Of a DNA stretch of 64,000 nt, positions 1 to 64,000 are shown piece by piece; position 1 is the stretch's first letter; the number at the start of each line of letters is the position of its first letter. The stretch covers positions 1 through 64,000 of the forward strand of contig CAMAXN010000011.1 of assembly GCA_945862245.1 (NCBI GenBank), in the 5' to 3' direction. Under the pieces are notes generated by a model, which was not told the origin of the DNA, did no database searches, and was given only the letters and a program-made list of their open reading frames with translations. Source of the stretch: Prosthecobacter debontii (GTDB lineage Bacteria; Verrucomicrobiota; Verrucomicrobiia; Verrucomicrobiales; Akkermansiaceae). Made by a program: the position numbers and the translations under genes.

Positions 1-2973
1 TACTGCCACACCGTCCGCTCGGCCAAGAAGATGATCGACCGCAAGACAACAGAGGTCTGGGACATCCTCGCGGAAGTCACCAAGGGTCATCCGATCCTGC
101 TGAACCGCGCTCCCACGCTTCACCGCCTTTCTATCCAGGCGTTCGAGCCGAAGCTCATCGAGGGCTCCGCGATCCGCGTCCATCCGCTCGTCTGCACCGC
201 CTACAACGCGGACTTCGACGGCGACCAGATGGCCGTCCACGTGCCGCTTTCAATCGAGGCCCAGATGGAGTGCCGCCAGCTCATGCTCGCGCCGAACAAC
301 ATCTTCTCGCCCGCGTCCGGACGCCCGATCACGGTTCCTTCGCAGGATATCATTCTCGGCACCTACTACCTCACTTGGGCCGGCATCCGCACCCAGGTGG
401 ACCGCGACAAGCAGGAGCACCTCCCTCTGTTCGAAAACTCCTCGGAAGTCGAGTTCGCCATCGCGTCGCGGAAAATCGATTACCACTCCTGGATCCGCAT
501 CCGCAACCAGGACTACGGCAAGGACACCCCGTACGGTGACAAAGACCTCAAGGTCATCGAAACCACCCCGGGCCGCGTCCGCTTCAACGAAATCTGGCCC
601 AAGGAAATCGGTTTCTACAACAAGACCGTCGGCAAGAAACAGATCGGTGACATCATCTGGCGCAGCACCCAGGTGGCGGGCAAAAAGGAAACGGTTGTCG
701 TCCTCGACAAGCTCAAGACCCTCGGTTTCATGGAAGCCATGCGCTCCGGCATCTCCATCGGGATCATCGACATGCTCATCCCCGAGGAGAAACCCGAGGT
801 CATCGCCAAGGCTTACGAGGAGGTCGAGAAGGTCTCCAAGCAATACCGCAACGGCGTCATCACCAACGGCGAGCGCTACCAGAAGGTAGTGGACATCTGG
901 ACCCAGGCCACCGACACCATCGCCAACGCCCTCTACCGCAAGATCGAGTATAACGAAGGCAAGAAGAAGGCTTCTCCGCTCTTCATGATGGTCGATTCCG
1001 GCGCGCGCGGCAACAAGTCCCAGATCAAGCAGCTCGGCGGCATGCGCGGCCTCATGGCCAAGCCCTCCGGCGAGATCATCGAGCGCCCCATCATCTCGAA
1101 CTTCCGCGAAGGCCTCTCCGTGCTGGAGTATTTCATCTCCACCCACGGCGCCCGCAAGGGTCTGTCCGACACCGCCCTGAAAACGGCGGACTCCGGATAC
1201 ATGACCCGCAAGCTCGTCGATGTCGCCCAGGACGTGATCGTTTTCCAACAGGATTGCGGCACCGCCAACGGCATCACCGTGGCAGCGATCTACGACGGCG
1301 ACGAGGAAGTTGCCTCGCTCTCCACCCGCGTCTATGGCCGCGTCTCTTGTGAGAAGGTCACCGATCCGATCACCGGTGAGGTCATCGTGAAAGTCGATGA
1401 CGTGATCTCTGAGACCCAGGCGAATGCGCTTGAGAAAATCGGCCATGAGAAGCTTAAGATCCGTTCCGTCCTCACCTGCGAGGCGGATCGCGGCTGCTGC
1501 GCGAACTGCTACGGCCTCAACCTCGCCACTGGCCTTCCGGTGAAGATCGGTGAGGCGGTCGGCATCATCGCCGCCCAGTCGATCGGCGAGCCGGGAACTC
1601 AGCTCACCATGCGGACTTTCCACGTCGGTGGTGTGGCCTCGGCGACTTTCAAGCAGCCCACGATCAAAGCGAAGAACAGCGGACGTCTCATCTACAAGGA
1701 TCTGCGCACTGTCCAGGACTCCGATGGTAACTGGGTCGTCCTCAACAAGAATGGCTCGATCTCCATCCGCGACAAGGGCGGTCTCGAGCTCGAGAGCCAC
1801 AGCATCATCATCGGTTCTGTCATCAAGGTGAAGGATGGCGAGGAAGCGAAGAAGAACGATATCATCGTCGAATGGGATCCCTACAACGTGCCGATTCTCA
1901 CCGAGAAGGCCGGCAAGGTTGAGTTCCGGGACATGATTTTGGGCATCACCGTCGCCGCCGAGGTGGATAAGGAAACCGGCAAGAAGGGAACCATGGTCAC
2001 CGAGCACAAGGAGGATCTCCATCCCCAGGTTTGCATCACCGATCCGAAAACCGGCGAGGTCATCATCAGCTACTCGATCCCTGTGGGAGCCCACCTTTCC
2101 GTCAAGGAAGGTGAGAAGGTCACCGGCGGCACGCAGCTTGCCAAGACCCCACGGAAAGTGGCACGCACCAAGGACATCACCGGCGGTCTGCCGCGTGTAG
2201 CCGAACTCTTCGAAGCGCGTAAACCTAAAGAGGCTTGCGTCATCTCCAAGATCGAGGGCGAGGTTTCCTTCGGCGGCAACGTCCGTGGTAAGAAAAAAGT
2301 CATTGTCACTGATCCCGTCACCGGCGAGCAGATCGATCACCTCGTCCCCATGGGCAAGCACATCATTGTCACCGAAGGCGACAAAGTGAAACGTGGCGAC
2401 CAGATCACGGAAGGTCCCGTTTCCCCCGAGGATCTCCTCGAGGCCTGCGGTGCCACCGAACTTCAGGAACACTTGGTCAACGAAGTGCAGTCCGTCTATC
2501 GCGTCCAGGGCGTGGAGATCAACGACAAGCACATCGAGGTCATCGTCCGCCAGATGCTCCGCAAGGTGAAAATCACCGAGCCGGGCGATGCCGATCAGTT
2601 CCTCTGGGGCGACCAGGTCGAGCGCACCACCTTCAAGAAGGTCAACGCCGAGATCATCGCCAACGGCGGCAAGCCTGCCGAGGGCGAGCCTGTCTTGCTT
2701 GGTATCACCAAGGCCTCGCTTGAGACCGATTCGTTCATCTCTGCCGCCTCCTTCCAGGACACCACTCGTGTCCTCACGGAAGCCGCGACCCTCGGACGAA
2801 TCGATTACCTCACCGGCTTCAAGGAAAACGTCATCATGGGACATCTAATCCCTGCTGGCACTGGCTTCCATCACCACCGTGACTCAGAATTTGAGTTCAC
2901 CGTAGAGGAACCAGAACCGATTATTGAGGAACGCGAAACTCTCGAAGAGGAGGAAGACGTGGTCTCTGCCTAA
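1..2973 (+). CDS. rpoC: RNA polymerase beta' subunit, 3' part (5' truncated by window edge)
   Basis: The frame is open from base 1, so about 990 residues of the C-terminal part of RpoC are visible. RpoC forms half of the active-site cleft of RNA polymerase. The absolutely conserved NADFDGDQM motif, which binds the catalytic Mg2+, is encoded at about 205-231. The second zinc-binding cluster ([11 protein letters not shown]) and the trigger-loop region ([16 protein letters not shown]) follow in order, and the C-terminal domain ends in an acidic tail rich in Glu. A strong terminator sits 17 bp after the stop, so rpoC is probably the last gene of its operon. The long minus-strand open frame under it is an artefact of codon bias. 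Confidence 0.98.
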
Positions 2974-2989
2974 TACGCTATAAATTCAC

Positions 2990-3024
2990 AAAACCCCGGT
3001 CATCACGAGATGGTCGGGGTTTTT
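2990..3024 (+). terminator. Rho-independent terminator of rpoC
   Basis: A 15-bp stem with two G-U pairs and an ACGA loop (AAAACCCCG at 2990-2998 pairs with CGGGGTTTT at 3015-3023). The 3' arm itself ends in a run of T. It lies directly behind the rpoC stop. Confidence 0.9.
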
Positions 3025-3043
3025 CGTCTTTTGGAAAGGAGAG

Positions 3044-3142
3044 TAGGCTTCAGCCTAGCGAGGGCCATGGACTTCAGCCCATTCTTCATTCTTTCGAAAG
3101 CCGCCGGGCTGAAGCCCGCGATCCTTGGTAGGCTGAAGCCTA
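3044..3142. repeat. Cluster of REP-like near-palindromes (TAGGCTGAAGCCTA family)
   Basis: Four related units lie in about 100 bp: TAGGCTTCAGCCTA (3044-3057), a partial CTTCAGCCC copy (3072-3080), GGGCTGAAGCCC (3106-3117) and TAGGCTGAAGCCTA (3129-3142). The first and last are reverse complements of each other and can fold the whole block into one hairpin. They look like an extragenic palindrome between rpoC and apt. Confidence 0.7.
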
Positions 3143-3205
3143 CGCTCCGTTGTTTTCCTGCCTATTCCCGCCTCAGTTCTTGCTCTGAGAGGCGGTTGGG
3201 ATAAA

Positions 3206-3223
3206 GCTCAAGCATGCTTGAGC
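3206..3223. promoter_or_regulatory. Perfect 18-bp palindrome over the apt start codon
   Basis: GCTCAAGCATGCTTGAGC is a perfect palindrome whose centre is the apt ATG (3214-3216). No clear Shine-Dalgarno sequence stands at normal distance in front of it. It could be an operator or an mRNA hairpin masking the start codon. Confidence 0.5.
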
Positions 3224-3732
3224 AATTGAGAAATGCGATACGGGACGTGGAGGATTTTCCGAAGGAGGGGATCGTGTTCAAGGATATCACACCCATCCTC
3301 GGGGACGGGGCGCTTTTCCGAGCATCCATCGACTTGCTCTGTGAGACGGCCGGAGGGGCGAAGGTGGACAAGGTGGTGGGGATCGATGCGCGTGGATTTA
3401 TTTTTGCGGCGGCGGTGGCGGATCGGCTCGGGGCGGGCTTTGTGCCGGTGAGGAAAAAAGGCAAGCTGCCGTGGCGGTGCAATGAGGAGGCTTACGCGCT
3501 GGAATACGGGGAGGCGATCGTTGAGATTCATGAGGACGCGGTAAAGCCGGGCGAAACTATCCTGCTCGTTGATGATCTCTTGGCAACTGGTGGGACGGCC
3601 GCTGCAGCGGTGAAACTCCTCGACGGCCTCGGCGCAGACATCGTGGCGGTATCCTTTTTGATCGAGCTTTCCTTCCTCGGCGGGCGCGGGAAACTCCCCG
3701 CCGATAAAGTGAAAGCCATCCTCCATTACTGA
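3214..3732 (+). CDS. apt: Adenine phosphoribosyltransferase
   Basis: A 172-aa type I phosphoribosyltransferase, full length for the family. It converts adenine and PRPP to AMP in purine salvage in the cytosol. The PRPP-binding loop ILLVDDLLATGGTA lies near residues 117-130, and the N-terminal FPKEGIVFKDITPIL and GIDARGFIF segments are typical of Apt. The start chosen is the ATG in the palindrome at 3206-3223. The gene follows the rpoC terminator and REP-like cluster, so it probably has its own promoter. Confidence 0.95.
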   Translation: MLEQLRNAIRDVEDFPKEGIVFKDITPILGDGALFRASIDLLCETAGGAKVDKVVGIDARGFIFAAAVADRLGAGFVPVRKKGKLPWRCNEEAYALEYGEAIVEIHEDAVKPGETILLVDDLLATGGTAAAAVKLLDGLGADIVAVSFLIELSFLGGRGKLPADKVKAILHY

Positions 3733-3750
3733 AGCAAGGCAGATGCACCA

Positions 3751-3790
3751 AGAAGAATAAAACCACGGATGAACTCGGATGAACACGGAT
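3751..3790 (+). repeat. Left 40-bp inverted repeat of the GxxExxY module
   Basis: This segment matches the reverse complement of 4240-4278 at about 34 of 40 positions. It holds the GGATGAAC(A/T)CGGATG type direct repeats and includes the start codon of the GxxExxY gene (3769). Confidence 0.8.
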
Positions 3791-4197
3791 TGAGATTTGA
3801 GGTGGAGACGGGTGCCATTGTCAGTTGTGCATTTGAGATTTTGAACACTTTGGGACACGGCCTTGTGGAGAAGCCTTACGAAAACTCGCTCTGCGTAGAG
3901 TTCGGATTGCGTGGCATCCCTTGCATCCAGCAGCCGCGTTTCGATGTTGTTTACAAAAATGTGAGGGTGGGGGAATACATCCCGGACTTGATCGCGTTCG
4001 GTTTTATCGTCGTCGATGCAAAAGTCATCGATCGCATCACGGATCATAAACTTGGCCAGATGCTCAATTACCTCAAAATTACGGGCCATCCCGTAGGCCT
4101 GATCCTGAATTTCAAGTGCGGTCGCCTCGAATGGAAGCGCGTCATCAACCACTTTTCCGAAGCAAGAGAACTACGGATGAACCCGGAAAAAATGTAA
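3769..4197 (+). CDS. GxxExxY family protein
   Basis: A 142-aa protein of the GxxExxY family (TIGR04256 type), molecular function unknown. The name-giving motif is G31-L-V-E34-K-P-Y37, followed by the conserved core YIPDLIAFGFIVVDAKVID and a C-terminal GLILNF. The VDAK strand resembles the core of PD-(D/E)XK-like folds, but this is only a resemblance. The start codon lies inside the left inverted repeat and the stop is 43 bp before the right one, so gene and repeats look like one module inserted between apt and pgi. Confidence 0.85.
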   Translation: MNSDEHGLRFEVETGAIVSCAFEILNTLGHGLVEKPYENSLCVEFGLRGIPCIQQPRFDVVYKNVRVGEYIPDLIAFGFIVVDAKVIDRITDHKLGQMLNYLKITGHPVGLILNFKCGRLEWKRVINHFSEARELRMNPEKM

Positions 4198-4239
4198 CAA
4201 GAATGGAAAATGGGCGGCGCAAGATCGGCTGCATCATCC

Positions 4240-4278
4240 ATCCGCGTTCATCCGCGTCCATCCGTGGTTCGTTCTTCT
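4240..4278 (-). repeat. Right 39-bp inverted repeat of the GxxExxY module
   Basis: Inverted partner of 3751-3790 with one gap and about five mismatches. The two arms enclose about 530 bp containing only the GxxExxY gene. I could not see a convincing target-site duplication outside the arms. Confidence 0.8.
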
Positions 4279-4304
4279 ATTAACGAACATTTACCCAAAA
4301 CAAT

Positions 4305-5849
4305 ATGAGCTGGAAAACCTACAACGAGAATTTGGTGCGATACGATGACCTTGGCTTCAGCCTGGATCTTTCCCTGATGGATCTGGACAATGCTTACACC
4401 GGCGCCCTTGGAGCAAAGGTGGACAAGGCCTTCGCCGATATGGTCGCGCTAGAAAACGGCGCGATCGCAAACCCGGATGAGGGGCGCATGGTCGGCCATT
4501 ATTGGCTGCGAAATGCGGATCTGGCGCCGACGCCTGAGCTGAAGGCGGCGATCACCGAACCGCTCAAGGCGCTGAAGGAATTCGTGGGAAAAGTGCACAC
4601 CGGTGCGGTGCGCGCGGCGAACGGCGGGTCATTCAAACAGATCCTGCTGATAGGCATTGGCGGTTCTGCGTTGGGACCCCAACTCGTTTCCCAAGCCATC
4701 GGCCAGAAGGCGAGGATGCCCATCGCATTTTTCGATAACACCGATCCGCAAGGTATCGACGATACGCTCGCTACATTGAACCTTGAGGAAACTTTGATAC
4801 TCGTGATCTCGAAATCCGGCGGTACGCCTGAGACGCGCAACGGGATGCTAGAGGCGAAAGCCGCGTTCGAGATAGCGGGTATCGATTTTTGGAAACATGC
4901 GGTCGCGGTAACTGGTATCGGATCCAAGCTCGACAAGTTCGCGACGGAGCAGGGATTCATCGCGCGCTTCCCGATGGATGACTGGGTCGGCGGGCGCACC
5001 TCCGTGCTTTCTACCGTCGGACTCGTCCCCGCTGCATTACAAGGTCTCGACATCGACAGCATGCTCGCTGGCGCGGCTGCGATGGATGAGAAAACTCGGG
5101 TTCACGACGCCGAAAAAAACGTGGCGATGCGGCTCGCCATCGCTTGGCACAAGGCGACGAACGGCAAGGGTGAGAAGGATATGGTCGTTCTACCTTACAA
5201 GGATTCGCTGGTGCTGTTTTCCAAATACCTCCAGCAGCTCGTCATGGAATCGCTCGGCAAGGAGAAGGATCTCGATGGCAATATCGTGAACCAAGGCATC
5301 GCCGTTTATGGAAACAAGGGCTCCACCGACCAGCACGCTTACGTTCAGCAACTCCGCGACGGGGTTAATAATTTCTTCGCGTGCTTCATTGAGGTGCGCT
5401 GCGGACGGAAGGGAAAATCCATCGAGGTCGATCCCGGCAACACCAGCCAGGACTACCTGCAAGGCTTCCTGCGCGGCACCCGCAGCGCGCTTTATGACAG
5501 CGGGCGCAATTCACTCACAATCTCGATCCGCGAGGTCTCGCCTTTCAACCTCGGCCTGCTCATCGCGTTGTTCGAGCGAACGGTTTCCTTCTACGCCTCC
5601 CTCGTGAATATTAACGCCTACCACCAGCCAGGCGTCGAGGCGGGGAAAGCCGCTGCCGTAACCTTTCTCAATCTACTCGGGCAGGTTCGCAGCCGTCTCG
5701 TTTCCGAAGCGAAAACGGCGGAGCAAGTCGCCTTCGAGGTCGATGCTGATCCCGAGGCTGTCTACCACTGCCTAGTCCACCTCGCTAACAACGGCGAAGC
5801 ACAGATATCCATCGGAAAAAATCCAGCGGATGATTTGTTTCAGCTTTGA
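4305..5849 (+). CDS. pgi: Glucose-6-phosphate isomerase
   Basis: A 514-aa phosphoglucose isomerase that interconverts glucose-6-phosphate and fructose-6-phosphate in cytosolic glycolysis/gluconeogenesis. SIS-type sugar-phosphate-binding segments are clear: ILLIGIGGSALGPQLV, VISKSGGTPETRN and the GNKGSTDQHAYVQQLRDG block that carries the PGI signature. The length suits the shorter bacterial form. The ATG follows the right arm of the GxxExxY repeat by 26 bp. Confidence 0.96.
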   Translation: MSWKTYNENLVRYDDLGFSLDLSLMDLDNAYTGALGAKVDKAFADMVALENGAIANPDEGRMVGHYWLRNADLAPTPELKAAITEPLKALKEFVGKVHTGAVRAANGGSFKQILLIGIGGSALGPQLVSQAIGQKARMPIAFFDNTDPQGIDDTLATLNLEETLILVISKSGGTPETRNGMLEAKAAFEIAGIDFWKHAVAVTGIGSKLDKFATEQGFIARFPMDDWVGGRTSVLSTVGLVPAALQGLDIDSMLAGAAAMDEKTRVHDAEKNVAMRLAIAWHKATNGKGEKDMVVLPYKDSLVLFSKYLQQLVMESLGKEKDLDGNIVNQGIAVYGNKGSTDQHAYVQQLRDGVNNFFACFIEVRCGRKGKSIEVDPGNTSQDYLQGFLRGTRSALYDSGRNSLTISIREVSPFNLGLLIALFERTVSFYASLVNINAYHQPGVEAGKAAAVTFLNLLGQVRSRLVSEAKTAEQVAFEVDADPEAVYHCLVHLANNGEAQISIGKNPADDLFQL

Positions 5850-5856
5850 TAGTTAG

Positions 5857-5877
5857 GATCACCTCGATTAGGTGATC
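5857..5877. terminator. Stem-loop after pgi
   Basis: An 8-bp perfect stem GATCACCT / AGGTGATC with a 5-base loop starts 8 bp after the pgi stop. It lacks a good T-run, so termination is only possible. Confidence 0.35.
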
Positions 5878-5961
5878 GCCCTTAACTTCGGTCGTTTCGG
5901 CGAATCGACCCTACCTCAAGTTTAAGGTTTCAACTCACGGTATCCGGGATATTTTCCGGGT

Positions 5962-6354
5962 GTGGAGATCATCGGCATAACGGAGAAGGCGAGGAAGGAA
6001 CTCGGTACTTTGCTCGAAAGCAAGGCCGCTTCCCTGACGGCGGGCTTGCGGCTCGGGGTTAGCAAGGGGGGGTGTGCTGGCTGGCAGTATGAGATGAAAG
6101 TGGCAGAACCAGAGGCGGGCGACGAAATCGTCCAACTGGGTGCAGCGCGGGTGATCGTAGCGGCGGACAGTCTCGACAAATTACGCGGTTGCGAGGTGGA
6201 TTTTTCCGATGACCTAACTGATGCGGGATTTAAGATTCATAATCCCAAAGCACGTCGTGCCTGTGGCTGCGGGACATCCTTCGAGCCAGAGGATGAGCCG
6301 GAAGTTTTGGGGGTGGAGGATGGCGAAGTCTGCGGCGGGGGAGGCGCGGCCTGA
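5962..6354 (+). CDS. HesB/IscA/ErpA-type iron-sulfur cluster assembly protein
   Basis: A 130-aa A-type Fe-S carrier. The three conserved cysteines are present as GGC38AG and C101-G-C103-G, the usual spacing. Such proteins hold and pass on [2Fe-2S]/[4Fe-4S] clusters in the cytosol. The start is GTG. A 25-residue acidic and Gly-rich tail with one extra Cys extends beyond the CGCG motif and is not part of the usual family core. The stop overlaps the next gene (TGATG), so the two are translationally coupled. Confidence 0.88.
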   Translation: MEIIGITEKARKELGTLLESKAASLTAGLRLGVSKGGCAGWQYEMKVAEPEAGDEIVQLGAARVIVAADSLDKLRGCEVDFSDDLTDAGFKIHNPKARRACGCGTSFEPEDEPEVLGVEDGEVCGGGGAA

Positions 6355-7115
6355 TGATCTCTGCGGCGCATATGCCGAAGAAAAAGGAAGTTGAGGAGGA
6401 TCTGCCGCGCAAGCCCGCCTACTTCTGGTGGTTACTTGCGAATACACTGGCGCTTTGTTTCGCCATCGTAAGTTGGGCGGTCTGTCTGAATGTCTTCGGC
6501 AACCCGGAGGTTCCCCGCAATTATCGGATACTAAAAAAACTAGACCGTTTGCCTGAGTTGCGCCGTTACACCGTGCTCGACGTGCCGAATGGAAATGCCC
6601 TATCCGCCAGTGAACTTTACGCAAAATACTTCGGTCTCGATGAGTCAAAGCACCATCGCCTAAATTCTCTGCTGATGCGCAACTACATGCGGAACTTTAG
6701 AAAGAACCTGCTACTTACATACGTCGAGGGCGAGTATCAGGTGATGGACTCGCGCAAACTCGACAAAGTTGACTTTTTATATCCCGGCTTCGCGATCCGG
6801 GCGCAGGCCTTGGTGCGAGCGGACGAGTTTACCCAGTCAGTAGATTTCCCCGTAGTGATTGAATACATTTTTCCGACAAAGGATACCGATGCTACCGATC
6901 TTTTTAGCGTAGGCGATGTGCTCGAGGTGAACAAGAATCCGAATTGCGCCGCTGTGGTGTACGTTTCCAAAACGGTGGCCGATGATGAGCCTGCCTTACT
7001 TCTCACGGTGATCCCCATTGCGTACGGGCCTTACCGGGTAGGTGCCGCGAGATCATTTTCTATCGAGCCACCAACGGAATTGAATCCCTCTAAAGGTTTG
7101 CCAGTATGGAAGTAA
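6354..7115 (+). CDS. Conserved hypothetical membrane-anchored protein
   Basis: A 253-aa protein of unknown function. Residues 1-20 are charged and cytosolic, one transmembrane helix spans about 24-47 (FWWLLANTLALCFAIVSWAV), and the remaining 200 residues are predicted extracytoplasmic and mixed alpha/beta. The ATG overlaps the stop of the IscA-like gene; an alternative ATG six codons in (6372) is also possible. I do not recognise a named domain. Co-translation with an Fe-S carrier suggests a linked role but does not show one. Confidence 0.75.
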   Translation: MISAAHMPKKKEVEEDLPRKPAYFWWLLANTLALCFAIVSWAVCLNVFGNPEVPRNYRILKKLDRLPELRRYTVLDVPNGNALSASELYAKYFGLDESKHHRLNSLLMRNYMRNFRKNLLLTYVEGEYQVMDSRKLDKVDFLYPGFAIRAQALVRADEFTQSVDFPVVIEYIFPTKDTDATDLFSVGDVLEVNKNPNCAAVVYVSKTVADDEPALLLTVIPIAYGPYRVGAARSFSIEPPTELNPSKGLPVWK

Positions 7116-7161
7116 TTTAATGATTGGGTTATATTGCTGAAATGCCCCGACCAAAGATAGG

Positions 7162-8205
<1,044 letters not shown>

Positions 8206-8302
8206 GGTAGGAAGGGGTTTGGTTGATGCGTGCAAGGTTTTGCGGAGATGGCGGAGGAGGCAAGGTTGCATTTACTGCACGGCGGGATAAGCTTGCTATT
8301 AC

Positions 8303-10483
8303 GTGCCAATTAATCAACTGCCACCGAAAAAATCCTGCTGCGGCTGTAACCCGCAAACAGAGGAGGTGAAACCCTCTTTCAGCTCGAGGTATTTCTGCTC
8401 GATGTGCCCCGGTGTAGAGTCGGACATACCCGACGATTGCCCAAAATGCGGCATGGGACTGGAGCGCAACCCATTGCTAGCAGATAACGGCGAAGATCCC
8501 GAATTCCGCGTGCTGATACGTAAGTTCTGGATCGCCGCCGCACTCACGCTGCCAGTGTTTTTTCTTGCGATGGGGCACATGATTCCGGATGTGTATTTCC
8601 GCAAGGACATCACGAAATGGATCGAGTTCATCCTAACGATTCCGGTAGTTTTTTGGGCGGGCGGGATGTTTTTCATGAAGGCATGGGTTTCCCTGAAAAC
8701 ATGGAAACTCAACATGTTCACGCTCATCGCTACGGGTGTAGGCGCGGCATTCCTCTACAGCACAGTGGCAGTTTTCACTCCCAGTGTGTTCCCCGAATCT
8801 TTCAAGGAGCACGGCGAGGTTGGCCTCTACTTTGAGGCGGCGGCAGTGATTACGGTGTTTGTTCTTCTCGGTCAGTTGTTAGAGTCGAGCGCGCGCGCGC
8901 GCACTGGCGAAGCCATCCAATTGCTTATCGGGCTTGCCGCAAAAACCGCCCATCGCTTGCGTGATGGCAATGAGGAGGACGTGCCTGTCAATGAGATCGC
9001 AGTGGGCGATCATCTGCGCGTGCGTCCCGGCGAGAAAGTTCCCATCGACGGCACAATCACTGAAGGCGGCGGCAACCTCGATGAATCCATGATCACCGGC
9101 GAGCCTATGCCGGTTATGAAAAAGGAAGGCGACCCCGTGATCGGTGCGACCCTGAACCAGAACGAAAGTTTCGTGATGCGCGCGGAAAAAATCGGCAGCG
9201 ACACCCTGCTCTCGCAAATCGTCCGCATGGTTGCGGAAGCCCAGCGCAGCCGAGCACCGATTCAAAAAGTCGCTGATACGGTGGCGGGCTGGTTTGTGCC
9301 CATCGTAGTCGCCGCGGCGGTGGTCACATGTTTCGTGTGGGTGGTCTATGGCCCCACGCCAGCCATGGCCTTCGCCTTGGTCAACGCTGTTTCTGTGCTC
9401 ATTATTGCCTGTCCCTGCGCGCTCGGGTTGGCGACGCCGATGTCAATCATGGTTGGAGTTGGACGCGCGGCGAGCATGGGAATTCTCGTGAAAAACGCGG
9501 ACGCCATTGAGCTGGCGGAGAAAGTCACTCATTTAGTCACAGATAAGACTGGCACACTCACCACAGGAAAACCGCGAGTCACAGATATCATCCCTGCATC
9601 CGGCTACGAAAACGATGTCCTGCTACGGTTCGTCGCTTCCGTTGAGTCGCCCAGCGAACATCCACTCGCTCGCGCGATAAACGATGCCGCGCAGGAAGCC
9701 CACATCGAACTTTTCCCCATCACTGGTTTCGAATCTATCACGGCGGCTGGCGTTTCGGGCAGCGTGGATGGGAAAGTTGTGCTGGTAGGGAAATCTTCAT
9801 TCCTCGCCCAACGCGGCGTCATTATACCTGACGATTGGGAACAGCGGGCCGAGGTCTTGCGGAAAAAAGCTAGGACGGTTGTTTGGGTGAGTGTCGGCAA
9901 CGAACTGGCGGGCATCATCGCAATTGCGGATCCGATTAAGGCAACAAGCGCGGAAGCGATCCGCAAGTTGCACGGGATGGGTTTAAAAGTCATCATGTGC
10001 AGCGGCGATAACCGCGCGACCGCCGAAGCCGTCGCCCGGGAGCTTGGGATCGACGAAGTCCACGCCGAGGTTATGCCACAGGATAAGATCGACCTCGTCC
10101 GCAAGCTCAAGCAACAGGGAGCCGTCGTCGCCATGGCGGGCGACGGGATCAACGACGCTCCTGCCTTGGCCGCAGCGGATGTTGGCATAGCGATGGGCAC
10201 GGGTTCTGACGTCGCTATCGGCAGCGCATCCGTCACCCTTGTAAAAGGCGATCTTCTAGCCATCGCAAAAACCATCTTCCTAAGTCGAGCTGTGATGACC
10301 AATATCCGCCAAAACCTTTTTTTCGCCCTCATCTATAACGCCCTCGGCGTCCCCATCGCTGCTGGAATATTATATCCGTTCTGCGGACTCCTCCTCAGTC
10401 CGATGATCGCAGGCGCAGCAATGAGTTTCTCCTCTGTTTGTGTGATCCTCAACGCCCTACGTTTGCGAAAAAAGGGGATCTGA
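8303..10483 (+). CDS. copA: Copper-type P1B heavy-metal ATPase
   Basis: A 726-aa P-type ATPase, probably exporting Cu(I). The N-terminus has CCGC and then a heavy-metal-binding domain (YFCSMCPGV...CPKCGMGLE) instead of the usual CxxC HMA domain. Eight transmembrane helices can be traced. The metal site C370-P-C372 is in helix 6, the phosphorylated Asp is D414 in DKTGT, and TGEP, the [10 protein letters not shown] hinge, and YN and MSFSS in the last two helices match the Cu+ subgroup. The start is GTG. It is transcribed alone, divergent from the oxidoreductase. Confidence 0.95.
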
Positions 10484-10846
10484 TTTCGGTATACTGAGTG
10501 GATAGCGTTCGGGGCCATCCTGTCTATCCGGGGTTGTTTTTTCTAAACTGAACGAATGAAAGTGTGGAAATTTCATTCTTGCATCGGAGTGAGTGATGAG
10601 GCTATTTATTAATAGTGATTAGCCCATGCCCCTAACAAGGCGACATGGCACAAGCCTATGATTTCCTTGGAACGCAAGCCCGCCCCTATCACCACCGGAT
10701 CTTTTGTCCGGTGCGGGTTCCTCGTCTCTTTTCCATGACTTGTCGTTCCATGTCTTCCCACATTCTCCCGACGGCTCGGATCCGCGCGGCGCAATCGCCG
10801 ACATTTGGTTCCAGTCGACAATCAAAAACACGCAAAGGATAAAGCC
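10484..10846. other. Intergenic leader between copA and infC with hairpins
   Basis: No gene seen. A GGATAG/CTATCC stem (10500-10529) followed by a T-rich tract may end copA. A CACCGGA/TCCGGTG hairpin (10693-10713) lies in the infC leader and could be regulatory. The rest shows nothing I can name. Confidence 0.4.
10834..10839 (+). promoter_or_regulatory. Shine-Dalgarno of infC that points to an AUA start
   Basis: AAAGGA stands 7 bases before ATA at 10847, in the infC frame. The only upstream canonical-type start in frame (TTG at 10805) has no ribosome-binding sequence. The first in-frame ATG (10889) has none either. Confidence 0.65.
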
Positions 10847-11578
10847 ATAGCCAAGCCGCAGAATAACAACAGGGCACGTTTCCGCGACATGACGCGAATC
10901 AACGACCGAATCCGTGCACCGAAAGTGCGAGTCGTAAACGCAAACGGGGAGCAACTCGGCGTGATGTCATCGCGCGATGCTCTTATCAAGGCGCAGTCCG
11001 TAGGACTAGATCTTGTCGAGATCGCCGGCCAGGCGGATCCGCCGGTCTGTAAGATCATCGACTACGGGAAATACAAATACACCCAGGCGAAGCTCAAGAA
11101 GGGCAAGTCGAAATCCTCGACAAAGATGAAAGAGGTGAAGTTTCGCGTCGGCACCGGCAGTCACGACTACAACATCAAGCTGGGCCGTGCGGAAACATTC
11201 CTCGAAGGCAACCACAAGGTGCGCTTCGTTCTTCAATTCAAGGGACGCGAGAACGCTCACAAGGAACTTGGTTTTGTAGTGCTGAAGCGCATTATCGAAG
11301 ATCTGAAGACTATGGCCGCTGTCGACCAGCAACCGCGTTTGAACGGCCGTGCTGTAGCGATGATCCTTTCCCCGCTGCCTGCGCATCAGCGCAAGCGCCA
11401 CTTCCATCTCTTCCACGGCGAACTCATTGAAGAGGATGACCACGATGAGGAAGAGGACGACGACGCCGAGATCGACGAGGAGGTGGACGAGTCATACTCG
11501 ATCTCTACCGACGATATCGTAGAGCCGGAGATGCAGGAAGTTTCTGACAAATCCGCGGAAGCAAAGCCCGCCGAGTGA
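10847..11578 (+). CDS. infC: Translation initiation factor IF-3, probable AUA start, acidic C-terminal extension
   Basis: About 243 aa. IF-3 binds the 30S subunit and proofreads start-codon choice. The N-terminal domain (RINDRIRAPKVRV, PPVCKIIDYGKYKY) and C-terminal domain (KMKEVKFRVG...HDYNIKLGRAETFL, VRFVLQFKGRE, MILSPL) are intact. I place the start at ATA 10847 because a Shine-Dalgarno sits correctly in front of it; infC is known to use rare start codons for self-regulation. About 55 residues beyond the normal end are almost purely acidic (EEDDHDEEEDDD and following), which is unusual. The stop overlaps the next start (TGATG). Confidence 0.93.
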   Translation: MAKPQNNNRARFRDMTRINDRIRAPKVRVVNANGEQLGVMSSRDALIKAQSVGLDLVEIAGQADPPVCKIIDYGKYKYTQAKLKKGKSKSSTKMKEVKFRVGTGSHDYNIKLGRAETFLEGNHKVRFVLQFKGRENAHKELGFVVLKRIIEDLKTMAAVDQQPRLNGRAVAMILSPLPAHQRKRHFHLFHGELIEEDDHDEEEDDDAEIDEEVDESYSISTDDIVEPEMQEVSDKSAEAKPAE

Positions 11579-12288
11579 TGCCAGGAAAGATCAGTGAACT
11601 CAACGAGTGCCTGCGGAGCCAATCTGTTCCTTGGCTCTTACTTTTCGACATCGATGGCACACTCGTCGATACGGGTGGAAAGGGGATGGTTGCGTTGCGG
11701 AAAACGGCCATCGAGATTTTTGGAAATGAGGGGCCGCCGCTCGATCTCGCAGGTTCTACAGATCTCGGGATTTTGGAAAACTTACATACCCACTTCGGAA
11801 CAGCTCCTTGCGCCGAGCGGACTCACCGTTTTTTCGAAACGTATCATTTCCATCTTGAAGCGTACTTGTCCTCGTCCCCATCTGAGGGCAGGGTGCTCGA
11901 CGGCGTGGTTGAACTCCTACAGGACATCGCTGTAGCGCCTCATGTAAAGCCCGCTTTGCTGACGGGGAACACGATGCAAGGCGCATCGATCAAGCTCCGC
12001 CACTACCGCCTCGACCATCATTTTTCTTTTGGTGCCTATGGGTCGGATCGGGCGGACAGGAATCTACTCGGCCATATCGCCCTCGAACGGGCCCTCGCTC
12101 ACACTGGCCATGCCTACACTCCAGAGCGCACGCTCGTCATTGGCGACACGCCCAAGGACATCGCCTGCGCCCATGCCGTCGGCGCGAAATGCGTCGCGGT
12201 GGCGACTGGACAATTCTCCAAAGACCAACTCGCGGCGGCCGGTGCGGATTGGGTGGTGAGCAGTCTGCGGGAAATTTCATGTAGGTGA
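11578..12288 (+). CDS. HAD-superfamily hydrolase, phosphoglycolate phosphatase-like
   Basis: A 236-aa HAD phosphatase of the Gph type. Motif I is LLFDIDGTLVDTG, motif II is the LLTGN segment and motif III/IV is VIGDTPKDIACAHAVGAKCVAVATG, all with the catalytic Asp and Lys-region residues in place. A helical cap lies between motifs I and II. It probably removes phosphate from small sugar phosphates or phosphoglycolate; the substrate is not certain. The ATG overlaps the infC stop, so it is translationally coupled. Confidence 0.88.
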   Translation: MPGKISELNECLRSQSVPWLLLFDIDGTLVDTGGKGMVALRKTAIEIFGNEGPPLDLAGSTDLGILENLHTHFGTAPCAERTHRFFETYHFHLEAYLSSSPSEGRVLDGVVELLQDIAVAPHVKPALLTGNTMQGASIKLRHYRLDHHFSFGAYGSDRADRNLLGHIALERALAHTGHAYTPERTLVIGDTPKDIACAHAVGAKCVAVATGQFSKDQLAAAGADWVVSSLREISCR

Positions 12289-12349
12289 GGCTCTCATATT
12301 GGCCGTTCATCTGTGGACATCCCGCACCACCCGGAATTAAGCTTCGAGC

Positions 12350-12808
12350 ATGTTCAACATTGTGCTTCTTGAGCCGGAGATTCCACACAACGCCGGGGCA
12401 GCGGGTCGGTTGGCGCTGGCTACGGGCTCGACGCTGCATCTGGTCAAGCCTCTGGGCTTTTCACTAGATGATAAATATATAAAGCGCACCGGCTTGGACT
12501 ACTGGCGGGATGTTGACCTGCATATCTGGGAAAATTTTTCCGATCTGAAGACGGCGATGGCGGGTAAAGGGATGTGGTTCCTTTCCACAAAGGCGAGGCA
12601 GACTCCGTGGGAGGCAGATTTTGAGCCTGGAGATTGCTTCGTCTTCGGAAAGGAGACGAAGGGCTTGCCGGAGGAGATGTTGAAAGCAGCAGGTGACCGT
12701 GCGCTGCGTATCCCGATGAAAAGCGGCAGCACGCGAAGCCTGAACCTATCGACGGCGGTAGCCATCGTACTCTATGAGGCGGTTAGACAACAATCCCCGG
12801 GTTGGTGA
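12350..12808 (+). CDS. trmL: tRNA (cytidine/uridine-34-2'-O)-methyltransferase
   Basis: A 152-aa SPOUT methyltransferase of the TrmL type, the usual length. It 2'-O-methylates the wobble base of certain leucine tRNAs using SAM. The N-terminus NIVLLEPEIPHNAGAAGRLA, the FGKETKGLPEE knot segment and the C-terminal IPMKSGSTRSLNLSTAVAI all match the family. It lies 61 bp behind the HAD gene and ends 10 bp from the convergent pseudokinase gene. Confidence 0.94.
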   Translation: MFNIVLLEPEIPHNAGAAGRLALATGSTLHLVKPLGFSLDDKYIKRTGLDYWRDVDLHIWENFSDLKTAMAGKGMWFLSTKARQTPWEADFEPGDCFVFGKETKGLPEEMLKAAGDRALRIPMKSGSTRSLNLSTAVAIVLYEAVRQQSPGW

Positions 12809-12818
12809 AAAGTGCGAT

Positions 12819-14204
12819 TCACTTAACGTCCTTCATCTTCTCACGGGAACGGATCATCACATATTGCTTGCCTGTTGGCTCCTTGAATACCGTTCCATCG
12901 AAGCGCATCTTCTTTCCGATCAAATCTCTGTAGGCGGTGACGGTGAAATCGTCCTTTTCCTTGTAATCGCTCTTGTGCGCCACGGCCATGATCTCGGTAG
13001 CGTTGGTGTTTTTTGAAAATTCGAAATACAGGCTTTTGCCGCTTTCCGATAGCCGCACATTAAGTACAACGCCCGTCACGCTCGCAGGGCTGTTGGCATT
13101 CAGTTTTTTCATCTTTTCCCCATCGCCGGCAGTGAAATCGCGGAGAGGGGGGGCTGCGACCACCGGGGGAGCGAGCGCAGCGGCGCGTTCCTTTTCCTTT
13201 TCCCGGGCGAGTTTTTCAGCCATCTCCTGCACCCGGGAGATGGCAATGGCTTCGGCGTCCTCTGCCGGTGCAGCAGTTGGCTTTGGTTGCGGAACCACAA
13301 CGACTGGGAGCGGCTGTTCAACAGGCGCTGACGTGGGCTTGGTTTTGGGCGGGGGATTTGTTTCCTCCGCTGTCAGGTGATAATACGCTAGTCCAGCCAC
13401 TGCGACCAACAGGCCGGTGCAGGCTGTGATCATGAGCGGCGATATGGAGGACGGCGATTTCAATTTCACCGCAGACTGGCGTGCAATAGGTGCGGCGAAA
13501 GGTGGTTTTGGCGGTGGCGGCGAATCGTCGTCGGAGGCGAAGGCGGGCAGAGATTCGAGAGCTTCGGCAAGGCTCGCGTCTGGATTATTCTTCATCCATT
13601 TTAGCCAGCCACCCAGGCCGTAGCCTGCATTGTTGCCGATGAGCTTGCCTTTCCATCCGGCCAAGCGCTCGCCCATTTCAACGAGCGCAGCGAGTTTGCG
13701 GGATTCGAATTCAGCCCCCAGCCATTTGAAAGGCGAGAGCCAGAATACGAAGCCTCTACCGCTTTCCTCTGAGCCTACGAAGATCGAATCCGCATCCGTT
13801 TCCACCCAAACTGCCTCCTCACCGAGGATTTTGGAAAGCGTAAGTGAAACCTCCAGAGCGAGTTGGAGTACCTGGATTACCAGCCTTGGGTCGAGGGCTT
13901 CTCCGTTCAGAACATCGCAGAGCTTTGCGCCATCAACCCACTCCACGACAATGTAAGGCATATTATCGATGGGATCGACTGCACCGCTGAAAACGGATCG
14001 CAATGCCGGATGAGATACGCCCGCGAGTCGCTGCGCTGCGATAAGGAATACGGCTGTTTCCTCTTCCTTGAGTCCTCCCCCATCCTGGCCGAATGGAAAG
14101 AAACGTCGTAGCGCGACCGTGTGCCCTTTTTCCGAATCATGGGCGCGGAAAACGATACCCCTTTTATTTTGGGATACGATGTCCTCGATCTTGTAGCGGC
14201 TCAT
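12819..14204 (-). CDS. Membrane-anchored pseudokinase-like protein with C-terminal extracytoplasmic domain
   Basis: A 461-aa protein. Residues 1-215 follow the Ser/Thr kinase N-lobe and hinge pattern (YKIEDIVSQNKRGIVFRAHD, then TVALRRFF, then MPYIVVEWVDGAKL). The ATP-binding Lys is replaced by Arg in VALRR, and no HRD or DFG motif is present, so it should be inactive as a kinase. A Pro-rich linker and one TM helix (about 255-275) follow, then a Pro/Ala-rich stretch, a coiled coil (RVQEMAEKLAREKEKERAAA) and a C-terminal beta domain of about 95 residues, perhaps an OB-like fold. It may be a scaffold or receptor; the role is unknown. Confidence 0.75.
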   Translation of the reverse strand: MSRYKIEDIVSQNKRGIVFRAHDSEKGHTVALRRFFPFGQDGGGLKEEETAVFLIAAQRLAGVSHPALRSVFSGAVDPIDNMPYIVVEWVDGAKLCDVLNGEALDPRLVIQVLQLALEVSLTLSKILGEEAVWVETDADSIFVGSEESGRGFVFWLSPFKWLGAEFESRKLAALVEMGERLAGWKGKLIGNNAGYGLGGWLKWMKNNPDASLAEALESLPAFASDDDSPPPPKPPFAAPIARQSAVKLKSPSSISPLMITACTGLLVAVAGLAYYHLTAEETNPPPKTKPTSAPVEQPLPVVVVPQPKPTAAPAEDAEAIAISRVQEMAEKLAREKEKERAAALAPPVVAAPPLRDFTAGDGEKMKKLNANSPASVTGVVLNVRLSESGKSLYFEFSKNTNATEIMAVAHKSDYKEKDDFTVTAYRDLIGKKMRFDGTVFKEPTGKQYVMIRSREKMKDVK

Positions 14205-14255
14205 GTGCTCGGGGGTGTAGTTTAGTTAATCATTTCACTCCGCCAAGTGATAACC

Positions 14256-14849
14256 TTATAGGGGGACTCTCGAAAAGCATCCGAATGAGGCTGGCTGATG
14301 GAAGTCTGGGTCGGCACCTGGCAGCTTGTGCGCGCTGTGGAATGTCTGAAGAGGGGAGTTCAGAATTGCCGTTACATTTGCAGTGGTTTTCTCGCCGAAG
14401 CCGATTTCTGTTGCCAAAAAGGCGAGCGGAACACGGATTGCCGCACACCATGCCTCATCAGAAGGATCCCCCCTGTGGCTGGTGACAATGGACGGAAAAT
14501 CTGACTGTTTGGCAGCGCGTACACGCGGGGCATCAAATTTCGCAGCCCACCATGCCCCGTTCGGGGCGAGGTTGAATTCGAGGTAAGCGCCGCATGTGGG
14601 ATTGGCTAGAAAGAGCTCTGCGACATCGTATTCCCAGAGACCTTCTGTGAAGGAACCCGGCTCCGCGCCGGGGCGACAGGTGGCCGGTGCTTGCCTTGTG
14701 GCCACAAACCATAAGCTTGAGGAATCGCTTGCTATGGTGAAACAGAGCGGGGGGTGGAGGGTCACACCATACCAATCCGTGTCCATGCCCATAACCGGTA
14801 GGTCGAGCTGCCCCCAAGCCAGTTTGGTTTCGCATTCGAAAATTCTCAT
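14256..14849 (-). CDS. CBM9/DOMON-like carbohydrate-binding domain protein
   Basis: About 197 aa. The pattern WEYDVAELFLANP...YLEFNLAPNGAWWAAKF and the later WCAAIRVPLAFL is that of the family 9 carbohydrate-binding-like domain (DOMON clan) found alone in PVC bacteria. No signal peptide is seen with the chosen ATG. Alternative starts at 14903 and 14915 would add 18-22 residues; no clear ribosome-binding site decides between them. The gene is divergent from the DUF1287 gene with about 110 bp between start codons. Confidence 0.65.
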   Translation of the reverse strand: MRIFECETKLAWGQLDLPVMGMDTDWYGVTLHPPLCFTIASDSSSLWFVATRQAPATCRPGAEPGSFTEGLWEYDVAELFLANPTCGAYLEFNLAPNGAWWAAKFDAPRVRAAKQSDFPSIVTSHRGDPSDEAWCAAIRVPLAFLATEIGFGEKTTANVTAILNSPLQTFHSAHKLPGADPDFHQPASFGCFSRVPL

Positions 14850-14963
14850 GCAAAATGTTTGATAGTGAGATAGGCGAAAAGGCGAGCTTGGACTCTCAGT
14901 CATGATTATTTTCACAACTTTACCGTATTTTTATGGCAGTCAGGTCTTGGACTTGTTTGTATT

Positions 14964-15734
14964 ATGCGTACCAATTATATGCCTCGTCAACGATCTGGTT
15001 ATTACAATGCAATCGAATACATCGGTCCTCGGCCACAAAAGCCAAAGAAGCCGAATTTTTTCGGAGGCTGGGTGATTCTAGTCATCGCACTGGTCGCTGT
15101 TTTTTTGTTTGGAAAACCCTTGGTTAGCGAAGTGCTGGCGGCAGACAAAGATCCGACGACCGCACAGGTGGAAATGATCGTCAGACAGCTTGAGGAATCC
15201 GGTATTTTTTCCGAAAAACTTGCCGCTGAGGCAATGAAATATTCCGGAAAGGGGGTCACTTATGATAGAGCCTATTACAAAATCCAATACCCCGAAGGTG
15301 ATGTGCCCGCCGACAAAGGGTTAGCCGCCGATCTTTTGATTCGTTGCTACCGCAAGCTCGGCATAGACCTCCAGAAGGAAATCCATATGGATATGGTAAG
15401 CCACTTTCGACTCTATCCTCAGCTCTGGGAAGCGACAGCTCCCGACCGGAACATCGACCACCGCCGCGTCCCTAACCTCAAGCGATTCCTGAGCCGCAAG
15501 GGAGTGACTCTAACCACTTCATCCGATCCCGCTGAATACAAGGTGGGTGACATTGTCATCTGGGCGCTCTCGAACGCCGAGATGCATATCGGTATCGTGG
15601 TACCAGGCTCCGCACCTGACCGAAGCGGCGGCACCCCTTGGGTTGTTCATCATCCTGCGGGAGGCAGTGTGAAATGGGAGAAGGCACTGTTCGAACAACA
15701 GATACTCGGGCATTTCCGCTTTCCTGGTGAGTAA
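14964..15734 (+). CDS. DUF1287 domain protein, membrane-anchored
   Basis: A 256-aa protein with an N-terminal basic segment, one TM helix at about 35-55 (WVILVIALVAVFLFG) and a periplasmic DUF1287 domain: YDRAYYKIQYPEGDVPADKGLAADLLIRCYRKLGIDL, later VGDIVIWALSNAEMHIGIV and WVVHHPAGG. DUF1287 is related to NlpC/P60-like folds; the conserved His residues are present but the usual first-motif Cys is replaced by the LAADLLIR context, so enzymatic activity is unproven. It precedes a peptidoglycan glycosyltransferase, which would fit a cell-wall role. Confidence 0.8.
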   Translation: MRTNYMPRQRSGYYNAIEYIGPRPQKPKKPNFFGGWVILVIALVAVFLFGKPLVSEVLAADKDPTTAQVEMIVRQLEESGIFSEKLAAEAMKYSGKGVTYDRAYYKIQYPEGDVPADKGLAADLLIRCYRKLGIDLQKEIHMDMVSHFRLYPQLWEATAPDRNIDHRRVPNLKRFLSRKGVTLTTSSDPAEYKVGDIVIWALSNAEMHIGIVVPGSAPDRSGGTPWVVHHPAGGSVKWEKALFEQQILGHFRFPGE

Positions 15735-15810
15735 GGCCGGGCTTTCTGTTAAATCGTATCGGTGAAGTGAATGGCGTGTGATTCTGTCTATTAGTTAAAA
15801 ACGCGTAACT

Positions 15811-17517
15811 ATGTCAACCTGGCGACCCATCGAAAAAACACCGCTGTGGAAGCGATGGCTGCCGACGTTTTTGCATGCCCCTCTGGTAATCTTATTTCAG
15901 CTATCAATCGCGGCTGCCGTGGTTGGTTTCGGTGTGGTTTTTTTCTATTTCATTCTGGCATCTAAATACGATCTGGATGAAGTTGCAAAACTACCTCAGT
16001 CTGCGGTTTACTTTGACCACAATGGCAAGGAACTTGAGGCTCCGGGTGAATCCGGGCGGCGCGTAGTGAAGCGAGGGGAAGTTCCGGAGTTTATGGTTGA
16101 GGCTTTAGCCGCCCGTGAGGACGCTAGGTTTTTCGACCATAACGGTGTAGATATACGCGGCCTCGCGCGTGCTACGGTTCGTAATGTGAGGGATAGGGAT
16201 TTTACCCAAGGTGCCTCAACCATAACCATGCAGCTCGCCCGTAACTCCTATGACATGCGTGCCAAATCACTGCACAGGAAGGCGTTGGAAATTGCTCTGA
16301 CCCTTCGGATCGAGTCCCGCTACTCAAAGGATGAGATTTTGACGAATTATCTTAACCGTATTTATTATGGTGCCGGTGCTTATGGAATTGAGCAGGCGGC
16401 GCGGACATATTTTGGCAAAACGACTTCGCAGCTCCATCCGGGCGAGTGCGCGATGATCGTGGGCATCATCAGGGGGCCTCATTTATTTTCTCCAAGTAGG
16501 AATTTTGATGGGGCGATGGAGCAGCGCGATCAGACCTTGGCGCGTATGATCGATGCCGGGTTCATCACTCAGGATCGGGTGGATGAAGTGAAGGCTATGA
16601 AGATTCGGCTTTCTAAGGTGGGGCAAACCGGAAGCCTTCCCTCCTATGCGCTGCGGCAGGTGCGGTGGGAACTGGAGAAAATCATGGAGAGGGAAAACCT
16701 CACGATGGGTGGAATCCATGTCCACACCACCCTCGATATTGGTTGGCAAACACGGCTGGAGTCAGAACTTGCACGCGCGGTATCAAACATTGAGGCGGAG
16801 AAAGGCTGGTCGCATCCGAAAATCGGTGCCCATCAGGCGGGTATGGATGCCGAATATGTCCAGTTTGCCGCTGTCACTACCCAGACAAAATCTGGTGCGG
16901 TTCTTGCCCTGATTGGAGGCCGTGATTTCGCGGACTCGCGTTTTGACCGCAGCCGTTCTAAGCGCGATCTGGGCTCCGCTTTCGAGCCATTTATTGCAGC
17001 TGCTGCGGCGGAGCGTGGAAAGTTGGTCTTCGCGGGTAAGCCCATCCAAACCGGTAGGCAAATCGGCCGGATGGAAGTAGAGAGGCTAGCCAAGCGATGC
17101 GGGATCTCCGGTCCATTCCTGAAGACCGAGGATCTCTTCCGCGGTGCGGTTGCGGCCACTCCGATGGAAATGTCCGTGGGACTTGCAACACTGGGTAACA
17201 AAGGCAAGAAACCGAAGCCTTATTTCATTTCCCGCATAGAGGATTCTGAGGGAAATGTGGTATACCGCGCAAAAACGGTGGCCTACAGTGCGCTCGGCGA
17301 ACAGGCGGCACGGGAAGCAGTGTCTGTTCTGGAAAGCCGCTCCGGAACGCGCTGCTTCACTGGTGCAACTAGTTCCGAGCGCGATGCCTGGACGTTGCGT
17401 CTGGGCCCTATTGGCTCGACTGCCATTTGGATAGGCTTCGATGAGCCGAAAAAGATCGCCGATGAGAAGCGCCTCAATACTCTGCTTGACGAGTTTGTCC
17501 AACGGCTCGGAAATTAA
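15811..17517 (+). CDS. GT51 peptidoglycan glycosyltransferase with degenerate transpeptidase domain (PBP1-like)
   Basis: A 568-aa bitopic membrane protein. After a TM helix (about 26-50), the GT51 domain is intact: E103-D-A-R-F-F-D-H-N-G, GASTITMQLARN, KALEIALTLRIE, EILTNYLNRIYYGAGAYGIEQAA. This polymerises lipid II in the periplasm. The C-terminal domain keeps the transpeptidase outline but has lost the catalytic residues: the SxxK motif reads S389-A-F-E392 and the KTG(T) region reads FTGATSSERDAW. It is also shorter than usual. So it should make glycan strands without crosslinking, needing a partner transpeptidase. Confidence 0.88.
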   Translation: MSTWRPIEKTPLWKRWLPTFLHAPLVILFQLSIAAAVVGFGVVFFYFILASKYDLDEVAKLPQSAVYFDHNGKELEAPGESGRRVVKRGEVPEFMVEALAAREDARFFDHNGVDIRGLARATVRNVRDRDFTQGASTITMQLARNSYDMRAKSLHRKALEIALTLRIESRYSKDEILTNYLNRIYYGAGAYGIEQAARTYFGKTTSQLHPGECAMIVGIIRGPHLFSPSRNFDGAMEQRDQTLARMIDAGFITQDRVDEVKAMKIRLSKVGQTGSLPSYALRQVRWELEKIMERENLTMGGIHVHTTLDIGWQTRLESELARAVSNIEAEKGWSHPKIGAHQAGMDAEYVQFAAVTTQTKSGAVLALIGGRDFADSRFDRSRSKRDLGSAFEPFIAAAAAERGKLVFAGKPIQTGRQIGRMEVERLAKRCGISGPFLKTEDLFRGAVAATPMEMSVGLATLGNKGKKPKPYFISRIEDSEGNVVYRAKTVAYSALGEQAAREAVSVLESRSGTRCFTGATSSERDAWTLRLGPIGSTAIWIGFDEPKKIADEKRLNTLLDEFVQRLGN

Positions 17518-17531
17518 TACGAAGTATCAGT

Positions 17532-17563
17532 GAAACCATGCCTGCACCATGACATGGGGTTTC
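17532..17563 (+). terminator. Possible hairpin terminator after the GT51 gene
   Basis: GAAACC (17532-17537) pairs with GGTTTC (17558-17563), extended imperfectly by CATG/CATG inside. It is 14 bp after the stop, with no long T-run. Confidence 0.35.
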
Positions 17564-17608
17564 TAAACTCACAGTTCTTCGCCAAGGCTTAGAAGTGTAC
17601 TTGCTGGC

Positions 17609-17683
17609 TGCTAGGAAGTTGCTTTCTGCGGGAGCTCCTGAAAGAGCCATTGGGCCGAACCGGAGGGCGGGGAAAAGGGGGTT
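17609..17683 (-). repeat. Element copy A (GCAAATTCCTAGCA family)
   Basis: On the minus strand it runs from AACCCCCTTTTCCCC to GCAACTTCCTAGCA. The middle (CCGGTTCGGCCCAATGG, CTCTTTCAGGAGCTCC) is shared with copies B and D. The DUF2961 gene fragment runs into it. Confidence 0.85.
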
Positions 17684-17693
17684 GCTTGGAAAA

Positions 17694-17894
17694 TTAACCC
17701 GGTTTATCCGGGGCGACTTTGGTCCGGTCGTAACTGCTGGCCTGCTTGCAGGTGAATTCCGGCTGCGGCCAGCGGGCGATGGACTCGACGTCCAGCATTT
17801 CCTGCAACAAGGAGTCGAGCGAGACGGGGGCCGCGGCGCTGAACGCCAGCGAAGCGAGCAGGAAGGCGGCGACGAGGGATGGAATGCGGTTCAT
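17694..17894 (-). pseudogene. N-terminal fragment of a DUF2961 protein, cut at element A
   Basis: Sixty-six codons: a signal peptide (MNRIPSLVAAFLLASLAFSA) followed by LDSLLQEMLDVESIARWPQP and YTCKQ-like TCKQASSYDRTKVAPDKPG, the start of DUF2961 (GH172-like) proteins. In the family a Trp-Phe follows PDKPG; here the Trp codon is TAA and element A begins about 10 bases on, so the remaining several hundred residues are missing. It lies 29 bp behind the GH127 gene on the same strand, so it was probably the next gene of an arabinan-use operon. Confidence 0.75.
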
Positions 17895-17923
17895 GAGATT
17901 CGAGGTTCGAACTCCGAATTTGA

Positions 17924-19846
17924 TTACTGCGCCGGTGCCTGCGCCGTGTAGTCGGCGGCCGTCATCGTCTTCCAGTAAATCGTGTAACGCTGGTGGTGCA
18001 GGAACGCGAGCGGACTGAGCGTGACATCCTGCGGCTTGGCCACCCCGGTGGTCCGGAAGCGCAGACCTTCGCCCGGTTCGCGCTTGAGCCAGGTGGCAGG
18101 ATCAGCGGCCGCATCCACCAGAACCGGCACCGGCGGCGTTTTGGCATCGAGGTGGGCGACGTTGTTGCCGGTGACCAAGTTCGGGGGCATCCCTTCGGTG
18201 CCCAGTTCACCCGCCAGCACCAGCGGACCATACATCACCACGACCATGGACTTATCGTCGCGGGCCGGACGGAGATGCAGGCTCAGGGGAAACTGCACTT
18301 TGATCGTGTCGCCATCCTTCCAGGTGCGAGTCAGGGTCAGGTAGCTCGATGGCTTGGCATCGACGGCCTGCTTCTCGCCGTTGACGGTGATTTTCGGTGC
18401 CTTGGCGGCCCAGTAGGGAACGCGGATTTTGACCGACAACTTCTGCGCTTGCTTGGTGCCGATCTTGAGGGTTGTGGTGTCCTTGACGGGGAACTCCGTT
18501 TCCTGGCGGACAGTGAGACCCTTCTCCTGCCAGTTGAGTTCCGAGGGGATGAAAAGGTTCACCCACAAGTTCTCGGCGTCGCGGCTGTAGATCGTGTCGG
18601 CGTACTTCGAGTGGTTCTCCATGCCGGTGCCCACGCAGCACCACATGGCGTCCTCAGGCGAGCTGTAGATTTTGAAATGTCCCGGCTTCATCGAATTGAA
18701 ATAGGTATAGCCGCCGCTTTTCGGATCCTGCGAACTCAGAATCGTGTTATACAGGCCGCGCTCGTAGTAATCCATGTAGCGGGCATCCGGCTGCCAGCCG
18801 AAGAGTTGGCGCGTAAGCTTCAGCGTGTTGTAAACCACGCACGTCTCGCTGGCATTGGTAGCCAGTTGCTTCGATTCCTGGCCTGCCGCGATGTAGCGCT
18901 CGCGCACGTCCATGCCTCCCGGTGCAAAGGTCCGGCTGTCCACCATGCTGTCCCAGAGAAAGTTGGCGATGGTGGCATCCCGCTGTTGGCCGTCCAATTC
19001 ATACAGGCGCGCCGCGCCCAGGATTTTTGGAAGGTTGGTGTTGACGTGCTTGTCGGTCAGGATGTCCTGCTTTGCGGCTAGGGGATCGGTGATGGCCTTG
19101 TGGTCAAAGCGCCGGGCGAGGGTCAGGTAATCCTTCTTGCCGGTGAGCGCGTAAAGTTCCGACAGCGACTCCACCATGCCGCCGAATTCGCAAGCCAGCA
19201 TCATCTGGAACTGTTCCTCGGTCAGGTTGTCGGTGCCCTTTTTCGCCCAGTCGGCAAACTTCGTGACGACCTCGAGCGCCTGCTTGTTGCCGGTGAGGAC
19301 ATGGGCATTGATCAGGCCGGCATAGACCTTGTGCATGACATACCACGGCACATAGCCGCCGCACATACCCCAGGCATCGGCCTTGATGTCGCCGGAAAAC
19401 GCCATCTTCCAAACCTCCAACCGGACCGGCCCGGCGTAACCGTCGCCGTGCTTCTCCTGCACGCGGGCGATCTCGCTCACCATGTAGTCCGCGCGCTTTT
19501 TCATCTCGGCATCGCCGGTGCTGGCATACATCAGCGCGAGGGCGCTCAAATAGTGTCCGGCCTCATGACCCACGCAGTCTTTCTTCGCCCAGCCGCCGTA
19601 TCGTTCCCCCTTGGTCGGCAGGCCGGCGTATTGGTGAAACGGCCAGAGCATCCGATCCGGCTCCACCTTCAGCAAGTAGGCCTTGTTGATCTCCATCGCC
19701 TTCTTGAACGGACCGTCCAGCAGACGCACCTGATTCAAGGCAAATGGTTTGACCTTGATGGGAACCACCGGCGCGATGGGCTCCGCGTGGAGTGGGTGGC
19801 CCAAAAGGGCGGTGAGCAGGATGGTCAGGAGGGGTTTCGGTTTCAT
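17924..19846 (-). CDS. GH127 beta-L-arabinofuranosidase-type glycoside hydrolase
   Basis: A 640-aa secreted enzyme (signal peptide MKPKPLLTILLTALLGHPLHA). It matches glycoside hydrolase family 127 (formerly DUF1680) along its length: GHEAGHYLSALALMYASTGD, WGMCGGYVPWYVMHKVYAGL and the Cys/Glu zinc-cysteine active site, seen as E334-T-C336 and C-C near 401-402 (WCCVGTGMENHSKY). The family removes beta-L-arabinofuranose from plant glycans. The gene begins 29 bp downstream (minus sense) of element B. No Shine-Dalgarno is obvious. Confidence 0.92.
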   Translation of the reverse strand: MKPKPLLTILLTALLGHPLHAEPIAPVVPIKVKPFALNQVRLLDGPFKKAMEINKAYLLKVEPDRMLWPFHQYAGLPTKGERYGGWAKKDCVGHEAGHYLSALALMYASTGDAEMKKRADYMVSEIARVQEKHGDGYAGPVRLEVWKMAFSGDIKADAWGMCGGYVPWYVMHKVYAGLINAHVLTGNKQALEVVTKFADWAKKGTDNLTEEQFQMMLACEFGGMVESLSELYALTGKKDYLTLARRFDHKAITDPLAAKQDILTDKHVNTNLPKILGAARLYELDGQQRDATIANFLWDSMVDSRTFAPGGMDVRERYIAAGQESKQLATNASETCVVYNTLKLTRQLFGWQPDARYMDYYERGLYNTILSSQDPKSGGYTYFNSMKPGHFKIYSSPEDAMWCCVGTGMENHSKYADTIYSRDAENLWVNLFIPSELNWQEKGLTVRQETEFPVKDTTTLKIGTKQAQKLSVKIRVPYWAAKAPKITVNGEKQAVDAKPSSYLTLTRTWKDGDTIKVQFPLSLHLRPARDDKSMVVVMYGPLVLAGELGTEGMPPNLVTGNNVAHLDAKTPPVPVLVDAAADPATWLKREPGEGLRFRTTGVAKPQDVTLSPLAFLHHQRYTIYWKTMTAADYTAQAPAQ

Positions 19847-19874
19847 AGGTGTGCTATCGTTGTGGATTGCTGGC

Positions 19875-19950
19875 TGCTAGGAATTTGCTGGCTGCGGGAG
19901 GCTCCTAAAAGAGCCAATGGGTCGGACCGGAGGGCGGGGAAAAGGGGGTT
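19875..19950 (-). repeat. Element copy B
   Basis: Nearly identical to A and D. It contains a GGCTC-CTAAAA-GAGCC hairpin and ends GCAAATTCCTAGCA 29 bp before the GH127 start. On the plus strand its GGGGGTT end is directly continuous with uvrC coding sequence. Confidence 0.88.
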
Positions 19951-20318
19951 ATCTACGTGGGCAAGGCAAAAGACTTACGCAAGCGAATGTCCGGGTATTT
20001 CATGCCATCTCGAAAAATGCGTGCTGATATCAAAACCCGCGCGTTGATCGATGCTATCTGGGATTTTGAGTATCATCTTGTCCGCAACGAGCAGGAGTCG
20101 TTGTTGCTGGAGGGAAAACTCATCAAGGACTACCGACCCCGCTACAATGTTAGCTTTCGGGACGACAAGCGCTTTTATCTCGTGAAGATCAATCCGCACG
20201 ACCCTAGCCGCGGCTGGTGATGACGCGTTTGAAAAAGGACGACCATGCGCGCTACTTTGGACCCTTTGCCCATTCCAGCGCACTTCGGGCATCGGTCGAA
20301 TGGTTGAACCGGAAATTC
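19949..20318 (+). pseudogene. uvrC: uvrC fragment (GIY-YIG region), frameshifted and truncated at both ends
   Basis: Plus strand. VIYVGKAKDLRKRMSGYF, then RADIKTRALIDAIWDFEYHLVRNE, ESLLLEGKLIKDYRPRYNVS and DDKRFYLVKINPHDP are UvrC residues of the GIY-YIG nuclease region. The GIY half is cut away by element B. After DPS a one-base deletion shifts the frame; PRLVMTRLKKDDHARYFGPF and ALRASVEWLNRKF continue in the next frame to about 20318. UvrC similarity then stops and unrelated sequence leads to element C. The fragment cannot make a functional excinuclease. Confidence 0.88.
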
Positions 20319-20426
20319 GTAATTGTATGCCTGGCAGTTTATTTGGCAATTTGACCCGAAATACCTGACCCGAAATATCGCACTCATGAACCGCAGGACA
20401 GCCCATGCTTAGCGGATTTGCTCAAC

Positions 20427-20493
20427 TGCTAGGAAATTGCTTTCACTGCCCGTCGTCCCTCCCGCCGCCGGTGGGCGGGGGTTGGAGGGGGTT
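20427..20493 (-). repeat. Element copy C
   Basis: Both ends are conserved (TTAACCCCC start; GCAATTTCCTAGCA end on the minus strand). The middle is different from A/B/D and G+C-rich (GCCCACCGGCGGCGGGAGGG). Confidence 0.75.
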
Positions 20494-20562
20494 AATGGTC
20501 GGATTTCGCGGAGTGATCCTCGCTGATGGGCTGCGCACCCGGCAAACCGCGTTTGGTGCGGA

Positions 20563-20861
20563 TTAGCCTCCCCCGCCGGACGGCGCCTCGGTCACGCGCA
20601 GCTTGAAGAAGCCGATTCCGGGCGGGACCCCGGGATCGACCTCCAACTCCAGCACCGGCGCCTCGTCAGGATCGGTTCCCCAGGCGATGGTGGCCTCCGT
20701 GAGCGGATGGATGTCCCAGTTCCAACCACCGCCATCCCGACCGTCGGACCCCAGAATGTGGTAGCCGATCCCGTCGAGATGGTAACCGTCGGTCGCAAAC
20801 TGGCCGTCTGTCCAGCGAACGCGGGATCGATAAAACAGCCGCCCATCCTGGGCCCTGGCGC
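20563..20861 (-). pseudogene. C-terminal fragment of an unidentified protein, starting at element D
   Basis: The open frame enters directly from the CTAGCA end of element D with no start codon of its own. It reads ARAQDGRLFYRSRVRW, GYHLDGIGYHILGS, WNWDIHPLTEATIAWG and ends GIGFFKLRVTEAPSGGGG. The last strand (FFKLRVTE) resembles the C-terminal beta strand of PVC secreted proteins. No family can be named. About 100 residues are present, bounded by elements D and C. Confidence 0.55.
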
Positions 20862-20937
20862 TGCTAGGAATTTGCTTTTGGCGGGATGCTCCTGAAAGAG
20901 CCATTGGGTCGGACCGGAGGGCGGGGAAAAGGGGATT
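20862..20937 (-). repeat. Element copy D
   Basis: Close copy of A/B: CCCCTTTTCCCCGCCC, CCGGTCCGACCC, CTCTTTCAGGAGC, then AAAAGCAAATTCCTAGCA. The integrase fragment reads into it in frame and stops at the TAG of CCTAG. Confidence 0.88.
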
Positions 20938-21073
20938 TTCTCTGGCTACCTTCCCTCCAATAGAGGGAGAACATCGAGTAGCCGTCCTTGCGATTGATTG
21001 TGTAGATCCGGACTTTGGCCGGACCTGTTCCAACTTCCACGATGGCACTGCGTCGTTTGCGTTTCTGGGTCAT
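20864..21073 (-). pseudogene. Tyrosine-recombinase (integrase) N-terminal fragment fused to element D
   Basis: The ATG at 21073 starts MTQKRKRRSAIVEVGTGPAK, VRIYTINRKDGYSMFSLYWR and EGSQ, the arm-binding/SAM-like N-terminus of phage-type integrases common in Verrucomicrobiota. Similarity ends there; the frame continues through element D (PFPRPPVRPNGSF...PPKANS) to a TAG. The catalytic domain with the R-H-R-Y residues is absent. It lies about 120 bp behind the 3' end of tRNA-Ser, the classic place of an island integrase. Assignment to the family is by pattern, moderately sure. Confidence 0.6.
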
Positions 21074-21190
21074 CGAACCCGGCTTCCGCGTCAACTTGTG
21101 TGGAATTGTGTGTGGAAAACCTGTCGCGGTTTCCGGTGATGGCTCGCAATCCTTTGATTGATAAAGCCTTGCGGGAATCGTGCTAGACGA

Positions 21191-21280
21191 TGGCGGAACG
21201 GGAGGGATTTGAACCCTCGGTAGAGGTACCCCTACGTTCCCTTAGCAAGGGAGTGCTTTCGACCACTCAGCCACCGTTCC
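21191..21280 (-). tRNA. tRNA-Ser (GCU anticodon)
   Basis: A complete class II tRNA with a 7-bp acceptor stem (GGAACGG / CCGTTCC), D-arm GGCTGAGTGG, anticodon loop TTGCTAA (anticodon GCT, reads AGC/AGU), a long variable arm (GTAGGGGTACCTCTAC), T-loop GTTCAAATC and encoded CCA (21191-21193). It is intact, so any integration here preserved the gene. Confidence 0.97.
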
Positions 21281-21689
21281 AGAAATAAATCTTCTTGTTT
21301 CAATCATAGGCCGGGCGACTCGTCAACCCCAGCCGATAGGTTCTTGTGAAAATTTTGCTTTTGAAACTGATTCGTGCTCGTATTTGGAAACGGGGGGGTT
21401 GTCCAACAGACGAGAATCGAACGCGGTGCGCAAATCTTGGCGTCAGCTTAGTAGGTGGTGATCAGATTTTTTTATTTTATTAGGGGGAGGAAGAATTCGT
21501 CCCATCGTTGAATTTGAAAGGCTGATTAATAGAACAGTTCCAAATAGAAAAAAGAATCTACTTAATGCTATTACGCTGGATGCGACTGGGAGTAAGTAAG
21601 GTTCAACACGAGATCCGCCATGTCATTTATCTACGTGCGGCCGAGGAAAGCACACATAAAGCCGACGCCATGCATCGGCCTGATGTTCG
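21281..21689. other. Intergenic region between tRNA-Ser and the SGNH gene, with a degenerate element copy
   Basis: No gene seen. At 21335-21400 a degraded relative of the repeat family can be read (plus strand: GATAGG, ATTTTGCTTTTGAAA, then GGAAACGGGGGGGTTGTCC). The A+T-rich block near 21460-21560 should hold the tRNA promoter side but shows no clear boxes. Confidence 0.4.
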
Positions 21690-22451
21690 CTACTGCTCCC
21701 CCAGTAGTTTCTTCAGTTCCGGTTCGAGAGCCCTTGTCCAGATTTCGAAGCCCTTTTCGCTTAGATGAGTCGTGTCCGGCGCAATTTCTTTAGAGAGGAT
21801 ACCTTTTTCGTCGAGAAACTTCGGGCCGATATCCAGTAGGCTGACGTTTTTCAAGTCCTTGAGCAGGTCGGGGAGAAGGGAGTTAATTTCGTTTATTTGT
21901 TTGCGGTGAGGATGGTCTGGATCAGCTCTTCTAGGAAAGACGGCGAGGACTAGAATCTTAGTCGTGGGATAGAGCTCCTGCAGTTTGTGAACGATGGTCT
22001 GAATCCCATCGGCAGCCTGTTTTGGCGTGTCACTTCCCCAGCCGATGTTATTGGTGCCGATGAGGAGGACGGCCACTTTTGGTTCCTTCTTGGGTTTAGG
22101 CAAATGGTCCAGTCGCCATAGGACATGCTGGGTGAGATCTCCACCGGCCCCGAAGTTGAGCGCCTTAAGAGGCTCAAAAACTTCTTTCCAGTATTTGGCG
22201 CCCACGGCGTCGAAACCGTGAGTGATCGAGTCGCCGATCATCAGCACGTCGATGTCCTTCTCAGCCATATCGCCGATCCTTTCCGACTGGAGAGCAAACC
22301 ACCACTTTTCGATTCGGGGGACGGGTATTGAGGAGGCGTGCTTTCCTTGTGCAGTGGGCTTTGTCTCCGCGGCAGGTTCGGCGGCGTCAAGGGCGGCCGT
22401 CAGGCTAAGAAATGTCAGCAGGAAAGAGCGCAATATATTAAATGATTTCAT
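21690..22451 (-). CDS. Secreted SGNH/GDSL hydrolase (PAF-acetylhydrolase-like)
   Basis: A 253-aa lipase/esterase-family protein with a signal peptide (FNILRSFLLTFLSLTAALDA). Block I is MIGDSITHGFD with the nucleophile Ser, block II is LNFGAGGD, block III is LLIGTNN and block V is DTTHLS with the catalytic His. Such proteins deacetylate sugars in PVC polysaccharide loci. The ATG is 9 bp from the CTAG end of element H; the promoter-like part of H is about 35 bp upstream, so H probably supplies the promoter. Confidence 0.9.
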   Translation of the reverse strand: MKSFNILRSFLLTFLSLTAALDAAEPAAETKPTAQGKHASSIPVPRIEKWWFALQSERIGDMAEKDIDVLMIGDSITHGFDAVGAKYWKEVFEPLKALNFGAGGDLTQHVLWRLDHLPKPKKEPKVAVLLIGTNNIGWGSDTPKQAADGIQTIVHKLQELYPTTKILVLAVFPRRADPDHPHRKQINEINSLLPDLLKDLKNVSLLDIGPKFLDEKGILSKEIAPDTTHLSEKGFEIWTRALEPELKKLLGEQ

Positions 22452-22459
22452 AATTGTAA

Positions 22460-22527
22460 TGCTAGGTATTTTTTAGCCTTATCGGAGAATATATTAAAGA
22501 GGTGTTCTGGGAAGAAAAAAAGGGGCT
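22460..22527 (-). repeat. Element copy H, promoter-like type
   Basis: Minus strand: CCCCTTTTTTTCTTCCCA, then TTCCCA (22508-22513), 16 bp, TATTCT (22486-22491), and CCTAGCATTA at the end, directly before the SGNH gene start. Confidence 0.8.
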
Positions 22528-22642
22528 GTTTCATGATCGAACAGGGAGGGTTTCCACAGAGTTGTGTATTTGTCAGTAGCTTGATGTTCGACACAATGTT
22601 GAATACTCCTGGGTCGTCTGGCTTTGAGAGTGGGGCTTCTCC

Positions 22643-24082
22643 TCAGGCCAAAATGCCCTTGACTACTTCGCCGTGCACGTCGGTCAGGCGCATGTCGCGG
22701 CCGCTGTAGCGGTAGGTGAGCTTTTCGTGGTTCATGCCAAGCAGGTGCAGCATGGTCGCGTGCAGGTCGTGGATGCTCACGCGGTTTTCGATGGCTTTGT
22801 AGCCATACTCATCCGTCGCGCCATAAATCGTCCCGCCTTTCACACCACCGCCGGCCATCCACATGGTGAATCCAAAGGGATTGTGGTCGCGTCCGTTGTT
22901 GCCTTGGGCGAACGGGGTGCGCCCGAATTCGCCGCCCCATACGACGAGGGTGGATTCGAGGAGTCCGCGTGATTTTAGGTCCTTCAGCAGCCCGGCGATG
23001 CCCTGATCTACGAAGAGGGCGTTCATCTCATGTCCGGCTTTCAAATCGCCATGCTGATCCCAGCGATCGCCGCCGCCGGCCGGGCAGGTGAGCTCGATGA
23101 AGCGCACGCCGCGCTCGACGAGGCGGCGGGCGACTAGACACTGAGTGCTAAAGGTGCGGGTCTGCTCGGTTTTCGCGTTCAGTCCGTAGAGTTCCTTGGT
23201 GGCGGCGGTCTCTCCGGCGATGTCCATGAGGTCGGGCACCTCAAGTTGCATGCGGGCTGCGAGTTCGTAGTTGGCGATGGCGCTTTCGAGTGCGTCCACT
23301 TTGCCAAACCGGTCGAGCACACCGGCGTCGAGTTTTTGCAGGAGCGCGAGCTTGTTTTTTTGCAGGTCGGCGGCTGCCTCGGTCGGGGTGACGTTGGCGA
23401 CGGCCTGGCCGGACGGCTTGAAAATCGAGCCCTGGAAACTCGCGGGCAGGAAGCCGCTGTTGAAATTGTCCAGCCCGCCGGGCGGGGTGAGGCCGCCGTT
23501 GAGCACGACAAAGCCGGGCAGATTCTGGCTCTCGCTGCCGAGGCCATATCCGGCCCATGCGCCCATGCTCGGGCGCCCCTGCAGGCCGCTGCCGGTGTGA
23601 AGGAAATAGTTCGCATTGGTGTGCTCGGAGAAGTTGCTCGTCATCGAGCGGATGATCGCTAGGTCATCCACACATTGGGCGACGTAAGGAAACAGGCTGC
23701 TGACCGGGATACCGCTTTGCCCATACTGCTGGAATTGCCATGGCGAGCCGAGTGTTTTGCCGTTGCTGTTGAACTGCGTGGGCTCCATTTTCATCTTGAA
23801 TGGCTGGCCGTTGTCCTTTGTGAGCTGGGGCTTCGGGTCGAAGGTGTCCACCTGCGAGGGACCGCCGTCCATGTAGAGGAAAATGACGCTGGTTGCCTTG
23901 GCCGCGAAATGCGGGCTGCGCGGCAGCATCGGGCTGAGCGGAGCAGCGGAGGTGATTGTTTTGCCAAACGCCTTGTCGCCCATCAGTGCTAGGAGTGCGA
24001 GGCCGCCGAAGCCGTTGGCGCATTTAGACAACATTTCTCGCCGGTTCAGCGGCGCAGGTAGGAAGTGGTTACAATGAGACAT
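22643..24082 (-). CDS. DUF1501 family secreted protein (sulfatase-like fold)
   Basis: A 479-aa DUF1501 protein, an alkaline-phosphatase-superfamily relative of unknown reaction, typical of PVC bacteria. It has a twin-arginine-type N-terminus (NRREMLSKCANGFGGLALLALMG). Family blocks include VIFLYMDGGPSQVDTFDPKP, then GVRFIELT...WDQHGDL, VVWGGEFGRTPF and GRDHNPFGFTMWMAGGG. Its ATG overlaps the stop of the upstream PSD1 gene by one base (TAATG), the standard DUF1553-DUF1501 pairing, so the two work as one unit. Confidence 0.94.
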   Translation of the reverse strand: MSHCNHFLPAPLNRREMLSKCANGFGGLALLALMGDKAFGKTITSAAPLSPMLPRSPHFAAKATSVIFLYMDGGPSQVDTFDPKPQLTKDNGQPFKMKMEPTQFNSNGKTLGSPWQFQQYGQSGIPVSSLFPYVAQCVDDLAIIRSMTSNFSEHTNANYFLHTGSGLQGRPSMGAWAGYGLGSESQNLPGFVVLNGGLTPPGGLDNFNSGFLPASFQGSIFKPSGQAVANVTPTEAAADLQKNKLALLQKLDAGVLDRFGKVDALESAIANYELAARMQLEVPDLMDIAGETAATKELYGLNAKTEQTRTFSTQCLVARRLVERGVRFIELTCPAGGGDRWDQHGDLKAGHEMNALFVDQGIAGLLKDLKSRGLLESTLVVWGGEFGRTPFAQGNNGRDHNPFGFTMWMAGGGVKGGTIYGATDEYGYKAIENRVSIHDLHATMLHLLGMNHEKLTYRYSGRDMRLTDVHGEVVKGILA

Positions 24083-27000
24083 TAGTTGATGTAGATGAAT
24101 TCTTTGACGTTGATAAGAACATGGGCCAGATCTGCCCAGACGCGTTCGTCGGAAAGCGCCGCGTCTCCCTCGAGGCCGTGCGCCTTACCTTGCTGGTTGA
24201 GAAAAGCCGTGGACGATGCGATTTCCGCCGGAGACGGCGGGCGGCCAAACGCGGTGAGGTACATCTCGCGCAGCAGAGACTCGGGCGCGAGACCGGCATT
24301 GGGCGCGAGGCGCTTCGCCCACAGCTTGGACTGCTCGACGACGAACGGATCGTTCATTAACGTAAGCGCCTGCGCGGGAACGTTCGAGACGTTGCGGCGG
24401 CTGATGGAGCTGAACGGAATCGGCGTGTCGAAGACCAGCATCATGGGCGAGAGAAAATTGCGCCGCACGGAGATGTAGATGCTGCGGCGCCCATCGCCGT
24501 CTAGTGGACCGCTGCCCGGCCTACCGCGTCCCTCCATGAACGGCGTCAGATGCAGCGGCACTGAGTTACCAAACGCGGTCGGATTCAGCCGGCCGGAAAC
24601 GGCGAGGATCGAGTCGCGAATCGCCTCACCCTCGAGGCGGCGCAAGTTAGCGCGATGCAGGAGCAGGTTCTCGGGGTCGAGTTGCTCTGCTTGTGCGTTG
24701 GTGGGCCGGCTTGTCATCCGGTACGTCTGCGAGAGCATGATCTCACGGATGAGTTTTTTCCTGGACCAAGTGAGGTCGCGGGAAAAACGCGCCGCCAGAT
24801 GGTCGAGTAATTCCGGATGCGATGGCGCTTGGCCGAGCACGCCAAAGTTGTCCACTGTCGGCACAAGACCGCGGCCAAAGAGATGGTGCCACACGCGGTT
24901 AACTGCTACGCGAGTGGTGAACGGACTAGCCGGGTCGGTCATTTGCCGCGCGAGTTGCAGGCGGCCGCTACCGGAGCCGTAGTCGGGCTGTTGCCCGCTG
25001 GAGAGGGCTTCGAGGAAACGGCGCGGTATCGGTTCGCCGGGAAATTTGGGAGAACCGCGAGGGAGGAAGAATTCGCTCGTACCGTTGCCATCGAGCATTG
25101 CGGGGGCGGTTTTGGAGTTGGCTCTAATCTGGGCGATTTGCTCGTCTCGCTGCTGGGCGAGGGGCTGTATGGCTTGGTCGAATGCCTCCCGCGCGGGTGA
25201 GTTCGGCGCGCAGAACAGGTCGATGTTCATCGCCAGCCAGTCTGAGAGCGCGGCTTCCTCCGCATCAGGCTCGGCAGCTAGTTGGCTGCCTTTTAACTGC
25301 TCAAGTAGACTGAGGAACACGCCTTGCAGCGAGCTCGCGATTTTTTCTGGTGACTCCGCCCCGTCACCGAGCGCCGTCGCCAGCCGGCTGTCTGCCACTG
25401 GCTTAGTCTTGGCTGCCTTCGGATCGGTCTGCACCACCATGGCGACCGCGAATTCGCCCGGGCCAGCGGGCGTGAACTCCACGTGGGTGCGATGGCCGGG
25501 GTAGGTGCTCAAATTGTGCTCTACCCATTGCCACTGGTCCTGACTTCCCAAGTCCAGTGTCAATGAGCCGTGCAGCGGTCCGGCGATGATGAGATGCGAG
25601 TTCACCGCCGAGTACGCGCGCCCGTGCCCTTTTACCAGATACCAGAGCCGCCCGGTTTTCATAGTGAACTCGGGCGTGCGCAGCGTTCGCTCGCTGCGCT
25701 CCCATTTTGCGATCGGGCCGACGTCCTGCTCGGAACCGGTTACCTGCAATATCTTCCATGCGTCGTCCCACCACGCTCCGCCTTCCGAAATGAATCTAGG
25801 CAACGGCTGGGCCGCGCTCCCGCTGATCCGGAATTCTCCTGTCTGAGCGGGCCGCAGACCGAAAGAAAATCCGTCCTGATACCAGTGCTTCGCGGGAATC
25901 TGAGTGTAATCCACCACCACGTCCTCCGGGGCAAACACAGGCCGCTCTAGGCTCTTACGCCATGTTTCCAGCGACGCTGCGACCGGCTGCCCGTCGGCTC
26001 CAGCAGGCAGGACGGCAAATGCGTGCAGCGGATGCAGCGGATCGGCCTTGGCTTTGGCCAGTTCCTTGACCCAAAGGTCGGTGGTGTCTGCTGGAGCGGC
26101 GTTCGACTGGTTGCGCGCGGTCAGAAGTTGTGCGGCCATTTTCTCCACGCCCGGACGTACCGCCGCCGCGAATTTTGCCGGCAGTTCCAGCTGGCTCTGG
26201 GTGCGGATTTGGTCGAGTCGGGTGGCCACGCGCTTGTTGTGTTCAATCGACTCGAAGCGCACCTGACGGTAGCTGCTGCTGAGCACAAACCCCATCATGC
26301 TGTAGTAGTCTTTCTGCGAAATCGCATCGAACTTGTGATCATGGCAGCGCGCGCAGGCCACGGTCAGGCCGAGAAAGGTCTTCGTCATCGTGTCGAGGCG
26401 GTTGTCGAGGCGGTCACACTCGTCCTGGCGGATGTCCACCGGCGAATGAACTTCCTCGCCGAGGAACCAAAAGCCCGTGCCAAGCACGGACTCATTCGCG
26501 CCGTCCGCGGTCAGGCGTGGTGTAGGCATAAGATCGCCGGCCACATGCTCGGTCAGGAACTGGTCATATGGCACGTCGGCATTGAGCGCACGGATGACGT
26601 AGTCGCGATATTGGTACGCGTTCGGAATGTTGTGGTCGAACTCGTGTCCTCGTGACTCCCCATATCGCACCGAGTCGAGCCAGTGCCGCGCCCAGCGCTC
26701 ACCGAAATGCGGCGACGCGAGCAGATTGTCCACGACCTTCGCAAAAGCTTGTGGCGATGAATCGGCAAGAAACGCCTCGACGTCCGTGGGCTTTGGCGGC
26801 ATCCCAACCACGTCGAAATATGCGCGCCGCAATAGCGCGGTCTTTTCCGCCGGCGCGTTAGGCTTGAGCTTCCTCGCTTCCAGTCGGGCGAGGATAAAAC
26901 GGTCGATGTCCGATGCCGGCCAGCGGGTGTCGCTAACCGCCGGTGCTGTGACTGCGGCTGGCACTGGTGCCCATGCCCAATGCTCCTGCCGTCGCTTTTT

Positions 27001-27474
27001 GAGATCGAAGGTCTCTTTTGTCGGCCCGGGCTTGGTCCCCGCCGACGCCGGCCACACTGCACCCGCCTTCACCCATGCCGTGAGATCCGCGACTTCCTTG
27101 GCCGGGAGCCTGGTCTTGGGAGGCATCTTCAGATCCTCGTTCGTGTAATGAACTGCCGTGATCAGCAAACTTTTTTCTGGGTCGCCCGGCATCAGTGCGG
27201 GCCCGGTGTCCCCGCCTTTGAGTAAATCCTCGCGCGAGTCCATCAGCAGGCCACCCTTCACCTTTTCGCCTGTCACGCTGTGGCATTTGTAGCACCGCTC
27301 GACCAGCAGTGGGCGCACGCGTTTTTCAAAAAAATCGAGTTCCGCCTGTGCCGCGCTCAACCGACCCGCTTCAAGCAGGAAGCACAGACCTACTAGGATC
27401 GCACCGAGTGTTGCCACGGCCCGTCCAGTGGCTGGACGAGTTGCATTTTGTGGACTAAAAAGAGCAATCATCAT
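24082..27474 (-). CDS. PSCyt1-DUF1549-DUF1553 (PSD1-type) secreted protein
   Basis: About 1130 aa. After a signal anchor it carries a Planctomycete-type cytochrome c domain with CYKCH heme motif (FFEKRVRPLLVERCYKCHS), then DUF1549 (WPASDIDRFILARLE...RRAYFDVVGMPP, FGERWARHWLDSVRYGES, ARCHDHKFD with a second CxxCH), a concanavalin-like insert, and C-terminal DUF1553 (TRVAVNRVWHHLFGRGLVPT, RSIYISVRRNFLSPMMLVFD). The start chosen is the ATG at 27474; a TTG at 27489 is possible. The spacing of 32 bp behind the giant gene indicates an operon. The redox role is inferred from the hemes. Confidence 0.93.
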   Translation of the reverse strand: MMIALFSPQNATRPATGRAVATLGAILVGLCFLLEAGRLSAAQAELDFFEKRVRPLLVERCYKCHSVTGEKVKGGLLMDSREDLLKGGDTGPALMPGDPEKSLLITAVHYTNEDLKMPPKTRLPAKEVADLTAWVKAGAVWPASAGTKPGPTKETFDLKKRRQEHWAWAPVPAAVTAPAVSDTRWPASDIDRFILARLEARKLKPNAPAEKTALLRRAYFDVVGMPPKPTDVEAFLADSSPQAFAKVVDNLLASPHFGERWARHWLDSVRYGESRGHEFDHNIPNAYQYRDYVIRALNADVPYDQFLTEHVAGDLMPTPRLTADGANESVLGTGFWFLGEEVHSPVDIRQDECDRLDNRLDTMTKTFLGLTVACARCHDHKFDAISQKDYYSMMGFVLSSSYRQVRFESIEHNKRVATRLDQIRTQSQLELPAKFAAAVRPGVEKMAAQLLTARNQSNAAPADTTDLWVKELAKAKADPLHPLHAFAVLPAGADGQPVAASLETWRKSLERPVFAPEDVVVDYTQIPAKHWYQDGFSFGLRPAQTGEFRISGSAAQPLPRFISEGGAWWDDAWKILQVTGSEQDVGPIAKWERSERTLRTPEFTMKTGRLWYLVKGHGRAYSAVNSHLIIAGPLHGSLTLDLGSQDQWQWVEHNLSTYPGHRTHVEFTPAGPGEFAVAMVVQTDPKAAKTKPVADSRLATALGDGAESPEKIASSLQGVFLSLLEQLKGSQLAAEPDAEEAALSDWLAMNIDLFCAPNSPAREAFDQAIQPLAQQRDEQIAQIRANSKTAPAMLDGNGTSEFFLPRGSPKFPGEPIPRRFLEALSSGQQPDYGSGSGRLQLARQMTDPASPFTTRVAVNRVWHHLFGRGLVPTVDNFGVLGQAPSHPELLDHLAARFSRDLTWSRKKLIREIMLSQTYRMTSRPTNAQAEQLDPENLLLHRANLRRLEGEAIRDSILAVSGRLNPTAFGNSVPLHLTPFMEGRGRPGSGPLDGDGRRSIYISVRRNFLSPMMLVFDTPIPFSSISRRNVSNVPAQALTLMNDPFVVEQSKLWAKRLAPNAGLAPESLLREMYLTAFGRPPSPAEIASSTAFLNQQGKAHGLEGDAALSDERVWADLAHVLINVKEFIYIN

Positions 27475-27506
27475 ATCGTTGATATGCAAGTACGCTACTT
27501 TAGTTA

Positions 27507-30500
27507 TTAGTCTTTCTTACCTCTCGAAGTTAAATAGCGCATCAAATCGACCAGTTCGTCACGGCGAAGGGGTGAAGTCAGGCCGGGAGGCATCAGGGAG
27601 ACTGGACTAGTGTCGAGTTTGGCAATGTCACTATTCTGGATAGACACAACATTACCTGCGGGATCACGGATCAAATGGGCATCGTTGGTTTTCCGTTGGA
27701 GCAAGCCGGTTACGACGGCATTGTCTTTGGTAGTCACCATTACGGTTTCGTAGCCTTGCTTAATAGTGCTGCTGGGGTTGATCAGAGACTCGAGGAGGGA
27801 CTCAGGCGTCATGTAGCTGCCGACGGTGGAGAGGTTGGGCCCAAGCTGGCCTCCCTTATTATCGATCATGTGGCAGGTCGCACAGAGCAGGTCTTTGCGA
27901 TGGTAGATGTCCCGCCCGCGGGCGACGTCGCCTTTGGCCGAGGCATCGGCGAGGAGCGCGCGACGATCATCTGCGCTGAGTTGCAAGCCGACTGACTTGA
28001 GATTCCCCGCTGTATTCAGCGCGGCGACGAGCGGGCCCACGTCGCGCCCGGAAGCGTAGGCGAGACGCGTAGCGGCGATGGCGAGTGTTTCGGGTAGTTT
28101 GACGCTGACAAGTCCGCCGGCGAGAATTGCCGGCCCTTCAGAATGTTGCAGGTAGGCGGCGACGATGGGCTCGGATAGCTTGGCAATGGCTGCGGGTAAG
28201 GCTTCGGATGGCTGCGCTGCAGCCCAGGCGGCGATTGAGTTTGCAGTGTTAATGGCTTTCAGTTGATCGATCGCCCCCAGTCTGGCGAGTGCCACGGCAG
28301 CGCTGGTGTCGTCCTTCTCACGCAGCAGTTTTACAAGATTATCTACTGCTGCGGCAACGCCCCAGCGACCGCAGAGTTCTGCCGAGGCGGAGGCGAGTGT
28401 AGCGTCGCCATTTAACAGTCCAACAAGGTGTTCGGTCTTGGTGGCTTTGGCGGAATTGGCGCGCGTGCCTTCTGCGATAGCGGGTAATAGTGTCGGCGAT
28501 TGCTCAAGCAGTGCGTTGAGGTGCTCGGTAGAGCCTAGGGTAGCAACTGTTCGCGCTGCGTATGCGAGTTGTTCACCCTCTAGGTCACCGCGCTGAACGA
28601 TCTCTAGGAGGCGTCCGACGGCGCGCGGGTCATTAACTTCACGCAGCGCATAGTTCAGCCGCGCGGGGTTGCCGTCGAAGACAGGCTTGCCGCTCTCCAG
28701 CGCGGGCAACCATACGTCGCGGAGGCCGCGGACGGTGAGTTCGATGGCAAATTTCAAATCGTTATCGTTCTCGCGATCGATGGCCCGCAGGGCGGCACTA
28801 ATACCCTCAAGAGTGCCGAGGCCTCGCAGACCATTCACGGCCTCCAAGCGGACTTGTGGGTGATCGTCTTCGACCCCCCTAGTTAGCAGAGCGAGCCGAT
28901 CGATGCTTTCAGCCTGCGAGCTCCAGTTAGAGACGGCGCGCATGGCGGCAGCGCGGGCGTGGTGGTCGGGAGAGCGGAGGATATCCTCGACCAGGGCCGG
29001 TGGCTCGATCCGATGGGTCATGAGCACCCAGAGTGCCTCAAGGCGGTGTTGTTCGTATTCCAGGCTGGTGGCGTCGAGTGCAGCGACCCACTCCAGTACC
29101 TGCTTAGACAAATCCTGGCTGGGCCGCGATGCGAGTTCGCGGTTTACCTGGGTGCGGGTGTATTGCTCGGGGGCTTTCAGTAGGTTTAGAAGGTCCGGGA
29201 TCGGAGCGCCGTGAATTTTCGGACGCTCGACCAGCGGGCGGCTTTTGGCGGTCAGGCGCCAGATCCGGCCGTGCGATTTATCACGTAGAGGGTGGTGGAA
29301 ATCGATCTCGCCGTGGCCGATAATCGGGTTGTACCAATCGACGACATAGATGGCTCCATCGGGTCCCATTTTGATGTCTACCGGGCGGAATGAGCGGTGC
29401 GTCGATTGCAAAATTGTCTCCACTTCGGCTGCTTTATAGCCGCTGCCGCTTTCCTGCAGTTCGTAGCGCACGGTGCGGTTGGCGCGGAAGTCATTGCCAA
29501 GAAGACTGCCCTGCAAGCGCTCGGGCATGTGCCGGCCAGAGACGAACTCGGCGCCGGTGTTTTTGGGCTTGCCTGGTATCAGCCCGGGGAGCACGCGGTG
29601 CACTCCGACGGCAGTGGGAAACGCAGCACCGGGGAAAATATAGTGTGGCCCGGACCCACCCGCGCCGTCGGTGCTAAATCCTTGGCCCCATGCATTCAGA
29701 GCGTATCCCCACGGATTAACCATACCGACCGCGAGGGGATCGAGTTGGCTGGTTTCAGGTCGGAAGCGCCAGATGCCGCTTCCATTAACTCGCCGGTTGC
29801 CCCATGGGGTCTCCACAAAGCTGTTTATATAGATCGACTGGGTGAAGAGCAGGTCGCCCCACGGTGCCCAGCGCAGGCCGTGGATCATGTGATGCACGTC
29901 CGCGTTGCCGAAGCCGGAATACACGACACGGCGCGATTCCGACACATCGTCACCATCGGCATCGGCCAGGAACAGAAACTCCGTTGCGCTGCACACGTAG
30001 GCTCCGCCCGGCACCGGCATCACCGAGTGCGGCACCAGTAGGCCATCGGCAAATACCGTGTGTTTGTCGGCGCGGCCATCTTGGTTGGTATCTTCCAGAA
30101 TGACGATGCGGTCATTAGGAATATGACCGGGTTTGATGTGGGGGTAGGTAGTCGAGGTCGAAACCCATGCCCGCCCGCGAGTATCCCAGTTCAAGTTGAT
30201 CGGATTGGCGATCATTGGATTCTCGGCGAAAAGATTAACCTCGAGACCATCCGCGACGGTGAACTCTTTCAATTCGTTGTCTGTGTTTGGCGTCGGAATG
30301 TTTTTAGGAATATCGTAGTCGGGATATTCCTTCGGTGATTTCCAGACTCTGCTCTGCTCGAGGCTGTAGCGGTGAGGCCGGGGGACTCGTAGCTTGGCGA
30401 TCACCTCTTCGTTCTCCTCTGCAATCCGCTGGAGGTCGTCCAGTTCGTAGGCAAGGTGCCCCATTTCGTAGCGACGGAAAAGAGAGATGTAAGTCTTGTT

Positions 30501-33323
30501 CAGGGGGCGCAACCGCTGGCGGTAGAATTTATTTTTCTTCTCGATCAATTGGCGCAATTCTTCTGCTTGGTCGATCTCCGGGCTGGAGGTGATAGGTACG
30601 CCTTTGCCCCACTGTTCGCCACTGGTCTCGGCGCGAGTTTCGGCGTCGATCTTCAACGTTGTATCGCCCGTGGCAGCTATGAACGCTGGAGCAGCCCATG
30701 CGGCGGTGGGTAGCGTGTCGGTCGTGAGGTCGAACCGGAAGCCGCGCTTTGTTTGTTCAACCTCACTGAGTCGCACTCCGGTGGACTGAAGAACTCTGCC
30801 GCGTTCTCCAAAAGACAGATTCGCGCCATCCTCCTGAATACCGAGCTGACGGACCATCGTTTCCGCCATCCGCTGATAGCCAAGCCGATTGAGATGCACG
30901 CCATTATCCGTCAGGCGCTCTTCTTTTGTGCGGGCCACGAGAGAGTCGAAAAGTTCAACAAAGCGATGGCCCCGCTTTTTTGCAACTTCACCGATCCATG
31001 CGGAGACGCGCTGAAGTCGGACATTCTGCTCTGCAGGATCGGGCATCGGAGCGCCGAAGGCCTCGTGCCGCGGTGGCCCAAGTAGAATGATTTTTGCACC
31101 GCTCTTTTCCAGAGTAGCCAACAGATCCTCGTAGCCTCCCTGAAAGCGTTTAAACTCAGAATCACTAGTAGCAAACGCTACTTCACTGCCGTAGCCAACG
31201 ATCAAGCTAGTGGGCCGGGAGTCGGTGAGCTGTCTGATCATCACCGTGTATCCGAATCCTTGCTTGGCGCCGGGTGGCTGCCAGCCGCCGGTGTCCTGGT
31301 CGGACCCAAACTCGGACCGGGCAGTACCAAATACGTCATCTGCCGGCCAGCCGAGGTTGCGGAAGGTGAGATCATGATACGGCCAGCGAGCGGTCAGAGC
31401 GGTTTCGAGGTAACCGTTTTGATCCATGCCATACAGCAGCGTGTTGCCGAGAAAGACGATCCGATGCTGCGATGGATCCGCTGCGAGCTCGGGTTTCTTG
31501 TCGGCTTCGTTGTCGAGATTGCCGTCCAGTTTCCAATGCCCAAGGATGTCATCCGTTGACGGTTCTCCTTTGTTTTCGAAAAGTTGGGAGATTTGCCTGT
31601 CGGCCAGAGCACCGCTGTAAACACGCATGTCGTCAATACCGCCGTGGAATGGCTCATTGCGCCCGTTGTAGGCACCGATGGAACCGGGCGTCGGGCGACC
31701 GGGAGCCAGTTGGCCCGGTTCCTCCCTCTCGCTGACTTTCGCTCCGTCGATGTAAAGCCGGAGGTGCTGTCCATCAAAGGTTCCCGCTACATGGTGCCAA
31801 TTGCCATCGGCGAGCTTCTTGGGGTCATAGGCGGCGGAAATTTCAGTGTATTTGCCGGCGATGCCCAACCCGAACCAGAGGCCCCATATGTTTTTAGCCC
31901 CGCCGATCGCCATGAAGCGGCGGTCATCTCCGTCCTCGATGCGGAAGACGGTTTGCTTTCCTTTTGACACTTCAGAGGTCCTGATCCAAGCGCAGACAGT
32001 GGTTCCATGAAGCGGACGCAACTCGGGATAGGCAGGAACGCGGATGATTGGAGCTTCAGGGCCAAACTCAATCGCCTTGCCGTTCTTGCCGTCGATGTAT
32101 TGCGGCTGCCCACCTTCGGCATTCGCCGCGCGGCTCGGGGTTACAGGAGGCTTCGGAAGAGCCGCGATTTTGATGGATGATGCTTCGCTGAATGCACCCG
32201 TCGCGCTGATGTCGCTGCGGATCCTGACCTTCCACCAGACCTCTGAATTTGCACGCAGTGCCGCCCCGCGATAGAGTACATCTGAATTCTGCGCCGAATG
32301 CCTCCATCCGCTATCCCAAAGATCGCCAACGTTGGCGTCGAGTTTATGGCGATCGCTCGCCACTAGGATATGAAACGCCGATTGTTTTCCATTCGCCGCG
32401 GTGGACTGCCATCCAAATGAATACTCATTCAAGTTCAAGCCTAGTGAGTTTATGACTGGCTTGGCAGCCAATTCTCGGGGTCCTTCCAGGCGGCGGTTGA
32501 TCGGGGCGTAAGGGTCCTTGGGACGCTGGGCCGGATCGACATATCTTACCAAATCCCGCATCGCAATCACCGTGCACTTTTCCTCTTTGAGAAACTGCAT
32601 ATACTTCTCAAAATCGCTCGGATTTGTGTTCACCCAGGGGTGATCAAAGCCGGGAATACCGTGAAAATTTAGCACGCAGATTTTGCCATCCCGCGCCTGA
32701 GAGACGGCCCATTTCAGATCGTCAAAGCACCACTTCGGTCCGGCATAGCCGGTGGTCGGAATCAGCAGCGGGTGATCGCTTTTCGGATCGTAAGCTGGTC
32801 CGCGACCGCCTTCGCCGCCGTCCGGGAATTCCGGACCGACGCCTCGCCGAGCAAATTGGAATTGCAGTCCTTCCAGAGTCCGCACCACCTGCAGATTATT
32901 TTCGAAGCCGGGATAGCAAAACGTTGTGGGTAGCGGGATACCATTTTCGATGCAGCGCTGATCAATGTGTTTCAGCGAAGCGGTTAGCTGCTCGTGCGTC
33001 ACCTGGGTGACATTCTCATGAAACTGCGTTTGGTTGCCGATCTCATAGCCCAGATCGTGCAGTTCACGGATTTCCTGCCAAGTAGTGTAGTGGTCCTTGT
33101 TTTTCAAAAAGCCAAGACCTTCGGTGACATAGAATGTTCCGCCGAAACTGTGTTTCTTCAGAACATGCGCAACTAAGCTACGATCCGATTTATTCGCGTC
33201 GTCGAACGTTAGGACGATAAGCTTGTCAGGGATCGGCAGTAATTCTTTCGCCTGCCCCGGCAGCATGAAGAACCCGGCGAGCGAAAGAAGGATGGTGGAT
33301 CGGTGGAAGAGAAGACGGTACAT
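27507..33323 (-). CDS. Giant multidomain protein: deacetylase, LamG, SGNH, membrane-bound dehydrogenase propeller, HEAT, cytochrome c
   Basis: 1938 aa with signal peptide (TILLSLAGFFMLPGQA). Domains in order: NodB-type polysaccharide deacetylase (about 32-275; LTFDDA, HGIPGFDH); a rhamnosidase-N/Fn3-like beta domain (285-375); LamG (390-585); a SGNH hydrolase (620-820; LTDNGVHLNRLGY carries the DxxH); the PVC membrane-bound dehydrogenase beta-propeller (about 1015-1390; NPINLNWDTRGRAWV, GPDGAIYVVDWYNPIIGHG); HEAT repeats (1420-1780); and a C-terminal cytochrome c with CATCH heme motif (RGRDIYHRKDLLCATCH). It combines carbohydrate de-esterification with a sugar-oxidising module in one chain. 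It heads the operon with PSD1 and DUF1501, 37 bp behind element G. Confidence 0.92.
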   Translation of the reverse strand: MYRLLFHRSTILLSLAGFFMLPGQAKELLPIPDKLIVLTFDDANKSDRSLVAHVLKKHSFGGTFYVTEGLGFLKNKDHYTTWQEIRELHDLGYEIGNQTQFHENVTQVTHEQLTASLKHIDQRCIENGIPLPTTFCYPGFENNLQVVRTLEGLQFQFARRGVGPEFPDGGEGGRGPAYDPKSDHPLLIPTTGYAGPKWCFDDLKWAVSQARDGKICVLNFHGIPGFDHPWVNTNPSDFEKYMQFLKEEKCTVIAMRDLVRYVDPAQRPKDPYAPINRRLEGPRELAAKPVINSLGLNLNEYSFGWQSTAANGKQSAFHILVASDRHKLDANVGDLWDSGWRHSAQNSDVLYRGAALRANSEVWWKVRIRSDISATGAFSEASSIKIAALPKPPVTPSRAANAEGGQPQYIDGKNGKAIEFGPEAPIIRVPAYPELRPLHGTTVCAWIRTSEVSKGKQTVFRIEDGDDRRFMAIGGAKNIWGLWFGLGIAGKYTEISAAYDPKKLADGNWHHVAGTFDGQHLRLYIDGAKVSEREEPGQLAPGRPTPGSIGAYNGRNEPFHGGIDDMRVYSGALADRQISQLFENKGEPSTDDILGHWKLDGNLDNEADKKPELAADPSQHRIVFLGNTLLYGMDQNGYLETALTARWPYHDLTFRNLGWPADDVFGTARSEFGSDQDTGGWQPPGAKQGFGYTVMIRQLTDSRPTSLIVGYGSEVAFATSDSEFKRFQGGYEDLLATLEKSGAKIILLGPPRHEAFGAPMPDPAEQNVRLQRVSAWIGEVAKKRGHRFVELFDSLVARTKEERLTDNGVHLNRLGYQRMAETMVRQLGIQEDGANLSFGERGRVLQSTGVRLSEVEQTKRGFRFDLTTDTLPTAAWAAPAFIAATGDTTLKIDAETRAETSGEQWGKGVPITSSPEIDQAEELRQLIEKKNKFYRQRLRPLNKTYISLFRRYEMGHLAYELDDLQRIAEENEEVIAKLRVPRPHRYSLEQSRVWKSPKEYPDYDIPKNIPTPNTDNELKEFTVADGLEVNLFAENPMIANPINLNWDTRGRAWVSTSTTYPHIKPGHIPNDRIVILEDTNQDGRADKHTVFADGLLVPHSVMPVPGGAYVCSATEFLFLADADGDDVSESRRVVYSGFGNADVHHMIHGLRWAPWGDLLFTQSIYINSFVETPWGNRRVNGSGIWRFRPETSQLDPLAVGMVNPWGYALNAWGQGFSTDGAGGSGPHYIFPGAAFPTAVGVHRVLPGLIPGKPKNTGAEFVSGRHMPERLQGSLLGNDFRANRTVRYELQESGSGYKAAEVETILQSTHRSFRPVDIKMGPDGAIYVVDWYNPIIGHGEIDFHHPLRDKSHGRIWRLTAKSRPLVERPKIHGAPIPDLLNLLKAPEQYTRTQVNRELASRPSQDLSKQVLEWVAALDATSLEYEQHRLEALWVLMTHRIEPPALVEDILRSPDHHARAAAMRAVSNWSSQAESIDRLALLTRGVEDDHPQVRLEAVNGLRGLGTLEGISAALRAIDRENDNDLKFAIELTVRGLRDVWLPALESGKPVFDGNPARLNYALREVNDPRAVGRLLEIVQRGDLEGEQLAYAARTVATLGSTEHLNALLEQSPTLLPAIAEGTRANSAKATKTEHLVGLLNGDATLASASAELCGRWGVAAAVDNLVKLLREKDDTSAAVALARLGAIDQLKAINTANSIAAWAAAQPSEALPAAIAKLSEPIVAAYLQHSEGPAILAGGLVSVKLPETLAIAATRLAYASGRDVGPLVAALNTAGNLKSVGLQLSADDRRALLADASAKGDVARGRDIYHRKDLLCATCHMIDNKGGQLGPNLSTVGSYMTPESLLESLINPSSTIKQGYETVMVTTKDNAVVTGLLQRKTNDAHLIRDPAGNVVSIQNSDIAKLDTSPVSLMPPGLTSPLRRDELVDLMRYLTSRGKKD

Positions 33324-33359
33324 GGGATTAAGAATAAGGAGGTAATACTTGGAATTTAA

Positions 33360-33430
33360 TGCTAGGTTTTTGCATTTACATCTATAGTGAATAATACACT
33401 AGGTAGCTGGACTGGGAAGGGGAAAAAGGA
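33360..33430 (-). repeat. Element copy G, promoter-like type
   Basis: Minus strand: CCTTTTTCCCCTTCCCAG, TTCCCA (33413-33418), 16 bp, TATTAT (33391-33396), then GCAAAAACCTAGCATTA. It stands just upstream of the giant gene. Confidence 0.82.
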
Positions 33431-33513
33431 ATGTCTCACAGCCCGCTCTTAAATCAAATATCTCTGACGCGCTTCAGAGATAGCGCCTTAACAACCAGCG
33501 CGGACGGAAACTG

Positions 33514-34437
33514 CTACTTGGCGACGAAAATTTGCTGAACCTCCAAAGTCTTGCTCGGAAGCACTTCTTTAAAACCCGCATGAGTGTATTTGCTCATCAG
33601 TCGTGAGTAAAAAGTTTCGATACTTATTTTGAAAACAGTCTCGAAAGATTTTTCCCACTCTAGGTTTTCCCTGCTGATCCTACGCTGTTTGCTATTTTCG
33701 ATCCAAAAATCCCTGAAGACCATCTCAAATGCCCTTTGCTCGGAGATGCCTTGCTTTCGCAATTCCTTCACCAGCGCCAAAACCATGAACGTGGAACTAC
33801 CATAGTTGATATCCATCTGCTTTCCCGCAGGATCATTCGATGATGTTTGATACTTTTCGAATAACTTTGGGTTTGTGAATACGTACTTCGATACATTGTT
33901 CTCAAGCTCTTGATCGAGGGCGCGTTTTCCTTCATATTGCTGATAGTCGATTTCTTCAAATGCGTTGGCCCCGCCCTCAATAAGCCACTTCGGCATCATG
34001 GCGTCTTTGGATAATCCTATCTGATAAACGTGGAAATATTCATGCACGACACGTTGAACATCGCCGTTAGAGAATGAGTCCGCTGACATTTCTAAAATCA
34101 TAGACGAACCACTAATACTCGATCCACTTATGCCAGGCTTTTCGGGAAATGGATTCGTTTCCCCGGTCTTCCAAGCATAAACGTTCATGAATGGGTCCGT
34201 GAAGACTTGATTAATATTCGAGGTGATAGGAAGGAGTTCTTCGAGGAAATCCATCTTCTTCTTAAATTCAGTAACCCAAGCGTCGGGAAGACTTTTGTGA
34301 AGGTTGTATTTGAAATGGAATTTTTCTGGAGTCAGCGAGGTTTTTAGACTGCTTGTCGGCGAGGCTTGCGCGTTGAACATCGCGCCGCCGTAGGCCAACA
34401 AGCAAATCGTAGTGAGTGAGAGTGTTTTGGATGTCAT
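33514..34437 (-). CDS. Secreted gluzincin-like putative metallopeptidase
   Basis: A 307-aa protein of no family I can name. It has a signal peptide (about 1-25, ending QA-SP). The segment H132-E-Y-F-H136 (VVHEYFHVYQIG) with E154 in WLIEGGANAF and E161 further on fits an HExxH zinc site with a downstream Glu ligand, as in MA-clan gluzincins. No transmembrane segment follows. Base composition is A+T-richer than in the neighbouring modules. It is preceded (minus sense) by the orfA fragment and the CTAGTA core at 34517. Peptidase activity is inferred only. Confidence 0.65.
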   Translation of the reverse strand: MTSKTLSLTTICLLAYGGAMFNAQASPTSSLKTSLTPEKFHFKYNLHKSLPDAWVTEFKKKMDFLEELLPITSNINQVFTDPFMNVYAWKTGETNPFPEKPGISGSSISGSSMILEMSADSFSNGDVQRVVHEYFHVYQIGLSKDAMMPKWLIEGGANAFEEIDYQQYEGKRALDQELENNVSKYVFTNPKLFEKYQTSSNDPAGKQMDINYGSSTFMVLALVKELRKQGISEQRAFEMVFRDFWIENSKQRRISRENLEWEKSFETVFKISIETFYSRLMSKYTHAGFKEVLPSKTLEVQQIFVAK

Positions 34438-34504
34438 TGTTAAATTATCAAGCGCAAGTAAGGGAGATATCCAAAAGCGTCGTTCAGGTAGAAATATTGA
34501 TTGA

Positions 34505-34807
34505 TTATTGATTGATTACTAGGAATTTGCCGCGCTTAGAGCTTTTTTCGAGAGCCTCCTTAAGTAACTTAATTTCCAGCATCGCATCAGCATACATCTT
34601 TTTAAGCTCGCCGTTTTCCTTCTCGAGCGCTTTGAGTCGCTCAGCGTATTCCAAGTCCATCATCCCAAATTTCTTGCGCCAGCGGTGCAGCGTGGCTACC
34701 GAGATTTGCTTCTGCTGGCAGAACTGTTCTTGGCTCAGGTGAATCGCGTCACATTCACGCAGGAGGAGGATGATTTCTTCGGGCTCGTGTCTTTTTTGTA
34801 GTTTCAT
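34505..34807 (-). pseudogene. Orphan IS3-family transposase orfA
   Basis: About 100 aa: an HTH (EEIILLLRECDAIHLSQEQF...ISVATLHRWRKKF) followed by the leucine zipper typical of IS3 OrfA (LKALEKENGELKKMYADAML). The expected orfB integrase with its DDE motif is absent. The frame ends KRGKFLVINQ, in which GGCAAATTCCTAGTA is the shared core of the repeat family, so the IS was probably cut there. A start 24 bases further up (34831) is also open. Confidence 0.7.
34517..34530 (-). repeat. Element core only, copy E
   Basis: GCAAATTCCTAGTA on the minus strand, at the 3' end of orfA. The pyrimidine end is absent, so this is a half copy or a chance match at a breakpoint. Confidence 0.5.
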
Positions 34808-34898
34808 TTTTGTAGGATTTGGTTTTAACAAATCCTCTCACTCGACATGGACCACTTTTTCTGACGGCGACCAATCGGCTTTGCCATCAAAGTGTTGC

Positions 34899-35510
34899 TC
34901 ACACGCCCGCAATCACCCGCGCCAACCACTCCGGCTCCGGCTGCTCCGGATCGAAATACTCGAAGATCAGATGGATGCGGTCGCCATCGCCAGCGTTCTT
35001 CACCGCATGCACGCCCATATTGTTGACCTCGGCGGCCTCGCCTTCAGGCAGGTGATAACCTATACCGTCGACGTAGAACGTCACCTTGTCGTTCGTCAGC
35101 AGCGGCACATGGATCTTGTGCGGCCATTTCGCGGCGGCGTTCGCGTCACTATGCGGCTTGATCTCGCCGCCAGGCGCCATCCGCGCCAGCATCACCCGCG
35201 GGAACTGACCGCCGGCATAGCCGTAAGGCGCCACCGCGGCCTGCATCACCGGCGCCAGCAGCGCCTGCCACTCGACCCATGCCGGGCGGTCGTGCGAGCC
35301 GCGCCAATCGCGCGTGCTGTCGACGAAACGGAAGACGATGTGCCGGGTCTTGTCCAGGGCCTCGAACCGGTTCGGCTTGTCGGCGTTCTCGGCGTCCCAC
35401 ACCGCTTCCGGAATCGCCAGTACCGCGGCTTTCAGCGCGGCGATATCGACCGCGCCCAGACGGCGGATCGTGATGGTCTTGCGCGGGTTGACGTAGGGGG
35501 CGTGGCTCAT
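34899..35510 (-). CDS. Aspartyl/asparaginyl beta-hydroxylase-family protein
   Basis: A 203-aa cupin-like Fe(II)/2-oxoglutarate dioxygenase of the AspH type. The iron-binding His residues are visible in GGEIKPHSDANAAAKWPHKI and EVNNMGVHAVKNAGDGDR, with HVPLLTND between. It is G+C-rich and looks proteobacterial in wording rather than verrucomicrobial, which suggests transfer. It is a single gene bounded by element F (41 bp upstream) and the orfA remnant. The substrate is unknown. Confidence 0.85.
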   Translation of the reverse strand: MSHAPYVNPRKTITIRRLGAVDIAALKAAVLAIPEAVWDAENADKPNRFEALDKTRHIVFRFVDSTRDWRGSHDRPAWVEWQALLAPVMQAAVAPYGYAGGQFPRVMLARMAPGGEIKPHSDANAAAKWPHKIHVPLLTNDKVTFYVDGIGYHLPEGEAAEVNNMGVHAVKNAGDGDRIHLIFEYFDPEQPEPEWLARVIAGV

Positions 35511-35550
35511 AGTAGGTCTCTTGTGGCTTGGTCTCGAGGCTCGATCAGAT

Positions 35551-35621
35551 TGCTAGGAATTTACTTTTTCATCGATGGTGTAAAATACTGCGGGGGTCGG
35601 TTTGGCAAGGGTAAAAGGGGT
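35551..35621 (-). repeat. Element copy F, overlapping the rbsC 3' end
   Basis: Minus strand: CCCCTTTTACCCTTGCCA, a TTGCCA-N15-TATTTT pair, ATGAAAAAG, then TAAATTCCTAGCA. The rbsC-like frame runs through it and stops at its TAG. The AspH gene starts 41 bp beyond. Confidence 0.75.
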
Positions 35622-36935
35622 CTGGCGAACCTTGTCGAGAAGCACGGCGCCGAGGATCACGAGACCGAGCACGACCTTCTGTGTGTAGCTCTCGACGTTG
35701 GTCAGGTTCATGCCGTTTTGAATCACGGCGATGGTGAACGCACCGATGAGCGTGCCGAGCATTTTCCCCTCGCCTCCGCTGAGACTCGTGCCGCCGACGA
35801 CGACGGCGGCAATGACGTAGAGTTCATACATGTTGCCATAAGTCGCGGAACCGCTCTTGAGCTGGGAGGCCATGATTACGCCGCCTAGACCCGCGAGCAG
35901 GGCGCTGGTGATGTAGGCAAACATGAGCACGCGCTTCACCGGTACGCCGGAGAGGCGGGCCGCTTCCCCATTGCCGCCCACAGCATAGAGATAGCGGCCC
36001 AGTTTCATCCGGGACATGAGCACATGCGCGAGGGCGTAAAGGATAAGCATGAGCACGACAGCATTCGGGAGGCTCAGCAGGTCCGCATCGCGACCAAGCC
36101 ACACGAAGGAATCAGGGATCTGGTAAATGGACTGACCTTTCGCCAATATGTAAGCCAACCCGCTGCCGACGAGCATCATGGCGAGCGTGACGATGAAAGG
36201 TGGTATGGCGAACCGCGTGATCATTGCTCCCGTGAAGGCTCCGATGATGCCGCAGAGTCCGATAGCCGCGAGGCTGGCGAGCAGCATTCCTCCCGCCGAG
36301 GCGGCTACCCCTCCAGCAAGATCGCGGATGAACCCCGCAGTAAGCACCGCCGACAGCGCCAGCAGGCTGCCCACAGAGAGATCAATCCCGCCCGTGATGA
36401 TGACCATCGTCATGCCGATGGCGATGATGGCGATGACGGCGATTTGGTTGGCGATGTTCAGCAGGTTCTCGGATTTCAGGAAATTGGGCCAGCGATAGCT
36501 GCGCGGCGCGATCACCCGCGGATCGCCAAGTGCCGGGAAGTCCGTCTTCAAGTCGGAGAACACGATCCATGCTCCGGTGACTTGTGTGCAGGCGATGGCG
36601 TCGATCCCGCCGCCGGCAGTATTGATTTTCACCAGCGCCTCGCGGGCGACTGGCGGTTGCCCTTTGGCGGTCGCGAGAACTTGAGCCCCCGAGGCGGCAA
36701 GGCTGCGCTCAAGGCTGGCGGCGAACTCGGCGTCGCCGGGCTGTTCACCGACGGCGATGAGCACGCGCGGTGCATTGCCGAACTGCTCAGTAATCGACCC
36801 GGCGACCTGCTTCGCGGCGGCTTCGCCCGTAGGCGACTGATCGCTGATCGTCACTACGCTGAAGAATCCGCACAGCAGCAGCAGCACAAAAATCATGCCG
36901 TAGTCGGAGAGAAATCTGTAGAATATCTGTTTCAT
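35553..36935 (-). CDS. rbsC: Sugar ABC transporter permease, RbsC type, with periplasmic insertion
   Basis: 460 aa. The core IAIGMTMVIITGGIDLSVGS, then FIVTLAMMLVGSGLAYI and GGTSLSGGEGKMLGT are classic RbsC/XylH-type permease sequence. Between TM1 (about 15-35) and TM2 lies an extra domain of about 115 residues (FGNAPRVLIAVGEQPGDAEF...), absent from E. coli RbsC and perhaps extracytoplasmic. The last 20 residues (RQTPFTLAKPTPAVFYTIDE and KVNS) come from element F, so the natural C-terminus may be altered. The start chosen is ATG 36935, 8 bp after the rbsA-like stop; a longer frame from 37004 overlaps rbsA. Confidence 0.9.
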   Translation of the reverse strand: MKQIFYRFLSDYGMIFVLLLLCGFFSVVTISDQSPTGEAAAKQVAGSITEQFGNAPRVLIAVGEQPGDAEFAASLERSLAASGAQVLATAKGQPPVAREALVKINTAGGGIDAIACTQVTGAWIVFSDLKTDFPALGDPRVIAPRSYRWPNFLKSENLLNIANQIAVIAIIAIGMTMVIITGGIDLSVGSLLALSAVLTAGFIRDLAGGVAASAGGMLLASLAAIGLCGIIGAFTGAMITRFAIPPFIVTLAMMLVGSGLAYILAKGQSIYQIPDSFVWLGRDADLLSLPNAVVLMLILYALAHVLMSRMKLGRYLYAVGGNGEAARLSGVPVKRVLMFAYITSALLAGLGGVIMASQLKSGSATYGNMYELYVIAAVVVGGTSLSGGEGKMLGTLIGAFTIAVIQNGMNLTNVESYTQKVVLGLVILGAVLLDKVRQTPFTLAKPTPAVFYTIDEKVNS

Positions 36936-36942
36936 GGATTGG

Positions 36943-38433
36943 TCAGGCCACTGCGAGTTGCATGATCTGCTCCTGAGTGGCGCGGCGTGCATCCTCGATT
37001 TCACCGGTCACACGGCCATCGTGCATGACGAGGATGCGGTCCGCCATGCCCAGCACTTCGGGCAGTTCGGAACTGACCATGATGATGGCTTTGCCCGCGG
37101 CGGCGAGTTCATTCATCAGGAGGTAGATTTCGTATTTCGCACCGACGTCGATGCCGCGTGTCGGTTCATCGAAAATCAGGACGTCGCAGTTCCGCGCCAG
37201 CCATTTGGCAAGGACGACCTTCTGCTGGTTGCCGCCGGAGAGATTGCCGGCGCGTGCTTCCTGGTTCGGCACTTTGACTTGGAGCTGGCTCACGTAACGG
37301 CCGAATTCCCCGCGTTCCTGACGGAGTTGCACAAAGCCGTGGTGCGAAAGGCGTTCCAGATTGGGCAGGCCGAAATTCTCGCGCACCGAGTGCCTGAGCA
37401 CCAGTCCCTGCAGTTTGCGGTCTTCCGTCAAAAGACCGATGCCCGCCGCAATGGCGTCCCGCGGCGAACGGATCGCGAGCAGGTTGCCATCGAGCCGGAT
37501 TTCACCGGCTTCGCGCGGGTCGGCCCCGAAAATGAGGCGCACCGTTTCTGTGCGGCCCGCACCCACGAGGCCGGTCAGCGCGAGGATTTCGCCGCGGCGC
37601 ACAGAAAAGGAGACATCGCGCACGTTGCGGCCGCGGCGCAGGCCGTAGACCTCCAGCCGCGCCGCGCCGGGATTCATCGTGCGCGCGGGGTATTCGTCCT
37701 TCAGTTCGCGGCCCACCATTAGTTCGATCATTTCGTTGCGGGTGATCTGCGCGATGGGGCGTTCGCCCACGTTCCGGCCATCCCGGAGGACAGTCACGCG
37801 GTTGGCGATGGTGAAAACCTCGTCGAGCCGATGACTGATGTAAATGATGCCGATGCCGTGACTTTTCAGGTCGCGGATAATTTCGAAGAGTCGCGCGACT
37901 TCATGGGAGGTGAGCGCGGCGCTGGGTTCATCCATCACAATGATTCGCGCATCGAAAGCGAGTGCCTTCGCGATTTCGACGAGTTGCTGCTGCGCCGTAG
38001 TGAGCCGGCGGCAGGGTGCACCCAGGTCAATCTCCACTCCCAGACGTTTGAATATCTCCGCCGCACGGGCACGTTCCTGTTTTTGCCCAATGAACCCGGC
38101 TCGCGTCACTTCCTGACCGAGGAAAATGTTTTCCACCGCCGTCAGTCCCGGCACGAGGTTGAACTCCTGATAGATCACCGCCACGCCCGCGCGGCGGGAA
38201 TCCTGCGGTGACGCGAATGGCGACTCCCGGCCATCAATGGAGATCGTGCCTTCATCCGCCCGATGGGCGCCACCGAGCACTTTCATCAGCGTGCTTTTTC
38301 CCGCGCCGTTTTCGCCGAGCAGCGCTAGCACTTCACCCGCGCGTAAACTGAGGTCTACTCCGCGCAGCGCCTGAACCCCTGGAAAGGACTTCACGATGCC
38401 GCGCATTTCAAGCAATGGCGCGGCGGCGCTCAT
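36943..38433 (-). CDS. rbsA: Sugar ABC transporter ATPase, RbsA type (two nucleotide-binding domains)
   Basis: A 496-aa tandem ABC ATPase. Domain 1: Walker A GENGAGKST, signature-like LTTAQQQLVEIAKAL, Walker B IIVMDEPSAAL. Domain 2: a degenerate Walker A GLVGAGRTE, signature LSGGNQQKVVLAKWLA and Walker B VLIFDEPTRGID, the standard asymmetric pattern of sugar importers. It overlaps the aroE-like gene upstream by 4 bases (ATGA) and is 7 bp from rbsC, so the operon is binding protein - aroE - rbsA - rbsC. Confidence 0.95.
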   Translation of the reverse strand: MSAAAPLLEMRGIVKSFPGVQALRGVDLSLRAGEVLALLGENGAGKSTLMKVLGGAHRADEGTISIDGRESPFASPQDSRRAGVAVIYQEFNLVPGLTAVENIFLGQEVTRAGFIGQKQERARAAEIFKRLGVEIDLGAPCRRLTTAQQQLVEIAKALAFDARIIVMDEPSAALTSHEVARLFEIIRDLKSHGIGIIYISHRLDEVFTIANRVTVLRDGRNVGERPIAQITRNEMIELMVGRELKDEYPARTMNPGAARLEVYGLRRGRNVRDVSFSVRRGEILALTGLVGAGRTETVRLIFGADPREAGEIRLDGNLLAIRSPRDAIAAGIGLLTEDRKLQGLVLRHSVRENFGLPNLERLSHHGFVQLRQERGEFGRYVSQLQVKVPNQEARAGNLSGGNQQKVVLAKWLARNCDVLIFDEPTRGIDVGAKYEIYLLMNELAAAGKAIIMVSSELPEVLGMADRILVMHDGRVTGEIEDARRATQEQIMQLAVA

Positions 38434-39281
38434 AAGCCCATCGCAGCCTCAAGGGCCTTGCGCATCACGTCCGCATTCGGCGTGATGCCGGTCCAGTATT
38501 CCACGCCGACGATGCCTTGGTTCACAAGCATACCGAGACCATCAATGGCCCGGCAGCCGCGGGCGGCGGAATCGTCGAGGAAACGGGTGCGGAACGGATT
38601 GAATATCACATCGGCCACGACCATGCCGGGCTTGAGCGAATCCAAAGCGAGGTCCAGCCGTGCTACCGCGTCGTAGAGGCCAATGGAAGTGCCGTTGATG
38701 ACGATATCGGTCCCGGTTGGCACGGTGTAATCTCCTTGCCACACTACGAGTTCGGCATCCACCTTCAGCTTATCGCGTAGCAGAGTAACCAGTTCCGCGC
38801 CACGCTTCTCGGAGCGGTTCACGATGGTGATGAGCCTGCTTCCCGCTAGACCGAGTTCTACGGCGATGGCGCGGGATGCTCCACCGGCACCGAAGAGTAG
38901 TACGGATTTTCCTTTTGGATCGATTTCCGTCTCCAGCGACTTCAGGAATCCTTTCCCGTCCGTGTTTTCACCAATGAACTGATCTCCGCGGCGCACGACG
39001 CAGTTCACGGCACCAATAACTGCAGCAGATTCACCCAGGCCGTCGAGGTGCGGAATGACGGTGACCTTGTGAGGCAGGCTACAGTTGAAACCTCGAAAGC
39101 CCATCGCCTTCGCCCCACGCACGGCAACCCCGAGATCGTCCGGCGTTACTTCCATGTTCACATAGCGCCAGTGTACTCCGTGATGCGCAAATGCGGCCTC
39201 AATCATGGCCACGGTGGGATTGCCCGCCGCGCCCTGCGACATCGAGCCAACGAGTTCGTGAAGAAATTTTGCGGGGCTCAT
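38430..39281 (-). CDS. Shikimate/quinate dehydrogenase family protein (AroE-like) inside the ABC operon
   Basis: A 283-aa protein with both AroE domains: the catalytic Lys in GFNCSLPHKVTVIPHLD, GENTDGKGF for substrate binding, Rossmann GAGGASRAIAVEL, and IVNRSEKRG near the NADP-binding position. An AroE between binding protein and ATPase of a sugar importer suggests a catabolic dehydrogenase acting on an imported polyol or quinate/shikimate-like acid rather than the biosynthetic enzyme. It could still be the only AroE of the genome; the window cannot show this. Confidence 0.88.
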   Translation of the reverse strand: MSPAKFLHELVGSMSQGAAGNPTVAMIEAAFAHHGVHWRYVNMEVTPDDLGVAVRGAKAMGFRGFNCSLPHKVTVIPHLDGLGESAAVIGAVNCVVRRGDQFIGENTDGKGFLKSLETEIDPKGKSVLLFGAGGASRAIAVELGLAGSRLITIVNRSEKRGAELVTLLRDKLKVDAELVVWQGDYTVPTGTDIVINGTSIGLYDAVARLDLALDSLKPGMVVADVIFNPFRTRFLDDSAARGCRAIDGLGMLVNQGIVGVEYWTGITPNADVMRKALEAAMGL

Positions 39282-39284
39282 GGT

Positions 39285-40238
39285 TTATTTCAATTCGGGG
39301 TCTTTCATTGCGTCCGCCTTGCGATAGAGGCTAGTGGGAATGAGCATCTGCGGAGGAAGACTCTCACCCTTGGAGTGGCGGACGATTGCATCCACAATTT
39401 GCACTCCCATTTTGTCAGGAAACTGAATTGGGTCAGCGTAAATCTTGCCGTCTTTGATCGCCTGCTTGCCCTCCGGTTGGCCGTCAAATCCAACAATCAC
39501 GACCTGCGTTTTGTCGGCCTTCTCCAGCGCCGCCCGGGCGCCGAGTGCTGCAGGGTCGTTGATAGCGAAAATGCCGCGCAGATCCGGGTTGGCCTGTAGC
39601 GCATCCTCAGCTGCCTTAAAGCCCATGTCCTTGGCCGCGCCGCTTTCCAATTCAGTGACGATATCGATCTTTGTTTTGCCGCTCGCATTGTGGGTGTCAA
39701 TAACCTCCCGGAACCCCTTAACGCGCAGTTGGCATGACTCCGCCTGTTTAAAATGGAGCACGGCGATTTTACCGCCTGCTTCGCCTAGCGCTTCGATCAT
39801 CGCCTGTCCTGCCTCTTTGCCCCCGCCATAGTTGTCTGTGGCGATCTGCGTCACAATTTTTACGCCGGGCTCATTGCAGGGAATGTCCACCGTGAAGACC
39901 GGGATGCCCGCCGTATTGGCTTCCTGGATCACGGTGACGCTGGCCTTGGAATCACACGGGCTGATTACAATGGCGCTCACCTTTTTGACGATGAAATCTT
40001 TGATCTGATTGGCCTGCTTCGCAGGATCCTTGTCTGCGCTGACTACAATGGTCTCGTAGCCATGCTTCTTGCCCTCGGTAGTAATTTTATCACCGATCAC
40101 CATGAAGAATGGATTATCGAGTGTAATTAGAGAGACGCCGATGGTGCCTTTGGATTTGATCTCCGGGTTCGCGGGCTTGCCGCAGCCGGCAAGCAGCGCG
40201 ATGGCGCAGGTTAGAAACGTGAGGATGGTGCGAATCAT
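39285..40238 (-). CDS. rbsB: Periplasmic sugar-binding lipoprotein, RbsB type
   Basis: A 317-aa type I periplasmic binding protein with a lipobox (AIALLAGC). GTIGVSLITLDNPFFMVIGD, VSADKDPAKQANQIKDFIVK and FAINDPAALGARAALEKA match D-ribose/D-allose binding proteins. It captures the ligand for the RbsA/RbsC importer downstream, from which it is separated by the AroE-like gene; its stop is 3 bp before that ATG. The true ligand is not determined. Confidence 0.93.
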   Translation of the reverse strand: MIRTILTFLTCAIALLAGCGKPANPEIKSKGTIGVSLITLDNPFFMVIGDKITTEGKKHGYETIVVSADKDPAKQANQIKDFIVKKVSAIVISPCDSKASVTVIQEANTAGIPVFTVDIPCNEPGVKIVTQIATDNYGGGKEAGQAMIEALGEAGGKIAVLHFKQAESCQLRVKGFREVIDTHNASGKTKIDIVTELESGAAKDMGFKAAEDALQANPDLRGIFAINDPAALGARAALEKADKTQVVIVGFDGQPEGKQAIKDGKIYADPIQFPDKMGVQIVDAIVRHSKGESLPPQMLIPTSLYRKADAMKDPELK

Positions 40239-40266
40239 GGGGGTATGCTGATGGTCTATTTTCGTA

Positions 40267-41508
40267 TCAGAGTTGTCCAGCCTTCAGGAACTCGTGACGA
40301 ATCGGAGCGGTGACCCGCTTGCCGGTGGTCGAGACAAACGTCACGAGACCGGGGGTGAATTCCAAGGTCTTCACGTTCTCAAACTCGGCTGGAATCCTAA
40401 TAACACCTTGGATGTAGTTCACGGCGGTCGGTTTGGTGGCGCTGAGCGCAACGGTGGTCGCTACGCCTTCTTTCGTGAGGATGTTCTCGTTCATTGAGGG
40501 CAGGAGGCCGTTGGCAAAGAAGGCGGTGACGTCCTCAAGCCCGAGGCAGTTGTTGCGCCCGTTCCAAGGATGCCCGTGCCGACCGTGGAATTCCATCCAG
40601 ATGACCAAGCTATTGAGCACGTCCTGATCCTTCAGCGAGAACCAGACGTAGCCTTCGTCGGCGTAGGTTGCCGTCGTCCAGGCGGGGGTGTGCGTCTTCG
40701 ATCGAGGTTCGTGGGCCAGTTGAACGAGGTCGGCATAGCCATAGCTGCCGGGGAGGCGCGTCAGGTCGGTATCTGGGGTATTTTTCCAGGCGGCAGGGAC
40801 TTTGGTTAGGTCGTTCCATTTGGCGCCGGGTTGCAAGGCTTGGTATTCGCGATGCTTCGGGTCGCTGAAGAGCCCTGGGTTGGTCATCCCGAAGCTGAAG
40901 GCGCTGGTCGCGATACGGACAGCGCCCTCTTTCTCCGGCATGGCCAGCATCGCGTGGTGTCCGAGCGGCACATTCCCCGTGAAGCCTTCGATGAGTTGGC
41001 GGGAGTAGATCACATTCTGACCATCGACGAGCGAGAGTTCCTTTGTGACACGACCCTTGCGGATCTTGGTGTCGATGCCGAGTGTGAGCGTGGTGACATC
41101 GCCAGTCTTCTTCGAGCTCACCTGATGCCAGATATCGCCAGCGATTTCGCCGTGAGGCGGATGCTTCTCACCGGCGACCTCACTACTGTTTCCGCCGAAG
41201 GGCATGCAGAAGTAGTCCCCACGAAATGGGACCAGCAAAGGCGCGGGCATAGCCGAGTGTGTTTCCTCCTGCCATGGGCTGACGTAGTAGGGTTTCACGG
41301 GCTTTTCCGTGTCGCGGAAAAACGTCACCGGGGCCATGTGCCCGCCGGTCTTTGTGATGGCGAGTTCGACTTCTTTGGTGGTGACGACGAAGCTCGCTTG
41401 AGCGTGGATGGTGTGCAATGTCGTCTCATCAGCCGACGCCGCAGATCCGATGAGGGACAGATTCATGAGCAGGGCGAGAAGCCGGGGGAGTTGGGGGTTC
41501 GAGGTCAT
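40267..41508 (-). CDS. Secreted protein, possibly galactose-mutarotase-like fold
   Basis: A 413-aa protein with signal peptide (LLALLMNLSLIGSAASA). The text ITKTGGHMAPVTFFRD, LLVPFRGDYFCMPFGG, then NVIYSRQLIEGFTGNVPLGH is reminiscent of aldose-1-epimerase-like beta-sandwich proteins with a His pair, but I cannot name the family safely. It heads the sugar ABC operon, 28 bp before the binding-protein gene, so it may process the imported sugar outside the inner membrane. Confidence 0.7.
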   Translation of the reverse strand: MTSNPQLPRLLALLMNLSLIGSAASADETTLHTIHAQASFVVTTKEVELAITKTGGHMAPVTFFRDTEKPVKPYYVSPWQEETHSAMPAPLLVPFRGDYFCMPFGGNSSEVAGEKHPPHGEIAGDIWHQVSSKKTGDVTTLTLGIDTKIRKGRVTKELSLVDGQNVIYSRQLIEGFTGNVPLGHHAMLAMPEKEGAVRIATSAFSFGMTNPGLFSDPKHREYQALQPGAKWNDLTKVPAAWKNTPDTDLTRLPGSYGYADLVQLAHEPRSKTHTPAWTTATYADEGYVWFSLKDQDVLNSLVIWMEFHGRHGHPWNGRNNCLGLEDVTAFFANGLLPSMNENILTKEGVATTVALSATKPTAVNYIQGVIRIPAEFENVKTLEFTPGLVTFVSTTGKRVTAPIRHEFLKAGQL

Positions 41509-41559
41509 GGGGCGATGGGGTAGTCGTGAATGGTCGGGTCGGACGGTGCCGGCATCTGC

Positions 41560-41701
41560 TTACGTGCGCAGGCGCGAGCTGCTTGACGGGGATGAAATCG
41601 TTGGTCGAGGGGAGCCAAGAAGCGCGTCGATCGTGAGGGTGAATTGCGAGCCGTCGTGGATGCAGACGACTTCATGCCAATCCTTGGTGAGATCGGTCAG
41701 A
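41560..41701 (-). pseudogene. C-terminal gene fragment starting at element I
   Basis: An open frame leaves the element's CTAG end with no start codon: ILTDLTKDWHEVVCIHDGSQ, FTLTIDALLGS, then a Ser-rich tail to TAA at 41560-41562. It resembles the last strands of a LamG-like or DUF1080-like domain, but the assignment is weak. It lies upstream of the operon start at 41508. Confidence 0.4.
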
Positions 41702-41774
41702 ATCCTAGAAGCTTGTGGTCTCACATTACTTAAAATACAATAAACAGCTGGTTTGGGAAGGAGAAAAGAGGGTT
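41702..41774 (-). repeat. Element copy I, promoter-like type
   Basis: Minus strand: CCAACCCTCTTTTCTCC, TTCCCA (41754-41759), 16 bp, TATTTT (41732-41737), then GCTTCTAGGATT. About 190 bp upstream of the sugar ABC operon. Confidence 0.78.
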
Positions 41775-41802
41775 GGTCGGACGCGCGCCATAAAACTGGA
41801 CG

Positions 41803-41999
41803 CTCTACGAACTCAGCGCCGCTGCGCGCGACAGCATTAAGGCACGCAATTTCGAAAATGGACGTAGGATGTTAGCCGCCGCTGCCTGCTATATGTGCCA
41901 CCTATGCTGTTCGCCATGCTGACGAAGGAAGAAATCCTCAATCTCTTCGCCAATATTCTCTGCGCCAACGACCCTGTGCATCCGAATTTCAAAAAGTGA
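41803..41999 (+). pseudogene. Remnant of a PVC membrane-bound dehydrogenase/cytochrome c gene
   Basis: Plus strand, opposite to all neighbours. LYELSAAARDSIKARNFENG and RRMLAAAACYMCHL match the start of the C-terminal cytochrome c domain (CYMCH heme motif) of this family. After a deletion and frame change, MLTKEEILNLFANILCANDP and VHPNFKK with a TGA at 41997 match its typical C-terminus. The haem-domain centre and everything before it are missing. Confidence 0.65.
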
Positions 42000-42058
42000 T
42001 CGTGGCGGGGGCTTCCAGTACCCATGCTCAGTATCGCTCGACATAAGCGTATTGCAAT

Positions 42059-43327
42059 TCAGCGAGATTGGACGGCAACTTTGAGTTGTTTCTGAGCGAA
42101 ACTGAGCATAGCGCGCCAGTCTTCCTCGGTCACATCGTGGGGACCCTCGCGTAGGAAGTAGGCAAGGGTGGAGTTTGCGAGTTTTCCCGGTTCTGGCCAT
42201 TTATCCACGCTTAGGCCCTTTATTCCTAGTAAATCATAGACAGGGGCGGCGTTTTGCAGGCTGAGGAACTCTCCGTGAGGGTCTGCCCATTGGTCCTTAG
42301 TGGCGCTAGTGGCTAACAATGGACGTGGGGCAATGATTGCCGCGAGCTGGTGTTGGTCGAAGGGCAGAGTATTTTCCTTGGCTGCGTATTGAGCGAAATT
42401 TCCTGCAAACCAGTGAGGAAAGCGGGATGTTAGGTCCTCCACCCTTTCTCCAAAAATACGTTTACTCAAGGCCATGCCACCTGCACCGGAGCCGTTGGAG
42501 ACGACGGCAGCAAATCGCGTATCTTGCGCTCCAGCCCAGAGCGATGCTTTGCCCAAGCGACTGAATCCTATGACGATGACTCGACTTTTGTCGACGCGGT
42601 CATCGGTCACGAGGTAGTCCATGGCGCGGCTCAGCCCCCACGCCCATGCGCCGATGGCACCCCAGTCGCCCGGCCCTGGCTCTTTGGCAAGGCCACGCAC
42701 ACCTTCTTTCCAACGTCCGGGAGTATCGGGCTCTATTTCTCCGCAAGCTGCGGTAGCCAAACCGACGCCGGCTTCTAACAACATATCCACGCTCCACATG
42801 TAAGCGTGCATTCCGCGGGCTGATGGTTGTGGCTTGTTAGCAGGAGGTTTATTTTTGAAGAGGCCGGTAACGTAGTGCGTCGGAACGGGCAGGTCTGGAT
42901 CGGTCGTCGTGGTATAGTTGCCGTCAAAATTTAGCCCCAAGAACAATGGAACTGGTCCGGTGACGTCATTGGGAAAATAGACTAGCAATTCCATCTGGCG
43001 TCCTGTCTCGGTGCCTTCAAAAAGCACGCCTACGCGCAAGCGTGTGGCTCGTCCATCTCTGGCATCTTTCTTTTCTTCGCGCACGATAAATTTCATAGCA
43101 TCGGGCCGACTTATGGGGGTAACGCCAAACATTTGTTCCCCAAAAAGTTTCAACAACTCGGCTCGACGCACGGCCCAGACTTCGGGCGAGGAGATTTTTG
43201 TGCCGTCGGAATTCTCCAGCAGGTGCGGCAAGATGTAGGGCGGAACTTTGGCCTCATCTGTGATGTTTTCGGCGAGGGCAATGGTCGCCATAGTAGGGAA
43301 ATAGACGAGTAGAGATAGCAAACGCAT
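42059..43327 (-). CDS. CE15-like glucuronoyl/acetylxylan esterase-type hydrolase
   Basis: About 422 aa with signal peptide (MRLLSLLVYFPTMATIALA). The alpha/beta hydrolase nucleophile lies in IVIGFSRLGKASLWAGA, matching the GxSRxGK signature of glucuronoyl esterases (CE15), with PFDQHQLAAIIAPRPLL carrying a His typical of the family. Such enzymes cut lignin-carbohydrate ester bonds at glucuronoxylan. I chose ATG 43327, which gives a good signal peptide, over an upstream ATG at 43441. It ends the module bounded by element I. Confidence 0.87.
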   Translation of the reverse strand: MRLLSLLVYFPTMATIALAENITDEAKVPPYILPHLLENSDGTKISSPEVWAVRRAELLKLFGEQMFGVTPISRPDAMKFIVREEKKDARDGRATRLRVGVLFEGTETGRQMELLVYFPNDVTGPVPLFLGLNFDGNYTTTTDPDLPVPTHYVTGLFKNKPPANKPQPSARGMHAYMWSVDMLLEAGVGLATAACGEIEPDTPGRWKEGVRGLAKEPGPGDWGAIGAWAWGLSRAMDYLVTDDRVDKSRVIVIGFSRLGKASLWAGAQDTRFAAVVSNGSGAGGMALSKRIFGERVEDLTSRFPHWFAGNFAQYAAKENTLPFDQHQLAAIIAPRPLLATSATKDQWADPHGEFLSLQNAAPVYDLLGIKGLSVDKWPEPGKLANSTLAYFLREGPHDVTEEDWRAMLSFAQKQLKVAVQSR

Positions 43328-43656
43328 GATATAGGATAAGTGTATAGTATGGCAGGCAGTTATGCTTTTTTTATCTGAATGGCCAGCGCTAGTGTAGTCC
43401 GTCAAGCGGATTGCAAATGATTCCTTTCCGCCCTTCCACATATGTCCTTCTCGAGAATAACGTTGGCTATGGCTTTTTAGATAAAGGGTGCCGGGGCCTC
43501 GTTGTGTGCATTGATGTATTCAAGTAAACATCGCCCGTATAATTCAATGGCCTAAAAACGGGCTAATGTAGTCTAGTTGTATTGGAGAGGACTTCATCTC
43601 GTTGTAGATAAGGGGCATGATAAGGATAAGCCAGATGGAGTTATCTAACAAATAAT
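43328..43656. other. Intergenic region between the CE15-like and DUF1552 genes
   Basis: About 330 bp, A+T-rich, with no gene or clear element copy visible. It probably carries the CE15-like gene's promoter, but no convincing boxes stand out. Confidence 0.3.
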
Positions 43657-44988
43657 TTAGGTCAGCCCGTTCAGACGTCCAGATCCGTCCACGAAGCGCT
43701 CTTGCTCGACACCCATGGCTTGCAGTATGGTGACGTGGAGATTGCAGAGTGGGGTGGCATCGTTTTCGTAAACGAGGTGCTGGCCCTGCTTGATGCCGAG
43801 GCTGCGACCGCCAGCTAAGAGCGTGGGGAGCTTGCGCGTGGAGTGATTGCCGCCGCCATCTTCCAAGCCCGTGCCGTTATTCATGCCGCTGCCGTAGAGG
43901 ACGAGGGTGCGGTCGAGCATGGTGCAACCTTCTTCATTGATGGCTTGCAGGCCTTTAAGGAAATCTGCTAGGAGGTCGACTCCCCGTTTGTCCACTTTGG
44001 CGACATTTTCCAGGGTGCCCTTATTCCCTCCGTGGTGCTGAATGCCGTGCATGGTATCATTCACGCCCACTTCTATCCATTTGTAGGAATCGACCTCCAC
44101 CCCGGACATCAGCGTGATGATGCGTGTGGTGTCAGTGCGCAGTGAGAGGAGCATTAAATCATACATGACTTTGAGAAACTCGGAGCGGTTTTTGAATTCA
44201 AATTGAAGCTGGCTGGCGTCAATTTTAGGTTTGGGTTGATCGAGCCACTTCTGGTTTCGATCGATTTGAAGTTCCACGTCGCGAACGGAATCGAGGTATT
44301 GGTCGAGCCGGGCACGATCCTCATGACTGAGTTTGCGATTTAGGGCCTTAGACTCTCTGATGACGTTGTCGAGGAGGCTGCGCTGGCGTTGATAGCGCGC
44401 ATTTTCGGACGCGAGGTCTTCAGGGGTGTCGGGGACGAAGAGGCGATGGAACAATGCCCGCGGATTGTTCATGGCGGCCAAGGGTAGGCCGCGTGAGTTG
44501 AAGGAGAGGGTATTGCTGCGTCCAGGAACGCCGGCACCGGCTTCAGTGGAGAGTTGCAGGGAGGGCCAGCGGGTTTGCCGGCCGAGTTGGGCGGCTACCA
44601 CTTGATCCATGGAATGCGATACGTTAGGCGAGGCAAAGTCCACCAGGATGCGGTCGTTGTCCTGCACTCCGGTGAGCCATCTTCCGGCTGCGGCATGGCC
44701 GACATTAGCCGACATGCGGGGATGACAGAGTCCGGTGAGGACAGAAAGTTCTTTGCGCACCGGCTCGAGCGACTGGAGAGTGGGCGAGAGGATGTAGTCG
44801 CTGCCGGTTTCCTTGGGATACCAATCGCTGTTGCGGACGCCATGGGGGGCATAAATGCAAACCATTCTTGCTGGCGACTTTTTCGGTTTCTCTGCGGCAG
44901 GCAGACGCGGCGCGAGGCTTTCCAGAGCGGGCAGGGCAATGCAGGCACCGGCTCCACGGAGAATATTGCGGCGGGTAAAGTTTTTCAT
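43657..44988 (-). CDS. DUF1552 family secreted protein
   Basis: A 443-aa Tat-exported protein (TRRNILRGAGACIALPALES). Family blocks: RMVCIYAPHGVRNSDWYPKE, GVQDNDRILVDFASPNVSHS, LSHEDRARLDQYLDSVRDVE and VLYGSGMNNGTGLEDGG. DUF1552 proteins are DUF1501-like and their reaction is unknown. The ATG overlaps the stop of the DUF1592-type gene by 4 bases (ATGA), the usual pairing, so the two are translated together. Confidence 0.93.
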   Translation of the reverse strand: MKNFTRRNILRGAGACIALPALESLAPRLPAAEKPKKSPARMVCIYAPHGVRNSDWYPKETGSDYILSPTLQSLEPVRKELSVLTGLCHPRMSANVGHAAAGRWLTGVQDNDRILVDFASPNVSHSMDQVVAAQLGRQTRWPSLQLSTEAGAGVPGRSNTLSFNSRGLPLAAMNNPRALFHRLFVPDTPEDLASENARYQRQRSLLDNVIRESKALNRKLSHEDRARLDQYLDSVRDVELQIDRNQKWLDQPKPKIDASQLQFEFKNRSEFLKVMYDLMLLSLRTDTTRIITLMSGVEVDSYKWIEVGVNDTMHGIQHHGGNKGTLENVAKVDKRGVDLLADFLKGLQAINEEGCTMLDRTLVLYGSGMNNGTGLEDGGGNHSTRKLPTLLAGGRSLGIKQGQHLVYENDATPLCNLHVTILQAMGVEQERFVDGSGRLNGLT

Positions 44989-47900
44989 GGTTGGGTGGGA
45001 TTTTCTAAAAATCGATCGCTGAGTACGATTTGTTCAATTAATGTGCGTAAAGTGGGTGTTTGTTCCAGCTTATTGACTATTGTTTTGACGGTGGTTCTAT
45101 CGCCAAATGATACGGTATTACCGGTGGCATAAATGAGCATTTTTTCTGTGAGCGATTTTAGCAGTGCAGTCTTATTTTGCATCAGGTGGCTCTTGAACTC
45201 GCTGACATTCTTGAAGCTACGTCCATCGGAAAAAGTGCCGGTGGCATCAACGGGTGCCCATGCCAAGGCCTTGGTCTGATCTCCGGCATTTAGCAGGAGC
45301 GGGGCCTTGCGGTTGCTTGTGCTGTCAGCAGCGACCTTGAAACGTTGGCTGGCTGCTGCGGTCTCTAGGCAACCAGTCAGAAAGTAGCGCGCTTCGTATT
45401 CGCCGGGCTCTTTGGGCGCGTTCAGAGTGATGATCCCGTTGAAAAGGCCATTGGGAAGCTGCTTCCGGGTGTCGGTGGTGAATTTCCAGCTATCCAGCTT
45501 CTCGAACTGCTTGTTGTCCGTCTCAGCAGCGGGTAGGACGGCGATCTTGTCGCTACCTTCACCGGTTCCGTTGGCAAAATGGATGGTGATAACCTCGCCG
45601 GGAGCAAATACCTGATTTTCCTGCTTATTGCGTTCCACTTCGACCAGTTCCTGACTGCGCCAGGCGCCAATGGCATCGAAACTCTCTAATGCAAAACCTG
45701 GTGGATCAATTTTCTCGTGGCAGTTGATGCAGGAGGGATCGTTGCGGTGTTGTTCCAGCCGCTCACGCAAGGTAGCGACGGGCTTGGTAACCTTGACGTT
45801 TTCGATCCCGGGCACATCCGGTGGTGGCGGCTTGGGTGGGTCTGCCAAGATTTGCTCTAGCACGAAGGCGCCCCGGGCGATGGGGAGAGTTCGTAGTCCA
45901 TTGGCGGTGGCCGTGAGCACTCCGGCTTGAGTCATGACGCCGCCGCGGTGATGGTTGGCGTCGATTGGCACTTTGCGGAAGTTGTTTCCTTTCACGCCTT
46001 CGATTCCATAGTGTTTCGCGATGCGTTCATTGAGCATCAGGAAATCGGAATTTATGAATTGATAGATGCTGAGGTCGTTCTGGAGGATTTCGCGAAAGAA
46101 AGCATTTGCCTCACCGACCATGGCCTCGCGCAGCGCGAGGTCGTAGGATGGATAGAGGGTTCCATCGACCGTGAGTTTGGAGAGCTTGTCGAGGCCTAAC
46201 CACTGGCTGGTGAAGTGCTCAATGAGGGTCTCTGCTTTTGGGTCTTTCAGCATACGATGGATTTCCGCAATAATCGTCGCGGGCTTCATCAACTCTCCGC
46301 TTTGGGCGAGTTCCATGAGACGATCATCGGGCATGGTGCGCCAGAGGAAGTAGGAAAGGCGGGAGGCCATTTCCCAAGCTTTCTGTTCCGGCACGGCATC
46401 GGGAGTCGCCCCGTAATAGAGGAACGATGGTGAGGAGAGAATGGAGGCCAGCGGCATGCGCAGGGCTTTTTTTAGAGCGAGGCCGGTAGCACGCTGTTTT
46501 TGATAAATTTCAACCATGCGGGCAACTTCGTCCTCGTTGACTGGACGGCGATAGGCACGCTTCATGAAGGAAGAGAGAACGCGTTTTGCGTAAGCGTCGT
46601 CTTGTTCGTCGGCTAACTTTTCAGGAAAGACTCGCTTATGCCAGGCTGGCGGCCACTCCGGATGGTAGGGGCCTTCGACCTCGATGTTGGAGATGTGCAG
46701 GCCGAAAGGCACTGGATTACCGTCCCCGCCCTTTTCATGCTTGAGCACATAGTAGAGTTTCAGTCCCCAGAACCGGTTGCCACTGGTTTCAACATACCAG
46801 GGGATGTCGTCGCGGTAGAGGTCGATAGCAACGGTGTGGGACTGGTTTAGATCTAGAAGCCGCTCTTGCCACAGAGTTCCCTCCGGATCACGGAAGATTT
46901 GGAGTTTTGGAGGCAGTCCTTTCCAGTCACTGGGGCCAAAGGTGGAGAGGTGGATGCGGATGCGATATGTTCCTTCTTCATAGGCGAACCACTTGAAGCC
47001 GAAAACATTGTCCTCATCACGGATAATGACCCCTTCGTCAGTTGCACTGGCACCGTAGCAGCGGATGTCCCAGGAGCCTTCATATTCAACCGGTGGATCT
47101 TGCGCGAGATCGACCATTCGATAGGGCGTTGCCCCGTTGGGGATTTCTGAATTCGCCTGTACGTTACCCTGGAGGCGTCCTGGCTTGATTCTCTCCTGCG
47201 GCTTTCCGCGGTGCCCGTCGTGCCAGGCACCGTCGTCCTTAAGTAGGGGCCTCTTTTCTTGGGTGGCATTGACAATGCGCCAGTGCTGACGCTGAGGAGG
47301 CTGATCCGGGATGTTGATGACCTTGTCGAGAAGGCGGTCAGTGGCCTTGACAATATTCTCAACGTGAAAGGGAGAAACAACTAGGGCTTCACCGATGTTG
47401 TCGAAACCGTGCGATGATGGATCAGGAGAAAGCAGATCGGTTGGATCATAGGGGTGGCCAATGAGGTCTCGCATGGTGTTGCTATATTCCAAGCGTGTGA
47501 ACCGGCGGAGATCGGTGCGCCTCTCATTGGCTCGGAAAGCCGTTTCCGCCTCATCAATCCCGCTTGTCAGCCACACGACAGTTTCACGAAGTGCCTCCTC
47601 CGATGGACGTTTCTTCTTTTTTGGGGGCATTTCACCCGTCTCGATTCTCTTCAGAACATTAGCCCATTGCGGACCGCTTTTTAAGTCGATGGGATTCTTA
47701 CTTAGTTCCTCTAAATTGAGATCGCCTTTCTGCCTATCCGAGTCATGACAGTCGACACAGTGCTCTTCAAAAAAGGGTTGAAGTTTGCTATTGGGAGCAG
47801 CGGTGGAATCGATGGACGCAGGAGTATTCTGCCCGCGAATTGCCGCCGGGAAGATAAAGCAAGTCAGAAAAATGCTAATGCTGGAAATTTGCGTTTTCAA
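44985..47900 (-). CDS. PSCyt-DUF1587-DUF1592-DUF1588-DUF1585 type secreted protein, possible TTG start in element J
   Basis: About 971 aa. An N-terminal cytochrome c-like motif (HCVDCHDSDRQKGDLNLEEL) is followed by DUF1587 (RRFTRLEYSNTMRDLIGHPY), DUF1595/1592 (YRRPVNEDEVARMVEIYQKQ, WEMASRLSYFLWRTMPDDRL), DUF1588 (HRGGVMTQAGVLTATANGLR) with CINCHEK, and C-terminal DUF1585. Upstream frame runs to 48053 through element J. A TTG at 47900 gives an acceptable signal peptide (KTQISSISIFLTCFIFPAAI), so I start there; part of the signal peptide is then encoded by element J. Confidence 0.88.
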   Translation of the reverse strand: MKTQISSISIFLTCFIFPAAIRGQNTPASIDSTAAPNSKLQPFFEEHCVDCHDSDRQKGDLNLEELSKNPIDLKSGPQWANVLKRIETGEMPPKKKKRPSEEALRETVVWLTSGIDEAETAFRANERRTDLRRFTRLEYSNTMRDLIGHPYDPTDLLSPDPSSHGFDNIGEALVVSPFHVENIVKATDRLLDKVINIPDQPPQRQHWRIVNATQEKRPLLKDDGAWHDGHRGKPQERIKPGRLQGNVQANSEIPNGATPYRMVDLAQDPPVEYEGSWDIRCYGASATDEGVIIRDEDNVFGFKWFAYEEGTYRIRIHLSTFGPSDWKGLPPKLQIFRDPEGTLWQERLLDLNQSHTVAIDLYRDDIPWYVETSGNRFWGLKLYYVLKHEKGGDGNPVPFGLHISNIEVEGPYHPEWPPAWHKRVFPEKLADEQDDAYAKRVLSSFMKRAYRRPVNEDEVARMVEIYQKQRATGLALKKALRMPLASILSSPSFLYYGATPDAVPEQKAWEMASRLSYFLWRTMPDDRLMELAQSGELMKPATIIAEIHRMLKDPKAETLIEHFTSQWLGLDKLSKLTVDGTLYPSYDLALREAMVGEANAFFREILQNDLSIYQFINSDFLMLNERIAKHYGIEGVKGNNFRKVPIDANHHRGGVMTQAGVLTATANGLRTLPIARGAFVLEQILADPPKPPPPDVPGIENVKVTKPVATLRERLEQHRNDPSCINCHEKIDPPGFALESFDAIGAWRSQELVEVERNKQENQVFAPGEVITIHFANGTGEGSDKIAVLPAAETDNKQFEKLDSWKFTTDTRKQLPNGLFNGIITLNAPKEPGEYEARYFLTGCLETAAASQRFKVAADSTSNRKAPLLLNAGDQTKALAWAPVDATGTFSDGRSFKNVSEFKSHLMQNKTALLKSLTEKMLIYATGNTVSFGDRTTVKTIVNKLEQTPTLRTLIEQIVLSDRFLENPTQP

Positions 47901-47948
47901 TCTTGATACAGAATACGGTCTAGAGCCGGTCTGGGAAGGGAAAAAGAT
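47879..47948 (-). repeat. Element copy J, promoter-like type
   Basis: Minus strand: TCTTTTTCCCTTCCCAG, TTCCCA (47932-47937), 16 bp, TATTCT (47910-47915), then TTGAAAACGCAAATTTCCAGCATTA, given here by position 47876-47900. It overlaps the start of the DUF1592-type gene. Confidence 0.75.
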
Positions 47949-47985
47949 GATTATTCGTGCTCGCAAACTCTTATCTGCCATTTTC

Positions 47986-48447
47986 TTATCGCACTGGAAC
48001 TGAAAGAAATTTGCTTTTGCGGGTGGCGTCGTTGGTGGCTTCCGGAACGGCATTCAGGATCACAACATCCCGCCGCAGCTCAAACGTTCCGGGCTTTTCC
48101 GCGAGATACCGGTCGGTAAAGACGAACCGTGTGCCTTGGCCGGTGGTGACGATGCCTTCGCAGGGGAGTATTCCCTTTTCCAAGGATGCCGTTCGGTAGA
48201 TTCCGTCGATGCGGACGCCGTTGACGTCCAGCGACAGCGGCTTGCCAGGATCATACGTGCACATGAGTTTGCCGGCGTGCCGGTAAACCAGCGAGTAACC
48301 CGCAGCAGCGGTTTCTCAGGATACACGGATCGACGCGTCGCCCGAGACAAGATTGATGTCTGATTCCGCGCCTAGGACAGAGGTTCCGAACAGGGCGAAG
48401 CCTTTGGCGAATATTATGGTATTGATGAGTATGAGTTTTAATTTCAC
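47986..48447 (-). pseudogene. Broken secreted-protein gene: in-frame stop and truncation at an element core
   Basis: From GTG 48447 the frame gives a signal peptide (KLILINTIIFAKGFALFGTS...GAES) and DINLVSGDASIRVS, then a TGA at 48316-48318. It continues without shift as ETAAAGYSLVYRHAGKLMCT, DPGKPLSLDVNGVRIDGIYR and FELRRDVVILNAVPEA. The similarity stops in TRKSKFLS, where AAAAGCAAATTTC is the core of the repeat family (about 48001-48018). A short beta-domain gene has thus been cut and also has a nonsense codon. I cannot name its family. Confidence 0.55.
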
Positions 48448-48897
48448 GGTCGTAAGTCTATCGAGCGGGTATCCAGCAAGATTTGCTTCAGCATCCCAGT
48501 GGGCAGGGCTTGACCGACTTACTGGCAATCGAAGTAGCCGAGGATGTAGGGCTTGACGAAGGCGGAGGAGGAGTTCTTGAAGGGAATTTGCTTATTGTGC
48601 GCGGCGTCATTTGGGGGGCGATGAATGCAAGGATTCAAAGTCATCTGAGCAAAGACCATGCAGATAAATTGCTGACGATAGTCAAAATGTCGGAATGAGC
48701 CACTCGGATCATATCGCTTTGCAATATGTTCATGGCCGAAAAACCTTTAAATAGCATTTTGAAGTTCAAATGCGTCACATTATTTTCTGGTCGCTATCGA
48801 TTTAGCGACAATAGAATTTACTAATCGAAATTTAATTTAATCGGACACCCGTGTACGAAAATATTTAACAAAGATTGTCCCATTTCATTAGTTGTAA
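48448..48897. other. Intergenic region with a second breakpoint core
   Basis: At 48582-48591 the plus strand reads GGGAATTTGC, again the element core. On the minus strand an open C-terminal piece (KQIPFKNSSSAFVKPYILGY ending FDCQ) starts exactly there and stops before the GTG of the next fragment. The A+T-rich stretch 48720-48890 presumably holds the subtilase promoter. Confidence 0.4.
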
Positions 48898-51141
48898 ATG
48901 TCCACTTCAAAAATAAATTTCATGAATATATATTTTAGCCTTAGTTTACTCTTTATCTCTTCCATTTTTGCAGCCCAAACTCCGGATTACACGATTCGCA
49001 CCGGCACCGGTCAGGCTACGATATACGTTGTCGCCGAAGATGAGCTACACAACCTAACCCGCGACCGTGCCGAGGTCGTGACTAGCGGTAACCCGCGACT
49101 GCAAGCGAGGACGGTTGGCGATGCAGACGTTCGCGACTTGGTACTGTATCCCAAGGATGGTGCGCGCACCGAGTGGACTCGCCGCGTGCTCACACGTGAG
49201 GTGCTGGTGCGGCTAGCCGCTGGGACGGATGTCGCACAAGTGGCGGAAATAGTGGATGCCATAGCAGGTCCAGAAGTTTCCTATGCGCCACGCCATTATA
49301 TCCTGCGCATGACTCAACCAGGCGCGGCGTTGGAAGCGGCGGTCGCGCTGGCGGGCGTGCCCAGTGTAGAACATGTCGAACCCATACTGAAGCGAAAGTT
49401 GGCCAAACGGCTGCTCCCGAACGATCCGCTTTTCAGCCAACAATGGACTCTCCGTAACACTGGCCAAAACGAAGCGGCCGTCGGAGCAGACATCAATGTA
49501 AGCAACGTTTGGGACAGCTTCCGGGGCGCTGGGATCACTATCGGCGTGATCGACGACGGCTTGCAATACACCCACCCAGATTTGGAGGATAACGCGGACA
49601 CCGCCATCGACTATGATTATCGAGACGACGACGATGATCCGGAGCCCTTAGGCTCCGAGGGTGTAGACGCGAATGGCTCCCCCAACGCCGACTCTCACGG
49701 CACCGCCACTGCCGGCGTCATCGCGGCCCGAGGCGATAACGGCATCGGTTCGACGGGTGTGGCTTATGAGGCGAAGCTGGTGGGCCTCCGACTTATCGGC
49801 GGCGAGGCTGGCGACCCACAAGAAGGTTCAGCCCTTTCGCATGAAAATTCGCTTATCCATATCTATAACAACAGCTGGGGACCTAACGATGACGGCAGCG
49901 TGAAGGGCGGAGCAGGCACGCTCGCCTTGGCCGCTTTGCAAAACGGCGTTAACATAGGACGAGGTGCACGCGGGAGCATATTTGTCTGGGCTGCTGGCAA
50001 TGGTGGCGCTGGGTTGGACAACGCGGGTTACGACTCTTACAATGGCTCCATTTACACCATTAGTGTTGGTGCACTGACCGACCTCGGCACCAAAGCTGAC
50101 TACAGTGAACGCGGCGCCTGTCTAATCATAGCCGCGCCATCCGGTGCCGAAACCGAAGGCCTTCCAAATACACGCCTGCAAGGCACGACCACCACTGACT
50201 TGGTCGGCGATTATGGTTATAACCGTTCCGACGTGACTGTCGGCTTGGCCCCCGGCGACCTCGCGGACCGCGACTACACCCAGAACTACAACGGCACTTC
50301 CTCGGCTGCGCCGGTGGTTTCCGGCGTTGTCGCCCTGATGCTCCAAGCGAATCCAAATCTCGGCTGGCGCGACGTGCAGGAAGTGCTGATTCGTTCTGCT
50401 ACACAAACGGACCCCACCAACAACGAGTGGCGGACAAACGGGGCCGGCTTCAAGTTCAACCCCAATTTCGGCGCGGGACGCGTCAATGCCGGGGCAGCCG
50501 TTACGCTTGCCACCAACTGGAGCAATCTTCCGGCGATGACCTCCACTGCCTCTGAGCAAGCCGACCTCAACGAGGAGATCCCTGACGACGACGAGAGCGG
50601 CATAACCTGTTCTTTCGACCTGAACGCCTCAAACCTGCGCGTCGAGCAAACCGTTGTAACCGTGGACATCACGCACGCGAAACGCGGCGACCTCGTCATC
50701 GACCTCGTCTCGCCCTCCGGCACCATCAGCCCTCTCGCCGAGTTGCACGGGGATACCAACGCTGACTATCAGGCGATGACTTTCCGCTCGACCTTCAACT
50801 GGGGCGAGGACTCCAATGGCATATGGCAGTTGAAAATCTCCGACCGCCGCGCAGGCAACGCGGGCACGCTCACCCGTGCCAAACTCGAAGTCTTCGGCAC
50901 CATTCCCTCTGTTCCTGTGGTCATTACGCAATATCAACGTGCGGGAGCCAATCACACTCTTGACTTCACTGGACCGGCCGGTCGCACGAACTGGTCGTTC
51001 CGCGGAAGTGCCAACCTGACCGACTTTAGCACCGACCATACGAACTCTGCAGAATTGGATGAGCTAACTCCGGGCGTCTACCGAGCACTGCTCAACCTGC
51101 CCAACCTCACCGCCCCGCACTATTTCTTCCGGATCCAGTAA
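48898..51141 (+). CDS. Secreted subtilisin-like protease with P domain (kexin-like)
   Basis: 747 aa, the only intact plus-strand gene of the accessory region. A signal peptide (NIYFSLSLLFISSIFAAQ) is followed by an I9-like prodomain, then an S8 domain with D219 (VIDDGLQYTHPDLEDN), H267 (DSHGTATAGVIAARGDN) and S468 (NGTSSAAPVVSGVVA). A proprotein-convertase P domain follows (about 560-680; VTVDITHAKRGDLVIDLVSP, FNWGEDSNGIWQLKISDRRA), then a short C-terminal beta domain. An alternative ATG at 48922 would start directly at the signal peptide. It is convergent with the gene block beyond element L. Confidence 0.93.
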   Translation: MSTSKINFMNIYFSLSLLFISSIFAAQTPDYTIRTGTGQATIYVVAEDELHNLTRDRAEVVTSGNPRLQARTVGDADVRDLVLYPKDGARTEWTRRVLTREVLVRLAAGTDVAQVAEIVDAIAGPEVSYAPRHYILRMTQPGAALEAAVALAGVPSVEHVEPILKRKLAKRLLPNDPLFSQQWTLRNTGQNEAAVGADINVSNVWDSFRGAGITIGVIDDGLQYTHPDLEDNADTAIDYDYRDDDDDPEPLGSEGVDANGSPNADSHGTATAGVIAARGDNGIGSTGVAYEAKLVGLRLIGGEAGDPQEGSALSHENSLIHIYNNSWGPNDDGSVKGGAGTLALAALQNGVNIGRGARGSIFVWAAGNGGAGLDNAGYDSYNGSIYTISVGALTDLGTKADYSERGACLIIAAPSGAETEGLPNTRLQGTTTTDLVGDYGYNRSDVTVGLAPGDLADRDYTQNYNGTSSAAPVVSGVVALMLQANPNLGWRDVQEVLIRSATQTDPTNNEWRTNGAGFKFNPNFGAGRVNAGAAVTLATNWSNLPAMTSTASEQADLNEEIPDDDESGITCSFDLNASNLRVEQTVVTVDITHAKRGDLVIDLVSPSGTISPLAELHGDTNADYQAMTFRSTFNWGEDSNGIWQLKISDRRAGNAGTLTRAKLEVFGTIPSVPVVITQYQRAGANHTLDFTGPAGRTNWSFRGSANLTDFSTDHTNSAELDELTPGVYRALLNLPNLTAPHYFFRIQ

Positions 51142-51163
51142 CTTAGAACGACCGGGTCGCGAT

Positions 51164-51239
51164 TACTAGAAGTTTGCTTTTGGCGTGAAAGGCCGGTGAG
51201 AAATTTCATGAGAGGCACAGTGGGGGATAGAAGAGGGTT
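51164..51239 (-). repeat. Element copy L
   Basis: Minus strand: CAACCCTCTTCTATCCCC to AAAAGCAAACTTCTAGTA. The middle differs from both main types. It lies 22 bp behind the subtilase stop. Confidence 0.72.
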
Positions 51240-51507
51240 GTTTGGTAAGAATTTGCATTCGTGCCCGCCACACCGGAACCGGTCAGTATGGGTAAGGGCG
51301 TCGAGGAGAGAGTGGGCTCTGAGGTTATTGCCTAGATTCTTTACACTGGCGTTTCATTAGGGGCACCAACCTGAGGCGGCATTTCACGGCAGCGAGATGA
51401 GTTGACCCCAAAAATCCTACCACGCAGCGGCCAAGTTAACTTATGGTGGAGGGGTGTGGCGGATTGATGGGAAGTCATGGTTCTTTTGTCAATGTTACTC
51501 TTCTTCT

Positions 51508-51677
51508 GGTGGAAATGCCTGATCGCCTCCGGCGCGAATAAACTCGACGTGCCACCACCGAAGAACATCGAGTCTATGCGCCGCCCTGCCGCGAGCTGTG
51601 CGCGGGTCAAGCACCAGTGCCGAGGTGTAGTCGTTCACTGACCTGGGTATATGGATATAGAGCGACAGCGGCAGCAT
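51508..51677 (-). pseudogene. hemW/HemN-like radical-SAM gene remnant
   Basis: LPLSLYIHIP is the HemW N-terminus, but the CxxxCxxC cluster that should follow is deleted (it goes on SVNDYTSALVLDPRTA). In the next frame, QLAAGRRIDSMFFGGGTSSL and FAPEAIRHFH match the following HemW block. So the fragment has a deletion and a frameshift and keeps only about 55 codons. The GGGTSSLF text fits proteobacterial-type HemW; it lies beside the porin-like gene and may have come with it. Confidence 0.6.
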
Positions 51678-51730
51678 GCCGACAGGGTAGCGCGCTTCTC
51701 CGCGTCGAGGTGGATCAGTGGATCAGTGGA

Positions 51731-52912
51731 TCAGAACTTGAACGTGCCGCCGATGTAGAAGCTGTTGTTACTCGCATCCTTACTGGCGATATTCGAGTCG
51801 CGGTCGCCGCTCTCGTAGCCAATTTCGGCCGTGAACATCTCGCCGAAGTTCTTGGTCACCTGCACACCCCAGGTTTTGTTGTCGTCCTGGCGGTTAGGCT
51901 CGAGGTTCTTGAAGTCGACGAAATCGAACTTGTAGCCGATGCCCGCAGTCATTTCCCACGGCAGTTTGCGAGTGTAGGTGACTTCCCAGCCCCAGGCATC
52001 GGTGCTGCGCTTGTAATCGGTCGAGTTTTCGACGTTCGGCGCAAACTTGACCTTGAAGATGTCGTCGTCGGTTGCCTTGAAGCCGGCGCCGAGGGCAAGC
52101 GTGTCGACGCGTGCGTCCGGCGAGGTCGACTCGGTGATGTCTTTGTCCTGGTAGTTGTAGATGGCGGTCAGGCCTAAGCGCTTGGAGACTTCGTAGCTAT
52201 ATCCCAGCGACACTACGAAGGTGGTCGAGAAACTGTCGTTGTCCTTGTCCAACGCGACGTACGACAGCGACGGCTTGAAGCCGTGCTTGCTGCCCTCAGG
52301 CGAGAAATCGAAGCCGGTGGTTAGCGCCCAGTTGAACTTGTCCAGGTCATCGCGCCGGTTGTGGGTGTCGGTGGCAAAGCGGATGCCGTTGTTCCACGAT
52401 GTGGTACCATTTTCGAACGCGTAATTGTGGCCGAGACCGACCTTGGTGGTGAAGCGGCTTTCCTTGTCTATTACGTTGTCTACGTTCGGGTCGATGAGGT
52501 CATCGATGCCGTCACCGTCCTCGTCGATCGCGTCGTCTTGCTCGATCTCGTCCTCGGACGGATCGACATCGATGAGTTGGTCGAAGCCATCCTGCTCGTT
52601 TTCCTCCTCGTTTTCCTGCTCGTTTTCCTCCTCCGAGTCGTCGGCGTTGGTCTCGTCCTCGTCCTCGTCCTCAATTCCGAAATCGGAAAGCTCGGCGTAG
52701 TCGAAGCTATTACCCGACGACGGTGCGACCGATACGTTGTCGTTGGTGCGGTACTGCCCCTCGATGCTGCCCTTGAACTTGTGGCCGGCCTTGGGCTTTG
52801 CGCCCTTAGCCTCAGCGTTGGTGGAAATCCCAATGCCTAGAACGGCGACCGCGATCGCTAGATAGATTGCACTGCGTTGCAAATAAATAATACTAGGTAA
52901 TTGTTTTTTCAT
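51731..52912 (-). CDS. Outer-membrane beta-barrel protein with long acidic segment
   Basis: 393 aa with signal peptide (AIYLAIAVAVLGIGISTNAEA). Residues about 75-150 are extremely acidic (DEDEDETNADDSEEENEQEN, then DEDGDGIDDLIDPN, which looks like a Ca-binding thrombospondin-3-type repeat). The rest alternates as beta strands and ends FYIGGTFKF with a terminal Phe, the mark of an outer-membrane barrel. It resembles proteobacterial barrels more than verrucomicrobial ones, so transfer is likely. The ATG and first codons lie inside element M. Confidence 0.72.
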   Translation of the reverse strand: MKKQLPSIIYLQRSAIYLAIAVAVLGIGISTNAEAKGAKPKAGHKFKGSIEGQYRTNDNVSVAPSSGNSFDYAELSDFGIEDEDEDETNADDSEEENEQENEEENEQDGFDQLIDVDPSEDEIEQDDAIDEDGDGIDDLIDPNVDNVIDKESRFTTKVGLGHNYAFENGTTSWNNGIRFATDTHNRRDDLDKFNWALTTGFDFSPEGSKHGFKPSLSYVALDKDNDSFSTTFVVSLGYSYEVSKRLGLTAIYNYQDKDITESTSPDARVDTLALGAGFKATDDDIFKVKFAPNVENSTDYKRSTDAWGWEVTYTRKLPWEMTAGIGYKFDFVDFKNLEPNRQDDNKTWGVQVTKNFGEMFTAEIGYESGDRDSNIASKDASNNSFYIGGTFKF

Positions 52913-52964
52913 TTCCTAATCAAAATGTGTTGAGAAGCTAGATAGTACAAGGGAAAATAGGGTT
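52891..52964 (-). repeat. Element copy M
   Basis: Minus strand: ATAACCCTATTTTCCCTTG at one end; ATGAAAAAACAATTACCTAG and TATTA at the other. It contains the start codon and first codons of the barrel gene. A further degenerate stretch related to the middle of type A/B/D follows at 52974-53011. Confidence 0.72.
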
Positions 52965-53362
52965 ATTTTCTGTGAGAGGATCCCGAAGGAGCTATTGAGT
53001 CGAACCGGATGAACTGTAAGAAAATGATGCTCTACAAAACACTGGATTCGGCAGAACAGGGAGATTTTACGACTGTTTTTTCCATCTCGAGCGTAGCTAT
53101 CTGCACTAATTTGCCAAGATTTCCTTACGCAGCGGTTGTTCGTCGAGTCTGTACGTATCTCAAGGTGTATTCGAGAACCAAGATGAAGTTATCCTTTGCT
53201 TCGGTGGGGATCTGCGGTGTCGCTGCGCCTATCTTGAGGCGGCTATCGCGGCCGGGGCAGTGTCTTTCAAATGGATTTCAGATTGATCGTTGTTGATTTT
53301 AAAAAGATTCCGGCGGTCGGATGAGGAGGAGGTGTAGAGAGAGAGCTGTCGCAAGGTCTCAG
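52965..53362. other. Boundary region between the accessory block and uvrB
   Basis: At 52974-53011 (GGATCCCGAAGGAGCTATTG, then AGTCGAACCGGATG) the sequence resembles the A/B/D middle (CTCCTGAAAGAGCCATTGGG, TCGGACCGGAGG). A 95-codon open frame at 53009-53296 has no recognisable similarity and I do not call it a gene. Confidence 0.4.
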
Positions 53363-55543
53363 CTACCGGGCGCCCTTTGATTTCTTTTTGCCATATTTCA
53401 CCTTCTTCTGCGGAGGCATGACGGGCGTGGCGTTCTTGAGCGTGGCGATCTGGTCACGGAGGTGGGCGGCGCGCTCGAACTCGAGCTTGGAGGACGCCTC
53501 GCGCATTTCCTGCTCCAGCTCGGCGATGACGCGGAGCTTGTCGTAGGAGGTTTCGTCCTCGGCGACGAGGGAGGCGTTGAGTTTCTCGGCGTGCTGTTTG
53601 CCTTTTTCATAGGAATGCAGGCTTTGCTGGACGGAGCGGACGACGGATTGCGGGGTGATGCCGTGTTCCTCGTTGTGAGCGATCTGGCGGGCGCGGCGGT
53701 ATTCCGTGACGTTTATGAGGGTCTGGATAGAATCCGTAACGACATCCGCGAAAAGAACGCATTCGCCATTGAGGTGGCGGGCGGCGCGGCCCGCAGTCTG
53801 GATCAGAGAGGTTTCGTTACGGAGGAAACCTTCCTTGTCGGCGTCGAGAATGCAGACGAGGGAAACCTCCGGGAGGTCGAGCCCTTCACGGAGGAGGTTG
53901 ATGCCGATCAAAATGTCAAACGTCGCAGCGCGAAGTTGGCGGAGGATTTCCACGCGCTCGATGGCATCGATGTCGGAGTGGAGGTAGCGGCACTTCAGGC
54001 CGGTGGACGAAAGGTATTCGGCGAGGTCTTCGGCAGTCTTTTTTGTGAGAGTGGTCACGAGGACCCGCTCGCCCTTCTCGACGCGCTGGCGGCAGAGTTC
54101 GATGGTCTCGTCGATCTGGCCCTTGAGCGGCCGTATCGTCAGCACCGGATCTAACAGCCCCGTCGGGCGGATGATCTGCTCGACGACGAGCGGCGTTCCG
54201 CGTTTCTCCGGATCGAAATCGGCGATGGCTTCCTCGTTGCCCGAGGGCTTGACCTTAATTTTTTTGAAATCAAACGGAGTCAGCCCGTCCTCGCCGAGCC
54301 TGCCTTTGGTAGCGATGAACTTCTTGTTTTCAGGCCGTGAGTTGACGATGTCGAACGGTCCCGGCGTGGCGGAAACATAGACGCGCTGGTTCGTCATTTC
54401 CATGAACTCGTCGAAGCGCAGCGGGCGGTTGTCCATCGCGGATGGCAGGCGGAAGCCGTGCTCGACGAGGGTGGTTTTACGGGATTTATCGCCCTCGAAC
54501 ATGCCGCCAATCTGTGGGATTGTGGCGTGGGACTCATCGACGAGCAGGAGGAAATCGCGCGGAAAGAAATCGAGCAGCGTGTGCGGGCGCGAGCCGGGCG
54601 GGCGACCTGTTAGATGGCGCGAGTAGTTCTCGATGCCTTGGCAGAAACCCATTTCCGACATCATCTCCAGATCATATTCAGTCCGCATCCTCAGGCGCTG
54701 CGCCTCAATGAGCTTGCCTTGTTTTTCAAGCTCGGGGATGCGCTGGTCTAGCTCCTCGCGGATTTTTCCAATCGCGGTCTTCATCTTGTCTCCGGCGGTG
54801 ACGAACTGCTTGGCGGGGTAGAGCGTGTGGTTTTCCAACACCTCGATCACTTTCCCGCTGACCGTGTGGATGGAGGAGATGCGCTCCACCTCATCACCGA
54901 AGAACTCGATACGGATCGCGGTCTCATCGAGGTAGGCGGGATGCACCTCCACCACATCGCCGCGCACCCGATATTTGCCGCGGCCGAAAGCGATGTCGTT
55001 TCTTTCGAAAAGCATTCCGACGAGGGCGTTGAGTAATTCCTCACGGCTGATCTGCTGGCCTACCCAGACGGGGAACATCATGCCCTTGTAGTCCTCTGGC
55101 GAACCCAAGCCGTAGATGCAGGAGACCGATGCAATCACGATGGTGTCGTCGCGAGTGAGCAGCGAACCCATAGTGGAAAGGCGCAGGCGCTCGATTTCCT
55201 CGTTCACTGATGAATCCTTCTCGATGTAGGTGTCGGAGCGCGGGATGTAAGCCTCGGGCTGGTAGTAATCGAAGTAGGAAACGAAATACTCCACCGCGTT
55301 GTGCGGGAAGAAGTTTTTGAACTCGGAATAGAGTTGGGCGGCGAGGGTCTTGTTGTGGCTCATGACCAAGGCGGGCTTGCCGTGGCGCGCGATAAGGTTC
55401 GCCATGGTGAATGTTTTCCCGGAACCTGTGACCCCGAGCAAAGTCTGGTGCTTGTTTCCCGCCTCCAGCGATTTCACCAGCTTCTCGATGGCTTGGTGCT
55501 GATCGCCCTGGGGACTGTATTCGCTGGATAAACGGAACGGCAT
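53363..55543 (-). CDS. uvrB: UvrABC system protein B
   Basis: About 726 aa, full length. UvrB is the DNA-damage-verifying helicase-like subunit of excision repair. Walker A is TLLGVTGSGKTFTMANLI, the beta-hairpin region is YFDYYQPEAYIPRSDTYIEK, DEXX-type LLLVDESHATIPQIGGMFEG, motif VI GRAARHLNGE, and the UVR motif at the end (LEQEMREASSKLEFERAAHL) binds UvrC. I chose ATG 55543; an ATG at 55564 is also open. It marks the return to core-type genes. Confidence 0.97.
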   Translation of the reverse strand: MPFRLSSEYSPQGDQHQAIEKLVKSLEAGNKHQTLLGVTGSGKTFTMANLIARHGKPALVMSHNKTLAAQLYSEFKNFFPHNAVEYFVSYFDYYQPEAYIPRSDTYIEKDSSVNEEIERLRLSTMGSLLTRDDTIVIASVSCIYGLGSPEDYKGMMFPVWVGQQISREELLNALVGMLFERNDIAFGRGKYRVRGDVVEVHPAYLDETAIRIEFFGDEVERISSIHTVSGKVIEVLENHTLYPAKQFVTAGDKMKTAIGKIREELDQRIPELEKQGKLIEAQRLRMRTEYDLEMMSEMGFCQGIENYSRHLTGRPPGSRPHTLLDFFPRDFLLLVDESHATIPQIGGMFEGDKSRKTTLVEHGFRLPSAMDNRPLRFDEFMEMTNQRVYVSATPGPFDIVNSRPENKKFIATKGRLGEDGLTPFDFKKIKVKPSGNEEAIADFDPEKRGTPLVVEQIIRPTGLLDPVLTIRPLKGQIDETIELCRQRVEKGERVLVTTLTKKTAEDLAEYLSSTGLKCRYLHSDIDAIERVEILRQLRAATFDILIGINLLREGLDLPEVSLVCILDADKEGFLRNETSLIQTAGRAARHLNGECVLFADVVTDSIQTLINVTEYRRARQIAHNEEHGITPQSVVRSVQQSLHSYEKGKQHAEKLNASLVAEDETSYDKLRVIAELEQEMREASSKLEFERAAHLRDQIATLKNATPVMPPQKKVKYGKKKSKGAR

Positions 55544-55620
55544 GTAGCTGGGAAGATGGGGCAAGGCGCGGAGATTTCCAGCGGCGAAATTTCCATCTAT
55601 CGCCGCAATCTGTTCGAGGT

Positions 55621-57075
55621 TTAGGTTCCGCAGAACGTTTCGTAGGGAATCGCTGTGGCAGTGGGTGGCTCGATGAAAGCTGCATCTTGTGGCTCGTCGT
55701 AGGGCATTGCGAGAACGCGCAATAACCTGTGGAACAGGGTGAGATCGCCGTTATTGCTTGCGGCATCGAGAGCTGCCTCGACCAGATGGTTGCGGGGGAT
55801 CACGGCGGGATTCGAGGAGCACATCCTTTTCACAGCCTCTGCGGTACCATTGGCTTGGTCGCCCAGACGTTGCAACCAAGCAGCGTGCCATGTTACGAAA
55901 TCGCAGTCCTCAAACGGAGCCTGCATGAGCGCATTCTCAGAGCTGAGGAGGCGGAAAGTGTTCGTGAAATCCGCATGATTGCGATGCATCCAATCCAGCA
56001 ATCCATCGATCAATGGCTGGTCTTCTTCCGTGGCTTTCGAGAGGCCGAGCTTGGCTCCCATAACCGCCAACCAGTGTTGTTGGTATCGGGCAGGAAATGC
56101 CTCGACCGCCTCCTTCGCGAGCTCGAAAGCTTTTTCCGGCTTCTCGTGCAGCAGTCCAAGCATGGCCTCCGCTAGGCAGGCAAGATTCCACTGTGCGATG
56201 CGCGGCTGGTGAGAGAACGCGTAGCGGCCGTAGCGGTCGATCGAACTGAATACCGTTTCGGGATCATAAGCGTCGACGAAGGCGCAAGGTCCGTAGTCGA
56301 TGGTTTCACCCGAGATAGCCATGTTATCGGTGTTCATCACGCCGTGCACGAAGCCCACCCCGATCCAGCGGGCGACCAAGGCCGCCTGACGCTCAACAAC
56401 GGCGTAAAGCAAGGCTGGATAGGGTTCCTTTTCTTCGAGAAGGTCGGGGTAATGGCGCTGTAATGTGTAATCCGCCAGCGCCCGTAATGCGCCGGCGTCC
56501 TTGCGGGCGCTGATGCATTCGAAAGTTCCCACTCTGATATGGCTGGCGGCCACGCGTGTGAGCACGGCACCGGGTAGCAATTCTTGGCGAAAAACGTGTT
56601 CACCGGTCGTCGCAACGGCAAGGCTGCGGGTGGTCGGTATCCCGAGCGCGTGCATGGCCTCGCTGATGAGATACTCGCGTAGCATCGGTCCGAGCGCGGC
56701 GCGTCCGTCCCCGCGTCTTGAAAATGGGGTCGGCCCGGCGCCTTTCAACTGTATATCGAAACGCTCGCTTGAGGGCGTGATCTGCTCGCCAAGCAAAATG
56801 GCGCGTCCATCGCCGAGTGTGGTAAAATGTCCGTATTGGTGGCCTGCATAAGCTTGGGCGATCGGAAACGCTCCGGGCGGCAGCCGGTTTCCCGTGAACA
56901 AGGGTGCGGCGAAGGGTTGGGATAACTCTGCCGGATCAAGCCCGAGTTCTGAAGCCAGCTTCTCATTGAAAATAGCCAGCCGAGGTTCTTTCACTTCCGT
57001 GGGCTCGCAAGGCTCATGCAGAAGGGGCGGGAGCTGTGCGTAACTGTGCTCCAGGTTCCAACCATTCGCACTCAT
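55621..57075 (-). CDS. selO: Protein adenylyltransferase SelO (YdiU family)
   Basis: A 484-aa pseudokinase-fold AMPylator. Family blocks: YAGHQYGHFTTLGDGRAILL, RFDIQLKGAGPTPFSRRGDG, RAALGPMLREYLISEAMHAL, then FVHGVMNTDNMAISGETIDY with the metal-binding NTDN and D. SelO transfers AMP to Ser/Thr/Tyr of redox-related proteins. The bacterial C-terminal selenocysteine/Cys position is replaced: the protein ends IPYETFCGT with a Cys third from the end. Its ATG overlaps the DUF2237 stop (ATGA). Confidence 0.95.
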   Translation of the reverse strand: MSANGWNLEHSYAQLPPLLHEPCEPTEVKEPRLAIFNEKLASELGLDPAELSQPFAAPLFTGNRLPPGAFPIAQAYAGHQYGHFTTLGDGRAILLGEQITPSSERFDIQLKGAGPTPFSRRGDGRAALGPMLREYLISEAMHALGIPTTRSLAVATTGEHVFRQELLPGAVLTRVAASHIRVGTFECISARKDAGALRALADYTLQRHYPDLLEEKEPYPALLYAVVERQAALVARWIGVGFVHGVMNTDNMAISGETIDYGPCAFVDAYDPETVFSSIDRYGRYAFSHQPRIAQWNLACLAEAMLGLLHEKPEKAFELAKEAVEAFPARYQQHWLAVMGAKLGLSKATEEDQPLIDGLLDWMHRNHADFTNTFRLLSSENALMQAPFEDCDFVTWHAAWLQRLGDQANGTAEAVKRMCSSNPAVIPRNHLVEAALDAASNNGDLTLFHRLLRVLAMPYDEPQDAAFIEPPTATAIPYETFCGT

Positions 57076-57431
57076 TCGGCGGCGTGTTGTTTCAGATCTT
57101 CTAAGTCGATGAATTCAAGGGCGCTGATGTGTGTGGCTTCGAGGCAAACCTTGGGCGCTACGCTCGCTTCGAACGCCTCTGCCCAGCGGCGCACGCACAG
57201 GCACCATTTGTCTCCAGGTTTCAGTCCCGGAAAGCCGTATTCCGGATGCAGAGTGATGAGATCGTTGCCTCGTGATTTGCTGAAATGAAGAAACTCGGCG
57301 ATAACTAACGCACACACCGTATGCAAACCCACATCGTCCGGTCCGGTGCGGCAGTAGCCATCGCGGTAAAATCCAGTGACTGGCGATGTGCAGCAACATT
57401 GCAGGGCTTTCCCAAAAACATTGGATGGCAT
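57072..57431 (-). CDS. DUF2237 family protein
   Basis: A 119-aa DUF2237 protein. The family text is complete: NVFGKALQCCCTSPVTGFYR, DGYCRTGPDDVGLHTVCALV, GLKPGDKWCLCVRRWAEA and VCLEATHISALEFIDLEDLK. The many conserved Cys suggest metal or redox chemistry, but the function is unknown. It is translationally coupled to selO (4-base overlap). Confidence 0.92.
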   Translation of the reverse strand: MPSNVFGKALQCCCTSPVTGFYRDGYCRTGPDDVGLHTVCALVIAEFLHFSKSRGNDLITLHPEYGFPGLKPGDKWCLCVRRWAEAFEASVAPKVCLEATHISALEFIDLEDLKQHAAE

Positions 57432-57843
57432 GAGCTATCCATCGCACGATTTCATGTGGAGTCCAGCCATGCCTGTAGTAAAAACGCGATTTTGTCGGGT
57501 ATGATCTTTCCCGGGCGATAGCTTTTGGATCGGGGTGCACAAGCGCCAACGTGTGTTCCGAAGCGCGCTCTTGCGGGACGGCGGCTCACCAAGGGCCGCA
57601 TGTCCCGTAGTGTTTCAAAATCCACCGGTCTGACCTGCTCTCCATTGCGTGTGAGATGCCATTCGCTCTTCAATGACTGGTTCAGAAAAATGCTCCCGCA
57701 AGTGAGAGACCTCACGCGAAGCTGATATTAGGATTTTCCAAACACCCTCTGCCTCTCAATTTTTCTATTTCCCTATAATCCAATTTGAAATCCCTAATTT
57801 CTCTCTTGCAACCGGCATTTCCGAGCCCATAAACATATGCAAT
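57432..57843. other. Region with a possible broken GYF_2-domain gene
   Basis: On the minus strand near 57600-57670, SEWHLTRNGEQVRPVDFETL resembles the start of GYF_2 domains, but the frame then drifts into unrelated sequence, so any gene here is degraded. The ORF 57452-57715 as a whole is not convincing. Confidence 0.3.
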
Positions 57844-58302
57844 ATGAAAACAGAATTGGCATTTGTACTGGCTACCACAATACTCCTCAGTTCTTGCGCG
57901 CAAGACAGCATCACCGGTGATGTTTACTCGCGCGGTGAAGCTGGCCGATCCCAAGCGGTTCAGACTGGTAGCATCACCTCGATCCGCCCGGTGAAAATTG
58001 AAGGAGATAGCGAAGGTGGTGCCCTCTTAGGTGCTATCGCGGGGGGGGTTCTCGGCAGCAACATCGGTGGAGGTCGCGCCTCCAACACTGCCGGCGCCGT
58101 CGGCGGAGCCGTGGTGGGCAGCGCCATCGCCTCACAAGCTCAAAAAGCAATGACCTCACGCCAAGGTATCGAAATCTCCGTCCGCCTCGACCAAGGCGAC
58201 TCGGTCGCGATCGTCCAAGAAGTGAACCCACGCGAGCGATTCTTCGTCGGCGACCGCGTTCGCATCATTAACTCCGGCGGTCGTTCGCGCGTTTCTTACT
58301 AA
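57844..58302 (+). CDS. SlyB-like glycine-zipper outer-membrane lipoprotein
   Basis: A 152-aa lipoprotein: lipobox LLSSC19-region (ATTILLSSC), linker with VQTGSITSIRPVKIEGD, a glycine-zipper segment GGALLGAIAGGVLGSNIGGG and AVGGAVVGSAI, and a small C-terminal beta domain (GIEISVRLDQGDSVAIVQE). This is the order of SlyB/PcP proteins, which stabilise the outer membrane. The start codon ATG is at 57844. Confidence 0.9.
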   Translation: MKTELAFVLATTILLSSCAQDSITGDVYSRGEAGRSQAVQTGSITSIRPVKIEGDSEGGALLGAIAGGVLGSNIGGGRASNTAGAVGGAVVGSAIASQAQKAMTSRQGIEISVRLDQGDSVAIVQEVNPRERFFVGDRVRIINSGGRSRVSY

Positions 58303-59069
58303 TCACTCTCAAAACTCCCTCAAGCCCCCTATGCTCTGACGCTGGAGGCTTTTTCACAGGGATGTCGCAAATGGCTGATAAAAATTTGTTTTGTCGAACC
58401 GGTATTGGGAGCGGGTGCTCATGTCATGTGGGGGGAAAGAGCAGAGTGCCAGTGTGAAAACTGACGTCGCCAGAACAATCAGCTGTTTCATGAGGCTAAG
58501 CTAGAGGTTGCCAGCGCCCTCTTCAAAACCAAATAAGACCCCTGCGCACCTACCTCAACATCATCCTCAGCTGTTAGGATGCGCGGGTGCGCGTGGGTGG
58601 GTTTCATCTCTTTAGCGAATCATGGGCTGGCTTTCTGAAGGCTCACACATTTTCGAGCGCGGGCGGAGAATGCAAATCAACCAATCCACGCGTGCGTTTG
58701 CCGTTGAGGAAAGTTCCGATAAAGGTGAAGCGGATCATCTTTTTTCCCGAGCAGAAAAAATATCGGAACAACCCGATACACCCGAAGATCATCAGCCAGC
58801 ATTACAAGACCATGCATCCGCTGGCGTCGATGGCGGCGTTGAGGAAATCGTTGAGTATGACGCACAGTGCGCGGGAGCCATCTGCGAGGCGCGGTAGAAG
58901 ATCACGTTGGAAAGTGGTTTTCCCGGCCCCGAGGAAACCGGCGATGATGAGGGCGTGTGCTTGGTGGCATGGATTGCAATACAGACATAACGCAATTTAT
59001 TTGCAATGGTATCTAACGTAAGTAAATTGCGTTAATTGCGCTATCAAAGAAACAGCAAGAGACAAATCC
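58303..59069. other. Long intergenic region with a CobW-like remnant
   Basis: No complete gene in 767 bp. A minus-strand GTPase remnant is listed separately (58800-58955). The stretch 58310-58600 is pyrimidine-rich and unremarkable. The A+T-rich 58980-59050 probably holds the subtilase promoter; TTTGCAATGGTATCTAACGT and ACGTAAGTAAATTGCG there contain repeated CGCAATT/AATTGCG words. Confidence 0.35.
58803..58955 (-). pseudogene. CobW/G3E GTPase N-terminal fragment
   Basis: In one frame, AHALIIAGFLGAGKTTFQRD, LLPRLADGSRALCVILNDFL and NAAIDASGCMVL then TAA. GFLGAGKTT is the P-loop and ILNDF the switch-region of G3E metallochaperones. There is no in-frame start codon (the nearby ATG is in another frame) and the remaining 250 or more residues are missing. 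Confidence 0.6.
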
Positions 59070-60683
59070 GTGTTTTGGGTATTCATTAAGCGGATGGAGG
59101 TGCGCAAGGATTTAGTTAAAAATCTAGCCATGCTCGTGCTGCTGTGCGGTGTGGGCTTTATAGCATATCTCGCCACCGTACTAACCATATACAAAGCTTC
59201 GGAGAAAACGGAGCAGTCCGCGCTGGAGATAAAGCCGAGATACGACGCACAAGATGAACCCACACTAAGAACGAAAACCGGTCAGCGAGAGGCTTCCCAT
59301 CGCCCGGATCAGGCGGCGATAAATGACGGAGCACTCCCAAACCAGCGCGTGATCGTCTTCAAAGACCGCGCAGCGCTCGAGGTCTTTCTCGCGAAACTTG
59401 GCAACGGCGTGAACCTGCTAGGTCGACTCGACAAACTCAACGCCCTGCACCTCGGCTTCGGCAGCGAGGACGACCTGCTCGCGCTGCTGGATGGCACGGA
59501 AGAAACGGGAATGATCTACCCAGTGAACATCCCGAAGATCGGTGCCGGGGCGCAAGCGGGCGCAGCTCCTCTCGGCAATGGGTTGCTCGATTGGCTGGGC
59601 GTCACCGGCGACAACTCGCTTTGGGGAAAAGGCGTGAAGATCGCCATCCTCGATACCGGCATCGCCGACCACATCGCGTTCCGTAATGCTATTGAGCGCA
59701 TTAATCTTGTTCCTTTGCCCACGAACGCTGCCGACCTCAACGGCCACGGTACCTCGGTCGCGTCGCTCATTTTCAGTTCAAATCCACTCGCCCCTGGAAT
59801 CGCGCCGGGAGCTACGCCTCTGTCCGTCCGCATCGCGGATGACAAAGGCAACTCTAATAGTTTCCTCATTGCACAAGGGATCATCGCCGCCGTGGATGCG
59901 GGGGCACAGCTCATCAATATTTCGCTCGGCGGAAACGGCCGCAGTGGCCTAGTGGAAACCGCACTCGACTATGCGAAACAAGCGGGGGTTGTCGTCGTCG
60001 CGGCCGCCGGAAACAGCGGCACGGAGGGCGTGATGCAACCCGCCGCTAGTCCTATGGTGGTCGCCGTTGGCGCGGTGGACGCGAAGAACCAGCCCATGGC
60101 TTTCTCGACGACTGGAAAAGAAGTGGCCGTTTCCGCACCGGGTTTTTCCGTTGCCGCCGCCTATCCCGGAAATATGGCGGCTTCCGTGTCCGGCACTTCG
60201 TTTGCCGCACCTATCGTAACCGGCGTCATCGCCGCGACGATGCGCCAAGGTGGTAGCCAAAGCCTCAGCGCCACTGCCGCCCTCAGCGCTGCGAATTCGA
60301 ACCTCAACGACATCGGCACACCGGGAGGGGATCCCGCGACAGGAGCTGGAGTTCCCGACATGTGGCGTATCCTTAACGGAAAGAAGCTCGGCATTTACGA
60401 TGCTGCAGTCACCTCCATCACCATTTCGGGCACGCAGGCCCAGGTGCTCGTGCAGAACCTCGGCACCGAAACCCTCATCAATGCCGGAGTCTCAGTGAAT
60501 ATCAACGGCGCGGCCACTAACGCGAACATCACCACCCTCGCACCCGGCGATACCCGTGTCATCACCGTGCCTCTCGGTGGCGCTGAAAACTTTAACATTC
60601 GGAGCGGCGTGCGACTCTCTGGCGGACAGACCGATCAGCGTCCTTCAAATGACATTCTTTCACAGAGTAGCGCCGCTCAATAG
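59070..60683 (+). CDS. Membrane-anchored subtilisin-like protease with CARDB-like C-terminus
   Basis: 537 aa. One TM helix near the N-terminus (NLAMLVLLCGVGFIAYLATV) anchors it, then a small prodomain and an S8 domain with D195 (IAILDTGIADH), H226 (LNGHGTSVASLIF) and S377 (SGTSFAAPIVTGVIAATM), oxyanion Asn in AAAGNSGTEG. The last 95 residues (YDAAVTSITISGTQAQVLVQ...) resemble CARDB beta domains. The start is GTG 59070 or ATG 59094, which gives a better N-terminus for a signal anchor. Confidence 0.92.
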   Translation: MFWVFIKRMEVRKDLVKNLAMLVLLCGVGFIAYLATVLTIYKASEKTEQSALEIKPRYDAQDEPTLRTKTGQREASHRPDQAAINDGALPNQRVIVFKDRAALEVFLAKLGNGVNLLGRLDKLNALHLGFGSEDDLLALLDGTEETGMIYPVNIPKIGAGAQAGAAPLGNGLLDWLGVTGDNSLWGKGVKIAILDTGIADHIAFRNAIERINLVPLPTNAADLNGHGTSVASLIFSSNPLAPGIAPGATPLSVRIADDKGNSNSFLIAQGIIAAVDAGAQLINISLGGNGRSGLVETALDYAKQAGVVVVAAAGNSGTEGVMQPAASPMVVAVGAVDAKNQPMAFSTTGKEVAVSAPGFSVAAAYPGNMAASVSGTSFAAPIVTGVIAATMRQGGSQSLSATAALSAANSNLNDIGTPGGDPATGAGVPDMWRILNGKKLGIYDAAVTSITISGTQAQVLVQNLGTETLINAGVSVNINGAATNANITTLAPGDTRVITVPLGGAENFNIRSGVRLSGGQTDQRPSNDILSQSSAAQ

Positions 60684-60943
60684 GCTGCTATTCGGGGTCT
60701 GCACCACCGCGACTGCTTCTAGAAGTTATAGAAACTTTCTGCAAAGCCATTCGATCAGCTCGCCATCGCATGCAACGCGCGCGGCCCGGCGATGCGCGAT
60801 TCAAACTTCTTACCCAGACGTTCCTAAAGGGCAGGGAAACCTGCGGCGATTGCGTGGACATGCCGCTAAAGCGGTTCTGAGCGCCGCTTCGTCGCCCTGT
60901 CTTCGTGTTTGACCACATACGCCCACCTCAGCATCTTGCGCGT

Positions 60944-61828
60944 ATGACATCGCTGAAGCCGCTGGCTCTTGCTCTATTCGCCGTCCTTTTTATATCCTCC
61001 TGCGGTGGAAATCCTTCGCCGCGCTCTTCCTTCAATAATCCCAGCGGAGCAGTGCCTGCGCTTATCGCCTCGATCCCGCGCACGCCGCCACCGCCTGTCG
61101 CTGCAGAAAGTGTGATCGTCATGGATGCAAACAGCGGCAGGATTCTCTACGCGAAAAACGCCGACAACGTGCGCCCCGTGGCTTCCACGCAGAAAATCAT
61201 CACCGCCCTCTGCGTGTTGGACGCAGGAAACATCGACAAGCCCGTAGTGATCACCGCCTACGACACCGCCTGTGAGCCTACGAAGCTTTACCTGAAACCA
61301 GGCGACAGCTACACCCGCCGCGAACTACTCAAGGTGCTGATGGTGAAAAGCGCGAACGACGTCGCCCGGGCTCTGGCTCGCGATGTCGGCGGCAGCGTCG
61401 AGGGTTTTGCGGCGATCATGAACAACAAGTGCCAACAGCTCGGCATGCGCAATTCGAACTTCGTGAACCCGCATGGCCTCACTGAGCCCGGCCAGTATTC
61501 CACCGCACGTGACATGGCCATCGCCGCCCGCGTCGCTCACCGCAGCCCGCTGCTCCGGAGTTATGCCGCCACGAAATCCTACACTTTCAAATTCAACGAT
61601 GGCCGCGTCCGCCTTCTCCACAATACCAACAAGCTCCTCAAGACCGTGCCATTCTGCGATGGCATGAAAACCGGCACAACCAACGCATCCGGGCGCTGCC
61701 TGATTTCCAGCGGCAGCATAAACGGACGCTCGGTGATCTGCGTCGTCCTGAAGTCGAATACTCCAAATATCTGGTCGGATTCGGAAAAACTTCTCCGCTG
61801 GTCACTCGAACGGCCCGCTGCGGAATGA
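60944..61828 (+). CDS. D-alanyl-D-alanine carboxypeptidase (S11 family), lipoprotein
   Basis: 294 aa. Lipobox in AVLFISSCGG, then a PASTA-free S11 domain with the three penicillin-binding motifs: SxxK in VASTQKIITAL, SxN in VKSANDVARAL and KTG in DGMKTGTTNASG. It trims the terminal D-Ala of peptidoglycan stem peptides in the periplasm. I chose ATG 60944; the frame is open to a GTG at 60905. Its stop overlaps the bioF start (ATGA). Confidence 0.93.
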   Translation: MTSLKPLALALFAVLFISSCGGNPSPRSSFNNPSGAVPALIASIPRTPPPPVAAESVIVMDANSGRILYAKNADNVRPVASTQKIITALCVLDAGNIDKPVVITAYDTACEPTKLYLKPGDSYTRRELLKVLMVKSANDVARALARDVGGSVEGFAAIMNNKCQQLGMRNSNFVNPHGLTEPGQYSTARDMAIAARVAHRSPLLRSYAATKSYTFKFNDGRVRLLHNTNKLLKTVPFCDGMKTGTTNASGRCLISSGSINGRSVICVVLKSNTPNIWSDSEKLLRWSLERPAAE

Positions 61829-62943
61829 CACCGCGCCAACAGCTCGAGGATCTTGCGGAGCGGAAACTTCTCCGCAGCCTCACGACCTTGCCCGCCACAG
61901 GTACGAGAGTCACCGTAGATGGGCGTGAGCTGTGGAACTTCGCCTCCAACGATTACCTCGGGCTGGCGCATCATCCGGCGATTACTGCGGCCTTCATCGA
62001 CGGTATCGGGAAATACGGAACCGGCGCCACCGCATCACGCCTCGTCACGGGAAGTGCCGCGCCACACCTCTTATTGGAAGAAACCATCGCCACCGCGAAA
62101 CGCACCGAGGCCGCCCTCACTTTCACCTCCGGCTACAACACCGCCCTCAGCGCGATTCCGGTCATCATCGGGAAAGGCGATTTCATCCTCTTAGACAGGC
62201 TTGCCCATGCCTGTCTCATCGATGCCGCTCGCATGTCCGGTGCGACCCTCCGCGTCTTTCCCCACAACGATACCACAAAACTCGGCGACATCCTTTCCAA
62301 GCTCCGTGCGAAAAATCCCACTGCCCGCATCCTCGTCGTAACGGAATCGGTATTCTCTATGGACGGCGATCTCTGCCCGCTCGCGGAAATCCTCAACATC
62401 TGCGAAACGCACGGCGCGTTGCTACTGTTGGATGAGGCGCACGCCACCGGCATCCTTGGCCCGCACGGCATGGGTCTCGCGGAGCAGCTCGGACTTCAAG
62501 GAAAAATCCATTTCCAAATGGGCACGCTTAGTAAGGCGGTGGGTCTCTCCGGCGGATACCTCGCCGCATCGCGGGACTGGATCGATCTCATCACGAACCG
62601 CGCCCGCCCTTTCATCTACACCACCGCCCCGCCGCCCGCGCTCGCCCACGCCGCTCTCGCCGCTCTTGCTATCATCCGCTCTGACGAGGGGAAATTGCTG
62701 CGTGAAATGCTTTTCCAAAACATTGCGATCCTTCGGAAGAACCATCCCAGCGCGATCATTCCCTACATCCTCGGCGACAACGAAACCACTCTCGCGGCCT
62801 CCGCCGCGCTGCGTGAAAAAGGCTTCCTCGCGCCCGCCATCCGTTTCCCCACCGTCCCCCAAGGCACCGCCCGCCTGCGTATCACCGTTTCCTCTGGGCA
62901 TCCTGCGGAAGCTGTAGAAGCTCTCGCGCGAGAACTGTTCTGA
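61825..62943 (+). CDS. bioF: 8-amino-7-oxononanoate synthase
   Basis: A 372-aa PLP-dependent alpha-oxoamine synthase, the usual length. It condenses pimeloyl-ACP/CoA with L-alanine in biotin synthesis. Blocks: WNFASNDYLGLAHHPAI, GTGATASRLVTGSAAPHLLL, the stacking His in DRLAHACLIDAA, DEAHATGILGPHG, and the PLP Lys in GTLSKAVGLSGGY. Other alpha-oxoamine synthases (Kbl) are close, but the spacing fits BioF better. It is coupled to the carboxypeptidase gene by a 4-base overlap. Confidence 0.9.
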   Translation: MTPRQQLEDLAERKLLRSLTTLPATGTRVTVDGRELWNFASNDYLGLAHHPAITAAFIDGIGKYGTGATASRLVTGSAAPHLLLEETIATAKRTEAALTFTSGYNTALSAIPVIIGKGDFILLDRLAHACLIDAARMSGATLRVFPHNDTTKLGDILSKLRAKNPTARILVVTESVFSMDGDLCPLAEILNICETHGALLLLDEAHATGILGPHGMGLAEQLGLQGKIHFQMGTLSKAVGLSGGYLAASRDWIDLITNRARPFIYTTAPPPALAHAALAALAIIRSDEGKLLREMLFQNIAILRKNHPSAIIPYILGDNETTLAASAALREKGFLAPAIRFPTVPQGTARLRITVSSGHPAEAVEALARELF

Positions 62944-62975
62944 GATTAGGAAAGCATTCGTCTAACGTCGGCAAA

Positions 62976-63150
62976 GCCGAGGGGGAGCATACGCGCCCTC
63001 GCGTGTTCCGAGCTGCGCCCTCGCTGCTCGGTGGCTGGAAACAAGGTTGGTATTTCCTTGGGATCAAGGCACAAAACATCCCGCGGTTTCCAGCCAAGTT
63101 TCCGGCGAGGGCGCCGGAAACAGCACGCGAGGGCGCATGCGCTCCCCACG
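62976..63150. repeat. Large fold-back element between bioF and the MoxR gene
   Basis: GGGGGAGCATACGCGCCCTC with GCGTG (62981-63005) is the near-perfect inverse of 63124-63149 (CACGCGAGGGCGCATGCGCT and CCCCAC). Inside, GGCTGGAAAC (63033-63042) pairs with GTTTCCAGCC (63086-63095). The whole 175-bp unit can fold into one long hairpin and holds no gene. It looks like a MITE-type or large REP element. Confidence 0.75.
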
Positions 63151-63238
63151 GATGCCGCTTTCGCGGACTTGAACAACACTTTCAGTTACACCCGCCTCCG
63201 CTCTTGCGCTCCCTCTCCGTTTCCTGAAACCTTCACGT

Positions 63239-64000
63239 ATGGAATACGCTACCGAGTCCGAAGTCGCCGAAGCAGCGAAGCATCTCCGCTCCCTCAGCCA
63301 AGGCCTCAACCGCGTGCTTTTCGGCCAAGAGGAAATCATCGAGCTGGTCATCACCGGCGTCCTCGCCCGTGGCCATATTCTTCTGGAGGGCTTGCCCGGT
63401 CTCGGCAAAACCGAACTCGTAAAAGGACTCTCCAAGCTCCTGCGCCTGGAAAACAAACGCGTCCAGTTCACTCCCGATCTCCTCCCCGGCGATATTACGG
63501 GAAACCCCGTACTTCAGGAAGTCGATGGCCGCCGCGAGTTCGTATTCCAGCCCGGCCCGCTGTTCGCGAACATTGTCCTCGCTGACGAGATTAACCGCGC
63601 CTCGCCGAAAACGCAATCCGCTCTCCTCGAAGCCATGCAAGAACGCTGCGTGACCGTGCTAGGAAAAACCCACGAACTGCCGCTGCCATTTTTCGTCCTC
63701 GCCACGCAAAACCCCATCGAACTCGAGGGCACCTATCCACTGCCCGAGGCTCAGCTTGATCGCTTCCTTTTCAAGCTGGAGATCACCCGCAACAATGTGG
63801 AGACGCTCCAGCGCATCGTTTCCCAACGCGAGATCGGCACCGAACCCGTGGTAGAGCCAATCATGACCGGCGAAACACTCACCAGCCTGCTAGCCCTAGT
63901 CCGCCGCATCCACATGCCGGATGTCGTCGCGAATTATATCGCCCGCCTCGTCGATTCCACCCACCCCGGCCAATCCGACACCGCCGCGCTAATCCGCTTC
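63239..64000 (+). CDS. MoxR-family AAA+ ATPase (3' truncated by window edge)
   Basis: 254 codons to the window end from ATG 63239. Walker A GLPGLGKTELVKGL, the family block VQFTPDLLPGDITGNPVL, FVFQPGPLFANIVLADEINR (Walker B), ASPKTQSALLEAMQERCVTV and LATQNPIELEGTYPLPEAQL (sensor 1). MoxR ATPases mature or activate partner proteins, usually with DUF58 and von Willebrand-factor genes downstream; those would lie outside the window. The gene stands behind the fold-back element. Confidence 0.94.
   Translation, partial: MEYATESEVAEAAKHLRSLSQGLNRVLFGQEEIIELVITGVLARGHILLEGLPGLGKTELVKGLSKLLRLENKRVQFTPDLLPGDITGNPVLQEVDGRREFVFQPGPLFANIVLADEINRASPKTQSALLEAMQERCVTVLGKTHELPLPFFVLATQNPIELEGTYPLPEAQLDRFLFKLEITRNNVETLQRIVSQREIGTEPVVEPIMTGETLTSLLALVRRIHMPDVVANYIARLVDSTHPGQSDTAALIRF

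Follow-up and report, generated by a model that had tools for sequence, protein, structure and literature searches.

IS91-family transposon 3′ ends and the probable one-ended assembly of a gene mosaic in Prosthecobacter debontii

The window, the whole stretch of 64,000 nucleotides of Prosthecobacter debontii DNA analysed here, contains a 35-kb mosaic of gene modules and gene pieces bordered by a short repeat. Judged by its sequence, this repeat is the 3′ terminus (about 75 bp) of an IS91-family transposon, and the mosaic is likely to have been built by one-ended transposition of such 3′ ends carrying adjacent DNA. In relatives, the same 75 bp close IS copies of full length that encode an IS91-family transposase. 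Where the 75 bp stand alone, they link pieces of unrelated and often broken genes.

Scanning the window for both ends of the repeat gave ten full copies (A, B, C, D, G, F, I, J, L and M), every one on the minus strand; since the scan required both ends of the 75 bp, 3′-truncated copies would be missed. Copy H, the right end of which carries 3 mismatches, was absent from this result, while its whole stretch (22460-22530) reached an identity of 0.73 with IS 3′ ends, the highest shuffled value being 0.56. The repeat is thus real, with ten good copies and one decayed copy on one strand. Motifs for the single ends, with up to 3 mismatches, occurred 11 times against 3.7 expected by chance and, for the other end, 14 times against 5.5. 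Among the three half copies proposed in the earlier note, the one at 34517 stands out with 1 mismatch, whereas those at 48001 and 48578, with 3 mismatches each, are at chance level. The copies and the pieces between them are listed below by window position, with decimals giving identity to the IS 3′ ends named.

17609..17683, minus: copy A, 75 bp, type I, IS91-type 3′ end; 0.86 to the L176 IS end
17696..17893 (approximate), minus: gene start of 66 codons, left of copy A; resembles DUF2961 on inspection, without a Pfam match
17924..19846, minus: GH127 gene between B and A, PF07944 4.7e-118
19875..19950, minus: copy B, type I, cuts the uvrC-like fragment on its left; 0.85 to L176
19951..20319, plus: uvrC-like gene fragment, named by inspection; homology to relatives ends at copy B
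20427..20493, minus: copy C, separate lineage, best match the IS of G049; 0.77 to L267
20494..20861, minus: ORF without a start, between copies D and C
20862..20937, minus: copy D, type I, cuts the start of an integrase-like gene (named by inspection); 0.88 to L176
20938..21073, minus: integrase-like N-terminus adjoining tRNA-Ser, by inspection, no Pfam match; similar DNA in relatives
22460..22530, minus: copy H, decayed, type II-like; 0.73 to L265/L142
22643..33323, minus: three-gene module between G and H (DUF1501; PSCyt/PSD1; deacetylase/DUF7133 giant)
33360..33433, minus: copy G, type II; 0.76 to L265/L142
34517..34530, minus: right end only, 13/14 bases, joined to the IS3-type orfA remnant
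34531..34804, minus: IS3-type orfA remnant, PF01527; 89-95% identical DNA in four relatives
35551..35623, minus: copy F, type II; 0.77 to L138/L157
41703..41774, minus: copy I, type II, decayed; 0.70 to L265/L142
43657..47878, minus: DUF1552/DUF1592-type module after copy J
47879..47952, minus: copy J, type II; 0.76 to L265/L142
51164..51239, minus: copy L, decayed; 0.67 to L213, shuffled maximum 0.59
52891..52964, minus: copy M, decayed; 0.64 to L138/L157, shuffled maximum 0.55

The full IS found in relatives measures about 1.9-2.0 kb and consists of a transposase ORF of about 515 aa, about 190-212 bp, and then the 75 bp. The transposase matched PF04986 (5.3e-24, 85.7 bits, cut-off 20.9) and, by its N-terminal zinc-binding domain, PF14319 (1.8e-18), and scores with NF033538 transpos_IS91 were 180.7 and 181.4 bits (cut-off 125). 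Y2_Tnp and Zn_Tnp_IS91 were the only domains found in the ORF, with no helicase. On inspection, the translations read HPHLHVL and RYYGxYSNK, which we take to be the HUH motif and the paired tyrosines of the IS91 family.

The left flank was long enough in 205 copies, of which 34 run on leftwards into the IS, 8 of them at full length (the raw count was 35, from which a second element beside a full copy was dropped). These extensions range from 38 to about 1957 bp with differing 5′ truncation points, the shortest (up to about 120 bp) being weak, and the remaining copies have no IS on the left. A fixed right end with a variable left end, a feature of one-ended products in the IS91 family, is therefore observed. 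All 11 window copies were closer to IS 3′ ends than the maximum of 100 shuffles, 101 of the 168 solos tested were at least 85% identical to some IS 3′ end, and a solo in contig C75 of the host MAG (G000) differs from the IS end of the relative G004 at 1 of 75 positions. The middles that vary among copies correspond to different IS lineages. The left junction reads CAAC in 134/186 copies, the ‘AAC’ of the left end probably belonging to a CAAC tetranucleotide that was retained. Elements of the IS91 family insert beside a target tetranucleotide; in relatives, TGAC or CGAC was read by eye in 3/9 cases at the uvrC-like junction and in 5/7 at the icd junction.

At element-gene junctions the genes are cut sharply. 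The uvrC-like fragment, the GIY-YIG score of which (18.7 bits) lies under the cut-off of 22.6, shares just 70% identity with another host copy at G000:C4:36973, a point for one-ended capture. An icd fragment was supported by profile (PF03971 1.2e-22), an lpxD-like fragment was named by inspection with a weak hexapeptide profile match, and a PQQ-like fragment, also named by inspection, had no match in the profile search; Rfam at gathering thresholds returned tRNA only. Further genes adjoin the repeat: copy H ends 8 bp before the ATG of a GDSL-lipase ORF, an ABC permease ORF (PF02653) runs into copy F, and copy M lies 3′ of uvrB (PF17757/PF12344), where G004 also carries a minus-strand copy. The description given in the earlier note, of conserved ends with variable middles in one orientation bordering modules and broken gene pieces, is thus upheld. 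Its statement that the flanking core lacks the element is correct within the window (one 3-mismatch match per end), but genome-wide the element occurs elsewhere.

A search of the genome and its relatives, as that note had suggested, gave 207 distinct copies in the sampled DNA of G000, relatives and public contigs, of which 50 are in the sampled part of G000. There the element forms further arrays in contigs C25, C9, C34, C37 and C13 and also occurs as isolated copies. In six sampled stretches with at least 3 copies, window included, 39/41 copies follow the direction of their own array. By record title, 78/80 carriers among the matches listed were Verrucomicrobiota, and the pattern was also seen in 4 stretches of viral contigs. 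Both-end matches numbered 288, a count that includes duplicates from overlapping loci under a lenient partner criterion, compared with 9 left-only and 5 right-only matches; given this rarity of one-ended sites, a model of crossover at half-sites was rejected. Reversed motifs used as control gave 39 matches against 281 real ones for the left end and 0 against 303 for the right end.

Read together with the published behaviour of IS91 and IS801 (one-ended transposition and upstream capture), these data make it likely that the mosaic represents accumulated one-ended rolling-circle events. A transposase, once encoded by the host or supplied in trans, would start at the right end (ori). A stop at the internal CAAC would yield the 75-bp solos, and a stop at another tetranucleotide would yield truncated IS copies or bring along DNA lying to the left of the element. 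If new insertions kept landing on or close to the right ends of existing copies, one-orientation arrays of captured fragments would build up. As to the direction of capture, after setting aside 48 pairs with a common IS body, flanks were shared on the right only in 4 pairs and on the left only in 0, and the comparison rests on these few pairs. Just one of the four, C13 versus G004, shows a different element type, together with a common right flank and unrelated left flanks, and one of the four starts with re-copied element sequence.

Several observations count against one-ended capture. No empty insertion site was present among the loci examined, and the left end of the solos was no more similar to the IS 5′ end than were shuffles. 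The host MAG gave no PF04986 match and retains of the transposase only a 58-aa remnant, at 88% identity, and over the relatives transposase and element presence agreed only loosely. Nor does one-ended capture account for the right-end tails of period 4 (17/203 against 1.25 in shuffled sequences).

The copies could instead be plain miniature IS91 insertions of 75 bp, the mosaic arising from homologous recombination among them, which we regard as rather unlikely. Same-strand 75-bp repeats are abundant, and an excerpt of PMC3189936 argues that most genomic IS801 fragments come from reorganisations. However, recombination among copies alone offers no source for the first sharp 75-bp joins to the interiors of the uvrC-like and icd genes, and the C13-G004 pair, with its right side kept, left side changed and type switched, fits only with a crossover inside the right end. 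The period-4 tails, alongside which re-copied right ends were also seen, would fit retrotransposition, slippage marking target-primed reverse transcription of the 3′ end; as neither G000 nor G005 matched PF00078 and the parent element codes for an IS91 transposase, this is extremely improbable.

Arrays, single orientation, content change on one side and an IntI-type integrase encoded in the genome all recall a new integron-like cassette system, in which the element would be the site of a site-specific recombinase. Such a system is very unlikely: a canonical-looking attC (by inspection) already accompanies the IntI locus, the element-rich G022 and G033 have no IntI above cut-off, single strands of the element fold poorly (z of -1.4 for 1/5, 0.5 to 0.8 for the others), and the IS bodies, of which the element is the terminus, contradict a cassette. 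The earlier note had rightly set integron attC sites aside, since the ends differ from RYYYAAC/GTTRRRY (by inspection) and the single-strand fold is weak, while its new recombination-site family and its mobile promoter repeat both give way to an IS91-type 3′ terminus. Its remaining suggestion, that a short repeat misled the assembler into a chimera, would be favoured by the 83-contig state of the host MAG. The single-contig relative G004 (4,389,840 bases) carries elements and one full IS copy, the copies differ in sequence, and the right side of the C13 junction is kept between G000 and G004, making an assembly artefact most unlikely.

Among known systems, IS801 of Pseudomonas syringae (IS91 family) is alike in its rolling-circle transposase family, its fragments keeping the right end and starting at a tetranucleotide, its capture of immediately upstream DNA and a transposase said to act in trans, as far as the excerpt of PMC3189936 goes. 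There, right-end miniatures of 229, 360 and 679 nt start at the tetranucleotide, and DNA immediately upstream is recruited by IS801. In comparison with that excerpt, the miniature here is only 75 bp, is commoner than IS-bearing copies in the sampled set and alternates with gene fragments in arrays of one orientation, and its tetranucleotide is mostly CAAC instead of GAAC, GGAC, CAAG or CGAC. Integron cassette arrays likewise hold fragments in one orientation with conserved-end repeats between them, but the present arrays have no attC fold or core sites and no IntI link, their repeat being a transposon terminus and not a recombination site. ISCR elements, which are IS91-like, capture neighbouring genes in a one-ended manner; the transposase here matches the NCBIfam ISCR clade Ia model weakly (91.5 and 101 bits, cut-off 925) and by that model is not ISCR. 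Non-autonomous forms are common among Helitrons, which are eukaryotic rolling-circle transposons, whereas the present element is bacterial and without a helicase in its ORF. According to an excerpt of PMC4778049, Helitrons pick up gene fragments when they read through a weak terminator, a parallel to the capture proposed here.

A literature search for IS91 in Akkermansiaceae found no paper, one combining IS91 with Verrucomicrobia insertion sequences had none on such repeats among the matches listed, and one on miniature, one-ended and array forms gave few matches; any novelty reaches as far as these searches. Known examples of one-ended IS91 transposition are mostly isolated events or come from the surroundings of resistance genes. 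In the present case, 75-bp derivatives are numerous in several genomes and lie in arrays full of gene fragments. Tentatively, a 75-bp IS91-type end may have turned into a gene-collecting device in Akkermansiaceae and their kin, giving an integron-like accessory-gene array by rolling-circle one-ended transposition in place of a site-specific integrase. Such an array would grow from the right ends of existing copies and take up DNA of neighbouring species. The arrays of 75-bp derivatives would be a natural system in which to study bacterial gene shuffling by rolling-circle transposons, a question raised by eukaryotic Helitrons.

We also considered a role of the element as a coding tag, a frame of type II reading NPLFPFPDRLSSVFSALGEKANS*. 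This was rejected as upstream frames are not preferentially in register, the longest upstream sense frame being distributed over the three registers as 29/26/21 of 76.

On the window's minus strand, the two conserved ends described in the earlier note gave 11 matches against 3.7 expected and 14 against 5.5 expected. A two-end scan recovered ten full copies, every one on that strand, and copy H is a decayed eleventh. Among the claimed half copies, the one at 34517 was convincing and the other two were not. BLAST of the element consensus against the whole host genome returned 50 pieces (40 of 56 candidate places scored), and the two-end scan found 50 non-redundant copies in the stretches fetched from this genome, window included. 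The single orientation was upheld, with 39 of 41 copies following the direction of their array in the six host stretches carrying at least three copies. On stretches L040, L041 and L043, a few type I copies (types are classes by middle sequence) are 105-108 bp long, with an extra ~31 bp inside the element, around CTTCGCCAAGGCTACGACAGGCAGGCCGG.

Long left flanks are common to some copies, and their end is always the same 75 bp. At its longest, this shared sequence makes up an insertion sequence (IS) of about 1.9-2.0 kb, in which homology starts within ~100 bp before an ATG and is followed by an ORF of ~515 aa, ~200 bp, ...CCCCTTTTCCCCCGC and, last, the 75 bp. This ORF encodes an IS91-family transposase, about 26-27% identical to its best plasmid matches, several of which are annotated as ISPps1-type IS91. 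Eight full-length copies carry the 75 bp (stretches L183, L176, L213, L084, L138, L157, L141 and L142); in L142 and its counterpart in the relative G015 the transposase match is split over two frames, so that seven of the eight read through in one frame. Left flank of 100 bp or more was available for 205 copies, and 34 of these extend into the IS body (the script's 35 less one second element immediately past a full copy); the shortest of the extensions, those up to ~120 bp, are weak.

The two conserved ends are common across IS lineages while the middles differ by lineage: the IS of L176/L183 has a middle like that of type I, the IS of L138/L157/L142 one like that of type II, and the IS of the relative G049 one like that of window copy C. 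Compared with IS 3′ ends, all 11 window copies had a higher identity than the best of 100 shuffles, with a modest margin for copies L (0.67 vs 0.59) and M (0.64 vs 0.55). The IS 5′ end showed no resemblance beyond chance to the left end of solo copies, those without an IS body. The proposals of a new cassette or recombination-site family, or of a mobile promoter, were not borne out: the element is a non-autonomous end of the IS91 family. It is a new variant relative to this family in its size, number and array habit, and the integron-like look of the arrays is functional at most. No description of the element was found in the literature searched (open-licence papers only).

Over all fetched DNA, a somewhat stricter scan than that used for the host count gave 207 distinct copies, identical ones removed, 194 of them 73-78 bp long. 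They originate from the window (7), other host loci (38), relatives (44), public genome contigs (112, some being the relatives' own under their names) and viral contigs (6). The type II consensus was matched in 16 of 59 genomes searched, host counted, and type I in all ten element-bearing genomes picked for a second search. The exact pattern hit 84 stretches of GTDB species genomes; of the 80 titles listed, 78 are Verrucomicrobiota, most of which are Akkermansiaceae or other Verrucomicrobiales. The remaining two, contigs of 5-6.5 kb, are named as other groups. Four IMG/VR viral contigs (L219-L222) carry the pattern, L221 together with a transposase fragment.

This transposase type, or a piece of it, occurred in 8 of 16 element-positive genomes (the host remnant counted) and 7 of 43 others, a tally bounded by query types and fetched loci. 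The host has no complete transposase, and movement there is therefore past or in trans. A second IS91-type transposase with a tyrosine-recombinase match within a few kb was seen on the same contig in each of five relatives (G039:C23, G044:C35, G018:C25, G052:C53 and G055:C25).

According to passages of PMC3189936, transposition of IS91 and IS801 begins at the right end and terminates either at the left end or elsewhere, where a similar tetranucleotide is present. The products are miniatures of the right end and sometimes the element together with immediately upstream DNA. CAAC was found at the left junction of 134 of 186 copies and at the corresponding internal point of most full-length IS copies (GAAC in G049). 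Early termination can therefore yield a product of 75 bp. In the mechanism we propose, termination at the internal CAAC would release the 75-bp product, and DNA to the left would be carried along when transposition reads through this point.

Left junctions cut genes, leaving uvrC-like (adjoining copy B), icd, integrase-like and PQQ-like fragments. Between host contig C13 and its counterpart in the single-contig relative G004, 1.1 kb of right flank is the same, but neither the element type nor the left flank agrees. The right flank alone was shared in four copy pairs and a non-IS left flank alone in none, a count that leaves out 48 pairs with a shared IS body. The uvrC-like fragment and a further copy in the host share 70% identity; the figure is 87% for the icd fragment against DNA of the relative G008 and 81-82% for the lpxD-like fragment against DNA of the relative G033; DNA search found no second copy of icd or lpxD in the host. 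Judged by these identities, some pieces appear to be foreign. Capture of left DNA by read-through would fit the cut genes, the C13/G004 pair, the right-only sharing and the foreign-looking pieces. The cut genes and the C13/G004 difference are direct observations, and the foreign origin of pieces, the direction of capture and the growth of arrays are our inference from the data. Gene orientation by the element is only mildly biased (95 to 65 on the right side, 113 to 41 on the left). No empty insertion site was found in the fetched loci.

Right ends cut genes too (lpxD-like). CCTAG, CCTA or TAG stands in the native sequence near this right junction and some others (a handful, among the cases listed); these could be pseudo-termination sites. 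Period-4 tails follow 17 of 203 right ends, against 1.25 in shuffles and 3 of 207 left flanks, and right ends also carry re-copied right ends. The one-ended IS91 model does not account for these tails and re-copied ends. A long GTCA/GGCA tandem tail follows one right end (L041, contig C37, about 16590-16632), and TTCA or GTCA tails occur after other copies also.

Further features were observed near copies or elsewhere in the fetched DNA:
Window 20938-21280: tRNA-Ser(GCT), then an integrase-like start that is cut short. This may be what is left of an integrative element, and contig C25 has a similar stretch (L038 12597-12770).
L041 3850-4034 and L040 16010-16150: the element, then the same signal-peptide-like coding stretch at both; the G008 homologue of the C37 gene with this stretch has a different 5′ part.
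L054 (host contig C19), about 7640-9700: an ordinary-looking integron with an IntI-type integrase (PF00589, TIGR02249), a single cassette whose ORF is PEMT/ICMT-like (methyltransferase), and a canonical-looking attC with GTTGGGC at its end.
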